DNA of 64,000 nucleotides from Patiria pectinifera. Taxonomy: Eukaryota; Echinodermata; Asteroidea; Valvatida; Asterinidae. Below the pieces are notes generated by a model. It saw only the letters and a list, made by a program, of their open reading frames with translations, was not told where the DNA came from and did not search any database. Location: the NCBI GenBank assembly GCA_029964075.1, contig CM057144.1:8703281-8767280 (forward strand), given 5' to 3'. The position numbers and the translations under genes were made by a program. Below are positions 1 to 64,000 of this stretch, one piece after another. How positions within the stretch are numbered: position 1 is the stretch's first letter; each line of letters opens with the position of its first letter.

Positions 1-473
1 AGACCAATTAACTAGTTTTGCCAAATAAAATTTGTGCGAGGTGTCCTGATAAAAATTGCAAACCCTGGGCTATATGGTAAAACATTGACCTTTATGAAAA
101 ACATTGACCTTTATGAAATTGGAGAATCCTCAATGGTTTCAAAAATGCCTCAATGAATGAAACATGTACATTTTTGTACTATAAGTGAACAAAAAAATAG
201 GGCCTGGGGAAAAAAAATAAAGTTGGTTGTATTTATAGTTACATGGTGTCCGTAAGTTACATGCTTATGTCATTGTGTATAAAAAATTGCGTGCGTTTTT
301 AATTTCATTCAAAAAAACTTGCTTACTTGTTCTTTTTTAAGTGGTATTTTTCATTTAAAATTTTCACCAAAATCAATTTTTTTAAAAAAAAAAAAATGAA
401 AATTTTTTTTTTTTTATTTATCCCTTCATACTTGTACCTAACATGTTAAACCACCAAAACAGACTTTACCCAA
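1..473. other. AT-rich stretch without recognised gene
   Basis: No exon or repeat boundary was recognised. The stretch is AT-rich with runs of A and T around 380-415. It probably belongs to a large upstream intron of the scramblase gene, since no earlier scramblase exon is visible before 3542 (inference). Confidence 0.4.
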
Positions 474-770
474 CTATTTAGTTATCAGGAGTGACAACAT
501 TGAGTTACACCCTAAAAGTTGCCAGTATTGTGTCCTTACACATAAGCACATCGCTGTGGCATTGGTGAAAATTCGAAGGTCACAACAAGGCACTCCTACA
601 ACTGCCATCTGCATCTTCACTGACTTGGTAAAACTTGATTTCTCCTTCGTCATGGGTTTTGATTCCTTCAGTTGCAGAGGAAAGTTGCAGTCCTTTTTGG
701 CTAGAATCACTTCCTTTAGTGTCACCTCTCAACCTTGACTGACTTCACCTCAATAAGTCTTCAGACAAAA
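474..770 (-). pseudogene. YqaJ-like nuclease domain relic
   Basis: Read on the minus strand, one frame gives LIEVKSVKVER, which resembles the catalytic E-x-K strand of YqaJ-type PD-(D/E)xK exonucleases. Another gives IKFYQVS and, after a shift, VKMQMAVVGVPCCDL, resembling the conserved helix of the same fold with a tyrosine, Gln-x-Gln and Cys-Asp. YqaJ-like domains are widespread in invertebrate mobile-element proteins. The pieces need at least two frameshifts and an in-frame stop separates the motif from upstream sequence, so this is a dead fragment. No partner domain was found nearby. The assignment rests on motif spacing only and could be coincidental. Confidence 0.4.
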
Positions 771-2322
771 TCCTCAATGACAACCTGGACAGGGGGTGCA
801 GCAAGTTCCAAACTAATTGAATCCTCTGCATAGATGCTCATCAGTATTGCGAGTGAACTTTCTCTCATACATGTATTTGTGGATTTTCGGGGTCTTATAA
901 TAAAAAATCTCTATAACTTTGACAGTGCATTTGCCATTTTACAAGGTATTCAGGGAGCCGCAGCTACTAGTAGCCAGCTGCTGTCTACATACTTGTATCA
1001 TGGAGCTAAGATCTGGTAGTTCAGCCAGAATTTCAGTCCATACTTGGCATGGGCTGTGGAACGCATGCAGCACTTATCAGACAAGACTAAAGTTGCTTTC
1101 TTTCAGTTGAGTTTCTGTTGCTTTTCCTTCTGGATCATTGATGTAGCCGTCTTGACCACTGTCCATAATATCCTGCACTCTGTTGGGACAAGTAACAAAA
1201 TATATGAAACGGTTTAGCATGAAAAGTTGCCAAAATCTCATCACAAACTCTTTAAGACCAGGCCTACAGAGATGTTAATCAAGTTGTAATTAGGGGACTG
1301 ATGGTGGCAGTGTAGAGTAAAATACAGTGCAATCACCTATCATAAAGCTATCCAGAAAAAGATTTATACCTGAAAATCACCATGACAGTGACCATGGTGA
1401 CCCTATGCACAAACATAGGCGTCGCCATGATTTTTTCTAATGGGGGGTAAAACATATCCCCCCCCCCCAAAAAAAAAATCCTGTATTTCTCAACATATTC
1501 TCAATTTATCAGTTTTAGAGGGGGGCAGGGACATTTTGCCCCCCCCCACCCCATTAAATTTACACGAATGTGACCTTGTACCTCTTTTTCTTAAATTTCC
1601 TTTTTCTTGTTTTTTCTTCCTTTTTTGGGGGGGGGGGGCAGCGCCCTCCCCCTTGCCTCCCCTCCCTCGTTTTTCTCTCTGTAAATGCTACAATATGTTC
1701 TCCAGCTGATGGCTGCTGCAGGGAACATGATGAGAAGATTCCCATATCTGGCCATCCCTATGCACAAACCGTATGACTATGAGACTGGTCTGGATGTTTC
1801 TATTCCAAGTGTTTCCTAAATATTTCAATATTTTCCGAAGCTAAATTTTACTTGTTTGGACATATTAACACTTTCTGATGCATGATAGGTCACTGAAGGG
1901 GAAAAATAGAGATGGCCAGATGTGGGAATCATTCCACCTCGGATATAGCTCGATGGTCGGTCTGATCTGACCATGTACCACGGACCATTTAATGGTCCGT
2001 GGTCTGCCCACCGCACCGGCGCGCCGCGCCAGTACAGTGGCTAAACGCGGCCGTACACATGACATGCATGACGTACATACATGACGGCGGGATATGCCAT
2101 TGTAAACTTTTACGATTAAAGTCGACGTTTTGCATCATAAAAATCAAACTGCAATCAGGCTTACCTTTCGCATAGACTTCTTTTTGGCGTCGGAGGTCGT
2201 CGACGAAAACCCACTACATCCGTCATGTGTCAGTGTTCATCGCGTGAAGCGATGCAAAGTGTCCGCCATCTTGGATGCCGCGGTAAACATTATGTCGTCT
2301 GCACTTCTGTAATGTATGGTAC
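771..2322. other. Non-coding stretch with homopolymer G and C tracts
   Basis: No gene recognised. Runs of C near 1460 and 1540 and of G near 1627 lie in a T-rich background and produce spurious proline- and phenylalanine-rich reading frames on both strands. Around 1930-2060 there are GC-rich words with short palindromes. Likely intronic or intergenic repeat debris. Confidence 0.4.
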
Positions 2323-2363
2323 ATGGTGGGCGCGTACTGCTGCTCGACACCCTGGGGATGTTG
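2323..2363 (-). mobile_element. End fragment of the 29222-29732 MITE family
   Basis: Reverse-complemented, this stretch matches the left terminus of the element at 29222 (an AACATCCCCAGGGTGTCGAG-type start, then GCGCCCACCA). Only the terminus survives, directly beside the 19-bp tandem array that follows. Confidence 0.55.
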
Positions 2364-2815
2364 TTCGTTTATTTCTGAGTTCTTCGTTTATTTCTGAGTT
2401 GTTCATTTATTTCTGAGTTCGTGTATATTTCTGAAATGATCGTTTATTTCTGAGTTGATCATTTATTTCTGAGTTGATCGTTTAACTCTGATTTGATTGT
2501 TTATTTCTGCATTGATGGTTTATTTTTGAGTTGTTCGTTTATTTTTGAGTTGTTTGTTTATTTTTGAGTTGTTTATTTATTTCTGAGTTGTACGTTTATT
2601 TTTGAGTTGTTTGTTTATTTTTGAGTTGTTCCTTTATTTTTGAGTTGTTCGTTTATTTCTGAGTTGTTCATTTATTTCTGAGTTATATTTGTGTATTCCT
2701 GAATTGTATGTTTATTTCTGAATTGTTCGTTTATTTCTGAGTTAAATTCGTTTATTTCTGAGTTGTTCGTTTATTTCTGTGTGTTTTCGTTTAATTTTGT
2801 GGTTTTGCTTTATTT
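2361..2815 (+). repeat. 19-bp tandem array (GTTCGTTTATTTCTGAGTT)
   Basis: More than 20 imperfect head-to-tail copies of a 19-base unit, GTTCGTTTATTTCTGAGTT, run through this interval. Units vary mostly at GTTC/GATC/GTAC and TTTCT/TTTTT, and spacing drifts toward the end, so the array is old. It begins directly at the end of a MITE fragment. No coding function is apparent. Confidence 0.9.
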
Positions 2816-3541
2816 TTGTTTTTGTCTTTTTTGCCCTAATGGCCGCCCATATACATGACCCATTATTTGAATGAAATATTTCACATATTTTATTCGTCAA
2901 TCTAAAAGACTCTTTCAACTCTTTGTGTTGAAATAGCTGTAACATTAGCTTATGTATATGGAAATTCGCATTAGCATTAAAACAAAAAGGGCACCAAAAT
3001 ACCCTTGAAAATGACAAAACGAAAATTGAAAATAAGGGTAAATGGGACACAAAGGTGCATTTTCAAGGATTGCATTAAAACATAATTCCATACATGGGCC
3101 CTTTAACCTGTACATCTTAAGCGATGAAAGCTAACAGAGCACTGTTAAGTGAGTTACTAGGTAACTAAATCTCACAAAATCTTATGCAATATACTGATTT
3201 TGTCAAGCAAGTGTAAAAGAGATGATGAATGAAATAAAATTATAAAACGGTAATGAAAGACTGAGAGGCTGTTAAGTAAACCTTAAAAACACTTTCATTA
3301 GATGCATCAATAAGGATGGTGCTTTTCCCAAATGCCTTTCGTACATCCTTTCATAAATTGCACCACAATTTAATTCTGAGCAAAAGTTGAAAAAGCTTCT
3401 TGCCATTTCGTTTAGGCACTTCTTCATGTATTTTTTTAGTTTTATTTCTTCAATCAATTTTGTCAGTCATAAGAAATGAAATTCCTCAATAATCAAATGA
3501 AAAGTCCTGCATCATTGACTTTCTAAAAATTATTTTAACAG

Positions 3542-3703
3542 GTTCTTTCAGCAGATGGTAACACAAAAGTTGGGAAAATATCAAAGCAGTGGAGTGGATT
3601 TGCCAAAGAAGCATTCACTGATGCTGATAACTTTGGTATTTCGTTTCCGATGGATTTGGACGTGAAAATGAAGGCGGTTATGTTGGGAGCATGCTTCCTG
3701 ATT
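3542..3703 (+). CDS. PLSCR: Phospholipid scramblase, penultimate coding exon
   Basis: Phospholipid scramblases are plasma-membrane proteins that move phospholipids between leaflets in response to calcium. This 54-codon exon is flanked by a clean acceptor (TTTTAACAG at 3541) and donor (GTAAGTATGG from 3704) and is open throughout. Its product reads [20 protein letters not shown], then [20 protein letters not shown], then ACFLI. It contains the aspartate-rich, EF-hand-like calcium-binding loop ([10 protein letters not shown]) and the start of the single C-terminal membrane helix. It is split after isoleucine, in phase 0, and continues in frame into 7189. Upstream exons (DNA-binding/palmitoylation region) are not in the window. 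The match is to the conserved C-terminus shared by all PLSCR paralogues, so the paralogue number cannot be assigned. Confidence 0.95.
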
Positions 3704-3863
3704 GTAAGTATGGATAAAACACTTTTGTGTTTAAATTTAAGAAAATGTGGTGTGTTTTTTTCCTGAGCAGCAAGTCGAAAAGTTCCAAATTTGTCCTCCA
3801 CAATATTATGCCCATTTGAAATGATGATGTCTCACATGTAAAAACAGAGGAAATGTCTGTTAA

Positions 3864-4402
3864 AGGGAATGTACATCATTGGCTTTTGCTGTAATTTTCA
3901 GAAATGAACTACTTGGGGGGGGGGGGTAGTATAATAGATCAAATATTGTTGCACTGATATGTTTGACGTTTTGTGTTCGGAAATGCTGGAAAAACCAAGA
4001 AAAACAAAAATATTCAAGTAGTCTGGTTCCCTGACTTCATTAAAGATGAAATGGATCAAAAATACCGGAAAATTGTAAGGTAAGGGAACCAGTCTAGCTG
4101 GCCTGCTCCCGTTCATGAACATGGAACCAATAGCTAGCTAAACAAAATTTAGGCTACAAAAAAATGGTAAATTTGGAGAATTTGGAGCAGTAATTGAAAA
4201 ATAGTTAGGTTTTTCCAACGGTGGTCGGCCGACCAGCGTTGGAAAGGTATACAAATATACCATTTTCTTGAAAATGACTTCACACCAGGTGCCATAATTT
4301 TACAGGATGCTTTAGCATGTCATTTACCAACATCCTAGTAAGGTATTTCGTAACAACTTGGTAGTTTTATTTTTCGATGTTTGCAAATGTTGTATTTTCC
4401 CT
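3864..4402 (+). mobile_element. TTAA-flanked MITE, Kolobok/T2-like, copy 1
   Basis: TTAA sits on both sides (3860-3863 and 4403-4406). The ends are inverted repeats, left AGGGAATGTACATCATTGG and right ending ATGTTGTATTTTCCCT. A second copy lies at 8610-9129 with its own TTAA duplication. TTAA targets occur with piggyBac and Kolobok; the AGGG-type start resembles Xenopus T2/Kolobok MITEs, so Kolobok is preferred. No transposase is encoded. It lies in the last scramblase intron. It contains the palindromic word GGTCGGCCGACC. Confidence 0.85.
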
Positions 4403-4430
4403 TTAATGTTTTACTTTAACTTACCGGGAT

Positions 4431-4870
4431 TCAGAATGGAATATGGAATCTTCACATTTTTATGTTTTATATTGTCCTGGCCACGTGGTAAACACACCCG
4501 GGGCCATCTATCACCAGATCCTAGTATGGACCGTAGTACGTCCTTCAGAGGGGGTGTCAGTCTTGTGATCCTACTGGAGGGGTTGGAATTGGCGGAAAAC
4601 CCTGTGTGCTTGTGCACATTTACATAGGCTTGTGTACAAATGCACTATAAACATTGGGATTAGTTCGATCACCCCTGTGACCAAAATGGAATGTCTAATG
4701 GGGTTATGTCTGTAGTTTTAACGGCTGTTTGGGGCCTTAGAGATACTCCAGACATGCCAGGGGTGAATGGGCTGGTTGTGAGGGTCGGGTGGCTCAAATT
4801 ACATGTGGTGAAGTTGACATTCCATACAATCACTGCATAGTAAACATTAAAGGTGCTCGCTCCAGCAAGA
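4431..4870 (+). repeat. Dispersed repeat A, copy 1
   Basis: About 440 bp closely matches 22135-22587 in the same orientation, starting TCAGAATGGAAT and ending GCTCGCTCCAGCAAGA. No reading frame is conserved as protein and no tRNA or 5S promoter boxes were recognised. The second copy sits in a site whose empty form is at about 26758, so it behaves as an inserted unit. Class unknown. Confidence 0.75.
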
Positions 4871-5418
4871 TTAAGACGTATTTAGGGTTACAGATTTGCG
4901 GGAAAACAAAACGATTATCCAAACAAATCACCTCAAGTCATAAGTCTATTTCAAACTTTGTCCAAAACTAGATGTGTCCGTTTTTGTCTGATATCTCTTT
5001 TTAATGATTTGTATCAGTAATGATTGGTCAAACGTCTGCACACAGACCTGTTTGCAAATATTGTGTAATCATATACATGAGTTGAGAACACCTGTACCAT
5101 TGATCCAAAGTGAAACTCTTTTCAGATGGTGTCAATTAAGGTTTTTCTGAGGAAAATTGGGTGAAATTACAGATATAAGATTAAGATTAAGTTTTGCTCA
5201 ATTATTGTTTACATAGCATGTTAAATATAAATTACATGTGTTAATTATTGTACAAGCTTTGCCTAATATCTGCCTGCGACACTCTCATTTGTGTTGTAGT
5301 GTTTTATATCATGAAAAAGTAGAATGCGTTGAACACACTGTTGAATGCAATGAACTTTTTAACTCACATGAACACACTGTTTAATGCAATAGGGCTCTGC
5401 TTAACGCTTGAATAGAGG
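4871..5418. other. Intron sequence without recognised feature
   Basis: Part of the last intron of the scramblase gene. AT-rich, no exon or repeat boundary recognised apart from a short imperfect duplication of AACACACTGTTGAATGCAAT near 5332 and 5371. Confidence 0.4.
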
Positions 5419-6637
5419 GTGTTACAACTGATAATGTAGTAACCAACGGATAACGTATCACCACCCGATAATGTATCACAAATTAACTGATACTGTGTTA
5501 CTATTTAACCGATGATGTAGCAAAAATTAACTGATAGTTAAGTAAAATTTGTATCCGATTATGTACCACGTGTCGACGGATAGTGTAATTACCAAAAACA
5601 ATGTATCCAATAATTTATCGCCACAAAACGGATATTATACCAACCGATAACGTATCCAAAATCAATGTTACAGATGGGAGTGCACAGTCAGGCACAATTT
5701 CCCAACAACTGTTTAGAATAGAATTGTTCTGACAATTCTTTATTTCTATTTCGAAAAACAGAAATAAATATTTCTTCTAAATGGTTTATGGTATGAATTT
5801 TGTAACTTCAACATGCATGAGTGTGTATTTGCCTGCAATTGGGGACCCCCTGGGTCCCTCTTTTGTTTGTACTTAACTTGTTAACACCTCCCATATGTTT
5901 TGTACACGATCGGGAATTGTCCTCTATTGTTCAACATCCCCTATTGAATGCAGAAACAAAGTCGTATCAACCGTCATTCTGAGTGCTTTATATTACTCTG
6001 ACAACATGATGGCGTCATCAGGTGTGAAGTACAAGTGATTTTAGCTGAAGAATGACCAATTAATTTCTTTCATGTATTACTCTTGAACGAAATAATCAAT
6101 GATGGTTGTGTATTGTACATCGGAGAGGGTAACTCAGTATTTCTATGGAAAAAGAATTGAACTGAGTTGGAATTTTTTTTGGGGGGGGGGATGGGTTGGA
6201 CCCCCCCCCCCCTCGGATCCGCGCCTGATGAAACTAATCATAATTACCTCTATGCCCGCTTGTACTGTCTGCAACAATCTGGTACAGAGGCGTAGCCAGC
6301 GGGAGTACGGTGGTATTTATACACTATTTGCTCATGATCGTCGGATTGAAGACCCCAATTGGAAGAATGGTACAACCCCCCCCCCCCCCACACACACTTT
6401 TGGATTGTACGGAGAGGCCAAATGTCTGAACCTCTCCCCCCTGCCAAACTTTCTGGATTTTGTTTGAGTTTGGGAGCGAAATGATAATTTAGCCCATGCA
6501 AACAATAATATGACATAAGCAAACATCAATTGTTGCTACATTATCGGTTAGTGATACAATATAAGTCAATTTGTGATACATTATCGGTTGGTGATACGTT
6601 ATCCGTTGGTTAGTTACTTCATTGTCAGTTGTAACAC
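5419..6637. mobile_element. Foldback-like element with GATAATGTATC-type arms
   Basis: Left arm 5419-5530 begins GTGTTACAACTGATAATG and the right arm ends with its reverse complement at 6637. About 100 bp of the arms pair with few mismatches. The left arm continues as an irregular tandem of ACCGATAATGTATCAC-like words to about 5660, which the right arm shares (6533-6615). Arms built from short repeats are a foldback hallmark. The interior holds a copy of repeat B (5860-5955) and poly-G/poly-C tracts near 6185 and 6375. No clear target duplication was found. It lies in the scramblase intron. Confidence 0.75.
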
Positions 6638-7010
6638 AGCCTTGTGTTTGTCCACAAACATAAGTCTACCTGTATTCTTATTTATTTTTTAGTCATTTTG
6701 CCCATTGTGTTTGTACACTTTTTTTGTTCTCGGCACTTTTGGTGCTAAAATCAATCCGATTGCGACCACCATCCACATATATGTGTGCCGAACATTGACG
6801 TATCATGACGTCATCACGAGTCACGTGACGTCACATTAAAAGTGCATATTTTGAAGGCCTATAGCTACAGAACGACAGATCTGATTGGGTTGAAAGTTGG
6901 TATGTACCTAGACTTGTGGTGTGTTATAAATGAAAATTGAAGTTACGTCATGATGACTTCATCACGTCAAAGGTGCATTTTTCTATGGCCAATGTCTACA
7001 TAACGAATTG
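6638..7010 (+). mobile_element. Helitron-like family fragments: 3' hairpin then 5' region
   Basis: A hairpin GTTTGTCCACAAAC (6648-6661) followed by GTCTAC marks a degenerate 3' end. It is followed by the conserved 5' region of another copy (CATTTTGCCCATTGTGTTTG, then AAAATCAATCCGATTG) and two TGACGTCA palindromes near 6796 and 6826. The same words occur in the larger elements at 35.1-35.9 and 53.0-55.5 kb. Confidence 0.6.
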
Positions 7011-7188
7011 GTCCTGATCAATCTGCATTTTTCTACTGTATTTATTAGTTTTAACCACACCAAGGAACCTGATCCCGCTCATGCATAATGCTTGGATTTG
7101 CATATGATCCGTCACATCATAGACTCATGGAGTTGTTAATAGGTGCCTTTGAGTTTTCAAATTTAAAATTTCCGTGTTTTTTTTTCAG

Positions 7189-7254
7189 GACTTTATGTTT
7201 TTTGAACGATCTGGAAATAAGAAAGACCAACGGAAAGCTGGTATGTTGCACTAG
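7189..7254 (+). CDS. PLSCR: Phospholipid scramblase, last coding exon and stop
   Basis: Preceded by a textbook acceptor (pyrimidine run then CAG at 7186-7188), this 22-codon exon continues the scramblase frame in phase 0. It reads DFMFFERSGNKKDQRKAGML, then H and TAG. DFMFFE completes the conserved membrane segment and is followed by a short basic tail, as in the family. The 3485-bp intron before it contains a MITE, repeat A, a foldback element and Helitron-like fragments. The 3' untranslated region runs on from 7255; no convincing AATAAA was recognised close by. Confidence 0.93.
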   Translation, partial: DFMFFERSGNKKDQRKAGMLH

Positions 7255-8605
7255 ATTATATCAAGTTTCAAAGTATCTGGTGAGTATATGGGTCAAAAGG
7301 ACGTAAGACATCTGAGGCTCACGATTTAAAATTTTTATCTTTTTTTCACATCGTATTTTTGTTATTATTGTATAAAGGTAATAGTCTTTTTTTCAGTGGT
7401 GTAATGATGTAACCAATTACCTTATTTAATATTTTTTTCTGATAGGCTGTCTAAAAACAAACATGTACAGTTTTGCTTTAGGTAGGCTTGTTAATATATT
7501 AGTATTTACCTCAAGACATCAATTCATGTCGTGCAAGATTTAAAACAACCAGGGTACAAATAATAATATGTAAGACATTATGTAGATTTTTGTGACCTAA
7601 ACCTTTGAAATATGGCTATTTAAGAAAATGGAACACTCCATTTTGGCAAGTCTCTTTGTATCTCCATTTCATTCGATGGAACAAAAAATGACAGACTACA
7701 AAAGGTAGGGCACATCGGACCGATGCATCTTATGCGGATATGTTGTCTTTGTAGCACAAAACCAGTATATTGGATAAAGTAGTTAGTTGCAAGCAAAACA
7801 AAACCTGGTCATTTGCCGACTTGAAATGGTCTGTTTTTAGAGGCTAGCCCAGATGCTTTCTACAAACGTAATTTCTGTGTTGTTTCTCTGACTGCAATGT
7901 AGTTTCTGGACTTATAAGATTTGTTAAACCGATGAAAACTGTGTTATGTGGATGGAGGTATTCGTGACGATATGGTACAGTTCTCCGTTAATGGTAAAGT
8001 GATTACAATGACAGGTTGCCCTTGACTATTTGGGGTTCCAGATCATGGTGCTTTTTAACCTTACCAGCTTGAGAAAAGGTCCCATTGTTCTACCACAAGA
8101 CCTTAGAGCATCATCAATTACAGTCCCTGTGTAGAACTTTTGCCTGATGGATCATCGCCTCGGTGTCAGTTACTGAGACATGCGGCACTTCAAGAAACCT
8201 TGTAACCACTGCAACCAAGTTGCATGTGATAAAGTCTTTTGCAGAAAGTGGTCCTTCAAGTGAGGTTCCTATTTGATGAACAATCAGCTGGTTTGTATTG
8301 TTAAACTACAGGATGACCATGTCACTACCCACACGACTCTCTGTCATGCCTTCTCCTCTTCTGCTCAAGAGTTGTCCTTTTTTGTTTTCTTGCGGCATTC
8401 CTTATGCATGATGGATATATGAATTGATGGAGCATTTTGTAGTCACTGCCCCACCCCCTCACAAAATTCCAATGACAACTCATTTACTCGGTGGACCAAA
8501 GGATTTCCAAGAGGCAGTTTTTGTTTAGTAAAAATTAAACCAATCAAATACATTGCTAAACAAATACAGTTATTTCACATTGGTTTTGTTTCTTTTACTT
8601 TTCAC
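7255..8605. other. Scramblase 3' flank, no clear gene
   Basis: Probably holds the 3' UTR of the scramblase gene and then unassigned sequence. At about 8190-8270 a + strand frame gives a Cys-x2-Cys/Cys-rich run (PCNHCNQVACDKVFC) that resembles a zinc-binding loop, but stops occur on both sides and no family was recognised. Confidence 0.35.
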
Positions 8606-8609
8606 TTAA

Positions 8610-9129
8610 AGGGAATGTACATCATTGGCTTATGCTTTAATTTTCAGAAATGAACTATTTGAGGGGTTAGTATAATAGATCAAATTACACTGACATGTTT
8701 GAAATTTTGTTTTCGAAAATGCTGGGAAAATCAAGAAAAACAAAAATGTTCAAGTAGTCTGGTTCCCTGACTCCACTGAAGATGAAATGGATCAATTTAC
8801 AGATGCCGGAAAATTTTACGTTAAGGGAACCAGTCTAGCTGACCTGCACCCTTTCATGAACATAAAACCAATTACCAAACAAAATTGGACTGACAAAATG
8901 GTAAATTTGGAGCAGTAGTGAAAAATAGTTAGGTTTTTCTTCGGTGGTCGGCCGACCACCGTTGGAAATGTAAAAAAAAAATTCAATTTTCTTGAAAATG
9001 ACTCCACACCAGGTGCCATAATTTTACAGGATGCTTTAGACTGTCATATTTACCAACATCCTGTAAGGTATTTTGTAAAAACTTGGTCATTTTATTTTTT
9101 CGATGTTTGCAAATGTTGTATTTTCCCTT
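8610..9129 (+). mobile_element. TTAA-flanked MITE, Kolobok/T2-like, copy 2
   Basis: Second copy of the 3864-4402 family, same orientation, bounded by TTAA at 8606-8609 and 9130-9133. It shares the internal GGTCGGCCGACC word and inverted ends. The two copies differ by several small indels, suggesting independent old insertions rather than a recent duplication. Confidence 0.85.
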
Positions 9130-9414
9130 TAAATGTGTCATTGAAGTCATTGAAGAAAAAGTGTATTTGTTATTGTCCAGTGAGGTTGTCGTGAAAAAGG
9201 GGGGAAAATCATACAAATCAATTTAACGGTTTTCCGTTTTGTATTAGGGAGCCATACATAACAATAAAAATCAGAAAGGAATTTCATTACATAGAATAAG
9301 ACTTATTTTAAAATATAGTAGCGTCATGATAAGAATCATGATTCATATGATTATAATAACCAGGTGCATGAGTTGCATGGTTAAATAAATTACTGAAGTT
9401 ACATTAACTTTTTT

Positions 9415-9761
9415 GTCTCGCCTGACTTTGTTCAGGAAAGAGACTATGTAGCATGTATGTGTAGTAAAAGTAGGCATCCGTCCGTCAAAACTGACGATGG
9501 ACCGGGGGGTAGTCTTTTTTGCATCGGCGGCTGTAGCTGAGCAGTCCAATTCTTGCATGACAGTCTCTGCCGCAGTTAGCGCAGACGAATGTGTATATGT
9601 ATAATGTATGTATGCGGTATTTTGGTTAAAGTTCGTAAAATTCGTCCCATTGCAATAGTTGAAGTCCAATTGGAACCAAAGTTGGGTCATAGATGCAACA
9701 TGGCCACCTTCATACTAATTAGTCCACTCTTTCAAAGATAATCGCGAATAGCAGGCGAGAC
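9415..9761. repeat. Short inverted-repeat element (GTCTCGCCTG ends)
   Basis: GTCTCGCCTG at 9415 and its exact reverse complement CAGGCGAGAC at about 9752 bound ~350 bp. No transposase and no certain target duplication. It may be a MITE; ten-base ends alone are weak evidence. Confidence 0.4.
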
Positions 9762-10692
9762 TCATGGTTCGAGAACCATCTTGTTTAAATGAATAGAAGT
9801 AAATTATACTCATTATACTTACTGTTACTGCATGAATATGTTTTACGTATCTGTATTCAAATCGTTTAATAATAATTTGCACCCAGTGCTACTTTAGATG
9901 AGTTAGTCAGGGGTGACATTAATTGCAGGGAAACAAAACTATTATTGGGGAAAATAACAGACTGTTGTTTTTCTTGGGGCAAACTTAATGCTACACTTGA
10001 AGTGACTGAACACCCCCCCCCCAAAAAAGGAAGAAATTGTATTGTGGAGAATGACCACAAAGCAATAATAAACTAAAGCTAGCGCATTTATTGTGTTACA
10101 AACGCGGGGTGATCGGGTAGACAACTATTTTCATTGGAAATGTGGCCCAATTCAGTTGTGAATAATTTGTCAGAACAGACAGAGAATCACGGTAAATCGA
10201 GCTTTTGCTGGGGAACCAATTTTGTTTAATCTTGAAAGAAATTATTGGGTTTAATAAATTTCATTTTGCATATTATTTACATTACATATGCCTACACGTT
10301 TCATTCCGATTTGATGATGACATCAGTAAAAAAATGTGCAATAACTGAATATTTATTTAGTTAGAAAGAATACATATTACGTGAAAAGTGGAATTTCTTA
10401 TGGTTTTTTTTAAAGATATATTTCAGTGGATTTTTTTTACGGCGCTCACGCAAGGTTCAGACAGGCGGTCCAGGCGTGAAGTGTTCGCCTTTTGCGGACG
10501 TTGAAGAAACCATACTTTTTTTGCATTGGTGATTGGTCACCGCGCGCTGTTCCCGAGACATACAACGTGTATAGCGAGACATTAGGTTGGTTTCCTTTCA
10601 AACCAGATGTTTGAAATATGCTAAGTAAACAATCCAAAACAAAATTTTCTTACCCACGAATGGCGCGTTACCGAGCGGCATTATCGGACTTA
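9762..10692. other. No gene recognised
   Basis: AT-rich sequence with a C run near 10013. A stretch near 10440-10620 is GC-richer and opens on the minus strand for about 60 codons, but without family resemblance or splice support. Confidence 0.35.
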
Positions 10693-10755
10693 AACTCCAC
10701 CCGTGACGTCCCCCTATTGTTTCTAGCGCTCCATTATTTTGCACGAATGGAGCGA
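10693..10755 (+). repeat. Left arm of a 2.9-kb-spaced inverted repeat
   Basis: AAACTCCACCCGTGACGTC, then CTAGCGCTCCATTATTTTGC and ACGAATGGAGCG, match the reverse complement of 13506-13565 almost perfectly. The arms enclose the promoter-like region, the TA-flanked transposon and a tandem array. Confidence 0.75.
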
Positions 10756-10872
10756 CTTTGTTTCATACAAAGACACAAGCTTTGTCTTATTGCGTAACTG
10801 TAAACGCATTAGTATAAAATGGAACTGTAGCCTACAGAATTGTACTGCGAATAAGAATATGTTCTTACGTAA

Positions 10873-10910
10873 CCAATACAATGCTGGATTCTAGGCGCGC
10901 TTGGTATAAA
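10873..10910 (+). promoter_or_regulatory. CCAAT and TATA boxes
   Basis: CCAAT (10873-10877) lies 28 bp before TATAAA (10905-10910), with a GC-rich stretch (CCCGCCCGGGC) immediately downstream. The arrangement is that of a classical RNA polymerase II core promoter on the + strand. A second TATAAAA occurs at about 10814. It is a sequence-only prediction and could be chance. Confidence 0.45.
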
Positions 10911-10933
10911 ATGCTAAATCCCGCCCGGGCACC

Positions 10934-11181
10934 ATGCATTCGTTCTTGAATAGCGTGCTGATGACACGCAGTGTTCAGTCTCAAGACTTTGAGGAAATAA
11001 TGCCGTACGTTGGATACAGTGGAATTATAGCGGGCCAGGAAACCGTCTTTGATAGTTGCTGAACTAGCTCCGTGGATATATCGGATGATAATTTACTGGC
11101 CGCTTCAAGCTTTGCCTGGGACACATCGAAGTTCATTTCGACACTCCAAATGAATATGAAGATTGCATGTATGAGTATAAA
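10934..11181 (+). other. Possible first exon with one in-frame TGA
   Basis: From ATG at 10934 (or the in-frame ATG at 10961, better placed after the TATA box) a frame runs to TGA at 11060-11062. It then stays open in the same frame (TSSVDISDDNLLAASSFAWD) up to a donor-like AAG-GTAAGA near 11180. Either this is a short reading frame, an exon broken by one nonsense change, or a recoded TGA. I do not recognise the protein. A small acceptor-flanked run GATGATGAGTTC at 12810-12840 ending in TAG could be a downstream exon, but this is speculative. Confidence 0.3.
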
Positions 11182-11458
11182 GGTAAGAAGTTACCCATTT
11201 TGTCAAGTAAAAATAACAGCTAATAAAATCAAAAATTTAAATGTTGTATTTTGAGCATGATAATGTCAGATACATTAAGCTTTATTGTTTAATTTGCTAT
11301 CTGATGAAATTTATTCAGAAATCGTGTTTGCACTATGACTGTTCTAATTCGAAGCTCTCTGTGTCGTCATTTTGCAATCGTCAAAGCTACCCTGTGCCTT
11401 TTACGGCTTTGTAAGACTTAAGTGGATTTACAGGAATATGACCTTATGCTTCCGTGTA

Positions 11459-12602
11459 CCGTAATTTTCGGAATATAAGCCGCGCGGCGTATAAGCCGCA
11501 GTACGCAAAAATCTGCAAATTAAGATTTGAAGTCGGCGTATAAGCCGCACCGGCGTATAAGCCGCACCGACCGCAGCGGTTTCAATTTTGTAGGGCCTCC
11601 AAATTCTAGTGAAAATGCTCTGAACCAGTTCCATTTACACTACGAAAGCTATAAAAAGGGCCACAAAAGTTATATCAAATCATTCACAGTTGATACTCTT
11701 ACAATAATACAAACAAATATGGAAATTGATGATGAGAAATAAACACCGGGAATTACTGCCGGCTGCCCCGTCCGGTCGCAGCATGGCCCAGCGATCTAGC
11801 GCCGGCAAATGATAACATTTTACCCCAGCACTTGAGATATGTAACCCACCGTGTGTCGTCTGACTGGAGGCTACAAATGCTGCTTTGTGGCAACAGACGC
11901 TGATTTGTTTTGTCCCAAGAATAAACAGGTCCGTTTTTACAACAAAACTTATCAAATTGTTGTGATTACTAACGTCAAAATTCAAGTTGCGATCGTAACT
12001 CTCTTCGAAAATAGTCAACACGATGCTGAAAATTTTATGGACGAATCCATTCATTTCGTAAGGGGTGATTTTTAGCCCCTGCTTTGAGTTTTACATCGTT
12101 TCTTGAATACATTTCAAGAAAAAAAATTATATTGTGACATTGAACAACTGATTATTGAACAGAGAAATATTTGGAACTCCCTAAAAAGTATTAGTTTCTG
12201 TTTTTAAACAGCAGAAATATTGGTAATTATTGTTCCCAAGAAAGTACACCCCTTTATTACAACAAATGGTGTGGTCCATGGGAAAGGCATGCAGCATGCA
12301 TGCAACACTGCACTAGGATCATGTACTGCCGGTTGTCGATGTCGATGTCAAAGAGACAGCTTTCGCTAGCCGTACTTTTTACCTTTTCGTTGGACGTGCT
12401 TTCGGTTTGTTTATGACTTTCTTTATTGATGATTCATTTCAGCAACAGATCTTTCCTTATACCAGTACATTAAATATACATTTGAATATCATTTTTATTC
12501 TTCACGGCTCGGCGTATAAGCCGCCCTGTGTATAAGCCGCAGTAAACATTTTCATGGGCAAATTCAACGTATAAGCTGCGGCTTATATTCCGAAAATTAC
12601 GG
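11459..12602. mobile_element. TA-flanked DNA transposon with AATATAAGCCGC inverted ends
   Basis: The left end CCGTAATTTTCGGAATATAA plus GCCGC and the right end are perfect reverse complements over 25 bases, flanked on each side by TA (11457-11458, 12603-12604). Inside both ends lie repeated GGCGTATAAGCCGCA words (11475-11570 and 12505-12545), giving arm-like subterminal repeats. Length is 1144 bp. The interior has no transposase-like frame, so it is non-autonomous. TA duplication suggests a Tc1/mariner-type or related enzyme; the superfamily is not certain. Confidence 0.9.
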
Positions 12603-12974
12603 TAATTGTTTGACCCACTTTCTGATTTTGTTTTCTTCTAATTCTGGCATTACAGACTGTGTGCCACTCAAAATTGCAAGATTAAGATTTTGGTGCATTT
12701 TGTAAGCAAAACGGCTACAAGTCTTCCAGGTTTACATTTGGACGAACTTGTGATTTTCCTTCAACTGTTCTTGGACACCATGGAAAAGACCTACACATTT
12801 TTTTTCAGGATGATGAGTTCTTGCCGATCAAGAATTTCTAGGACTGCATGCTAGGCATTGAAACCCAGGAACAAGATCGAGATATAAACTGTACTGCGAA
12901 CCTTGTCAAAACATTTGCTTTAACTGTGAACCATTTATATCGTTGAAACGTTTATATTGTTGCATGTAACATGA

Positions 12975-13375
12975 CTATATACGAACATTCTGTACAAGAA
13001 AAAAATGGTACTTGACTTTCGCCTTAACACTGTAAGAAATTGTATAAGAAAATGCATAAAATTCTATTTTAGAAACGGTGAAGCATGCTGTATAAGAAAC
13101 AAAAACGGTTTTTGACTTTCACGTACAGGTACGAATGATGCTTAAATTTCCATTTGAGAAACGGTGTAGCATGCTATATAAGAAACATAAATGGTTCCTA
13201 AATTTCACGTAATCGTACGAATGATGCATAAAATTCCACTTGAGAAACGGTGTAGGACTAATGGGAAAATTATGTGCGAAAAAAATGGTTGTTGACTTAC
13301 ATATTAAGCATATTACGAAATATATAAGAAAATGCATAAAATTATCATTGAAAAACGGTGTAGTAAAGTTGCAAT
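12975..13375 (+). repeat. ~90-bp degenerate tandem array
   Basis: Four imperfect units of about 85-100 bp share AAATGGT.CTTGACTTTCACG, then ATGCATAAAATTC and GAGAAACGGTGTAG. They lie head to tail. The downstream end is followed by GCGCTCCATTATTTTG, the same word found in the inverted arms at 10730 and 13520. Confidence 0.75.
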
Positions 13376-13505
13376 TGTGCAAAGCTATAACTGTGTCATT
13401 TTTGGTGTTTCTTTATTTCGCGCTCCATTATTTTGTAGGAATTGAGTGAGTGATAAAGGCATTATTACCCTCCCAAAGAATGGAGAGGTTTATCACCTCC
13501 AACGC

Positions 13506-13565
13506 TCCATTCGTGCAAAATAATGGAGCGCTAGGACAATAAGGGTGACGTCACGGGTGGAGTTT
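13506..13565 (-). repeat. Right arm of the 2.9-kb-spaced inverted repeat
   Basis: Reverse-complement partner of 10693-10755, including one TGACGTCA. Together the arms may be the ends of a composite or foldback element of about 2.9 kb; no target duplication was verified. Confidence 0.75.
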
Positions 13566-13951
13566 AATGCTCTATAACACGACGTCGAAATCTCATTGAT
13601 TTTCATGATGCCTTGCGCGGCTAAGGTTTATGTTATCTGCCATTATTTCAGTACCGACGAATGCTTAGAACAAACAAAGTGGCACAAAATAAGCAGGACC
13701 ATAGGCGTATTTGAAACCCGTTCACGATTGATTAACCCGTCTAACAGTGTCCTCTGGTTGTCGATTTCCTAGGTTCGTAGAATGCAATTGGCTGCTTATT
13801 CTAGATGATAGCCACCTTGAGGACGGCCAAATACGAAGAAAATTATTTAAATCCTGCAACGGTTGTAAAATAAGTGACAAAGACAATTTTACTTCTTGCA
13901 CTATATAATTTTTTATTATAAGATGGAATTTTGCATCGGGGTGATATTAAT
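13566..13951. other. No gene recognised
   Basis: The last 40 bases (from about 13915, TATTATAAGATGGAATTTTG) are the outer end of the SINE body described next. The rest is unassigned. Confidence 0.35.
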
Positions 13952-14454
13952 CAAATTAGGTTTTGCCCTTCACGGACGTTTTTTAAACACTGTATACTCG
14001 GTTTGTTACCTCTCGAGTGAAAGTTGGAAAAAATCACTCGGGTGGGACTCGAACCCACGACCTCCTGCTTTCTAGTGCAGATGTCTTACCACTCGACCAC
14101 CGAGCTAACGGGATCGGTTGGCTGGTTCGAATCTGATGTACATAGCAGCGGGCACCGCATAAGCTATTATAAGATGGAATTTTGCGTCGGGGTGATATAA
14201 ATCAAATTAGGTTTTGCTCTTCACCGACGTTTTTTAAACACTGTATACTCGGTGTGTTAAAAAACGTCGGTGAAGGGCAAAACCTAATTTAATTTATATC
14301 ACCCCGACGCAAAATTCCATCTTATAATAGTTTATGCGGTACCCGCTGCTATGTACATCAGATTCGTGATTTTTTTTCCAACTTTCACTTGGGAGGTAAC
14401 ACACTGAGTATACAGTGTTAAAAATAACGTCGGTGAAGGGCACAACCTAATTTA
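13952..14454. repeat. Palindrome of two tRNA-SINE copies, one lacking the tRNA head
   Basis: Inner arms 14128-14238 and 14257-14366 pair nearly perfectly. Outer arms 13952-14036 and 14367-14454 also pair. The left half carries a 91-bp segment (14037-14127) holding the tRNA-like sequence, and this is cleanly absent from the right half at the matching position. The body includes GTATACAGTGTTTAAAAAAC and ATTCCATCTTATAAT. The structure is two head-to-head or tail-to-tail SINE bodies. Confidence 0.85.
14035..14106 (-). tRNA. tRNA-like SINE head (probably not a functional tRNA gene)
   Basis: The minus strand folds as a 72-nt cloverleaf. The acceptor strands are AGCTCGG and CCGAGTG with a mismatch at the first pair, the D-arm is GTCGAGTGGTAAGAC, and the T-arm GTGGGTTCGAGTCCCAC is perfect. 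Internal A and B box sequences (TGGTCGAGTGG, GGTTCGAGTCC) for RNA polymerase III are intact. The anticodon stem TCTGC/GCAGG encloses an eight-base loop ACTAGAAA, one base too long, so the anticodon (TAG or AGA) cannot be fixed. The acceptor mismatch, loop size and embedding in a repeated body favour a tRNA-derived SINE promoter over a host tRNA. Confidence 0.6.
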
Positions 14455-15341
14455 ATACATTTTTATGCCAACAAAAAGTTTTGGAATCCGCAATCCTTGT
14501 TCCCGACGGTTCATCATCCACTCCCTAATATAGTTAAACACCGTTCTTTCGCCTCTTGGTATCGCAAGAACGGAGTTTCGAATGCGCCTATAATGTCGGA
14601 TGTTACGTTGAGCTTAAATCAAAATAATGTGTACAATTCTATGCAATTTTGACAATGATACTTTTGTAAACGTGGAAGGTGAGAGTGCGAACCAAAGCTT
14701 GCACGTACACAAAAGTGCAGTCGTTTTCGGTATCATTTGTCATACATTGAATAAATCGAGACACATTATCACTGTTGTTGGCCAAATAAAGAGTATGGCT
14801 GGATTGTTAATGAATTTCTGTACTGATTAGACATTATTTGAGCGAGAGGTGCGAGTAAATTTTGGGTAAGACAAACAAAAGTATTGGGATGGGGACTTAC
14901 GTCTCATGTAGCTATTGCAAGCTGAATTGAAAATGGCAATTCGTTTTTGTCAATTAACTTTTATGTTGTAACATTTCGTTTCCTCTGACTTAAAACGTTA
15001 TGATGTGCCCAATATTTGGGTCTTATTTGAAGAATTGTGAGCATAAAAAATTACATTTTTTTCAATCGCTTTCACACGGTAACTGCAACAGTATGCATAT
15101 TCGCCAAACAAATAACACGATACCTGCAACACTTTGTATACGAAACTAGACTTAAAATATCATGCCAAAATAAAACAGTGCAATGAAATCTCAAGAAACA
15201 TATTACAAAAAAAAGCTCACACTCACATCAAATCGCACAGGACTATCAACAGATGACTTAATGCACATTGTAAAACATTTCGAAACAGGTGAAATAATGA
15301 CAAAACACAAATCACAAAATTATATCTTGGATATTTTGTAT
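14455..15341. other. No gene recognised
   Basis: AT-rich sequence with a few short open frames but no splice-supported exon or recognisable domain. Confidence 0.35.
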
Positions 15342-15740
15342 TCATTTTCTGCCTTCAACCTTGTTCAAGTTTTGGAATTTCATCGAGATACCATGAAATA
15401 CCAACAAAAAATGGTTGTACACGGTTCTCACTGGGGAAAAAAGCGTCTCGCGTGGTGGATCCATGACTGATGCGTCTCTGATAGTTCTTCGTCTCAATAG
15501 CTTGACTGATGCGTCTCTGATAGTTCTTCGTCTCAATAGCTTGAAGAAGAGTAATTCTCTCATACAGATTGCGATCATAAACCTTCCAGCGGAAAACAGG
15601 AGAAAAATCCTCAATTGGGTTCAGGAGGGGAGAGTATGGCGGGAAAATCGGGCCTGAGCCTCGCAAACCATCCTTGCACAATGGCCGAGTAGTTGGAATT
15701 GACATTGTCTCATACAATGACAGATCTTGTTACCAAAGTT
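15342..15740 (-). pseudogene. IS630-like (Tc1/mariner superfamily) transposase C-terminal relic
   Basis: The minus strand reads PPYSPLLNPIEDFSPVFRWK then VYDRN. This is the block around the last catalytic acidic residue of IS630/DDE_3 transposases (PPYSP-LNPIE), followed by LLQAIE and, after a frame change, GWIHHARRFF-like residues. Upstream, pieces resembling YDN.N and the preceding strand are in other frames. The gene is broken by shifts and by a perfect 39-bp tandem duplication (15465-15503 and 15504-15542) that repeats QAIETKNYQRRIS in frame. No intact N-terminal half was seen. Confidence 0.8.
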
Positions 15741-15949
15741 CCAAGTTACATGCAATGGCTTGGATGAGCTAACTTACGATACGATAAGTGACTTCCTCGA
15801 ACGTGTTGGTAGTGCATTTCTTTCACCCCTGATGCTGTTTTTTTTTCTCGTATGGCACCCTTGTTCTATATGCAGGCATGCAACTTTTCCTCAGATCAGC
15901 TGATTTCCTCTTTTTTTTACTTACCATGTGTGCCATTGAAAATAGAAAA

Positions 15950-16075
15950 ACATTGTAGTCGAGACCGGATAGTCCGACACCGAGACATAGACCGAGACCT
16001 GAAGTTTCGAGACCGAGACCAGCCCCTTCAAGGCGGACCGAGACCGAAATGGTCCGAGACCGATACCGCTGATAA
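15950..16075 (+). repeat. GAGACCGA-rich degenerate tandem
   Basis: Irregular repeats of CCGAGACC/GAGACCGA, beginning TGTAGTCGAGACCGG. The start resembles the TGTTGTAGTCGAGTC end of the hAT MITE at 32892, so this may be a relative of that family. Confidence 0.5.
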
Positions 16076-17119
16076 TAAATATCAATAATCTAAATAAAAA
16101 TAAAAAAAGACACATAATTAAAGTTGTAACCTTTCTATTCACGAAGATTACAGACAAATTTTGACCAGTGGCAGTGTTGACAAATTGATACATTGACACC
16201 TTACTTGAGCAAGAAGTAGTTACACTTAAGAATGTGGGCTTTGATATGTTGTCTGCATCCGATCTTGACAAAATTTAAAAATTAAAGGTAGATGTTTCAT
16301 CCGTTATATAGGAACTCGGATTCTTAACTCCACAGTATCCCCTTTGTTTCAGCTAATGACTTCTAACGGATATTTAAAGATGCGATTTTAATTTAACATT
16401 GGGCTTCTTTTTTCTAAAATAAATATAGGACTTAACTTCTACCAAGACTTATGTACTTGATTTAAAAAAAAAAAATGGGGGCTAGAAAATGTTGAATTAT
16501 TTTTTTTTCATTTCCGTCATGGAATATGGACTGGTACATAATAGACCCACAAGTTGCGAGGTGGTTGCAAGATATAGATTTTTATATTTTGTTCTGACCG
16601 GGATTTAAATTTTTAAGGAATAATGGGGTACTTTAAATGAGCAGCCAGAAAATGGGGTCTCATCATACGCTCTAATGGCAGCAGTGAGTGGTAACTGGTA
16701 AGAGTGTGTGAATTCAATGCTGGAAAATCAGGTAGGAAAATTTACTTTTTCTTCAAAAAAATGTCCCAAATGTCGAAAATGTCACTAATTTGGAGCACCT
16801 TTTATAAAATACAAAAGAAATGCAAGTGATTACGCCCACAGGGGTGGGCTAAAGTACACAATCCCCGAAAATAGCTTGCCCTTATTTCCTAAATATAGTT
16901 TCCTAAGTGCCCGACTCAAATGTCGGATAAATACCGAACTTGTTCCACATCGTTCAGTGACTGGTCCTGCTGCAGCTTTACATGTAGTTTGGAGACTTTC
17001 CAACGTGCAGTCCGAACCAACCACGATATATAACGATTGTTAACAGGTTCGACAACATGATCTACGGGCTAGCTAATATTTTAACTATCAGCGAACACAA
17101 TGTAATCGATCAGGTTTGG
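16076..17119. other. No gene recognised
   Basis: Unassigned AT-rich sequence. A short GC-richer patch at 16840-17020 opens on the minus strand but shows no family motif. Confidence 0.35.
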
Positions 17120-18345
17120 GCATCAGGTGCTGGGAGTTGGGGCAGTTATTGGGGAGGTGTTGGGCAGGTGTTTAATAGTTGAGCAGGTGTTTTGGAATTG
17201 TTGGACAGGGGTTGGGCATGTGTTTGGCAGTTTTTGAGCAGGTGTTCGTGAGTTTCTGGGCACGTGTTGGAGAATTGTTGGGTATGCGTTTAAGCAGGTG
17301 TTGGGGCATGTGTCGGGAGGTGTAGGGCATGTGTTGCGGAGGTGTAGGGCACGTGTATGGGAGTTGTTGGGCAGGTGTTGCGAAGCTGTTAGGCAGGTGT
17401 GGGGCATATGTTGGGCATATGCTGGGAATGTGTTGGGGAGTTGTTGGGCGAGTGTTGAGCAAGGTGTTTGGCAGTTGTTGGGCATGCGTTGGGAAGCGCT
17501 GTAAGGGCATCTGTTTGACATGTGTTTGGGAGTTGTTGAGCAGGTGTTTGGGAGTTGGTCATGTGTTTGGAAGTTGTTGGGCAGTTGCTGGGCATGTGTT
17601 AGGAAGCTGTGCGTGTATTCAGAAGTTGTTTGGCATTTGTTGGGCATGTTTTCGGAAGTTGTATGCCTATTGGGCAGTTGTTAAGGACGTGGGTAGGTGT
17701 TGAGCAGGTTTTTGGGAGTTGTTGGGCATGTGTTCGGAAGCTGTTGGGTATGTGTTGAGCAGTTGTTGAGCAGGTATTTGGGAGTTGCTGAGCAGTTATA
17801 TGGCAAGTGTTGGGCAGGTGAAAGGCATGTGTTGGATAGTTGTAGGGCCAAGTGTTTGGTAGGTGAAAGGCATGTGGTTTGGGAGTTGTTGAGCAGGTGT
17901 TCGGGAGTTGTTCGGCATGTGTTTGGAAGTTATTCGGCATGTGTTGCGCAGATGTTAAGCAGGTGTTTGGGAGTTGCTGAGCAGTTATATGGGAGTTGTT
18001 GGGCAGTTGTTTAGGACTTGTGGCAAGCGTTGGGCAGGTGAAAGGCTTGTGTTGGATAGTTGTAGGGCCAAGTGTTGGGTAGGTGAAAGGCATGTGGTTT
18101 GGAAGTTGTTGAGCAGGTGTTCGGGAGTTGTTCGGCATGTGTTTGGAAGTTATTCGGCATGTGTTGCGCAGATGTTGAGGACTTGTTGGGTAGGTGTTCG
18201 GAAGTTGTTGGGTAGGTGTTGGGCATGTGTTGAACATATGTTGGGTAGGTGAAGGGCAAGTGTTGGGCCCTACGTGTTGAGCAGGTGTTTGGGAGTTGTT
18301 GGGCATGTGTTTGGAATTTGTTGGGCAGCTGTGCAACTACGCAAC
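17120..18345 (+). repeat. 15-bp-based minisatellite (foldback-like long arm)
   Basis: More than 1.2 kb of degenerate GTTGGGCATGTGTTTGGGA-type words with a 15-base beat. Because 15 is a multiple of three, long Thr/Pro/Asn/Gln-rich frames (up to 245 codons on the minus strand) and Gly/Val/Cys-rich frames on the plus strand stay open; these are not judged genes. A higher-order unit of about 212 bp is duplicated (17812-17958 versus 18024-18177, almost identical), showing recent expansion. The same repeat occurs inverted at 18770-19035. Confidence 0.9.
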
Positions 18346-18769
18346 AAGAGAAAAAAGGAAAATTATTCTGAAGAAGAGAACTCTTTATGGCAGACATAAG
18401 TATGAGGAATTAAAAGATATTACATGAGGATGCAAACACTAACAAGAAAAATGCAAGGGCAGCTATTCTCCGCCAACACCGTGCAAGTTTTCCATAGGTC
18501 ATTGGATGATTTAAGATTAGATTATCCAAATTAAAATCTGAGTCAAGAGAATACCTGTCAAGTATGAGAATGTTCAAGAATTGCAACTGGTAGGGGAAAC
18601 TCTTACTTTTTAACTGTCGAGTAACTTTTGAATGTAACTATAACTTTGGCAATGTTTCATGAATACCAATTAGTTAACAACTATTCTCAGTAAGCAACAA
18701 CGTGCAACGTGCCTATTTAGTAAGGTTTTATGAATAATAACCCTAGGTCAATAACTCTCCTACGAACTC
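18346..18769. other. Unique spacer between opposed minisatellite arms
   Basis: About 420 bp of non-repetitive AT-rich sequence between the two oppositely oriented arrays. No gene recognised. Confidence 0.5.
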
Positions 18770-19035
18770 CCCAAACCTGTTCAAGAACTGCCCGTCACCT
18801 TCCAACAAAACTGCCCAACAACTGCCCAAACATTCTGCAAAACTCCCCAAGAACTCCCTTACACATGCCCAACACCTCCCCAGCAACAGCCTGTCCCACA
18901 CCTCCCCATGACCTGCTCAACAACCAACACCTGCCCAACAACTGCCCAAACATTTTCCCAACAACTGTCCCAACATATGGAATCTAACTCCCTAACACCT
19001 GCTCAACAACTCCCCTAGAACTACCAAAAACCTGC
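18770..19035 (-). repeat. Inverted short arm of the 15-bp minisatellite
   Basis: Here the plus strand carries CCCAACAACTGCCCAAACAT and related words, the reverse complement of the 17120-18345 array. With the spacer it forms a foldback-like arrangement. Confidence 0.85.
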
Positions 19036-19126
19036 AAAACGGGGCCGTATCATAAGTCCGACGCCTCATAGGTCCGACACCTTAGTCCGAAATTTCCGCC
19101 TCATAGGTCTGACGTCGGAAAACGTC

Positions 19127-20303
19127 GGTGAGACCATCGGTTACATTTAATGCTGTCCGCAGGGCATAATCCAGAACTATGATGAATAGGTAGGGGGCGA
19201 GAGGATCACCTTGAAGAACTCCAGTGTTGACGGAGAACGAATCTGATTCACCTTCGGGAGTGAGAACAACAGCACTTGTATCCTCATACATAATTTTGAT
19301 GGCATTAATGGTCTCCTCCGGGATACCGTAAGCATGCAGGATCTTAAACATTGTTGGTCTGTCAACAGAGTCAAATGCTTTACGGAAATCGATGAAAATG
19401 ATGGCAGCTTCCTTCTGGTGATTACGAATTTCCTCAATAAGGCGCCTGAGGGCAAGGATTTGAGATGAGGTTGAACGTAGAGGCCGAAAGCCACTTTGAT
19501 TGGGACGGAGTATCTTCTCAACTTCCGGACGAATGCGATTCAGAAGTAGTCGATTGTAAACCTTGGCAGCAGTTTGAGAGAGGCTGATTCCCCGGTAGTT
19601 GTCTGGGATGGTGAGGTCCCCTTTCTTTGGAACTGGGACGATGCCGGACAAGCCCCATTCTGGAGGGCGGTTACCTTCAAGGGTTGCATTGCAGAATCTT
19701 GTGAGATATTTCTTGAGTTTAGGAAGCCTCCAAACTTCAATAGGTATGTTGTCCAAACCAGGAGCCTTGCCAAGCTTCATTTGTTTAATGGCTATGTTGA
19801 CCTCGGCTTGGGAGAATTTGCCAGTTGGGATGTTAGGGTTTGGATCAAAGACTGGATCAATGGAGAACTGGGTCATTGGAGGCATTATCAGAGTTGAGAA
19901 GCTTCTCAAAATGGGATTTCCAAGAGGCAAGTCGATCATCACCTTGAATGAAAACGGTGTTTGGACGTTTACCAGAGAGCTGTTTTACCAGTTTCCAGGC
20001 ATTTTGGATGGAGTTGGTCGATTCCCACTCGTCAAAAGTACTGAGGATGTTGTTGACTCTGAGGTCTTCTTGCTCGTCATACACACTACTGAGGTTGGAT
20101 TGAGCAGCAGGAAGATTGGTTGGTAAGGAGGTGAGTACCTTTGTTCGAGCTACATTGACTGGTGTCGATGATGCAATGCTAGGTGGTCGTTTGGTTTGAC
20201 TTCCCAACACTCTCACACACTTGGACGAGGGAGCCATAAGATTGGTCATCAGGGCACAGTGAGGACCACTCATGGGTGATACGGTCCTCAATAGAAGATG
20301 CAA
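19127..20303 (-). pseudogene. Non-LTR retrotransposon reverse transcriptase, 3'-truncated
   Basis: Two minus-strand frames (20303-19857, then 19942-19127) join by a frameshift near 19880. The RT part shows KAPGLDNIPIEVW, IVPVPKKGD, YRGISL, FRPLRSTSSQ, the first catalytic aspartate in FIDFRKAFDSVDR, and GVLQGDPLAPYLF. It then stops aligning at about 19127, before the YADD/FADD box, so the second catalytic motif, thumb and 3' end are missing. That is unusual, because target-primed insertion normally loses the 5' end. The sequence beyond the break (19040-19126) belongs to another repeat with CTCATAGGTCCGAC words. RTE-like or related clade is suggested by the RT wording; this is not certain. Confidence 0.92.
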
Positions 20304-21381
20304 GTTCTTTATCTGAAGCCATTGCAGACCAGTTCAGTCTAGGACGGGCAGTAGGTTTTGTGGAACGAAGACAGAGCCTTATCTTAGCACAGACTATACG
20401 ATGGTCGGAGCCAATTGGGTCAGATGTTGAATACGCTTGAGAATCTAGGATGCTGTTTCTCCAACGTTTACGGCACAGGATGAAGTCAATCTGTGACAGG
20501 TACTTGTTAGGTGAACGGTGCTTCCAGAGCTTTTTGGAGGACTTCTGAAATAGTGTGTTGGTAATCAGAAAGTTGTTTTGATTGACAAAGTCACTGAGGA
20601 GCTGACCATTACGGTTGGTGGTAGAGTGGTAGGAGAACTGCCTTGCAACATGAGCGTTGAAGTCCCCTCCGATGACAAGGAGGGCATGTGGGGGAATGGA
20701 GGCAATGGTGTCATTGAGACATTTGTAGAACCCAGTAATAGACGCCCCATCACTGGTGTTAGTGGGAGAGTAACAGGAGACAACGTATGTCTTAGGATTG
20801 CCTTTGAAGATGGCGAGCATAATTCTGTCGTTGATCTTAGAGATAGAAGTCAGCAGCGGGAGCAGTGATGTTTGGACAGTTATTGCTACTCCACCAACGG
20901 CTGCACCTTGACGATTCCGAGTTGCAGAAGAGGTGAAGATGGTTGATGATCCTAAACTAGAGATTCGGATATCAGGGTCTTCAGGTCGATGCACTTGACG
21001 GTGCTCTTGGATGCAGGTAACAGAAAGGTTGTAGTCACAAATGTGTTTATTAAGTTCCTCTCTTGATGACAGCGAAGAGAGACTTCGACAATTAAGCTGA
21101 CCAAAAAGGATGGTTTTCCTAGGTCGAGCAAGACCCTTCCGGAGACTATTTTTATCAGACGATGCCCTCCCAAGAGGGTTTCGGACGCCGTCGTCATAAG
21201 ACAGAGTGTCAATAGTTCCGTGAGAGGGCAGATTTGAAGCAGGGGCTTTAACCCTGGTGCTGTAGGTTGAACACATCATGTTTTCAAGTGGCTGAATACT
21301 CAGTGTGACGCCAGGACTACTGAGGTTTTTGGTACAGTTGACTCTGCTAGCCTTTGACAAACCAATGCCTCCAAACCGCAA
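20179..21381 (-). pseudogene. Non-LTR retrotransposon AP endonuclease domain
   Basis: A 400-codon minus-strand frame holds an apurinic-type endonuclease that nicks target DNA for reverse transcription. Visible catalytic elements are GQLNCRSL (Asn97), CIQEHR (Glu126), GGDFNAHV (Asp240, Asn242), QIDFIL (Asp299) and GSDHRIV (Asp326, His327), all in the expected order. All key residues are present, so this domain is well preserved. It runs into the RT region through a frameshift at about 20200-20260. The start is taken at 21381, although the family frame may begin further upstream in a fuller copy. Confidence 0.93.
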
Positions 21382-21880
21382 GGCAGCGGGAAAATGACAA
21401 TCCCCAAACCACTCTTAAGGAATACCACAGAAGGAAGTGCTGCACGCCATCATAACCAGGTGAATTAGCCTATCGACCCAGCCTGCCTATTCCGCCGATA
21501 CAGACTTTATGTACTAGAGGGGAGAGGTCCCTCACCTGCAGGATTCCACCATACAGGTTCACTCATGTAGTTTAGCTGACCAGCCGAGGCCAGGATACCG
21601 GGGTGTGGCCACTGCCGTACACAAGCAGTTCCGTGGAGCCATACATGAGCTAGGGTGAAATGTTGGAACCAGTGGTTAGAGCCCCCATAAACATGGGGCG
21701 GCTGCCCGTCGCCAAAGGTACTATCCATCCAGAACACTCCAACATCCCAAACTGTCTTACGGCGACATATACAGCTGGAGTTGAGCTGAAACTTCATCAG
21801 GTTAATTGTTCAAACAAATGCAAAAATTACACGCTCCATGGCAACAAGCCGTGCTACATATTATTTTATTATTGAATGCT
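21382..21880 (-). mobile_element. Probable 5' leader of the non-LTR element
   Basis: GC-richer sequence continuing upstream of the endonuclease frame, open on the minus strand from 21797 to 21507 without a recognised domain. The composition matches the element rather than the AT-rich flank, so it is likely the 5' untranslated region (inference). The exact 5' end is not visible. Confidence 0.5.
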
Positions 21881-22134
21881 TCGAGTAGTGTAGTAAATCT
21901 AGCCTCCCGAAGTGATCCAAGGACATTCTATTTTCCCGAGGCGAAGTAGACTTAGCCAAGTCTGGGTTGCGCCCGGTCTGTGCCTATAGTAAATCCACTC
22001 ACAGCGCATATCGCATACGTCCTCATAACGTGCGTCCTCAATGCGTCGAATCCGGACTATCATGTACATAACATGTACATGTTATTTCATGCAACTTCGC
22101 TTCGCTCATACGCATGAAAAGCAGTTTGGTTAAT

Positions 22135-22587
22135 TCAGGATGGAATATTGAGTCTACGCATTTTTATGTTTTATATTGCCCTGGCCACGTGGTAAACACA
22201 CCCGGGGCCATCTATCACCAGATCCTAGTATGGACCATAGTACGTCCTTCGGAGGGGGTGTCAGTCTTGTGATCCTACTGGAGGGGTTGAAATTTGGCGG
22301 TAAAACCCTGTGTGCTTGTGCACATTTACATAGGCTTGTGTACAAATGCACTATAAATATTGGGATTATTTCGATCACCCCTGTGACCAAAATGGAATGT
22401 CAAATGGGGTTATGTCTGTGGTTTTAACGGCTGTTTGGGGCCTGAGAGATACTCCAGACATGCAAGAGGTTAATCAGGGTGAAATGGGCTGGTTGTGAGT
22501 GTCGGGTGGCTCAAATTACATGTTGTGAAGTGGACATTCCATACAGTCACTGGATAGTAAACATTAAAGGTGCTCGCTCCAGCAAGA
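22135..22587 (+). repeat. Dispersed repeat A, copy 2 (insertion)
   Basis: Matches 4431-4870 closely. Flanks are AGCAGTTTGGTTAAT before and GGACCGCCATAATAAGG after. The uninterrupted flank occurs at 26743-26780, so the 453 bp were inserted here. No clear target duplication. Confidence 0.8.
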
Positions 22588-22680
22588 GGACCGCCATAAT
22601 AAGGAAACGCAGGCAATTGGATTTGTTTTTAATTATTTATTTGCAGCATGGGTTAATGGTGGGATCACAAACACCGCGTT
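22588..22680 (+). repeat. Repeat C (shared with 26765-27330)
   Basis: GGACCGCCATAATAAGGAAA to GGGTTAATGGTGGGATCACA is repeated at 26765, where a MITE interrupts it. It is preceded at both places by CTTCGCTTCGCTCATACGCA. It may be part of the DIRS element's non-coding repeats. Confidence 0.7.
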
Positions 22681-22959
22681 TTCACTAATAGTCTTACTTC
22701 TTCCAATCTCTTTTTTTTTTTTTTTTTTTTGAGATACCACTGAAAATTATCGTGTGAACGTCCAAAACAAAGAAATTCTGGCAATGAATTGGAATTAAAC
22801 ATTAAACTGTTCATCTTTAATTGTCCATACTGGATATCTGATCCTCCTCAACCACTCATCACCAACTTGATTCGCTGATGTTTAACAAACTCCTGGTCAA
22901 TCTGACCCCTTTTTTTTTTTTTTTTAATAAACTTTACCGGTCATCTGACCGTATCGGAT

Positions 22960-23165
22960 CGTCTGATCCTTACTTCGTCAATGCAAAATTTCAATGAATT
23001 TAAATTAATTACTGCCGACTCTCTAATCATAACTAATAAATTTAACTCATATACTGGACCCGTCACTAGGCCGTTTTGGATCATTTTATCCTATTTCGTT
23101 AATGAAGAATGTCAATGAATTTAAATTAAGTATTGCTGACTCTCTAATCATAAATAATAAATACA
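22960..23165 (+). repeat. ~120-bp tandem duplication
   Basis: TCAATGAATTTAAATTAA and GACTCTCTAATCATAA occur at 22991-23035 and again at 23112-23155 with similar linkers, an old two-copy tandem. Confidence 0.65.
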
Positions 23166-23551
23166 GGTATCACAAGTCCTAAGCTTCCCCCGACATTATT
23201 CTTAATTAATGAAATAGAAATGCACGATTTCAACAATATCCCAAATTCAAATGACAGAGGGCACTCTTCTGCCCATCTTGTGAGAAAATGATAGAATCCA
23301 ATCACGCATACCAACACGAAGCTCATTTAAATGAAAAAAGTGCCAATAAAAAAGTTGCAGTAAATAGCATTGCTCCAATGTACTGGTTTGAGTGATCCTT
23401 GCAAGGCAGGGTAGACTTTCATTAATTAATAACTTTACCTTACAAAAGTTTCCTTGTTTAAAAAGATGTTTAACTAAAACAAGACGCAATCTTGGTAATC
23501 TAACAGATAATTGCAGACCTTTGAATGCAAAGATGACAAAGAAAATGCAAA

Positions 23552-23940
23552 TTAAATGTAACATGTTTTGAAATTTCCCATGTAAAAACAGGAGTCTCTA
23601 CTTGAAAGAGGCAGAACAAGAAAACCAATATCAAATATTTGAAAAACGGGAATAAAATTGAGACAGCTTAGCATTGTAAAAGGTAGCGAAGCAATCAATT
23701 GTGAAAGGACCCTTACGAGCGTTAATGACTGAGAAAAATTCATCAGAAAGAGACACCAATCATCTGTGTCAAGAATTCTGCTGATAAAATCGGCTTGATC
23801 ATTTTTTGCTCTGGGTATCCACTCAACGTCAATGCAAATTGAATTACGGACACAAATATTGAAAATATCAACGGCCAGATTGTTTAAATTTGGTTTCATA
23901 CTCCCGGATTCGATACTTTTTGCTGCACACTGACTATATA
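23552..23940 (-). pseudogene. DIRS-like RNase H relic
   Basis: The minus strand reads SGSMKPNLNNLAVDIFNICV and then VEWIPRAKNDQADFISRILD and TDDW. This is the end of the RNase H domain in DIRS tyrosine-recombinase retrotransposons (WIPR-.N..AD.-SR). After one frameshift the sequence continues as GPFTIDCFATFYNAKL, also family-like (DRFA...N.K). It lies in line with the RT part at 25447-26462 but the connecting ~0.6 kb is replaced by an inverted-repeat element. No tyrosine recombinase was recognised downstream to 22.7 kb. Confidence 0.85.
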
Positions 23941-23984
23941 TATGTAAGTAATTTCAACTCGGAGGCATGAATCAATGGTAAAAA

Positions 23985-25310
23985 TTACGTCATCGGCTAA
24001 TTATTACATGAAAAAAATATAAATTGATAATCTTAAGAACTACAAGCACTACAGCAACAAATGTGGTATCAATTAAAGGGGACAGCAAGCTCTTTCATTT
24101 GAGTGGTATGTCATGGGGATGGAATATAGTTAAGGGTGATTTTGTGGGTTAAAAAAAAACATTTTTGGTCAAATAGGCTAAAATCATGGATTTTGGGTAG
24201 TCACATTAACACTTTGTTCAAACATGCAAACAGTATGTGGTATTGTGAGATGTTGTTTATAAGTTCAAGAGAAAAGTTCAAATTCTATGCCAAAAGAGTT
24301 TTTGTAATTGATTATTAGTATCATAAATATGTTTAAACTTGTTCCAGAGATAAGCGGAAAAGTGAGGCATCTTATAGCGAGCATCACAGTGCATCCAGAA
24401 ACCAACAATTTCAGGTGCCTTAAAGCAGGCCCCTGGCCCTGTGGCCCCACGCCGTAAGGGCTCGGAAAATAAAACAAAACATACACCACGGAATTTACTA
24501 ATTGTAAGAAAGCAGCCTTGCAACAAAAATATTTACATGCGATGTCATGCATAATGATACAATTCTTTGTCCAGAAATAAATGGAACAAAGAATGGAGTT
24601 ATATATACAGGGTTTTCGACTATTCAGTACAGTAGAAACGTTATAAGAGCAACAGTATATTCTAAACACAAAAATGAAATTAAATTGTCTTTAATGTTGA
24701 AGGGTAAAAAAAAAACGATCCATGGCTTATTCCTAACTAATATCTCAATTTTAATGTATAGGTGTGCAATAATTAGCCGATGACGTTATAATGATGTAAT
24801 AAATGGCTCTTCCCATCATCCAATTTTTGTATCCTACTTTTTTTCGAAAAGGTAAACAATGGAGATGCTTTGTAAATGGTGCTTTTGTCCACCCGTGTCA
24901 CGATTTTATCACTAAGGTACCTCACTTTTCCGCTTATCTTTGGAACAAGTTTAACCATTTAAGATACTAATAATCAATTACAAAAACTCTTTTAGCATAG
25001 AATTTGAGCCTTTCTGTCTGACTTAAAAACAACATCTCACAATACCACATACTGTTTGCATGTTAAAACAAGGTGTCAAAGTGACTACCCAAAATCCTTT
25101 TCAGCCGGAAAAGCAGGTCTTTTGACCAAAAAGGTTTTTTTTTTGACCCACAAAATCACCCTCAACTATATTCCATCCCAATGACAAACCACTCAAATGA
25201 AAGATCTTGTTGTCCCCTTAAATTTGATACCAAATTTGTTATGGAGATGCTTGCAGTTCTGAAGATTATAATTAATTTATATTTGTTCTTGTAATAATTA
25301 GCTGATGACG
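23985..25310. mobile_element. Inverted-repeat element nested in the DIRS copy
   Basis: Long arms (about 23985-24365 and 24935-25310) are reverse complements with moderate divergence, e.g. GGCTAATTATTACATG...ATAAATT outermost and CTCACTTTTCCGCTTATCT innermost. A 150-bp segment starting AATTAGCYGATGACG (24774-24925) is also directly repeated at about 25293-25445. No transposase frame. It separates the RNase H and RT parts of the DIRS element. Confidence 0.75.
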
Positions 25311-25446
25311 TCATAATGACGTCATACATGCCCTTCTCATCCAATTTTTTTCGTCCGTCTTTTTTATCATGGAGATGCTTTGGTGGAACAAATGGTGCTT
25401 TTGTCCACTGTGTAACGATCCTTAGCATTTTTGTTTCTAATGTACC

Positions 25447-26462
25447 TCATAACAAAGCGATCCGGTCGTGTTCCGAGGATTGCATCATCCAAATAGAGAG
25501 CTATTAAAATTCCGCATGACCTCCAATGAGTGACCAATGGTTCGAGAGCTTTGGTGAATATGTAAGGGCAGATGTGAGCCCGAAGGGCAAGACAGTTAAT
25601 TCGAAATATCTGTCCACGCCGTTAATGCGCCAACAAAATCCTAAATAACGTTGAGAAGCAGGGGCGATGTTGAAATGATGATACCCGATTTCAAGTCAAA
25701 AGATATCATGATATCAAGAAATTGAATAGCTGACTTCCAATCATCTAATTTAAAGTGCCTTTTTGGTATGAATTTGTTTCGGGCACTGAGATTAAGAATC
25801 AGTCTATTTTTTTTGGAAGCCAAACATGCAACAGATAAGGGGGCTGGTTACATAGGAAGACTTTTCTGAAATTCGGGATGAAGCAAGCAAATCTAAAATG
25901 GAATCTGTTACAAATTTGGCCTCGCGTAAGGCCGACTTATTATTCCGGAGAACCATCGGAGGGGGTACCTCTATGAAAGGATTACATAACCATACTCAAT
26001 GATAAACAAAATTATGTCAGGGGAACCTATATCACGCCAGAATGGAACATGTTGTTTTAATCTCCCTTTGACTGGTAAATTATCAGACTGTAAGGGTGCC
26101 ATTTGAGGGAAACAATATACCTTAAGAACGTCATCAAACTTCTTGCAAACATTGTCTCTACTGTGCCTTGGGCAATGTTGAGGTGTTGCTAGTACTGGCG
26201 GTATCAAACGGCCCTGTCGAGGCGGTTCCATGCTGGCTTGCAATGCTCTCTGCATCTGGTAAGATGGGGCGTGCCATGACCAGAATGGTAGTCTGTACCC
26301 GGTGAAAGGGACGGCTGGGGTAGATCTTGCCTGGGTCCGGACCGCAGCACGACTCAAAGCACGACTCAAAAGACGACATGCCTGAAAAACAAATTTCGGA
26401 ACGAGAGAGAAAAGGAGCGACCACAAAAAAATACCGAAAATTAAAAATATGTATATGTACAT
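25447..26462 (-). pseudogene. DIRS-like gag end / reverse transcriptase relic
   Basis: From 26462 down the minus strand shows VKGRLKQHVPFWRDIGSPDI and GYVI, then after a shift PPPMVLRNNKSALREAKFVT, LILNLSARNKFIPKRHFKLD and FDLKSG. Further on come LTVLPFGLTSA, a one-base shift, YIFTKALEPLVTHWRS and ALYLDDA. The order GRL..FW, PPP..NNKSAL, RLIL.L, FDLKSG, PFGL..AP, YLDD is that of DIRS-type RT. The catalytic YLDDA box lies at about 25482-25496. At least three frameshifts make it inactive. The leader has a splice-acceptor-like TTTGTTTTTCAG just before 26380. Confidence 0.88.
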
Positions 26463-26490
26463 TATTCACTTGGCCCGGGGATCGGGACGG

Positions 26491-26721
26491 CACCAAGTCA
26501 AGTTGGAATAACGCAAGGATGCAGGATATACGTACTCGGTGTGTGTGAGTTCACCTGAATGGGGAGGCTGAGAAAGCGCTTCATTTATATAGAGATACGC
26601 TTGAATAACGTGGACAATCAAAGACATGGTATGGGTGCGGTGTTAAGCTTACAAGGAATGCAGATGATGCAAATTAGAGCCTGCATATGGCGGGCCAAAC
26701 AAACAAAACTAAATTTTCAAG
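26491..26721 (-). repeat. Direct repeat flanking the gag segment, copy 1
   Basis: Matches 27934-28140 in the same orientation (CAAGTTGGAATAACG, GTGTGTGAGTTCACCTGAAT, CATATGGCGGGCCAAACAAA). Copy 1 contains an extra 27-base piece near 26612-26640. The two copies flank the gag-like frame, like leaders of two related insertions or a split terminal repeat. Confidence 0.8.
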
Positions 26722-26764
26722 CTACTTCGCTTCGCTCATACGCATGAAAAGCAGTTTAGTATTA

Positions 26765-27335
26765 ATGGACCGCCATAATAAGGAAACGGAGGCAATTGGA
26801 TTTGTTTCTAATTTTTTATTTGCAGCATGGGTTAATGTAAACCCAAAATGTGGCCTATTTACTGGACTGCGTCCGTAAACATAGGCCACACATCCACCAT
26901 GTACAAAAACGTGTCGACGGAGCCAAATTTTGATCTTCACATTTAGGCTTACTTTGTAGGGTTTTTTTTGCTTTAGAAGCATTCTCACCCTCTATATAGG
27001 CTAATCAGAAAGTGCTGCCTTTTTCAGATGTCTAATTTTTGTGAAATTTCATGTTGAAATTTTGATACGAAAACGTGTAAAAATGAATCTGGAAATTTCA
27101 CGAAAAATGGACATCTGAAAAAGGCAGCACTTTCTGATTAGCCTATATAGAGGGTGAGAATGCTTCTAAAGCAAAAAAAAACCTACAAAGTAAGCCTAAA
27201 TGTGAAAATTAAAATTTGGCTCCGTCGACACGTTTTTGTACATGGTGGATGTGTGGCCTATGTTTAACGGAGGCAGTCCAGTAAATAGGCCACATTTATG
27301 GGGTTAATGGTGGGATCACAAACAGCTAATGAAAT
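26765..27335 (+). repeat. Repeat C copy interrupted by a MITE
   Basis: GGACCGCCATAATAAGGAAA starts at 26759-26765 and resumes after 27301 with GGTTAATGGTGGGATCACAA. It is the filled counterpart of 22588-22680. Confidence 0.75.
26838..27301. mobile_element. Long-armed MITE with 8-9 bp target duplication
   Basis: Arms of about 210 bp (26838-27050 and 27090-27301) are near-perfect reverse complements, with outer word AATGTGGCCTATTTACTGGA. It is flanked by GGGTTAATG on both sides (26829-26837, 27301-27309). The paralogous uninterrupted site at 22650-22658 has GGGTTAATG once. Eight bases would fit hAT, nine a Mutator-like enzyme. High arm identity implies a recent insertion. No coding capacity. 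Confidence 0.92.
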
Positions 27336-27359
27336 TTGACAAAGTATTAGGTGGGGAAT

Positions 27360-27890
27360 GGAACAACTCGTTTACAATACCTCAAAACAGATAACGATCA
27401 GGATGACCGAATGCAGGCTTCGAATTCGAACCACTCTGCTGGAGTTGCGGAGATTCATTACGCATTTCGATGTCCTTCAGGGCGGCTTCCTCGGCGGCCA
27501 AACCCTTCATGTGTTGCTCGGCGGACAACTTTTCGGCGTTTCTCTTGTCCAGGTGGGAAATAGTTCCCCAGCCAGCCTTGCTGGAGTCGGCAATTCGAAT
27601 TTTGTTGCTTTCTGTCCGGCGAGGAGGTCTACACTTTCTCGGAGAGCTTGTAAAACTGCTTCGGTGTTATTTTCGGTCGTAGGAGCGGATTGAATTTTGT
27701 ATAGTAGAAGCTCCAACTGTCCACAAAACTCAAACTGAGCGATGTTGTCCTTTGCCTCCAACTTGAGTTTCAGCTCTTTCAAGGCAGTGGAGTCATCTAC
27801 TGGCTTGGAAATCGCGCTGAACTTAGCGTCGAAATAATCTTTGAATTTGTCGAAAATTTCAGTTTGAACATTGTCACTTGAAGTAGACAT
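27360..27890 (-). pseudogene. DIRS-like gag relic
   Basis: From ATG at 27890 the minus strand gives a 127-codon frame rich in Glu/Lys/Leu (DNIAQFEFCGQLELLLYKIQ, then LRESVDLLAGQKATKFEL). This resembles the QF.FN...E..L...LL..RQK.IK pattern of DIRS Gag proteins. A frame change near 27580 continues it as DSSKAGWGTISHLDKRNAEK. The ending is broken at about 27400. It is upstream of, and in the same orientation as, the RT and RNase H parts, with a MITE and a direct repeat between them. Confidence 0.65.
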
Positions 27891-27933
27891 ACCTTAGAAC
27901 AAGGCAAGTATAGACCTAGTCAGTTCAGAAAAG

Positions 27934-28140
27934 CACCAAATCAAGTTGGAATAACGCGCAAAGATGCAGGATATACGTATGTATATACGGTGTGTGTGAG
28001 TTCACCTGAATGGGGAGGCTGGGAAAGCGCTTCATTTGTATAGAGATACGCTTGAATAACTAAGCTTACAAGGAATGCAGATTATGCAAATTAGAGCCCA
28101 CATATGGCGGGCCAAACAAACAAAACAAAATTTTTCAAGT
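27934..28140 (-). repeat. Direct repeat flanking the gag segment, copy 2
   Basis: Partner of 26491-26721, directly 5' of the gag start on the minus strand, as expected for a leader or terminal repeat of the retroelement. Confidence 0.8.
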
Positions 28141-29212
28141 GATGCAGCAACCCAGACTTGGTCAATCTGCTGGTTTGTTCCACGTTTGTACAGTCTATGG
28201 ACATTAATTTTCGCTGTGGCTTCTACCGATTTCGGTAGAAGCCAATCATATCACAATATTTCAGGTAATGAGCGTTTTTATTCTTAAAAACGCGCGCAGG
28301 TTGTTTTGGGTTAAGATCGCGCAAGGCATGATGGGAAACAACATGGCGCAGCAAGATCGTTCCCATGGGGAACGAAGTTCCATGTTTTCGTTGCAGTTTT
28401 TGCAGTTGACTGAGCGACCATTGTAGGCGGTCGACTGAGCAACCTTACTGCAGGGCGATACCATTGTCCAATAGGGATAAATATCTGCGCTTCTTTTTGC
28501 AGCTTTTTCGAGAACCACTCGCCACTTTCTCAAAAACTCTGCAAGCATGCAAACAATACCAGCGGCAAAGCATTTGCACTTCCCGAACATGCACATTTTA
28601 GACGGGCACTGCACTAGTAAATTTCCCCGTTCCGTCAAGGACGCTCTACGTGCGTTACGCGTACCTAAATTCCCGTAGGGTTGTGCACAACACGTATTTT
28701 TATGTCGGTAAAAGTAACATTTTTGACCAGCAGTTATCAGGTCTCCAACGAAATTCAATATGCATTATCGAGCTGGATATTCAACTCAAAGGTTGCTCCA
28801 TTTTGCCCTCGTATTCATTTTTCGTTTCAAAATGGTGGTGCACGTTGCCCAAAAAATCTCCAAACAAAATCACTCTTATCTTTATGCTCGTGTATAAAAA
28901 AATATTGTTTAAACAATAAAACAAAGGAAAACGTAGAATGTAAAAAAACTGCTTTAAATTACCGTTGAATTATTTAAGATTAAATTTGTTAAATGTTCCA
29001 ATGGAGGTTTTTAGAGATTCGTGTTAATACCCGCCACCAATAACTATTATCCTTTTCGGATGAGAACAATGTTCTTTGGATTACACTTTATATAGGGTCT
29101 AATGACAATAATATTGCCCCTGAAAACTTGAAGATGCGTTTTAAGAATGAAGTAAATTACACGCCCATAATGTTCCTTCTGAATGCATTGGCGGATTCAA
29201 ACCTTATGAGAG
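28141..29212. other. Unassigned stretch with one 165-codon minus-strand frame
   Basis: A minus-strand frame from 28758 to 28261 is open for 165 codons and Cys-rich in its middle (CPSKMCMFGKCKCF). I recognise no family. The DNA is GC-richer than its neighbours, which can keep frames open by chance. No splice sites or promoter support coding. The sequence CTTCTACCGATTTCGGTAGAAG (28220-28241) is a perfect hairpin. Confidence 0.3.
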
Positions 29213-29221
29213 GATGGGTTG

Positions 29222-29732
29222 CAACCTCGTCCCCAGGGTGTCGAGCAGTACGCGCCCACCACGCCCACCACTACCCGCTGGTATTGATTCATTTGATGTG
29301 ATTAAGATTTTGCATGTATTGCAAATAGGAACAGTCTGGTGCCTGGATATGCGTTACAACATTAGCGTTTGTTTTTGTATGCGGTGTCTGGGGTAAAAAC
29401 AGAGTCAATTCGTAGCAGGCAGCGCAGCAGGCGCGGCGGTTAAATTACGATTTTTGAAATCAATCAAACAACGACGATATTATCACAGCAGTATCATTTT
29501 TTTTCATTTCATATATGCCCAAGAAAAAAAGGAAAAATTAGTTTTTTTGAAGGCGTGGACGATGATCGCGAAAACACGTACTGCGCGTTGTGAATATAGC
29601 ACAGCATGCACGATAAAAATCCATTACTAGCCAATTGCGGTATCCAATCAGGATACAGGAAGAAAGTTTCCTATCCAGGGTTTACTATTGGAAACGCGGT
29701 TGGAAATAAAGTAAGCACTGGGGACGAGGTTG
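29222..29732. mobile_element. MITE with exact 9-bp target duplication
   Basis: Ends CAACCTCGTCCCCAG and CTGGGGACGAGGTTG are exact reverse complements over 15 bases. Immediately outside both ends is GATGGGTTG (29213-29221 and 29733-29741). Nine-base duplications are typical of Mutator-like elements. The 511-bp interior has no transposase. A terminus of the same family lies at 2323-2363. Confidence 0.9.
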
Positions 29733-30289
29733 GATGGGTTGAGGGGTACGGATGATGATGGGTGTGTGTGTGTTTGCCATTTCGAAAAAGCATCGGGGAT
29801 ATTTGACCTAAATTTTACGCTAAGAGCGGTGGCGCCACCAGGCTGGGGGGGGGACATTTGTAGATTGCAACATTATGGAGATCGGGAAAGCTGATAAAAG
29901 CAAAATCGGGACGGTGAACATTATTTATTGCAATTAACGGGCAACAAAATCACGGCTACTCATGGGGACACGAGGTAGGAAAACCGTATGAACATTTTTT
30001 TGTCTAAACACTTAAACAGCTGAATGCAAGTTGTTCTTTTTTTTAGCAACGCGCACCAGCTTTTTAAAACGGAAAATGAATACGAAGAATATAATGGACG
30101 AAACCTCTACATGAACATGCAGCTTGATGACCCATTTTGAATTTTGTTGGGGAAATAACTACTACAGGTCAAAAATAGTATTATGCGGACATAAAAATAT
30201 ACCTTTCCATACAAACCTACTTTTACAAACCAACTTTTGCCCCACGCGCTGAAAAATGGCGCCGCCCATGGCAGGACGCACGTCTGTGC

Positions 30290-31200
30290 GCACTGCCGAT
30301 CTAGTCTTCGCTCTAACATTTGATGACGTCTCCTGTAATATGTTTGTACAATACTGCCTAGGCAGACACTCGTTGAAAGCAAGTTCGCATCTTCTGCCAA
30401 TTTCAAATCATAAGGCACTTCCGGTTTCGACCGGAAGGAAGGGTCACGTGAGTTTGCTACTTGATACCACAAATAAAGACCCTGCAATATTGTATCGATT
30501 GCCATAAAGAATTAAATCAAATCTGTAGCGGTTGATTTTACATTGATTTTCAAAGATTAAATCTAGAAATCTTTGATTGCTTGTAATACAACACTTGATG
30601 ACGTCATTATGACATCATTACCGGGAACCTCCAGAGCTATATTTACTGTGTGTATACAGCCAAATCTTGATTATATCTATCACGGTATATTTTCTAGCAA
30701 TTTTTAAAGATTTAAAGGTCTTTTTATTGTAACTTCCGGTCTGACGACGTAATCATTTTTTTTTTCGCGCACAGGTGTTGTCTGCATTATGGTCATCATG
30801 CACATTAATTTTGAAGCGATTACCGCAAACTTCGCCACAGACATCAAGTAAAAATGCGTTTTGGACGTTTTTTTAACCTGCCGCTAGAGGGCGTCCCAAC
30901 TCTTCATGGCGTCACCCATTACTTTTTTGGAAAGGCCAATCAAGGCAGACACCTACATCGTTAAAAGCAAATTCATATCTTTTTCCACTTTCAAATTATT
31001 AGGCCCTTCCAGTTTCGACCGGAAGGAAGGGTCACGTGATTTTACACGCACAAGATAAAATGAAGAGCATGTATTATCATGTCGATTCCCGCAAATTTCA
31101 AGTTCAAGGATCAAAATCCATCAAATTATGTAAACAAAGAAACATTTGAAGTACATTTTAATGACATCTAATGACCCGCATACATGACCTTTGACCTCAG
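30290..31200 (+). repeat. ~580-bp tandem repeat family (GACCGGAAGGAAGGGTCACGTG)
   Basis: The marker CGACCGGAAGGAAGGGTCAC occurs at about 30438 and 31016, 578 bp apart. Related arrays lie at 41.4-42.2 and 50.8-52.4 kb and inverted at 53.5 kb. Each unit has ATCGTTGAAAGCAAGTTCAT, TGATTTTCAAAGATTAAAT, one or more TGACGTCA words and a CCGCTAGAGGGCG motif (here 30881-30893). No coding capacity. Confidence 0.8.
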
Positions 31201-32125
31201 TAATCCAATTAAGAATTTTGTCTTCCCACCCAAGGGCATTGCATCCACGGAGGCATAAAAACACATGCTAAATTAGAGTTAAAAAGATTGGAACATATTT
31301 TTTGAAAACCTAATGTATTTTCTACAAACCTAACATGTTTCGATTCGGATGCATTTTCAAATGAAATTTTACAAACCTAACATGTTTTTACAAACCTAAC
31401 TTTTCGTTACAAACTTATCAGGAACGGGAACCAAACTGTATGGAAAATTAAACTGCACCCTTGATGTCATCCTATGGGCTCCGTACACAAGTACTCTTCA
31501 ATGGCCAAAAAAAGGACAGCCTCGACTCAATGGACGCGTGCACGTTCATTCACTAACCCCTGGCTGTGAGGAATGCACAAGTGACGCTGACCGGCTATTA
31601 AGGGTGTACTGCACGCGTATTTCAAAACCTGCACGCCCAGCGTATAATGCACTCGTACGTTCCTGAACGTCATGCCACATCACGTACGCACTTGTGCACC
31701 ACTTTTTTCCCGCGTGTGTACGGGGCCAACAGATTCTGAAATCGTACAGACGACAGATGGCGAAATTCCGCACCCGTTGATCAGGCGAAAACAATATTTC
31801 ACATAATTTCCATAAGTCACAGACGTCCTAAACTCATGAAAATTTCTGAGAACATTAAATATGAATTTTACAATTCAAATTATGGGCTGAGATTGTTCAA
31901 ATGTAATTGATTCTGAAAAAAAGAAGAGATTTTAAGAGAAAACTGCAAACGAAATATTCTTTGCAGTTTTTAACTTTTTGTTTTTAACTTTACTTTATAT
32001 TTTTATGCTTTCTCATTAAGCCTGTAAATCTATACATGCTTTTCTTCACCATGTTAGACTTGTCTGAGTCTAATGTTTTCCGCTTGGTCTGTCATCTCTT
32101 TTTTTTCTGTGGGTTTATCATTGCC
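31201..32125. other. 3' flank of the minus-strand charged gene
   Basis: No exon recognised. Repeated TTTACAAACCTAACATG words occur near 31315-31395. The part next to 32126 probably holds the 3' UTR of the minus-strand gene; only weak polyadenylation variants were seen. Confidence 0.35.
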
Positions 32126-32609
32126 TCAATCTTTGGCCAAGTCACTTTCCCCTTTGTTCCAACATCTGTCAGTGTTACTGCTGCAACCCTTGGATGATTC
32201 GCTGCTCCCTGGTTTGCTAGAACTGCTAGTCTGATCAACCTCTCTATCTCGGGGTCTGTACTCCATGCCTCCCTCTCGTCTCGATGGTCTCTGATCCCAT
32301 CCCCTTGCACCCTGTCCATCTCTCTGGTTTCTCTCCTCTTTCAATTGGTCCTCCTTCCCCCTGCCTTTACCTCCCCCTCTGCCTTTGGTAGAGGCTCCCT
32401 CTCTGCCTCCACCCGAATATTTGCTATCTCTTCCGGCATCTCTTTTGTCATTGCCAGTCTTTGTCCTGTCTGACTGATATGCTGGCTGGGCTTCTGCATC
32501 CCGTGACCTGTGACCTTTGGTCTTGTCCCTTGGTTCCTTCACATCTTGGCATTTAAAAACTGATGGTCTCTGTCCCGGCTGGTACAGGGCCATTGTTGGC
32601 CGGTCCTGT
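32126..32609 (-). CDS. Charged low-complexity gene, last visible exon
   Basis: Begins after the acceptor CATGTCACAG in phase 0, matching the phase-0 donor of the exon at 33689. The product is rich in Arg, Lys, Asp, Glu, Gly and Ser. It opens with DRPTMALYQPGQRPSVF, which resembles exon-junction-complex-binding motifs of SMG6/EST1A and R3HCC1-type proteins (RP-x-x-x-x-Y-x-PG-x-R). The frame ends at TGA, 32126-32128. An overlapping minus frame is open to 32092 and reads TDPEIERLIRLAVLANQGAA, more globular in composition; if a one-base shift or alternative splice is real, the true C-terminus would be that one. Function unknown. Confidence 0.55.
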
Positions 32610-32891
32610 GACATGACCAAATATGTGAATGGTTACTGATTGAAAACAAGCTGCAACAAGCATTTACAGAGATGCAACTGTGAAGTATCTAATCACTGGC
32701 TCAACGACTCACTCAGATGAACAGTGAACATCCAGTTGACTATTGCTATGACTTCTATGCAAGGGTCAATTAATTTAAATAGACTACATGCATATATATG
32801 TACTGTGTTCCACATAAGTGTGTACTTTAGAACTACAATCCCGGACAACAGGGTTGAGACACTTCCTTAGCCTCCCATGGTCACCCACTCT

Positions 32892-33401
32892 CAGTGTTGT
32901 AGTCGAGTCACCAACGTCATGTCCCTGTCCCAAGTCACAAGCCTCGAGTCAAAGTCATGAGTCTCGAGTCCGAGTCACTTATTCTTAGTTGTTCACCAAA
33001 CTAATTAATTTTCTTTTTTAATTATTTTTCAATCACCCACTCTGTCTTTTAAAGTAAATCCCAGTGTATATAATTTACCTTATGTGTGCACCATGTTGTT
33101 GTAAACTTTTTGGCATGACACCGGGTCCTGGTGCTCGTCGTGCAGGCTCAAGGCGTGCGTGCGTGGCCCCTGGATACGATTTTCAGCGGCGCCGTGTTTT
33201 GTAAAAAGAATGCTACGTTCGTCGCACAAATATGTAACGTTATATTTCTTTTTTTATGAAAATACGTGACTCGAGTGATGAGTCACCAAGTTCGAGTCAT
33301 CATGGTCGAGTCCGAGTCCGAGTCTGATTCATTTTCCATTTTTTTTTTCCACGAAAAATGTGACTCGAGTCGGAGTCCTGGAATCAAGTCATACAACACT
33401 G
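32892..33401. mobile_element. hAT-type MITE in an intron
   Basis: Ends CAGTGTTGTA and TACAACACTG are exact inverted repeats, with subterminal GTCGAGTC/GACTCGAG words on both sides. The 8-bp flanks are CCCACTCT (32884-32891) and CCCACTCC (33402-33409), a 7/8 match that fits a hAT target duplication. Length 510 bp, no transposase. It lies within the 1079-bp intron of the minus-strand gene. Confidence 0.88.
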
Positions 33402-33688
33402 CCCACTCCCCCGCTCAATGTTGTTCACTCCAGCTGATGGAGCACACACCGCGTCATGGGAGACAACATTGAGCAGGGGCCGGGGGTTGGGGGCCCAGCG
33501 AGATTTGGCCAGGATTGTAGATCAATCAAACTACTTGAAAGATGAAATAATCCAGCCCATAATAACCAATAATACATGAAAGCTTAGAGGACAACAGCTC
33601 TCCAAGGATATTTGGTAGACAGTAGGTCTTTTATTGTCAGTAATTATAATTCAAGTAATCTGATTATAGCATAAACTTGTTAAGTCAC

Positions 33689-34030
33689 CTTATTGCGAAG
33701 ACGTGCAGACCCGTCTTTCCCTCTTGCTGTAGTCCCAGACTTCTCTGCCGACCCCTCTCTAGACTGTGTTCCTAGGCCTGAACTCTCCTTCTCTGATGTT
33801 GGTCTTTTGTCAGACGAGTTGGCAGTTTTCCTCTCCTCTTTCCTTCCCGATGATCCCTCCCCACTTTGGCTAGCTGATTTACACTGGTGGTTGTTCCTGT
33901 CCAGTCTCTTTTCATTCAAGCTTGGTGGCTGGTCTTTTTTGGTTCTCTGGCTTTCCCATCTTCCCGGTCTTGTCTGCCGGTTGCCATGAGGATCTCTTTG
34001 TTTTTTGTCCCTCTGAATTTGTCTCTTAGA
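33689..34030 (-). CDS. Charged low-complexity gene, third exon
   Basis: Flanked by acceptor TTCTCGGCTACAG and donor AATAAG-GTGACT. The incoming phase is 1 and the outgoing phase 0, both matching the neighbouring exons. The 114-codon product (DSLSKRQIQRDKKQRDPHGN, later SGRKEERKTANSSDKRPTSE) is basic/acidic mixed, Ser-rich and predicted disordered. No known domain. Confidence 0.65.
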
Positions 34031-34492
34031 TAATGAGTCTGTAGCCGAGAAATGGTGGAAACGCCATAATCAATTTCAAATAAAAGACTATGGTTCCTTG
34101 TTGGATTTACATCTACATCTATTGATGGGAATGAACCAATGACCCCTGTAAGTACAAGCCACCACTCTGTGAGAATACGGCTGAGGAATGTTTCAAAAAT
34201 GGGATATTGAGGATAACTTTACAGTGACGTGGCACTTCAGATAGGATGAAAACCCAAGGTCCCAAAAAGGGAGGATGAAGAAAGTTACTGACATAATGTC
34301 TGTGTATGAAATAATTTACAAGTCCATACTGTGAAATATGTTTTCAGTAAGCACAACATTCCTACTAAACCATTGCACAATGTCTTGCAACTCATCCAAG
34401 CAAACTAATTTCTCTACAAACTACTTTGTGTTACAAGATCATAGTTATAAACAGCTTCTGAAGATTATGCAAGAGCACCTTCAGAGACATAC

Positions 34493-34806
34493 CTTCATGC
34501 AAGCCCTTCTTTGCTGTTGTTTCTTCCACCCTGGTTTGCCGAATGTCCCTCTCTCCACCTCTGTCTCCATTATGGGCATTGTCACGATCTGTGTCCAGTG
34601 GTCTCTCCCCTCCCCTGTCTCCCTGTTGGCTGTCTCTGTCCTTGGTCCTCTCCTCCTTAACTCTCTGTTGCTCCCTCTCCCATTCCTTCCGTTCTTGTTT
34701 TTCGTCTTTCTGTTGGGAGGCCTTATCCATATTGTCCATGTTTCGCTTACCTGGTGACACCTGGTACCTCTCTGGTTTAGGTTTGGACTTGGAGTCTTTT
34801 TCCTTC
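34493..34806 (-). CDS. Charged low-complexity gene, second exon
   Basis: The acceptor is a long pyrimidine tract ending TTTTTTTAG and the donor is GAAG-GTATGT. It enters in phase 2 and leaves in phase 1. It encodes KEKDSKSKPKPERYQVSPGK, a second segment like an exon-junction-complex-binding motif, then a coiled, Glu/Arg/Asp-rich stretch (QKDEKQERKEWEREQQRVKE) and DRGGER repeats. An internal CACCAG-GTAAGC could be an alternative donor just after the motif. Confidence 0.65.
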
Positions 34807-35139
34807 CTAAAAAAAGAAGAAAAAGAAATAAAAACAAACAAGTCAGGTGTGTTGACAAACACAAATACCCGCAACCATGACTGTTCCCATGACATGACAC
34901 CACTCTTCAAACATCAACTTACCTGGGTCACATGGAACGTTCACTGACACTGATGCCTATGGTCCCAGAATAAAAAGATTGTTTTTTTTTTGCTTTTCTG
35001 TTGGGAAGTCATTAAACATGTATGTGATTCAAAAGGGTGAGTGAATGTAAATAGATCCTGTACAAACAAGCTGAATAAAAAACAACACACAGCTGTACAT
35101 AAAACGAAATAAAAGATCACATTACAATTGTATACTAAA

Positions 35140-35930
35140 CTAGACTTATGTTTGTGGACAAACGCAGGGCTGTTTTGGTAACTTTTTTGTGACACATGAC
35201 ATGTAAAGTTTCAAGTATAAGTTCCATCAAGGAAGGATGTGTAGTTCTGTTGATAATAAATGGTGGCATATAATATGTGATGAAATTCTCACGGGGCTTT
35301 GAACTATGACGTCATATGTGACGTGATGATGTCATGATAACGTCACATGTCACGTGATGACGTCATGATGACGTCACATTCATTTTCATCTATAACTTTA
35401 ATTTTTTGGTAAAGAGCATAGCCAGAGCATATATCGTTGAAAGCAAGTTCACATCTTTCACCATTTTTGAATTACAAGGCACTTCCGGTTTCAACCGGAA
35501 GCAAGGGTCACGTGATTTTGCACATAATATAAAAAATGAAGACCCTGTAATATTCTATCAATTCTGGCAAAAGTCCTGTTCAGGTCTCTCACGGTTGATT
35601 TTATATTGATTTTCAAAGATTAAATCTAATAATCTTTAATGAGACGTCACGTAACCCATGATGATGTCATCATGATGTCACTTCAATTTTCACCTATAAC
35701 ACATCCCGGACCTGAAGTTCTGGAAATAGATGCACCTTTATTGTGACGTCATGTGACTCGTGATGACGTCATGATGACGTCATGATGACGTCATGATGAC
35801 GTCAATGTTCGGCACACATTTTTTGGTGGCGGTCTAAGTATGTGCCAGGTATAAAGGCAATCGGATTGATTTTAGTGGTCAAAGTGCCGGTAACAAAAAT
35901 ACGTGTACAAATGCAATGGGCAAAAATGAC
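35140..35930 (-). mobile_element. Helitron-like non-autonomous element (CTAG 3' end)
   Basis: On the minus strand the element ends with hairpin GTTTGTCCACAAAC, a short spacer and CTAG, followed by T (plus 35140-35143), the pattern of Helitron 3' termini. The 5' side at about 35930 has GTCATTTTTGCCCATTGCAT. The body is packed with TGACGTCA, including four perfect 11-bp TGATGACGTCA copies in tandem at 35761-35804, and includes the AACCGGAAGCAAGGGTCAC marker. It lies in the first visible intron of the minus-strand gene. No Rep/helicase is encoded. Confidence 0.6.
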
Positions 35931-35935
35931 TGAAA

Positions 35936-36592
35936 GGCCCCCCCAAAAAGTCTTGTTGATGTTGCAGATGATGACGCTTCGATTCCCTTAAAACTCTCAA
36001 AAATATCCTTCAGGGTGGAGCTTGAGGTGACCTCAGTAAGGCCATAAAGCTTGAGAATTCTGCACCCACTTACAATCTCGACTGACACAAACATTCTTTG
36101 GGAAATTTGGAAAGTCAAAACAAAAATCAGAGAAAACAGTAACGTCAGACCATTACAGCGACATCCGACCCTGTGCTGCCAGGCTGGTCATTAGTCTGCT
36201 CCCTTACACATTGGGTTCATTAAAAAGCGTTTACAGGTTCCAGATACACGACTTTCACTTCCACACATGCGTCTCCTTTCAACACACACAATCACACAAA
36301 TACAACACTGTCTGCAAATGGTGCCTAACTATTCTGTGCAAAATATATGGGAGCCCAGAAAGGCCACATAAAGCTTATACTCAATCGTAACCCCATCTAA
36401 AAACACGTTAAAATTGTGCTGCAGCAGGATTCCAGTCAAACCAGTGAGTTTGGTGGTTTGAGACATCATCTTACCTTGAAAAAAAAAACCTTTTTAATTT
36501 TGCCGACACGCATGGCTATGGCGACACGCATGGCTACGGTGACGTGCACGCATACCACAAACCGGTGCCTTTTTTTGGGGGGGGGGGGAACC
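35936..36592 (-). mobile_element. Harbinger-like element related to 61128-61475
   Basis: Ends are GGCCCCCCCAAAAAG and, at the other side, the complement of GGTTCCCC...AAAAAAAGG with CCGGTTT and TGGTATGCG. The stretch 36308-36475 matches the reverse complement of 61190-61355. It is about 300 bp longer than that copy. The extra part has a minus-strand run (STLKDIFESFKGIEAS, 35955-36118) that faintly resembles the C-terminal family motif seen at 49600 and may be a captured or chance fragment. No clear duplication. Confidence 0.6.
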
Positions 36593-36609
36593 AAAAAAAA
36601 CCAAGGCAA

Positions 36610-39130
36610 CTAGAAATGTGTTTGTGGACAAACACTGAGCTGTTTTGACCGTTTTAAGCAACAACTGTCATGACGTTTTAGCAACAACTGTCATGAAGGA
36701 GTTTCATCCAAGTGGAATGTACATGAGCATTCTATAGATGGTGGTCTTAGTGTCGATCCGCTGTAAAATTAAAAAAGTCCCAAAGTGGGGTGTTGAACAA
36801 ACACATGTGTTATCCTTTGGAAAATGGAGAGCATGCATGTAGTGAAATTTAGTGCGACATACATGTAGCCTGGTTAGGAGACTAGCAGAATTTGGGGGAA
36901 TTTTCATCGTGAGAAATGATGTCACGTGTCACGTGTCACGTCATTATGACGTCATGATACGGGCTGCATCTTCAGATGTTCTAAGTGAGTGCCAGATTTG
37001 AAGTCGATCAGATGTTTTTTTCCTGTCATTTTTGGTGACTAGAAAAAAATATCAAAATTCAAAAAAAAATAACAAATGAGATGATGACGTCATGATGATG
37101 TCGCTTTTGATTTTGAATTATTGTATCAGTACCTACTTACTTACCACGTTTCATAACGATCGGGCTTACCCTTGTATGTGGGGAAAAAAATCAAGTTTTT
37201 GAAAACGTCATGATAATGTCACACTTTTTTTCAAAATTGTGTGCATCTATGACCTAACAAATCTATTACAACATGAATTTTGAATTTACCACATGCTGTT
37301 GATGAGATATAACTAAAAGGTCCAAAAATTGAATAAATCTATAAAATCACACAATGACGTCATCATAACTTCACTGTAATTTTTGTCTATAACATATATC
37401 CAAAAATACATGCATACCGAGTTTGAAACCAATCGCACTTCCGGTTCTTTAGATGTAGGGCCCTAAAATATGCACATTTAGGATGACGTCACATGACACG
37501 TGATGACGTCATGATGACGTCATGATTCGGCCTGAATTTTCAGATGGTGGTCTAAGTATGTGCCAGGTTTGAAGTCGATCGGATCATATTTCATGAAATT
37601 TTTGGTAGTTAGAAGAAAATATCAAAATTAAAAAGATTCATAAAAAATCAGATGATGACATCATTATGACGTCACTTCAGATTTTGAATGCTTTCATCAA
37701 TACCTACCTACATACCAACCAAGTTTCATAAGGATCAGCCATACCCTTATATATGAATTAAAAAAAAAAAATCACATTTTTGATGACGTCATGACGACGT
37801 CAAACATTTTATGAAATATTTTGCATCAATCTATAACCTAATAAACCTTTTACAAAAAGAATTCCGAAATTACCACTTTCCATTGATGAGATGTGAGTAA
37901 AAGGTACAAAAATTGAATAATTTGTCTATAACACGTCCCGGAATACCTGCATACCAAGTTTGAACCCAATCAGACTTCCGGTTCTGTAGATATAGGGCCT
38001 TAAAATATGCACTTTCAGGATGATGTCATGTGACACTTGATGACGTCATGATTCAACATACATCTTCAGATAATGGTCTAAGTGTGTGCTAGGTTTAAAA
38101 ATGATCGGATCATATTTTATGTAATATTTGGTAATTAGAAGAAAATATTCAAATTAAAAAAAATTAATAAAATACGAGAAGATGACGTCCTGATAACGTC
38201 CCTTCCGATTTTGAATACTATTATCAGTACCTACCTACTCGCCAAGTTTCAAAACGATTGGACATACCCTTATATGTCCATCAAGAAATCACGTTTTTGA
38301 TAACGTGATGATGACGTCACACATTTTTCAAAAATCTGTATCTTCCTACGACCTAACAAACCTATTACAAAAAGAGTTTTGAATTTAGCACGTTCTGTTG
38401 ATGAGATATGGCTTAAAGGACCAAAAATTGAATAATTCATATAAACTCACATGATGACGTCATTGCGACGTCATTGCAATTTTTGTCTATAACACGTTCT
38501 GGAATACATGCATACCGAGTTTGAACCCAATCAGACTTCGGGTTCTGTAGATATTTAGGGCCTGAAAATATGCACTTTTAGGATGATGTCACGTAACACG
38601 TGATGACGTCATGCTGATGTCATGATCCGGCCTGAATCTTTAGATGGTGGTCTAAGTGTATGCCAGGTTTGAAGTTGATCGGGTTGCATTTTATCTAATT
38701 TGTGGTGATTATAAGAAAATATAAAATACAAAAATTTAAAAAAAACACATTAAAAATCAGATGATGAAGTCATGATGACGTCATTTCAGATTTGGAATGC
38801 TTTTATCAATACCTACATACCTACCAAGTTTCATAACGATCGGACAAAACCTTATATTCTGGGACGTGTTTTAGACAAAAATTGCAGTGACGTCATTGTT
38901 GACGTGATTTTATATGTATTATTCAAATTTTCATTATCTGTTGATGATCTGTTATCTGTTGATTTTATATGTATTATTGAAATTTTCATTATCTGTTGAT
39001 GAGATTTGGCTTCAAGGTAAAAAAATTTGAATAATACATATAAAATCACATCAACAATGACGCCACTGCAATTTTTGTCTAATCTTCAGATGGTGGTCTA
39101 AGCTAGTTCCAGGTTTGAAGTAGATCGGAT
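36610..39130 (-). repeat. ~560-bp tandem array, CRE-rich, with CTAG hairpin end
   Basis: CTAG at 36610-36613 and hairpin GTTTGTGGACAAAC (36620-36633) mark the same 3' end as the other Helitron-like copies. The marker TCAGATGGTGGTCTAAGT-GCCAGGTTTGAAGT recurs near 36970, 37535, 38065, 38640 and 39070, giving about 530-575 bp per unit. Each unit contains ACCAAGTTTGAACCCAATC, CTTCCGGTTCTGTAGATA and several TGACGTCA palindromes. There is no coding potential. It lies in the long intron of the minus-strand gene. Confidence 0.8.
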
Positions 39131-39279
39131 GTGAAAAATAATCCTATCCTATGGAAAAACAAGTGGACAAAAAAAGAAAAGAAAAAAAAGAGAAAAAAAA
39201 AAGAGAGAAAAAAAAAGGGGTGTTTTGGTGTGTACACCGAAACAGCTTAAAATAACACAAAATATAAATCTTAACAAAA

Positions 39280-39320
39280 ACAAAGGCTGTTTCAGCATGT
39301 TTGCCGAAACAGCCAATAAA
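39280..39320. repeat. Hairpin GGCTGTTTC...GAAACAGCC
   Basis: GGCTGTTTCAGCA-TGTT-TGCCGAAACAGCC (39287-39316) is a strong stem-loop. The same stem recurs at 52971-53001 and half-stems occur next to the CTAG ends, so it seems to be a structural part of these repeats. Confidence 0.6.
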
Positions 39321-39589
39321 CATATATTCCGTGGATGGAAGAACCTTCTTATGATCTCAAAGAGCAATCCACAAACCAAATTTGAAGTTCATATGTAAAG
39401 TATTTTTTCAAGTTATCGCACTGACAAGATTTCTATTGTTTTGTTTTAGCCACTGTGACCTTGACCCTTGACCATTCAGCCCCAAATGCAATAGGCTTCT
39501 TAAGATTACCTAGAGCAATCCACAAACCAAATTTTAAGCTCATATGTAAAGTATTTCTCAAGATTTTACCGGACACACACACACACACC

Positions 39590-40400
39590 CACACCCACCA
39601 CATACGTGTGTAAATGCCACCAATCGTGGACACCCCATTGTCCCTAAATCCTCTTTCCTTTGTTTGTACTCTTAACTTTTTAGCGACAGTTCTCATTGGT
39701 TTTGTACACGATTTGAGATCGTGGACGTTCGGTCAATTGTGGATGTATTGTTTGCGCCCCAATTCTTTTGTCCTACGTCCACAATTGCCGGTGTTTACAT
39801 ACTCACACCGACATGGACCCCCCATAGTCCGTAATCCTCATTCCTTTGTTTGTACCAACTTTTTAGCAACAGCTCTCATTGGTTTTGTACATGAATTTCA
39901 ATCGTGGACGTTCAGTCAATCGTGGACCCATTGTTAATTCCCTTAACCCTTTTGTCCCTAGTCCTTGATTACACACGTGTTTACACACGCACCCACTTTT
40001 GTTTATGGTGTAAATCGAGGATTTACTATTGTTCCTCTTCCCTTTTCCTTTTTATACTCTTTTTGCAACTTTTTTGCAACAGCTCTCATTGGTTTTGTAC
40101 ACGTTTTCTAATCGAGGTCATCCTCTCTTTTGGTTTCTGTCCTCAATTCATCAATGATGTTGCACGTGTGTGTCCTTGACTTACACAATAAACCTACTCA
40201 AGTAGTCGTGTATCGACCTCCCACCATGAATGTTCTATTGTACCTCTTTTGTTTGTACCTTAACTATTTAGGAAGACTCCCATATCTTTTGTACAACTTC
40301 CAAATCGCGGACATATGCTGGGAATCGCTGACGATATTGTTCTCTTTTGTTCTCTGTCATTTATCGTCCACGTTTCAAATGTCTGAACACGCCCACCCAT
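39590..40400 (+). repeat. ~185-bp tandem array, repeat B
   Basis: Units share CTTTGTTTGTACT...AACTTTTTAG, CTCTCATTGGTTTTGTACAC and ATCGTGGACGTTC, at about 39655, 39845, 40050 and 40250. Single copies lie at 5860-5955 and 42665-42800. It also contains ACACACGTGTTTACACAC-like words. No coding function. Confidence 0.7.
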
Positions 40401-41425
40401 ACATGTCCATACTCAAATTTGTATCCGTGTGGAGACATGGCTTTGTTCTCGTGTACAGAATCGTGAGAGGGTCGAAAGCTATTTTCAAAAATGCTCCTAT
40501 TTTAACCAGAATTACTGTCCTGGGTTGAAATTCTGACCAAATATCCTTGTTTAAAATACTATAGATTAACAAGAATACCTTGAAAATTCCTACTTTTTGA
40601 CTAAAATCCATATATCTGTTTTGTGAAATCCCTGTAGAGACCTATTCACTTTTTAGTCCGTGGGACAAGAGGGTGAAAACACTGAAGTTTTCGAGATAGG
40701 CATTCTGGTTCGTCTAATTTTATAACACTTTCCAGACATATAGATTATGATGTACCCTATCGGAAAACCTTTGTTCCCAACTCCACAGTTTGTTTGGGAA
40801 TGAGAAAATCTGGGATAAAAACGCCGAGAAATTTGCATGAGAAAAAAATAAATAAGAAACAGCGCCCTCTATAGTCAGAAACCTTTGAGCATGCAATGAG
40901 CGTTTGCTAGATGATACTTCTTTCATATTACATGGTTATTTTAGATTTTTGTTGTTATTACTCATCAGGATGAATGTTATGTATAAATAGCTAAATAAAA
41001 ATTGATTGGTATGGTTAATCCCCAGATCAGAATAATTTTGTGAACTCTTCTCTCAGGGTTACATCTTTTAGTTTTGCTCCAACTTTTGGGGTTTTTTTTG
41101 GGGGGGGGGGGAATAAGCTGAAAAGAAAAATGGCCATAATTTTTTTTTGTATACAGAGTTTCCCCCTTTTCAATATCAGTGAGGCAGAAAAAAAAGAGGA
41201 TTATGCATCTGTTAAGTTGAAACGTCTTATTACAAAACCACTCAAAAAGGACAGTTCTCAAGCTCTCATACGTGTACTGAAGTTGATTTTATTTGTTTAT
41301 AAAAAAAATGACTCATAAAAATAAAGATGGCAATTTTATTCCAGGCACAATGTGGTTTTAAGTAATCACCAAAAGAAATACAAATACACTTAATACCACA
41401 AATGAAGACCCGGCAGTATTGTATC
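40401..41425. other. No gene recognised
   Basis: Intron sequence of the minus-strand gene with a G run near 41098. A GCGCCCTCTATAG word at 40862 resembles the CTCF-like core of the tandem units. No exon seen. Confidence 0.35.
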
Positions 41426-42250
41426 GATTGCCACAAAAACAAAATCGAAACTGTAACAGTTGATTTTATATTGATATTCAAAGATTGAATATAGGATCTT
41501 TATTTGCTTGTAATATGATACTTGATGACGTCATTGAGACGTCATTACCAGAAAGCTCAAGAGCTATATTAACTGTGCTATATATAGCCAAATCTTGATA
41601 ATATATCTTACGGTTGATTTTTTTAGCAATATTTAAGGTTTAAAGGTCTTTTCATTGTAACTCTCAGTCTGATGACATAATAATTTTTTTTTTCACGCAC
41701 AGGTATTGTCTGCATTAAGGTCATCATGTATACTAATTTTGAAGCGATTACCGCAAATTTCGCCACAGACATCAACTGAAAATGCATTTTAGACATTTTT
41801 TTGCCGCTAGAGCGGGCTTGAACACTTCATGGCATCACTGATCATTTTTTGGAAAGGTCAACCCAGCCAAATGACTAACATCATTAAAAGCAAGTTCATA
41901 TCTTTTTCCACTTTCAAATTATTAGACACTTCCAGTTTCGGCCGGAAGGAGGGGTAACGCGATTTGACGCGCACGAGATAAAATGAAGAGCATATAATAT
42001 GTCAATTCCTGCAAAATTCAAGTTCCAGTCTCTCATGATTGATTTTATATTGAATTTCAAAGATTAAATTAATTATGTTTTGAAGTGACGTCACGTGACC
42101 CATAATGACGTCATGATGACGTAGGTATGAAAAAGCACATCTTCAGTGGGTTGTGCATTCATGTATTGACAATTGAAGTTCATATATTTTTGTTACTTTG
42201 ACAAACAGTTCTGAAGAAGAATAAAAAACAAAACAAAACTAGAGTTTGAA
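41426..42250 (+). repeat. ~590-bp repeat family unit
   Basis: Homologous to 30.3-31.2 and 50.8-52.4 kb: TGTATCGATTGCCA, GTTGATTTTATATTGAT, TTGATGACGTCATT, TGAAGCGATTACCGCAAAT, the degenerate CCGCTAGAGCGGGC and CGGCCGGAAGGAGGGGTAAC. It ends near CTAG at 42240. Confidence 0.75.
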
Positions 42251-42309
42251 GCAACAAACACACGTTGGTCTAAAGGTTTATGTCTGTTTAATTAACAGAA
42301 CATATGGCT

Positions 42310-42475
42310 TTTTCCTATTGTTGATTGTTGATTGTTGATGTTGATTATTGATGTCGATTGTTCATGATTCTTCTTGATGTTGATTGTTGATTGTTGATGT
42401 TGATTGTTGATGTTGGTTATTGATGTTGATTGTTCATGATGATTGTTGATGTTAATTGTTGATAGGTGACTGTTC
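42310..42475 (+). repeat. TTGATGTTGATTG microsatellite-like tract
   Basis: Imperfect repetition of GTTGATTGTTGATGTTGATT. It yields an Asn/Ile/Ser-rich minus-strand frame that is not a gene. Confidence 0.85.
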
Positions 42476-42649
42476 ACTGTGGATCAGGGAACAAAGTTTT
42501 TTCGATAGGATAACCATAATCTACTGCCTGTGAAGTTTTATAAAATTCGGTGAACCAGATCACCTGGCGAGGGAAAAAAGGCTTGTCCCACGGACTATTT
42601 AGTCAGGAGACCTTTACAATCTTTTGTTCCGCATAATACCCGGCTCTCA

Positions 42650-42810
42650 ACAAGGCATCATTTTTTTTTGTATTTACCTGCAATCATGGACCCCTTTTGT
42701 CCCTCTTTTGTTTGTACTCTAACTTTTCAGGAATCGTCAATTGCGGACCTTCAAGAATTGTGGACCCCATTGTCCTCTATTGTTCAACGTCCCCTATTGA
42801 ATGCAGAAAC
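42650..42810 (+). repeat. Repeat B single copy
   Basis: GTCCCTCTTTTGTTTGTACT and CATTGTCCTCTATTGTTCAA followed by CCCCTATTGAATGCAGAAAC match 5855-5960 almost word for word. Confidence 0.7.
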
Positions 42811-43657
42811 AAACTAACCCACCACACACACTGACAGAAACGGTATGCCTCTTCGGCTTTGCCGCAGGGCATTAAAATAACACACAAAAACGAAAAACAT
42901 GCTAATATGGATATGGTTAGCATACCTCTCAACATTTAAAAGCCCGAAATAAGAACACTACTGGACGGGGTTCCAAGATTTTGAAATTTTAAAAGTTAAA
43001 AAAAAATGTGAAATGTGTTTAAATTTTTCATGCAGCCTGGTTTTCATTTGCATTCAAAACGTTTTTTTTTAGTGTCTGAGAAGTTATTAATTTGTAAAGT
43101 TGGTTAGGGGTATCCAATCCCATCATCTTGGAACGGAATCAGGACATCAGCGGTCGGGGTTTGCGATCCACTATATTTCCTTGTTATATATGGCGAATAT
43201 AAAATGGGTGAAAGCCGTTCCCCCAAGTTTGAAAGAATACTCAATTTTTTTTTAATCCCAAAACTTCAAAATAGGGACGAGTCCTATTAAATGGGGATGG
43301 CTTGCTGGTATGGGAAAGAAATGGCAAAACCTCCAAGAAAACATGAATTTGCCCCCTTCTCCAGATGTTGGAACTCCTGTTTAGCTACAATTTAGCTACA
43401 AAATTGACTGAGTTTGTGCACCTGTGAAGGCAGAAATGGTTGTTGAGATTGAATTGGATATAATTGTTTATGCCAAAAGGGAAGCATCAAGCTCTCAGAG
43501 GGCTGAGATGGTATTATGAATGTTTCATTGGCCCGATGACCATGGGCAATGATAAGGTAAAGCACTTTGACCCTTGGTAAAGGAGCCTTTCAAATACACA
43601 ACTTTATGATTCAAGTTCACTAGCTTAAGACTTGTCATGATATATCTACCCAATCAC
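42811..43657. other. Intron sequence, nothing recognised
   Basis: Part of the long intron of the minus-strand gene. No repeat boundary or exon recognised. Confidence 0.35.
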
Positions 43658-43782
43658 CTGTCATCTTGTCTTGCCTGGTCCCTTTTCCCTGTTTTCTCCT
43701 TCCCTTTATTGATCTTCTCGTCTAAGGGGGCTGATGCATCTCCTTTCTGGTGTCCTTTTTCTCCTTCAGATTTCATGAGTAG
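43658..43782 (-). CDS. Charged low-complexity gene, first visible exon
   Basis: Acceptor TTGTCACACAG and donor GACAG-GTGATT flank 125 nt. The frame begins LLMKSEGEKGHQKGDASAPL and ends DQARQDDR, leaving two bases (phase 2) that join the single base of the 34806 exon to give Arg. The same Lys/Glu/Gly/Asp-rich composition supports membership. The in-frame ATG (third codon) could be the start, or more exons may lie upstream on the minus strand. The 8.85-kb intron to the next exon is nearly all repeats. Confidence 0.5.
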
Positions 43783-44150
43783 CTGTGTGACAACCATTTA
43801 CAATCATAGTGAAATTTGTCATTTATTGAACACCTGAATGCAAAGTGCAATCAACTGGGAGTTTCGTGGAGTTTAATTAACAATTTGAGCACAAAAGGTT
43901 TGATAGTACTGTAAGAAAATTTGATTTTATTATTGTCCCAATTGCACCTTTAAACTAAAGAGAGCGCTTTGGCCACAGTAATCCACAGTAGTCATGCATT
44001 GCACCTGTTCTCCAGTCAGATTAATGCCACAAAACTATTTCAGAGCTTACTTTTTTCCAACTTAACCCACTTTAAACCACAATAGATAGTATTTGGACTG
44101 CAGTCAAACCGCAGATGGAGCTGTCATGCTAGTCTTTGTGTTTACTCTTA
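43783..44150. other. No gene recognised
   Basis: Upstream side of the first visible minus-strand exon. No promoter words recognised. Confidence 0.35.
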
Positions 44151-44893
44151 GGGGCCATTCAACATTTTCGATGTTTTTAAATTTGGATTTTTGTTCGAAA
44201 ATGTGGGTGGGTGGGTCAAATTAATTTATTGAAATTTTTGTTAATGGAAATTCACTTTTTTCAATTAAAAAGATAGAAAGTAGCTCTTTTGACTTGCCAA
44301 TTCCACTCTCTGCATTTCGATTCGTATACCCTTTGCCCGTACCGTACGGGTACAGTATGCATCTGGTACATGTACAATGTACCGTGTATTGTGTATACCT
44401 CAATAAGAGCACCATATGCATGGGGACCAGTGAAGTTAGACCTAATGCATGCGTAAAATCAGTGCGCCATGCAAATGGAGCGGGATTTTGTCTTAATACA
44501 CGCCACGAGTGTCGGTTACGAATCGCGACAACGAAATAAACCTACTTGTGTTCAAGACTACTTAGGCAACCTGCATGCATGCGCATGGTATATCTCCGTG
44601 CAATGAACATGGCAGCGCCCATCCACACGTCTGGAAAGCGCAAGTTGAGAGCTCAATTTTTTTTTTGTATAAAAAAACGACTGAAATTTCTTAATAAACT
44701 GATACTTTTTATTATCGTTTAGAATGGACTAGTTGTACGTGTTTCCAGGTGGATTCCCTATACGTACGGGAATGCCAGTGGGCCGTGTTGTTGCAAAGGT
44801 ACTGTATACGGATTGCAGCTGCATTCCACCGTCACTGAACTGGACATTCATTATGTTTTTTTTTTAAAACCTTCGAAAATTTTGAATGGCCCC
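44151..44893. mobile_element. PIF/Harbinger-type element, TTA-flanked
   Basis: Ends GGGGCCATTCAACATTTTCG and, at the right, CGAAAATTTTGAATGGCCCC are inverted repeats with one mismatch. TTA lies directly outside each (44148-44150 and 44894-44896), the target pattern of PIF/Harbinger. The 743-bp interior is non-coding, GC-richer, with CGTACGGGTACAGTA and GCATGCGCATGG words. Confidence 0.9.
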
Positions 44894-45096
44894 TTACAAT
44901 ATACAGTGCTAGGGATATACGTTCCTTGCCACCATACCTGTACTTAGTGTTTATGCAAATATCTACAAATAAGAAAGATACACTGCATTAGTATTCCTAA
45001 TCTTGGAATCCTTATGCATATTTTGACCCAGCACTATAAAACCCCTTTGAAAGCCCAGTAGGGCGTGGGCTTGCAACTGGGGCATGGTATACAAAT

Positions 45097-45249
45097 ATTG
45101 AGTGGCTCAGCGTGGAATGGGAGGAATATTATCGCAAGGTAAAATCTGGACTATTCCATTTCACGAGGTGAAGCCCAGTGAACTGGAAAAGTCCAGATTT
45201 TACCGAGCGACAATATTCCTCCCATTTCACAAGTTTAAAGCCACTCAAT
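45097..45249. repeat. Short hairpin element
   Basis: ATTGAGTGGCT at 45097 pairs with AGCCACTCAAT ending 45249. Inside, GGAGGAATATT and GGTAAAATCTGGACT pair with their complements, giving a ~150-bp near-complete hairpin. Typical of a small MITE. Confidence 0.75.
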
Positions 45250-45621
45250 GTCTGTTTTATATAACTGACATATAGATCCTTGGGGGGGGGGAGGCAGTCT
45301 TTCAGCAGGCACCCCTATGTTTTTCAAAATTACAAAAATTATAAAATGAAGTCTGCCCAAAACACCTGTTTCAACTCACATAATTGTTAGACCACACGGG
45401 GGCATGGGCTACTTAATGAGCTCCCGAGGTTTATTACCGAGTATTTTGGAGTAATTACGTCTCTTCCAAAAAATCCCAAACCGCACCGCGGCTGCAAAGA
45501 TTTCACAGCTATTACCACATACACCCCTTTGAGCACTAGCAAAATGATAAAGTGAAACTGCTTAGATCAAGGTGTACTGTAAGTCAGAGTAGAAGTCAGA
45601 GTATCTGAGGAATATTTTCTG

Positions 45622-47960
45622 AGGATTGCCTGTTTTGCAAGAAGAAAAAGTTGCCAAAAGCAAAAATGAGAGTTGAAATGCCTGGTTCTTGTGAAACACT
45701 GGAGGCAGGAGAATCTATCTGTAGGGCCACAGAAATTCTTCATGACTATGAAATGCTCACCAAGATAGGTGGCATTGACATTGTTGCAAAAGAAGTCAAG
45801 TATCACCAGTCATGCAAAAGTAAATACCTAAAGTTTGCTGAAAGGGCCCTGTGCTTGTGGCACGGTGCCCGAGAAAACCTGTACAGACGATACAGTGAAA
45901 TCTCGATAAGTCAAAACTGTTTAACTCGAAAACCCTATGAACTCAAAAACATGCCCACGCTTACTCAAAATTTCAGTTAAGTCGAACTCAAAATCAATAG
46001 GTGCAGAAATAAACTTGCGTAAGTAGGCCATAGAAGAAACTGGAATACTTTTAAGTTAAGAAATCTCCCACGACCCAATCAATAAGCCAAATTCAGGTAT
46101 AGAAAAGCAACAAAGAGGCTATTAGCGTCTATAGTATTGTTGAAGCAGCCTATTCACTGCAGTGCAACTGACAACAACCCAAGCGAATCGTGACCAATCA
46201 CAGGAACTTTTGGTGCTTGCAAATTTTGTGATTGGTAGTGACTACACCTCAACAAACAACACAAAATAAAGATTTGCTACATGAAATTACACAGTTTGAG
46301 TGGTGTATTGTTAGATTTATTGTTGCAGCAGACACTCTTAGGTAAGACAAATACAAAATTTGAGCAAAATGAAATTTTGTGATTGAAAAAAATACACCAT
46401 TAAAATCAGTAAAAATAAGGAGAGTGAGCTAAATAATGTGTCAGGCATAGGGAGTTACGATGAAAGCCATACATATACATTGTATGCATAATTTGGGAAC
46501 TTTTGGGAAAAATTGGGAACTTTGCATAACTCACTATTTATACTCCTATGTTGAACGTTCTGTAATAAACGACAGACATTCTGAGTTGTCGATTTATGAC
46601 AGATATTTTGACTTGTGTGAAGATGCTGATAAAATTTCTGTTGCTACCATTCAGAGTCTGTCCCGCATCCTTCTGAGGAGATTTGATGGCAGATTATAAC
46701 TCCAGTCTCCAATAGGGAAGAAACTGGGGGTTGTCGTTTACAATGCATGACTTGCTGACAAAGCCGTGCAAGTCACATTTGACTACAGGTCAAGTGCTAC
46801 AGGCAGCGTAACTCAAACGGCCCTTCTCCTTCGGAAACAAATAAAGGAGGTCATAAAGAAGAAGTTTTCTAACCCTTTGCGGTGTACATATTTCAAGGAG
46901 GGTGAGGTTTCACCACCTGAACTTGTCAAGACATTCTTTCGGATTATATACGGAGGTCCAAATCAAGGTAAACACGGAAAAAACGTTCAGCGACAGGCCG
47001 AGTCCTCAAGCCAGATGCCCTCTTCATAGTTAGAAACAGGTCGAACGTTCTTGGTATCTCAGTGAAATCAATGACAGGAAGCAGAAAATTTGTTACCATT
47101 TTGAATCGATTCGGGCACTGCATCAACTACAGCAGTGTGGAAGAACTAGAAAATCGTTCATTTTCAGCAGGATACCCACGATGCCTGCCCAGATGGTACA
47201 CAGCCCAATTGTACTATTGGGCTTGCTTTTGACAATTACGATGAATGGTCCTACATGTTATCTTGGGCTGATACTCTCCATGACACCATGGGTATTCTGT
47301 ACCAGACCGAAGGCCCACCAAAATCCGATGTTCCCGCATCTTGGATGGGCAGTCAGCAACCCAGGAGGAAGAAAAGGAAGCTGGATATTCCTGGGACCGC
47401 ACTTGCCCCATACAGCAGAAAACCAAAAATGACATCTTTCAAATACAAGAATACCATGTCTTCCTCCGCCCTAACTGTTTCGACAAAGCCTGCACCAGAG
47501 ATTTGATCGAGATGATGTGTCATGCTCTTGAATTGGAAAACATACCGATGTGGGCAGGCTTTAATTGCAGGTACTACACAGATCATCTACCACAGCAAGT
47601 GGTGCATTACATTTCTAACTTGAAGCAACCTCCGGCGAGTTTGGACCTCGTGGTGGAAACATTGCGCATTACCAATAAATTACCAGCAAAAGTATGGCAT
47701 TGTGACCCACGACTCTGAACATAGCTAAACCTTCAATACAAATCCAGGCAACAGAAGCCTCTTTGTGTTCATCATGTTTGGGGATTTCCACATACAAACG
47801 ACCCTTTTCAAAGCTATATGAAAGATAGTTGCGGAGTCAGGTGGTCCAAAGATGTTGACCAAATGTGAGGTACTGGCACCTGGTTTACTTTAAATTGGGG
47901 CTTAATTTCTGGCACTCACTTCAAGAGATATAATCGCATTCATCCAATTCTGGCTTCAGC
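45622..47960 (+). pseudogene. Broken large protein of an uncharacterised invertebrate family, main part
   Basis: Pieces in several frames follow one another in the order of a large (>1000 aa) protein family that I recall as multicopy in cnidarian, echinoderm and arthropod genomes. First comes a putative zinc site EDCLFCKKKKLPKAK...YHQSCKSKYL (45622-45840). Then SIYDRYFDLCEDADKISVAT (about 46590), TALLLRKQIKEVIKKKFSNP (about 46820), GHCINYSSVEELEN (about 47115) and FDNYDEWSYMLSWADTLHDT (about 47230). PKMTSFKYKN, ELENIPMWAGFNCRYYTDHL and FIMFGDFHIQTTLFKA (about 47770) follow. Stops and at least five shifts make it a pseudogene. Near 45890-45990 an element start (TACAGTGAAATCTCGATAAG) interrupts it. 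Function unknown; amplification suggests mobile-element linkage (inference). Confidence 0.7.
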
Positions 47961-48518
47961 CTTGTAGGTGCTTCACTTTCGTGAGTTCTTAGGGGCGGAT
48001 CAAGGACTTTCCAAACGGGGGGCGTGAAATGTAACTAGCAGCAAATAGTGAAGGCAAGTTGTGATACCTATATGCCAAAGGCCGGGGGGGGGGGGGAAGG
48101 GGTGGGCATAATGCGATTAAAAGTAATGCGAGCGCGTAGCGCAAAGCCCTAAGGGTCCGGGATATTTTTGGATTCTAGATGCTCGGTGGTGCGATATCAG
48201 GTAATATCTGACCACTTGACCAATTGTTTTGAGCAAAAGATCATCATTTTAACACCATTTTTACCCCTCAGCCGAGAGGCTCGAGGGGTATTGTCATCGC
48301 CTAGGGCGTCCGTCCGTCCCGATGTATGTCTGTCCGTTCTGACCATACCACCCTTGTGGGGTGATGTTCCTTTCAGGACACATCACCCCACTATTTTCAC
48401 AATAGAAAAACATCACCCCAGAAGAGAATCTTTAGAAAAAGGGATAATGGGAACACAACGCTATCACCCCACACTTCCGTCTGGCTGGAACGTACGTCCG
48501 TCCGTCCGGGTAGCTTGG
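47961..48518. other. Inserted repeat sequence inside the broken gene
   Basis: Contains a G run near 48085, GTCCGTCCGTCC words and CATCACCCCA repeats (48360-48470). This is repeat-derived sequence splitting the pseudogene from its tail at 49528. Confidence 0.5.
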
Positions 48519-48960
48519 TTTCCGGATGATAACTTGAGTTAGAAATGTTGTTTGGGGTTGTAACTTCGGTAGGGTGTTGCCCTTAGGAGTAGGCAAGTTG
48601 GGATTGGTTTTGAGGTCAAAAGGTCAAAGGTCAAAGGTCAAGGTCACCGTGATGAGTTAAAGGTAAATGGTTTCCGGATGATAACTTGAGTTAGAAATGA
48701 GATTTTGGTGTCTAACTTTGGTAGAGGGTTGCCCTTGGGAGTAGGCAAGTTGGGATTGGTTTTGGGGTCAAAAGGTCAAAGGTCAAGGTCACCGTGGTGA
48801 GTTAAATGTAAATGGTTTCCGGATGATAACTTGAGTTAGAAATGAGATTTTGGTGTCTAACTTTGGTAGAGGGTTGCCCTTGGGTACAGGCAAGTTGGGA
48901 TTGGTTTTGGGGTCAAAAGGTCAAAGGTCACCATGGTGAGTTAAATGTAAATGGTTCCGA
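48519..48960 (+). repeat. ~145-bp tandem x3 with AGGTCA runs
   Basis: Three units begin GGTTTCCGGATGATAACTTG at 48519, 48669 and 48814, and a partial one near 48951. Each includes GGCAAGTTGGGATTGGTTTT and a string of AGGTCA half-sites (first at 48613-48648). Such units are common in marine invertebrate DNA; no coding function. Confidence 0.9.
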
Positions 48961-49527
48961 ATGATAACTTGACTCTGGCTGAGGGGTTTCAACAGCAACG
49001 CTGATATTTTTGAGTTTGGAGTCATTGAATCTGCTATCCTGAGCTATAAAATTAAAGTGTAGGCTACAATATTTACTCGGGGATGAACAAAAGTGTGAGT
49101 GTGTGGGGGGAGAGGGGGGAGACAAACGATATGATTACCCCCCTCCCCCCACTTTAAAAAGTGAGGGAGGGGCCACCAATTGACGCCCATGCCTGCCCTG
49201 CTAGATGGGTGCATTTTCCTGTAATCTACAGCATATTTTACAGCATAGGTCTCCTCTCTCTCGTCGCGCGCGCCCTCTGTCGCAGTTTCAGTTCTTGGTG
49301 CCGTCACTTTTTAATTTCAGTAAAAGTATGACAGACCCCCAATAATAATTGTTGTTTTATGTGCAACTAACCCTAGCAGGCAACAGTGTGACATGACCTG
49401 CCCTATTAATTTTGTCTCTCCCTTTTTTTCCCTCTCTTTTTGATTCTCTCTCCCTCTCTATATCTTTTTTTTTTCCTGAAGGAAAAGGGGCAGGGCATGC
49501 ACCCCTTCCCTGGAGCAATTTACATGC

Positions 49528-49877
49528 ATGTTGTACCAGTTTCCTTCAGAAAGCAGCATCAACTCAGTGAGGTGGAAGTCATTCCAGGAGGCTTTTGGGC
49601 CATCAGCAACATTGAGAAATCCCTTTCAGACACTCAGGGGTATTGATGCAAGCAGCCTTCCACCATGTAAAGCAGAACTGCTAAGCCACCTGAAACGGTC
49701 AGCATTTGGGCTACAATGTGGTCGGCAGCAGACCAACCCGTCACTGAACATGAAGGATGGGAGCTAGCGGATGGAAGATACAAAATTGTCTGGTTTTCTG
49801 ACGATTTGCTACTGACGATGATGACGATGAGGAACTTGTCCTCTCATCTGACGATGAAGATTACGATCTTGAGTGAC
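49528..49877 (+). pseudogene. C-terminal part of the broken uncharacterised protein
   Basis: The frame reads SVRWKSFQEAFGPSATLRNP then FQTLRGIDASSLPPCKAELL and SHLKRSAF. After a shift it reads MWSAADQ and GWELADGRYKIVWFSDD, then an Asp/Glu-rich tail ending at TGA near 49875. This is the expected end of the family seen at 45.6-48.0 kb (LPPCK...KR..F, then GW.L.DG.Y...WF). An acceptor-like pyrimidine tract precedes it at 49420-49480. At least two shifts are needed. Confidence 0.65.
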
Positions 49878-50749
49878 GCATGTAGTCGTCAGGTCAACGA
49901 CAAAGAAGTGTTCCCAATTCTTTCTCTTTTTAAAGTCAGTGCATTACTCATCAGCATTGCACAGTCGAAACCCAATGTACCTATATCTTGAGGGTGGAAG
50001 CAACTCCTTTCTCTGGGCAAAGGGTCTGTGAGAGAGATCACAGATTGAACCTGAACCCCAAAAAGTTTAGGAAGTTCTGAGCACTGTTTCACCTAAATTG
50101 CTCCATCGAATTATACTATGACTGATAAAATATAGGCCTCGTGTCAATGTGTCCGTCTCTCACATGAGATAATAATTACAGTATAGTATTACACTCTTTC
50201 ATGTTAGTTCACAGACATTAATCTATGTTGAAATAACAAAAGTGTTGTTCTGATGTTTACTTGGCAAAACTATCAGATTTTGTTAAAATTTAAACTCAAA
50301 TTGATAATAAGTTGACAATTAAAATCATTGTGAAGATCATGTGTTATACGTATCTTTGAGAAAGGTTGTATCAATAATTACTGGTGAGAATACAAGTCCA
50401 TTTTGTCTTTGAACATTTCTTAAGTGCCTCATTCTACTCCCCCCCCCCCATTTTTCTGTTACATATATACTGTTTTAAGGTCAGATATAAGAGTTACTTG
50501 TTACAAAAATAATGTTCGCGCTCAAAATGTCAATTAAAGTATTGTCATTTATATTAATCATGTCAATTTAAGTGATTCACGTATTACTTTATGCCTGTTC
50601 TTATGGTATAATTTTATCTTGTTTATTTAGTTTGTTCTGATTTTAGTTCAGTGATTTTCACCGTAATTATTATTAATCATAACTGGGCCTCAATACAAAC
50701 CAGCATTTGCTGTTTGGGATATAAAGTTGTGAAATAAATAAAATAAATA
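49878..50749. other. No gene recognised
   Basis: AT-rich flank of the pseudogene with a C run near 50440. The ending AAATAAATAAAATAAATAAA (about 50735) is a simple-repeat tail such as might end a retroposed copy. Confidence 0.4.
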
Positions 50750-52450
50750 AAGTAAATAACTAGGAGTTGTAGGAACAACCACATGGTGTTGTGCCATTGA
50801 TTACTTTGCCACACACATCAACTCAAAATGCATGTTTAAATCCATGTTTGACTTTGTCAACATGCCGCTAGAGGGTGCTTTAACATTTAATGACGTCACT
50901 CGTAATTGTTTTCTGAAGTACAGCCTAGGCAGACACTCACATCACTGAAAGCAAGTTCACATCTTTTGCCAATTTCAAATAATAAGGCAATTCCGGTTAT
51001 GACCGGAAGGAAGGGTCACATGATTTGGCACTTAATACCAAATATGAAGACCCTGAATATTGTATCAATTGCCATAAAAAACAAATTCAAATCTGTAACG
51101 GTTGATTTTATATTGATTTTCAAAGATTATTTAAAGGAATCTTCATTTGCTTGTAATATGATACTTGATGACGTCATTGTGATGTCATTACCAGAAAGCT
51201 CAAGAGCAATGTTAACTGTTCTGTATATAGCAAAATTTTTAATATAATCTCTTGCGGTTGATTTTTTAGCAATTTGTTAAGGTTAAAGGGCTTTTCATTG
51301 TAACTTCCGGTAAGATGACGTAATCAATTTTTTTTTTGGCGCACAGGTCTTGTCTGCATTAAGGTAATCATGTATGTTAATTTTGAAGCGATTACCGCAA
51401 ATTTTGCCACTACATCAACTGAAAATGCGTTTTGGACATTTTTTGAACCTGCTGCCAGAGGGCGCTCAAACACTTCATAGCGTCACCGATCATTTTTTTG
51501 GAAAGGTCAACCCAGCCAGACACTAACTTCGTTGAAAGCAAGTTCATATCTTTTTCCACTTTCAAATTAAAAGGCATTTCCGGTTTCGACCGGAAGGAAG
51601 GGTCAAATGATTTGGCACTTAATACCGAAAATTATGACCCTGCAATATTGTCTCGATTGCCATAAAGAACAAAATCAAATCTGTAGTAGTTGATTTTACA
51701 TTGATTTTCAAAGATTATTTATAGGAATCTTTCTTTGCTTGTAATATGATACTTAATGACAACATTGTGACGCCATTACCAGAAAGTTCAAGAACTATGG
51801 TAACTGTGCTATATATAGCCAAATCTTGATTATATCTATTACGATTATATCTATTACGGTATTTTTTTAAGCAATTTTTGAAGGTTTAAAGGTCCTTTTA
51901 TTGTTACTTCCGGTCTGATGACGTAATCAATTTTTTTTCGTGCACAGGTCTTGTCTGCATTATGGTCATCATGTTCATTAATTTTGAAGCGATTATCGCA
52001 AACTTCGCCACAGACATCAAGTGATAGCGTTTTGGACGTTTTTTAAACCTGCCGCTAGAGGGCGCTTCAACACTTCATGGCATCACCCATCATTTTTTTT
52101 TAAAAGGTCAATCCAGGCAGACACTAACATCGTTGAAAGCAAGTAAGTTCATATCTTTTTCCACTTTCAAATTATTAGGCACTTCCGGTTTCGACTGGAA
52201 GGAAGAGTCACGTGATTTTATGCACACAAGATAAAATGAAGAGCATGTATTATAATGTTGATTCCCACAAAATTCAAGTTCCAGTCTCTCACGGTTGATT
52301 TTATATCGAATTTCAAAAATTAAATTTATTACTTTTTGGAGTGACGACACGTGACCCACGATGACGTCATGATGACCTAATTGCAAAAAACTACATTTTC
52401 AGTAGGTTGTGCATTCATGTATTGACAATTTAAGTTCATATGCTTTCTTC
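50750..52450 (+). repeat. ~590-bp tandem array x3
   Basis: The marker GACCGGAAGGAAGGGTCA or variants occurs at about 51000, 51587 and 52196, i.e. 587 and ~605 bp apart. Each unit has TTGAAGCGATTACCGCAAA, a CRE-type TGACGTCA or its decayed form, and the CTCF-like core: CCGCTAGAGGGTGC (50865), CTGCCAGAGGGCGC (51452) and CCGCTAGAGGGCGC (52052). No coding potential. Confidence 0.85.
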
Positions 52451-53049
52451 TTGCTGAGAAGAACCAAAATAAAAAACCAACAACAACAATAATAGTAAAC
52501 CTTTACAATAACAATAGGTGTTGGGCTGAAGCCCAACAACTAAATAGACAGAATCTGAAATCATTCTTAACAAGTTCGCACCGCGATTATTTTGACAAGA
52601 ACGGAACAAGGCAGGGGTTTACTTTTTACTCCATATGTGTTTATCAGTCATCCGTTCTGAATACTGCAAACGTCATCCAGTGTAGCGTGAATATCCGACT
52701 CCATGAAATGTGGACTCATTGGTAGTAGTGCGCACGCGTGAGTACGATACTATGCTATTTTTAGGATCGTTTGGGGAGAGTGACCTGTCACGTGCGAGGG
52801 ATTAACCAATAAAAGGAAAAAAGGGGTCCGATTTTCATAGGAGTCGGATTTTCATGTGACACCGGCACGAACTGGTGAAGTACTGTATACTGTATTCTGT
52901 AAGAACTGTATTCTACCTTTTTTCATTCTTAAGTTACAAATCCTGTTTCAGATCACTTATAACAGTTATTGGCTGTTTCGGCACTTTTGCCGAAACAGCT
53001 TTTGTTTTCGTTAAGATTTTTCTTTTTTTCCTTTTTTATTTTTTTCCCT
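52451..53049. other. Boundary sequence with two hairpins
   Basis: GTTGGGCTGAAGCCCAAC (about 52518) and GCTGTTTCGGCACTTTTGCC-GAAACAGC (52972-53000) are strong stem-loops. They lie between the tandem array and the next Helitron-like element. No gene recognised. Confidence 0.45.
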
Positions 53050-55461
53050 TCTTTTTCAGCCATTCCCCATAGCATTTGTACACGTTTTACAGTGGAAGGC
53101 ACTTTGGGCACTAAAATCAATCCGATCGACTTTATACTTAGACCAGCATCTGAAAATATGCCCCGAACATTGACGTCATGGTGACGTCATCGACTAATTT
53201 TTTATAGAATTTTGAATATTTAATTTTTCCAAAAGACTTTGTACACAGAAATAAAAAAAAAATTGTCGATTTTCAAAGGGCATTTTGGACTCTTTGCCAG
53301 TAATTCATTTGCACCAATCTTTGTCCAAGCAAAGACCCTAATTCAAACAACATTGTGTAATGATGACGTCATGATGACGTCGTCCGGTGTGTATGTATAG
53401 GCAATTAAATTGTGACACTTTTAATATTTAAAAATGCATAAGAAATCAACCGTACGCGTCCGCAGCATTCTGTTACCGGCAAGTGGTAGAGTAGGTTGAG
53501 GTCTTTATTTCATTCAGTGTGCGTGAAATCACGTGACCCTTGCTTCCGGTCGAAAAAGGCCAAAACCGGAAGTGGCTTATTATTTGAAAATGGTAATAGA
53601 TATGAACTTGCTTTCAACGGTGTTAGTCTCTTGGCTAAAAGTATTCTTCAAATCATCTACCAATGACGTCATGCAATCTTTGAGCGCCCTCTAGCGACAG
53701 GTTGAAAATTTGCAAAAATGTATTTTGAATAGATGTTTGTGGCGAAGTTTGTCGGAATCGCCTAAATATTGGTGTATATGATGACCTTGACCCACTTAAG
53801 ACGTGTGCGAAGTTTTAGGCGAATGACGTCATCAGACCGGAAGTTATAATAAAAAGACCCTTTTTCATTTGCAAATTCCTGAAAAATCAATTATGGCAGT
53901 TTTTATGTTTAATGGCAGTTTTATGGCAGTTTTTACTTTAATTGTCGATTTAAGGGTAGGTCTAAAACATTTCAAAGCTTCGAGGCAATAAGCGAACTCG
54001 GACATGCTTTGCGCATGCTTAAAACTTCAGGTTGACAATACCTCTGCTCCAAAACATGCACAGAACGTCTATATGTTCAGTACATACATGTACACGTACG
54101 TTACGCACATACATCGTATGTCAGTCAGCCTGCAGAGCACGTGTTGCCGAGGTCAAATCCTGTCCACATCACAGTGACCGTTTTAGCCGATTTTCGGCTA
54201 ACTTTGACAGATTTTATGTTCATGCATGCGCATAGTCAGGGACGTATAATAAAAAATCATAATGCTGAAAAGCCCTATGTTACGTATTTAAAGGTGCAGT
54301 TTTTCTGCAGTGGGATTTTCCACAAGTCTTTTCCTATACAACACTGATATCTTACTGAATAGGAAAGAGAAATTGTTTTTTTTTCGCACTGTCATTCGAT
54401 TGAACATATTCCTAAGGGTCAGAATATCAAGTAATATTTCATAAAAATGTTTCAGTTCAAAGGCAAATTACAAATTTAAAGGTGCAATTTTTCTGCAGTG
54501 GGATTTTTTTTTTTAACCTATTAACTTTGTACACGTGTTAGCCCATTGACTTTGTACAAGTTTTCAACCCACCATTTCTATAACTTGGCGATCTGGAATC
54601 GTCATCAATGTTACAGCCAAGGAAGACCCTCATACAAAAATTATGCCAAGACTATGACGTCATGATGACGTCATCACCTATTTATGCTAAAGTCAATTTT
54701 CTTAATTATATTAATCGAATTTAAGGTCAAAGCTATATGACAAATTCAAATGACGCAACGACTGCATGTAAGTTTGACTGCAAAAATAAAAATAAAAACC
54801 CGAAAAAAAAGGCTTAGGAATTGACCACAAGTGTGTGGCATGTGGAGAAAATTAAACTTTTTCCAAATACGGTGGGTAATACTGTCAAAACATCCCCTTC
54901 TAGTGCATGCTTCAGACACATGTGATTGCATTGGTTTTAAATACTGATCTTTGGCATTTCGCCTTTTGTTGACTTCCGCCAATGCCATCTTAGATTGCTC
55001 TCAGTTTCCTTTATTTTGTAAACACCCCTATACACTTATAATTGAGCACATTAATACGAACTAAGCCCGCATCGCCGGCTTCGAGGGTTAATGAATAAAA
55101 TAAATCACTACAAGGAAACTCTTTACAATTTATAACTGGGGAGAAACCTTGAATGAAGACCTGCTACAATTGGAGTTTTACGTAACATTAAATGGCCATT
55201 ATTCTATTATATGGTCTGTCTGCAGCACAATACTATCCAATTTGGTGTAGCTTGGTATGAACCTAAGCCGCCATGTCGTATACATAAATCCAACTGACGT
55301 CATGATGACGTCTTGACATGACATCTCACTCACATTAAAGCTGCATTTTCTACAGCCTATAAATCTACATTTGCATTTTCTTTTTACTACACCTGCATTA
55401 CCTATCAGTCTGTAACATAATGCCGAAACAGCCCTATGTTTGTCCACAAACATATGTCTAG
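53050..55461 (+). mobile_element. Helitron-like element, + orientation, CTAG end
   Basis: The 5' region has CATTCCCCATAGCATTTGTA and AAAATCAATCCGATCG. The 3' end at 55461 is hairpin ATGTTTGT-CC-ACAAACAT (55436-55453), four bases, then CTAG and an immediate T. Helitrons end in a hairpin a few bases before CTRR and insert next to T. The body contains several TGACGTCA pairs, an inverted ~590-bp unit (53470-53960) with its CTCF-like core (53684-53696), and no Rep/helicase, so it would be non-autonomous. The exact 5' terminus is not fixed. Confidence 0.6.
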
Positions 55462-58163
55462 TTATTATTGTTATTGTGGTGAGTTCTTCCGTGAGAAACG
55501 CGGAGACTTAGAGAAACAAACATACGTTTCAACTATCTTATTACTGTCGCTCGGACACAGGTCCGACCGGTTCAGAATCAGAACAACAACTAACTAATTC
55601 CTGTCTTGTAAACTGTACTTATTTAACAAAGTGTTTACGATGGAATAAAGAACCAAACATTCTAATAATAATATTTACGATATAATTCTATACTTCAGGT
55701 AGCGTGTAGCGTGGCAAAACAACTTTATGGGCTTCGTCAGAAGAGGGCGCTAGCGCGACCAAAACAAGTTCGCGCTGCTTACATGCGTCTTTGATTTAAG
55801 CGCAGCAGGAATGCATCGTCTGTGCAGGTGCTCTGCACTCAAAGCGCGCACGCACAAGTCATCGCTGCGTAAGTAATTCAGAGGATATTTTACCAGTAAT
55901 CAATAAGCAATCAATCAATAATCGATGAGCAATAAAGTCTGTGTAATTTCACAACATTTTTATTATAATGACGGGAAATGGGGTCATTTGGGAGACATTC
56001 CCATAGACTTGTGCACAAAATTGTTCAAACTTAAATGTGCCCTAATCCAATACTCCCTTGTTCTTTTTCCACGAATTTCGGTATGCTTACTAAATAGACC
56101 ACGAGCAACAAATATAATCTAATTGCAACACTAAAATTTTGCCTCTAAAAGGGGGGCTTTGACATTAGGGAGACATTCGTGCAAAGAAATTACGATAACG
56201 TGTCTCCTTAATGGTACCTTTACATGTATTGTTTGTCACAAAAATCATGTTTGTTCTCAAAATGTTAATTAAATTTTTAATTACTTGGTAGTTAGTGTCA
56301 TTTACATTGGACTGGATGCACAAGATCCCGAAACCCAAGAAACCCAAAACTCAAAACACCAACTCCAAAGACCAAAGAAACATCAGTGTTCCCTTAGGCC
56401 AAACAAAAAAAATTGTGTGTTTACGGTAACGGCCTGAAAAAAATCCAGGTAGGTAGGTAGGGAAATAATTTTATTTTGTACTTTTTTTTTTCATTTCAGT
56501 TCTGCATGCCCATGCTTGTTCTTTCGCAAAAAAAATTGTATAAAACCACTATTCAAGCATTGAAGATATTCAATCGCTACATTTCAATCCAAATTAATTT
56601 GTATCGTCGGCAAGGGTTCTCCCCAGGATTTTTTCAAACATGTGGGGGAAGATTTGCTCTGATTCAACAACCCGAAAATGTTTTAACTTAAGAAGCTCTC
56701 TGGTGCATTTTAGAGCAAATCTGGGGGTCTTTATCTTAAGATTTGTCCTTGAAATTCAGAAGAGATCTTGTAGGTCACTAATATTTTTGTAATTAAAGAA
56801 AAAAAAATCAAAATTGTTAACTTATAAAAAATTAACATTTCACAACCTGTGTTTCATTGCTTCCTAACTAGAAAAGTATGAATTACATTTACATGTAAAT
56901 TTCAAATTAAGAAATTAAGGTGGAGAAAAAAACAACTTTTGCTTCCGATTACATGCCTTTCAATAAAGCGTCAGTAGGTCGAAAAATTATTTTGCCAATT
57001 TTTTGGGGGCACTGATTAATGGAGCATCATTCGTACTAATCATAGAGCAAGGAATCATGTTTATTTTGTGCCTGGATTATTTTCGTTTGCGCCACGAAAA
57101 TTATCAAGACTGGCTATTAGAAGTAATTAAAACTTGCCTCACCTAATTAAAAATATATTTGAGGTCGGTGGTTCCACTTTATGTTTAACATACATCACGG
57201 CCGCTGGCACCGCCAACATTCCGCCTGGCTGGCCGAACATCGCGCCGTGCTCACGGCCCCGTGGCCGAAAATCTTGCACTACTGCAGAAACACGCTACGA
57301 TGTTTCGCCACAAGTTCGAGCTTTGCAATTAATGGAAAACACATACACAGAAAATAAATATCACGTTCTGTGAATTAATTCGCAGAAATTCTCTTTCTCC
57401 AGCGATGTTTGTTTGGTAATATTTTTACGATCCAACTTCGGCCCACTACATCATCATGCTGTATGATACGAAGTAGTATGGACCGGTGAGAGAGGCAGTA
57501 GTCACTGGTTCCGGTCGTTCATCATAGCATTGATTCCGTTATTTGGCGAAGGGAACCAGTGTACCATGTTGTATGTTAGCTTGGTGCAGCTGGTGGTCGA
57601 CAGAACACGTCATCGTGTGCATTTTGATCACACATGCATCGGAAAAACAGGATTTTGGTCAAGATTTTGCATGTCAAGATGAAATAATGGCGTATGTAAC
57701 GATCAAATTGTGCATTTTAATGGCGTGTATGATAATTATATTGTGCGTATCAGGGGCTAAAAAATGTGATTTTTTTTTTGTTGGCGTATCGGGCCGGCCG
57801 CAATTCCAGCGTATCAGGCCGATACGCACGTTTGTACGTGGGGAGAACCATGCCGTCCGTCGGCCAGCCAGGCGTACCCCAATGCGTTTGTGCAAAAATA
57901 ATCGTACTTCGTAGTTTGAGAATTCAAGTTTTGAGATCGTCGCGATTTTCGCACGTTTAACACAGGTATGTTTGTGTCAAATCATGGTCAGATTCAAGTG
58001 TGGAAAATGGTTTTTGTTCATGGCAAATAATTAAAAGTACTTGAAATGTTTGAAATTTGTCAATTATCAACCTTCAAAATGGCAATAAAAAGTTTGAGGT
58101 CGGCAATTTGGCCGAAAAAATTCCAGGTCGGTCGGGTTACCGTAAACACACCATTTTTTTTGT
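55462..58163. other. 2.7 kb without a recognised gene
   Basis: Mixed AT-rich sequence. AGAGGGCGCTAGCGC at 55742 has a CTCF-like look. A GC-rich patch at 57190-57310 and frames at 57540-57960 show no family motif. Sequence 58040-58160 may be the start of the Penelope-like fragment's upstream region. Confidence 0.35.
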
Positions 58164-58657
58164 TTGGCCTTACCCTACATCAAGGGACTTTCGGAAAAAC
58201 TCACATTTTCCAAGACCATGGGGTCAGAACATACCATAAATCGATCAACACCATCAGATCGTTTTTTGGTTCACCCCAAAGATAAGGCCCCACATCAAAA
58301 CAAATGCGATGTTATCTACAGGATAGAATGTCCCGATTGCCCTAAAACATATGTGGGAGAGACAAGCAGATCGCTAGGCACAAGGTTCAAAGAACATTCC
58401 AACCTGAAGGGACTTCAGCCCCTTTAACAGCGGTTGGTGAACACATCAAAGATCACCAACACTCCATCAGCTTGGAAAATGTCCAAGTCATTACCAGGGA
58501 GGACCAGTTCTGGAAAAGGAAAATACGCGAAGCAATCGAAATCAAGACACAAAAACCATCCCTTAACAGCGACACCGGATACAACCTGCCCGCCATCTAC
58601 AACAACCTTCTGGTTTGTGATTGCCCAAAAGGTGGTCACATGACCGGAGTGGTTTAA
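58164..58657 (+). pseudogene. Penelope-like element GIY-YIG endonuclease relic
   Basis: The frame reads ALPYIKGLSEKL, then LVHPKDKAPHQNKCDVIYRI and ECPDCPKTYVGETSRSLGTR and FKEH. This is the linker and GIY-YIG core of Penelope-like retroelements, with the modified VIY...YVG motif, Cys-x2-Cys finger and catalytic Arg. A one-base shift near 58405 follows, then VGEHIKDHQHSISLENVQVI and REDQFWKRKIREAIEIKTQK (catalytic Glu region) and LNSDTGYNLPAIY, ending at TAA. Only the endonuclease end is present; no RT was seen upstream. One frameshift suggests a moderately recent fragment. Confidence 0.85.
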
Positions 58658-58666
58658 GTCACTATG

Positions 58667-58703
58667 CTGAATGAAGATGTCGTGATGACATCGAAAGCTA
58701 CGT
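58667..58703 (+). ncRNA. Hammerhead-ribozyme-like core after the Penelope-like fragment
   Basis: CTGAATGAA (58667-58675) is followed by a perfect stem GATGTC-GTGAT-GACATC (58676-58692) and GAAA (58693-58696), then CTAC-GTC. This is the layout of a hammerhead core (CUGAUGA, stem II, GAAA, then a GUC cleavage triplet), known from Penelope-like elements. Two extra A residues in the first core strand and an unpaired stem III mean it is probably inactive or only a relic. Confidence 0.35.
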
Positions 58704-58880
58704 CGCTGCAATATTTTTGATTCAAACAGGTATCTAAATATTTCTTATCAACGTGATGGAATCCAAAAATAGTTTACATGCTGTTACATCGGATATATTT
58801 GTGAATTTTTTAAGGCCTGTGAATTTAACGACCATGGGAATATTAGATCGTTGTTTGTTAGATACAAGAAAAAGTAAGAA

Positions 58881-59400
58881 CTAGAGGTCTATGTATGTTT
58901 GAAAACAGAACATAGGGCATTTAAAAATTCGTACAAAATCACACTTTGACGTCACGATGACGTCACCCCATTTTTTACCTATAACACATCCTGGTCTACC
59001 TACATACCAAGTTTCAACCCAATCGAACTTACAGTTCTCCAGATAAAGGACTTTATAATATGCACATTTAAGAGGACATCATGTGACCCATGATGACGTC
59101 ACCATGACGTCACCTCAATTTTCATCTATAACACATCCCAGTCTACATACATATCAAGTTTCAACCCAATCGGACTTACAGTTTTTTAGATATAGGACTT
59201 TACAATATGCACTTTTAGGATGACGTCACGTGACCCATGATGATGTCACCATGCTGTCACTCTTCGGGACACATCCTTGCTATAGGGACTGTGCCTGTGG
59301 TAACTTTCAATGATGTGTGACAAAGATTAATGCAAAAAGTGCCGCACAGAAAACTCGTGCACAAAGTCTATGGGATTGTGGGTGGAACAAGAAGAAGAAG
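58881..59400 (-). mobile_element. Helitron-like copy, second subfamily
   Basis: CTAG at 58881-58884 with CTATG...CATAG hairpin words beside it (58889-58915) marks the 3' end on the minus strand. The body has ACCAAGTTTCAACCCAATC, TGACGTCACGATGACGTCA (58946-58964) and another pair at about 59094. The inside-facing end abuts the next copy at 59402. Confidence 0.5.
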
Positions 59401-59627
59401 ACTAGAGCTATGTCTGGTCGATGAACAGAACATAGGGCTTTTCTGTATTTTTGGGGGTTGTTTGTCCATATGGAAGACCATATCGTAGTTACAGGACTAA
59501 CTTCTCCACATATAGGACTTTAAAATACACATTTTAACATGACGTCATACATGTACATGTATGTCCCGCGATGATGTCATCGTAACAACACTTGGCAATG
59601 CACATGTTTTCATTGTGGTCTTTATGT

Positions 59628-60383
59628 CAGAGATGCCACAGGGCCTGCTTGAAAAAACCGGAACGGGGTCTGCTTGAAAAAAACGGAACTGCTGCTTGAA
59701 AAAAACGGAATTTGTGTGTGTGTGAAAAAGCCACTCAGAGTCCGACACAAAGTCCCCGATGTCATCTTTATCTTGTAGCCAAGCCAAGTTCTGTTTATTT
59801 TTTAATTTTGCTTCTATGGCCTTTAAAGCTGTCGGTTCGTTCAATCACTTTGACTTTTTCCATATTCCTAATATTTTTTCTGCCTACCCGAATTTTCAAC
59901 GTAATATTCGACACGAAACATGCATGATTCCACAACACTGCTGTCGGTGTACCGGTGTACATGATCCATTCCTTGCACTACGCGATGCGCTCAACGAAAA
60001 CATGGTTGGTACCCGCATTTTGTGTATTCACATATAACACTGCGATCGGAAACCACCGATAGCTGAAATGATAGACTTGATTTCCAGGCTGAATGCTACG
60101 TGTGCTTAGCACACAACACGCCCACACGCGGTGAAGCACACGCGAGGCGCCGTTGTACACTGCGTGCAATTAAGTACGTTGGCCGCTTGTATCGCATGCA
60201 GGCTTGGCATTAACATACACAACGTTGTGCCATGCGTGCGCCTAAATCGAGGTAAAAATCAACGTATTTTCACAGTTTTTTCCCTCTTTTTCTGGTTAAT
60301 TTGACGGCCGGAAAAACCGGAACTTTGTGAGATTTTTTTTAAAAACCGGAATTCCGGTTAAAACCGGAAAAGTGGCATCTCTG
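59628..60383. mobile_element. hAT-like element (CAGAGATGCCAC ends)
   Basis: CAGAGATGCCAC and GTGGCATCTCTG are exact 12-base inverted ends. TTATGT lies outside both (59622-59627, 60384-60389). The uninterrupted site type, GTGGTCTTGATGTGCACC, is at about 60894. Near the left end TGCTTGAAAAAAACGGAA is repeated three times, and AAAACCGGAA words recur at the right. 756 bp, no transposase. The duplication is shorter than the usual hAT eight bases. Confidence 0.82.
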
Positions 60384-61127
60384 TTATGTGCACCAAGTTT
60401 GACGTCAATCCCATAAAAGAAAGTGTAAAATTTGGTAAGAGGAATAAAATCTTAAATATTAAAAAAAATCGTAAAAATATCAACAGATGACGTCATTTTA
60501 AATTTTGCATACTTGTGACATTATCTACCTATCCACAAAGTTTCATGTCGATGGGAACTTCTGCTATATGCGTTTTGGAAAATCCCGTTTTTGATGACTT
60601 CATTGTGACATCACACATTTTAAAAAATGTTTTGCATATACCTTTTACCTGACAAACCAAATACAAAAGGTCTAAAATTCATTAATCATATAAAATCCCA
60701 CGATTACGTCATCATGACGTCACCTCCATTTTTACCTAAAACACATCCCGGTCTACCTTTACACTAAGTTTCAACCCAATCGGACTTACTGTTCTGTAGA
60801 TATAGGACTTCAAAATATGCACATTTGTGATAACGTCACGTGTCCCATGATGACGTCATCGTAACAACACCTGTCAATGCACATATTTTTATTGTGGTCT
60901 TGATGTGCACCAAGTTTGATGTTAATCCAATGAAACAAAGTGTAAAATTTTGTAAGTGTTATAACATTTTAAATATTAAAAAAATTATAAAAATTAACCG
61001 ATGACGTCATGGTGACGTCATTTCAGATTTTGCATACTTGTGAAACCATATACCAATCCACCAAGTTTCATGATGATTGGGCCTTCCCTTATATGTATTT
61101 TCAAAAATGGCATTTTTGATGACGTTA

Positions 61128-61475
61128 GGCCCCCCAAAAAAGTCTCCGGTTTCTGGTATGCGCGTCGGCAAAATGAAAAAGTTTTTTTTGTAATGAAAGA
61201 TGATGTCTCAAAACCGCCAAACTCACTGGTTTGACTGGAATCCTGGTGCTGCACAATTTTAACGTGTTTTTAGATGGGGTTATGATCGAGAATAAGCTTT
61301 ATGTGGCCTCTCTGGACTATCATATATTTGCACTAAGTTTAGTCGGGCACCATTTGCAGTCATCAGCTGACATTTGAAGCAAAAAAATCAGGGTAAAACA
61401 ACAAAAAAAGCCGCGTCGCCGCACCACTTTTTGGGCAAGCTCCATACCAGAAACCGGAGACTTTTTTTGTTGGCC
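61128..61475. mobile_element. PIF/Harbinger MITE, TTA-flanked
   Basis: Ends GGCCCCCCAAAAAAGTCTCC and the complement of ...GGAGACTTTTTTTGTTGGCC are inverted repeats, continuing into GGTTTCTGGTATG. TTA flanks both sides (61125-61127, 61476-61478). It sits inside a Helitron-like unit. A longer relative lies at 35936-36592. Confidence 0.9.
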
Positions 61476-62289
61476 TTATCGTGATGTCGCACTTTTTTCT
61501 AAATTTTTGGCATACACATATTACCTAACAAACATAATACAAAAAGAATGTTCAATTTTGCATGTTGCGTTCGTGAGATATGGCTTAAAGCTCCAAAAAT
61601 TCAAAAAATTCTATTAAATTGCACGATGACATCATCGTGACATCACCTCAATTTTTACCTACAACACATCCCTGTCTACCAACATACCGAGTTTCAACCC
61701 AATCGGACTTACAGTTCTGTTGATATAGGCCCTCAAAATATGCATGTTTGTGATGACGTCATGTGACCCATGATGACGTCATCATGACATCACTCTTCGA
61801 GACACCACTTCACTATAGGGTCATCACCTGAGATAAGTTTCCTTGGAATAGGACTTTGTTTTAAGTCGAAAGTGTCTCACACCAAAAACATGTGCAAAGT
61901 CAATGGAATTTGGGGTGGTCTCAAAAAGATCAAAAAGAAAAGAAAAAAAATCAGAACATAAACAAAGGCTTTGTTCAGCGGAAAAGCTAAAGAAAAAAAA
62001 TCAGAACATAAACAAAGGCTAAGGATAAATCGTATTTAATTTCCCCCCAGAAATCTATTGGAAAAATGTTTTGAAGTTCAGATGATTAAGTGTTATGACT
62101 TTTTTCTTTCCATTAAATAAACCCCTGGAACATATTTCGTGTACCAAAGAGGTTCGTAAATAATTAACATTTTCTTTCACGCTACACGAGTATACCAGAT
62201 ATACTTTTGAACTTTTTTAAAGGCCTGTGAATTTAATTACTACAGGAATATTAGATCGTAAATTGTTAGATAAAACTTACCAAAAAAAA

Positions 62290-62530
62290 CTAGACTTACT
62301 TAATATGTTTGTGGACAAACACAGGGCTGCTTCGGCAATTTTTTTTGTGACATGTGACATGAAGAGTTTTAAGTAAAAGTTCCATCCAGGAAGGATCTGC
62401 AGTTCTGTTTATAATGAATGCTGGCATATAATATGTGATAACATTCTCGTAGGGCTTTGAATTATGATGTCACATGTCACACGATGACATTTTCATGACA
62501 ACACATCAATTTTCATCTATAACACATCCT
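62290..62530 (-). mobile_element. Helitron-like 3' end fragment
   Basis: CTAG (62290-62293), hairpin GTTTGTGGACAAAC (62307-62320), then TTTTTTTTGTGACATGTGAC and AAGTTCCATCCAGGAAGGAT match the first 250 bp of the 35140 copy. The homology ends near 62530. Confidence 0.65.
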
Positions 62531-64000
62531 GGTCCAGGTAGATTATAGATACCACTTTTCTGTAAGAACAAAACAACCAGAATAAAAATCCTTTAAATTA
62601 ACCTTTGTACTGAAAGGGTTCGTAAATAATTGGCTCATTCTTTTTTTTCTTTTTTTTTCTTTTTAATGTGAACCTTTTTAAGGCCTGTTAATTGAATGAT
62701 CATAGATCGTAAGATACAAGAAAATCCCCTGTATAGAATATGTTAAGATTGTGTTTGGGAGTACCGTACATTTGATAGACTAATGTTTTTAGATTGTTTA
62801 AATTGGATAAAAGCATACTTTTATTATACTTTAATTGGAAATTAAGAACATCTGAGAATTTACTTGGCAGTGGATTATTATTAATTTTATTTCAGATGCA
62901 GTTTCCTACCATCAATGAAAAAAAAAAATGACCTTTGTCAACGTGTTGTTTCTTTGAAAATTTATTTGGAACATGATAGACCTGTTTCTTGGGATAAGTT
63001 ACATTTTAAATTACTGTTTGGGCAAAGAGAATATAAATTCAGCTGGAAACAAAATTACAAGTGCCTTCTCAGAGGAGCTTCCCGTCAATGATTGACAGCG
63101 GCCCATAAATACAATGTAGATACAATGTATCTTTCTTTGAGTTCCCGATCGGCGTTTCAGATTGATAAAGGCCTGTGAGAATATGTGCTGAACAAAGACA
63201 CAAGTTATCAGCCGATGATAATGAGGAATTTTTAGACTGAACTTCGGGATTGGAGGACAATGTTGTCACTGGGGCTTGGGCGGCACTTGGGGTTTGCGGT
63301 CTAGCTGTATTGAGTTGACTGTACCGGTGATCACAATGACTGGTGGCAGGCGGTGATCGTAGGTGAAATAACAGAATTGTGGAGGGTTTATTCAGGCATT
63401 GCCTAAGTTTTATCAAAAAACGAAAGGCCTATAAATGTCAGTTTTGATTCACTGGATACCGGATTTCAAACTTCTTTTTGGAGAATGCCAGGATATTTCA
63501 AATTTAGAATTCGTCTGTATTTTGGAATTGTGTGACGTCACATTTGCACAGCAGAAGCCAACACATCGACAAGGGATTCCCCAGTTCTGAAGCTTCTTAT
63601 TGGTTAAAAATTGTCACATGATGTGCTATGACATCATTTTTCAATTTTCTATAATCAATATTAAAGATTTGTCACCTCTGTACGTTATCAGCACTTTTCT
63701 CATCGAATACTCGTAAGCTTTTCTATGATTCTGTGCCAAAGTGACGTGTTTTGGTGGGTGCGGGCTTTACACTAACACAGAGTTATTTATGTACGGAAAA
63801 ATAGGTAACATTTCACGAATGAAAAAGGTTTAGAAATGGAGGAATATGCAACGAAAATTGTAAAAGGCCTAGTGTAGTTTTATTAGGATATACCACGTGC
63901 GCTGCATGCATGCATCGTGCATGCGTGGTGATATATCTTGCTAGCCCGTAGTGCAGCGGTTGTTTATTGTGCATGATTATTGTGCATGTTGTGCACAATG
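62531..64000. other. No gene recognised
   Basis: AT-rich sequence with one TGACGTCA at about 63535. A minus-strand frame at 63416-63069 (Ser/Pro/Gln-rich) has no supporting splice sites or family motif. Palindromic GCATGCATGCATCGTGCATG words occur at 63905. Confidence 0.35.

What the first reader, a model, noticed from the sequence alone, without database searches (positions are those of the whole stretch)
35140..62530. A Helitron/Helentron-like family with a GTTTGTCCACAAAC hairpin and CTAG-T end
Seen: at 35140, 36610, 55458 and 62290 the same stem-loop is followed by a short spacer, CTAG and then T; 58881 and 59402 have CTAG with a related hairpin. Every copy points its body away from the CTAG. 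Known: Helitrons end in a hairpin close to CTRR and insert beside T without target duplication. Inferred: the TGACGTCA-rich repeats of this window are bodies of one non-autonomous rolling-circle family.
Basis: partly seen in the sequence, partly recalled or inferred. Interest (0 to 1): 0.75.

Follow-up and report, generated by a model that had tools for sequence, protein, structure and literature searches.

The report
Self-nesting rolling-circle transposon family
This is a large family of small jumping DNA pieces that carry no genes of their own, copy by a rolling-circle-like route, and often land inside the T-rich start of their own relatives, building chains of nested copies.

Summary
GTTTGTCCACAAAC precedes CTAG|T at 35140, 36610, 55458 and 62290; a fifth palindrome (6646) is followed by CTAC. 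The source genome has 1,871 exact copies of the palindrome; the reversed control has 8. Of 36 palindromes held, 33 have CTAG, with T next in 33 of 33. These are not canonical Helitrons: no 5' TC, and T|T rather than A|T targets. They match non-autonomous Helentrons/Helitron2 (HINEs): a 5' subterminal inverted repeat that folds into a hairpin, a T-rich leader, a body usually carrying TGACGTCA (often in tandem), a matching 3' repeat, a palindrome and CTAG|T. A Rep-helicase-endonuclease (Helentron) gene set exists in the genome, but I could not tie it to these ends. Nesting explains the closely spaced ends: E1 sits in the leader of E3, E6 in that of E7. Of 38 3' ends held, 17 abut a sibling: 4 at its 5' hairpin, 13 in its leader, none in a body, none reversed. 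Self-insertion in Fusarium Helitrons and CTAG-ended oyster elements with subterminal repeats are already in print, so this is a new member of a known kind, with unusually clear leader-targeted nesting.

The parts
35140..39317 (-). Outer element E3 (type I): 5' subTIR 39302-39314 + inverted copy 39285-39297; T-rich leader 39284-39250 | 36609-36593; body to 35936; 3' subTIR 35168-35180, palindrome 35150-35163, CTAG 35140-35143. Interrupted by E1 and by a MITE.
36610..39249 (-). Inner element E1 (type I) nested in the leader of E3: 5' subTIR AGCTGTTTCGGTG 39235-39247, about 560-bp tandem repeats with TGACGTCA, palindrome 36620-36633, CTAG 36610-36613
52966..55461 (+). Element E2 (type I), both ends present: 5' hairpin 52971-53000, leader from 53001 to about 53058, 3' subTIR 55421-55433, palindrome 55438-55451, CTAG 55458-55461
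62290..62530 (-). Element E4 (type I): palindrome 62307-62320, 3' subTIR 62325-62337, CTAG 62290; 5' end not found (right limit approximate); its 3' flank is the repeat R
59402..61988 (-). Element E6 (type II): 5' end AGCTTTTCCG at 61988-61979, palindrome and 3' subTIR about 59408-59445, CTAG 59402; nested in the leader of E7; carries a MITE at 61126-61470
58881..62020 (-). Outer element E7 (type II): leader 62020-61989 | 59401 onward, body to 58881, CTAG 58881; its 5' hairpin is not clear
50760..52540 (-). Element E5 (type III): 5' hairpin GTTGGGCTTCAGCCCAAC 52520-52537, about 600-bp tandem body 50803-52441, CTAG|TT at 50760 with hairpin GTTGTTCCTACAAC
42239..42320 (-). 3' end of another element (CTAG|TTTTG at 42239, hairpin GTTTGTTGCTTCAAAC) sitting in the T-rich leader of the element at 41380-42238; its 5' end was not found
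41380..42238 (-). Leader and body of an outer element related to E5; its 5' end was not found
6636..6671 (+). Decayed 3' end: exact palindrome 6646-6659, CTAC instead of CTAG, followed by the leader of a sibling fragment (6680-6967)
35937..36592 (.). Unrelated MITE-like insertion with inverted ends (GGCCCCCC...GGGGGG) within E3; relative of 61126-61470
   Evidence: ends read by eye

Best explanation
These are non-autonomous Helentron/Helitron2-type rolling-circle transposons (HINEs), moved in trans by a Rep-helicase encoded elsewhere. Shown by sequence: where the 5' end is found, the 5' subTIR folds on itself into a hairpin and a T-rich leader follows; the body often holds tandem TGACGTCA units; and the 3' end is a second subTIR copy, a palindrome and CTAG, with T next in every CTAG copy held. 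At paralogous leader sites no target duplication is seen (a duplication of T alone inside a T run cannot be excluded). Inferred: Rep nicks at the 5' end, one strand is displaced, the 3' palindrome with CTAG ends the transfer, and the strand is joined into T|T on a T-rich strand. Because each element carries its own T-rich leader on that same strand, siblings insert there in the same orientation. This gives stacked 5' hairpins upstream and serial CTAG ends downstream.
For: Exact palindrome 937+934 in the 613.5-Mb source genome, control 5+3. 36 palindromes held: CTAG in 33, T next in 33 of 33, TT in 30 of 33, spacer 6 nt in 30. 3' edge in 19 copies outside the three clusters: palindrome and CTAG are alike by selection, but the unselected columns 25-44 nt upstream average about 0.56 pairwise identity, the first flank base is T in all 19, the second column is 0.8, the third 0.49, columns 3-15 range 0.23-0.63 and columns 16-40 are about 0.26. 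5' hairpin plus matching 3' subTIR: E2 0 mismatches, E3 2; of 60 Markov sequences 9 had any pair this good and 1 had two. 5' hairpin fold z -9.3 (E2), -6.9 (E3), -4.0 (E5). Outer leaders joined across the insert align with intact leaders: 243/255, 250/254, 170/189, 83/104, plus E3 against E2. 17 of 38 ends abut a sibling, all same-strand at hairpin or leader; 14 of them placed by BLAST, 36610 by the joined alignment, L024 733 and L025 1023 by the sequence. 28 same-strand against 1 opposite adjacent pairs within 3.5 kb among the 100 listed sites. PF14214 in the genome: 148 matches. L043 encodes Helitron_like_N and PIF1 with Exo_endo_phos.
Against: No autonomous copy with these ends was shown: L043 lacks this palindrome and leader, though its 5' side was not held. 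The 5' boundary is fixed only to within a T run, and joined leaders in L024 and L025 differ from intact ones by 5 and 16 nt of T-run length. E4, E7, 42239 and 41380 lack a clear 5' end. Several hairpins are weak as folds: z -0.8 (E3 3'), -1.4 (E1 5'), -1.45 (59402), -1.3 (50760); the E6 5' fold (-2.0) was run on a stretch that cut off its first bases. 3 of 36 palindromes have no CTAG. L026 and L028 share their 3' flank, so they are a duplicated locus or both sit in one repeat. L023 has one 5' hairpin for four CTAG ends, which simple nesting does not give; amplification must be added.
Confidence: 0.9

Rival explanations
1. Canonical Helitron1 family (5' TC, CTRR 3', A|T target), as the reader's 'known' sentence describes.
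For: 3' CTAG with a hairpin a few nt upstream, T on the 3' side.
Against: Where found, 5' ends are subTIR hairpins after T, not TC; 5' flanks end in T or TATT, with TTTTAA at E1; subTIR and inverted copy present.
Confidence: 0.05
2. Head-to-tail chains come from rolling-circle concatemers or unequal exchange (end bypass), not from repeated insertion into leaders. (This concerns the chains only and can be true together with the best explanation.)
For: L023: one 5' hairpin, four CTAG ends, units of 1,062-1,139 bp at 91-95% identity; spacings of 1,760-1,767 bp recur five times among the 100 listed sites. Tandem Helitron arrays elsewhere are ascribed to bypass (PMC4067079, passages).
Against: Stacked 5' hairpins with both halves of the outer leader on either side of an inner element in six pairs, one of them type II inside type I (L033). 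Concatemers would repeat hairpin-body-CTAG units and would not split a leader.
Confidence: 0.25
3. Satellite-like repeat with no mobility; the ends are only repeat-unit features.
For: TGACGTCA units are tandem.
Against: 3' edge against unrelated flanks; dispersed sites on both strands; paralogous empty leaders.
Confidence: 0.02

Closest known systems
HINE / DINE-1-like non-autonomous Helentrons (PMC4067079; section 4 part 1 of 3, sections 8 and 11, and find passages seen)
   Same: subTIR near the 5' end, second copy tens of nt from the 3' end, 3' palindrome, TT/T-rich target, no target duplication, variable T at the boundary, internal tandem repeats
   Different: CTAG at the 3' end (the only mention of CTAG in that text is the Phytophthora proto-Helentron, which targets A|T); heavy nesting in the T-rich leader
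Cg_HINE elements of Crassostrea gigas (PMC7492417, abstract and sections 7 and 9; PMC7992393, passages)
   Same: subTIR + inverted copy + microsatellite leader, satellite-like central repeats, subTIR + palindrome at the 3' end; PMC7992393 reports CTAG-ended elements, 257 of 751 with subTIRs, 33% of those with the 5' inverted copy
   Different: PMC7992393 reports 5' TC and A|T targets (86% of cases) and calls them possible intermediates; here no TC and T|T. Sequences were not compared (not held)
Helitron2 (Bao and Jurka, PMC3627910; Fusarium FoHeli, PMC5148889; passages seen)
   Same: asymmetric terminal inverted repeats, 5' hairpin, compensatory changes; FoHeli shows self-insertion, elements with several 5' termini, and a model for composites
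   Different: Here many non-autonomous copies in an unnamed 613.5-Mb genome (probably an animal; inference), with the leader itself shown as the landing site and one case of cross-type nesting (type II in type I)

Membership tests
HINE (non-autonomous Helentron) | 5' subTIR within a few nt of the 5' end, with inverted copy | tested here: met
   clear in E2, E3, E5 and in L023-L025, L031, L033, L037, L038; weak in E1; partial in E6; unclear in E7; not found in E4, 42239, 41380 and in most single loci, which were fetched with only about 2.6 kb of upstream sequence
HINE (non-autonomous Helentron) | 3' subTIR complementary to the 5' one, then a palindrome near the 3' end | tested here: met
   first 5' subTIR base complementary to the last 3' subTIR base in 10 of 11 type I elements with both ends paired (my tally; L038 is the exception); a 3' subTIR was found in 32 of 33 CTAG ends at up to 3 mismatches (L034 lacks it)
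HINE (non-autonomous Helentron) | T|T target, no target duplication | tested here: met
   shown on paralogous leaders only, no second haplotype; T-only duplication within a T run cannot be excluded
HINE (non-autonomous Helentron) | No coding capacity | tested here: met
   longest stop-to-stop frame lying wholly inside the window's element intervals is 113 aa; no Pfam family over its cut-off in the 10 of those 35 frames (60 aa or more) that I scanned, one hit below cut-off
HINE (non-autonomous Helentron) | Shares ends with an autonomous Rep/helicase/endonuclease Helentron of the same genome | tested here: inconclusive
   Helentron gene set present, but the one locus held lacks this palindrome and leader; its 5' side could not be fetched
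Canonical Helitron (Helitron1) | 5' TC | tested here: not met
   for the copies whose 5' end was found
Canonical Helitron (Helitron1) | CTRR 3' end with hairpin | tested here: met
Canonical Helitron (Helitron1) | A|T target | tested here: not met
   5' side is T in the nested cases and T-rich elsewhere; the exact 5' boundary is uncertain by a few T

The most novel reading that the evidence does not exclude
The T-rich leader just inside the 5' end is a self-addressed landing pad. Members of several terminal types insert there, on the T strand only, so chains of same-orientation nested elements grow. Compounds running from an inner 5' hairpin to an outer CTAG can then move as units, and this is how multi-body, satellite-like HINE chains arise.
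Probability: 0.5. Interest if true: 0.55.

Novelty: new member of a known kind. Interest (0 to 1): 0.42.

Why it matters
It gives a clear case in which the anatomy of HINEs explains their arrangement. T|T targeting plus a T-rich leader on the same strand makes same-orientation self-nesting the expected outcome. That offers a testable route from a transposon to tandem, satellite-like DNA, and a warning that annotation tools looking for TC...CTRR Helitrons or for simple tandem repeats may misread such chains. It also adds CTAG-ended, T|T-inserting elements to the known range between Helitrons and Helentrons.

Tried and rejected
Considered and dropped: a canonical Helitron with 5' TC (a first candidate 5' end for E4 near 62536 was abandoned when the subTIR hairpins were found). 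Considered: 39317 as the 5' end of E1 instead of E3; rejected because E1 has its own subTIR at 39249, beginning AGCT as its 3' copy ends AGCT, while E3 pairs GGCT with AGCC, and because the joined E3 leader is colinear with E2. My ab initio scan for 5'/3' module pairs at loose settings was little better than its null (at least 13 CTAG ends in the capped listing against 1-11 in 10 null sequences); only the strict setting separates E2 and E3, and 1 of 60 null sequences reached two. The terminal pattern found nothing in viral contigs, nor did the window's LINE protein. Literature, all within the held library: 8 papers hold at least four of the Helentron/palindrome/CTAG/tandem/non-autonomous terms; GTTTGTCCACAAAC is found only in one unrelated barley paper, by listing; a search with TGACGTCA, Helitron, tandem repeat and amphioxus gave 5 papers, none holding TGACGTCA; searches for nested or head-to-tail Helitrons and self-insertion led to PMC4067079, PMC5876387 and PMC5148889 (passages in 90, 91, 117). 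The L043 Helentron did not share the ends.
Full report
OBSERVATION. On the element strand it is followed by 6-13 nt, CTAG and T in all four listed copies. A fifth exact palindrome at 6646 is followed by CTAC. 58881 and 59402 end in CTAG|T after a different palindrome.

ANATOMY. The 3' palindrome of E2 is preceded by GCCGAAACAGCC, whose reverse complement GGCTGTTTCGGC stands at 52971(+) and at 39302-39314(-), each followed by its own inverted copy, so that a 12-13 bp hairpin forms (z -9.3 and -6.9). This defines E2 (52966-55461, +) and the 5' end of E3 (39317, -). After the 5' hairpin comes a leader beginning TTTGTTTTCGTTAAGATTTTT or a close variant and then T/CT-rich, then a body with TGACGTCA units, often in tandem. 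E5 has another hairpin and leader. 50 of 57 TGACGTCA sites fall in the assigned elements. Twenty-two other stretches of contig C1 (220 kb, positions chosen without regard to repeats) hold 38; four of the 20 stretches around listed palindromes (L030, L039, L040, L042) hold none, so the motif is common but not universal in the bodies.

GENOME COPIES. The window lies in a 613.5-Mb assembly of 1,020 contigs; organism not given. The palindrome occurs 1,871 times there, its reversal 8 times. I held 43 sequences when I counted (window, 22 stretches of C1, 20 chosen around listed palindromes on C1 and C2, three of these being clusters); a 44th, L043, came later. They contain 36 exact palindromes: 33 with CTAG, T following in 33 of 33, TT in 30. 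The three without CTAG are L029, L036 and window 6646. In the 19 CTAG copies outside the three clusters the palindrome and CTAG are alike by selection; what is informative is that columns 25-44 nt upstream average about 0.56 pairwise identity (my mean of the printed columns), the first flank base is T in all, and identity then falls through a T-rich stretch to about 0.26 beyond 15 nt. Two of the 19 (L026, L028) share their flank, which the column means include, and two (L037, window 36610) have a sibling's leader as flank.

NESTING. E3 is interrupted by E1. E3's leader stops at 39250 in a T run, E1's own 5' hairpin starts at 39249, E1 ends with CTAG at 36610, and E3's leader resumes. Joined, E3 is colinear with E2 (scores by cut point). 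E6 sits in E7's leader in the same way: the joined leader is 83/104 identical to E6's own, with CTTT|TCTT at the join and no gap there. Genome copies repeat this: L024 243/255, L025 250/254, L037 170/189 of aligned bases, with 5, 17 and 20 gap positions, in L024 and L025 almost all in the T run, and L033, where a type II element (hairpin CTTTTCCGC...GCGGAAAAG, CTAG at 2013) sits in the leader of a type I element whose own CTAG is at 2657 (this pair was read, not aligned across a join). Six pairs in all, every inner element in the leader and in the same orientation. Because I found these by looking for stacked leaders, I also ran a test without that choice: up to 400 nt (94-185 nt in 17 cases) after each of 38 CTAG ends (33 type I, plus 58881, 59402, 42239, 50760 and L033 2016) against nine reference elements on both strands. 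Counting joins at the CTAG, 17 abut a sibling: 4 at its 5' hairpin after a T run (L023 4818, L024 733 and 7007, L025 1023) and 13 in its leader (reference position 33-105 where BLAST gives one). Of these 17 the call places 14; 36610 rests on the joined alignment, L024 733 and L025 1023 on the sequence; L025 5416 is weak and 42239 aligns by BLAST only from base 54 (from base 3). The other 21 have no match starting at the CTAG; two of them (L024 577, 62290) have matches farther down the flank, from base 59 and base 304. None joins a body, none is reversed. The loci are not a random draw: 14 of the 38 ends come from three clusters chosen as clusters. The L023 and L025 ends are partly tandem copies of one event, so independent events number about a dozen (my estimate). 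Of adjacent palindromes within 3.5 kb among the 100 sites listed (C1 and part of C2 only), 28 pairs are same-strand and 1 opposite.

COVARIATION. 5' hairpins occur in versions AGCTGTTTCGGTG, GGCTGTTTCGGCA, AGCTGTTCCCAATT, GGCTTTTCCGC and GTTGGGCT, each with its matching inverted arm. In 11 type I elements with both ends paired (L023, two in L024, L025, L031, L033, L037, L038, E1, E2, E3) the first subTIR base is complementary to the last base of the 3' subTIR in 10, all but L038 (my tally). This is what pairing between 5' and 3' repeats would need, though two subfamilies inherited by related copies would look the same.

MECHANISM. Inferred from published Helitron biology (Helraiser, PMC5876387, passages; Helitron2 model, PMC3627910, passages): a trans-acting Rep nicks the element strand, the 5' and 3' subTIRs pair and displace the 5' hairpin, the 3' palindrome and CTAG end the transfer, and joining occurs in T|T. 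The leader offers such T|T sites on the correct strand, so siblings enter in one orientation. Steps shown here: ends, T|T without visible duplication at paralogous sites, orientation, nesting. Steps inferred: enzyme, circle, pairing.

PARTNER. The genome has 148 PF14214 matches (lower bound). L043 (C14) encodes Helitron_like_N in one frame and PIF1 plus Exo_endo_phos in the next, the Helentron set, but the 9.5 kb held has neither this palindrome nor this leader, and its Rep frame runs off the 5' side. The link is open.

KNOWN OR NEW. The structure is that of HINEs (PMC4067079) and Helitron2 (PMC3627910). CTAG-ended oyster elements with subTIRs and 5' inverted copies are described as possible intermediates (PMC7992393, passages). 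Self-insertion and multiple 5' termini are described in Fusarium (PMC5148889, passages). Tandem Helitron arrays in bat and silkworm are known, and a similar pattern was suggested for Helentrons (PMC4067079, passage). What I did not find in searches is a statement that the T-rich leader is the landing site, or cross-type nesting; I saw listings and passages, not whole papers, and most subscription journals are outside that library. Verdict: a new member of a known kind, with unusually well resolved self-nesting.

Noticed in passing
source genome, contig C7: Roughly 86 of 148 Rep (PF14214) matches lie on contig C7 by my count of the listing: one contig strongly enriched in Helitron/Helentron genes.
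   Followed up: no
window 19082-21414 (-): Non-LTR retrotransposon pieces: Exo_endo_phos_2 in one frame and RVT_1 in another.
   Followed up: partly
window 61126-61470 and about 35937-36592: MITE-like elements with GGCCCCCCAAAAAAGTC-type inverted ends; the first seems flanked by TTA (read by eye).
   Followed up: partly
window 5419-6637: Element with inverted ends (GTGTTACAACTG; CCGATAATGTATCAC-like repeats) abutting the decayed 3' end at 6646.
   Followed up: no
window 58792-58880, 62198-62289, 62660-62710: Repeat R, the target of both E7 and E4 in its T-rich stretch; the third, partial copy carries no insert.
   Followed up: partly
window 17140-18332: 1.2-kb minisatellite of 11-bp units (GGGCAGGTGTT).
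   Followed up: no
window 14034-14106 (-): tRNA-like sequence (Rfam tRNA 49.9 bits) next to an inverted repeat at 14128-14366.
   Followed up: no
C1:7120355/7122115, C2:4607204/4608971, 6918347/6920112, 6928110/6929875, 16295756/16297517: Palindrome pairs with nearly the same spacing (1,760-1,767 bp) at separate places; possible compound units moved together.
   Followed up: no
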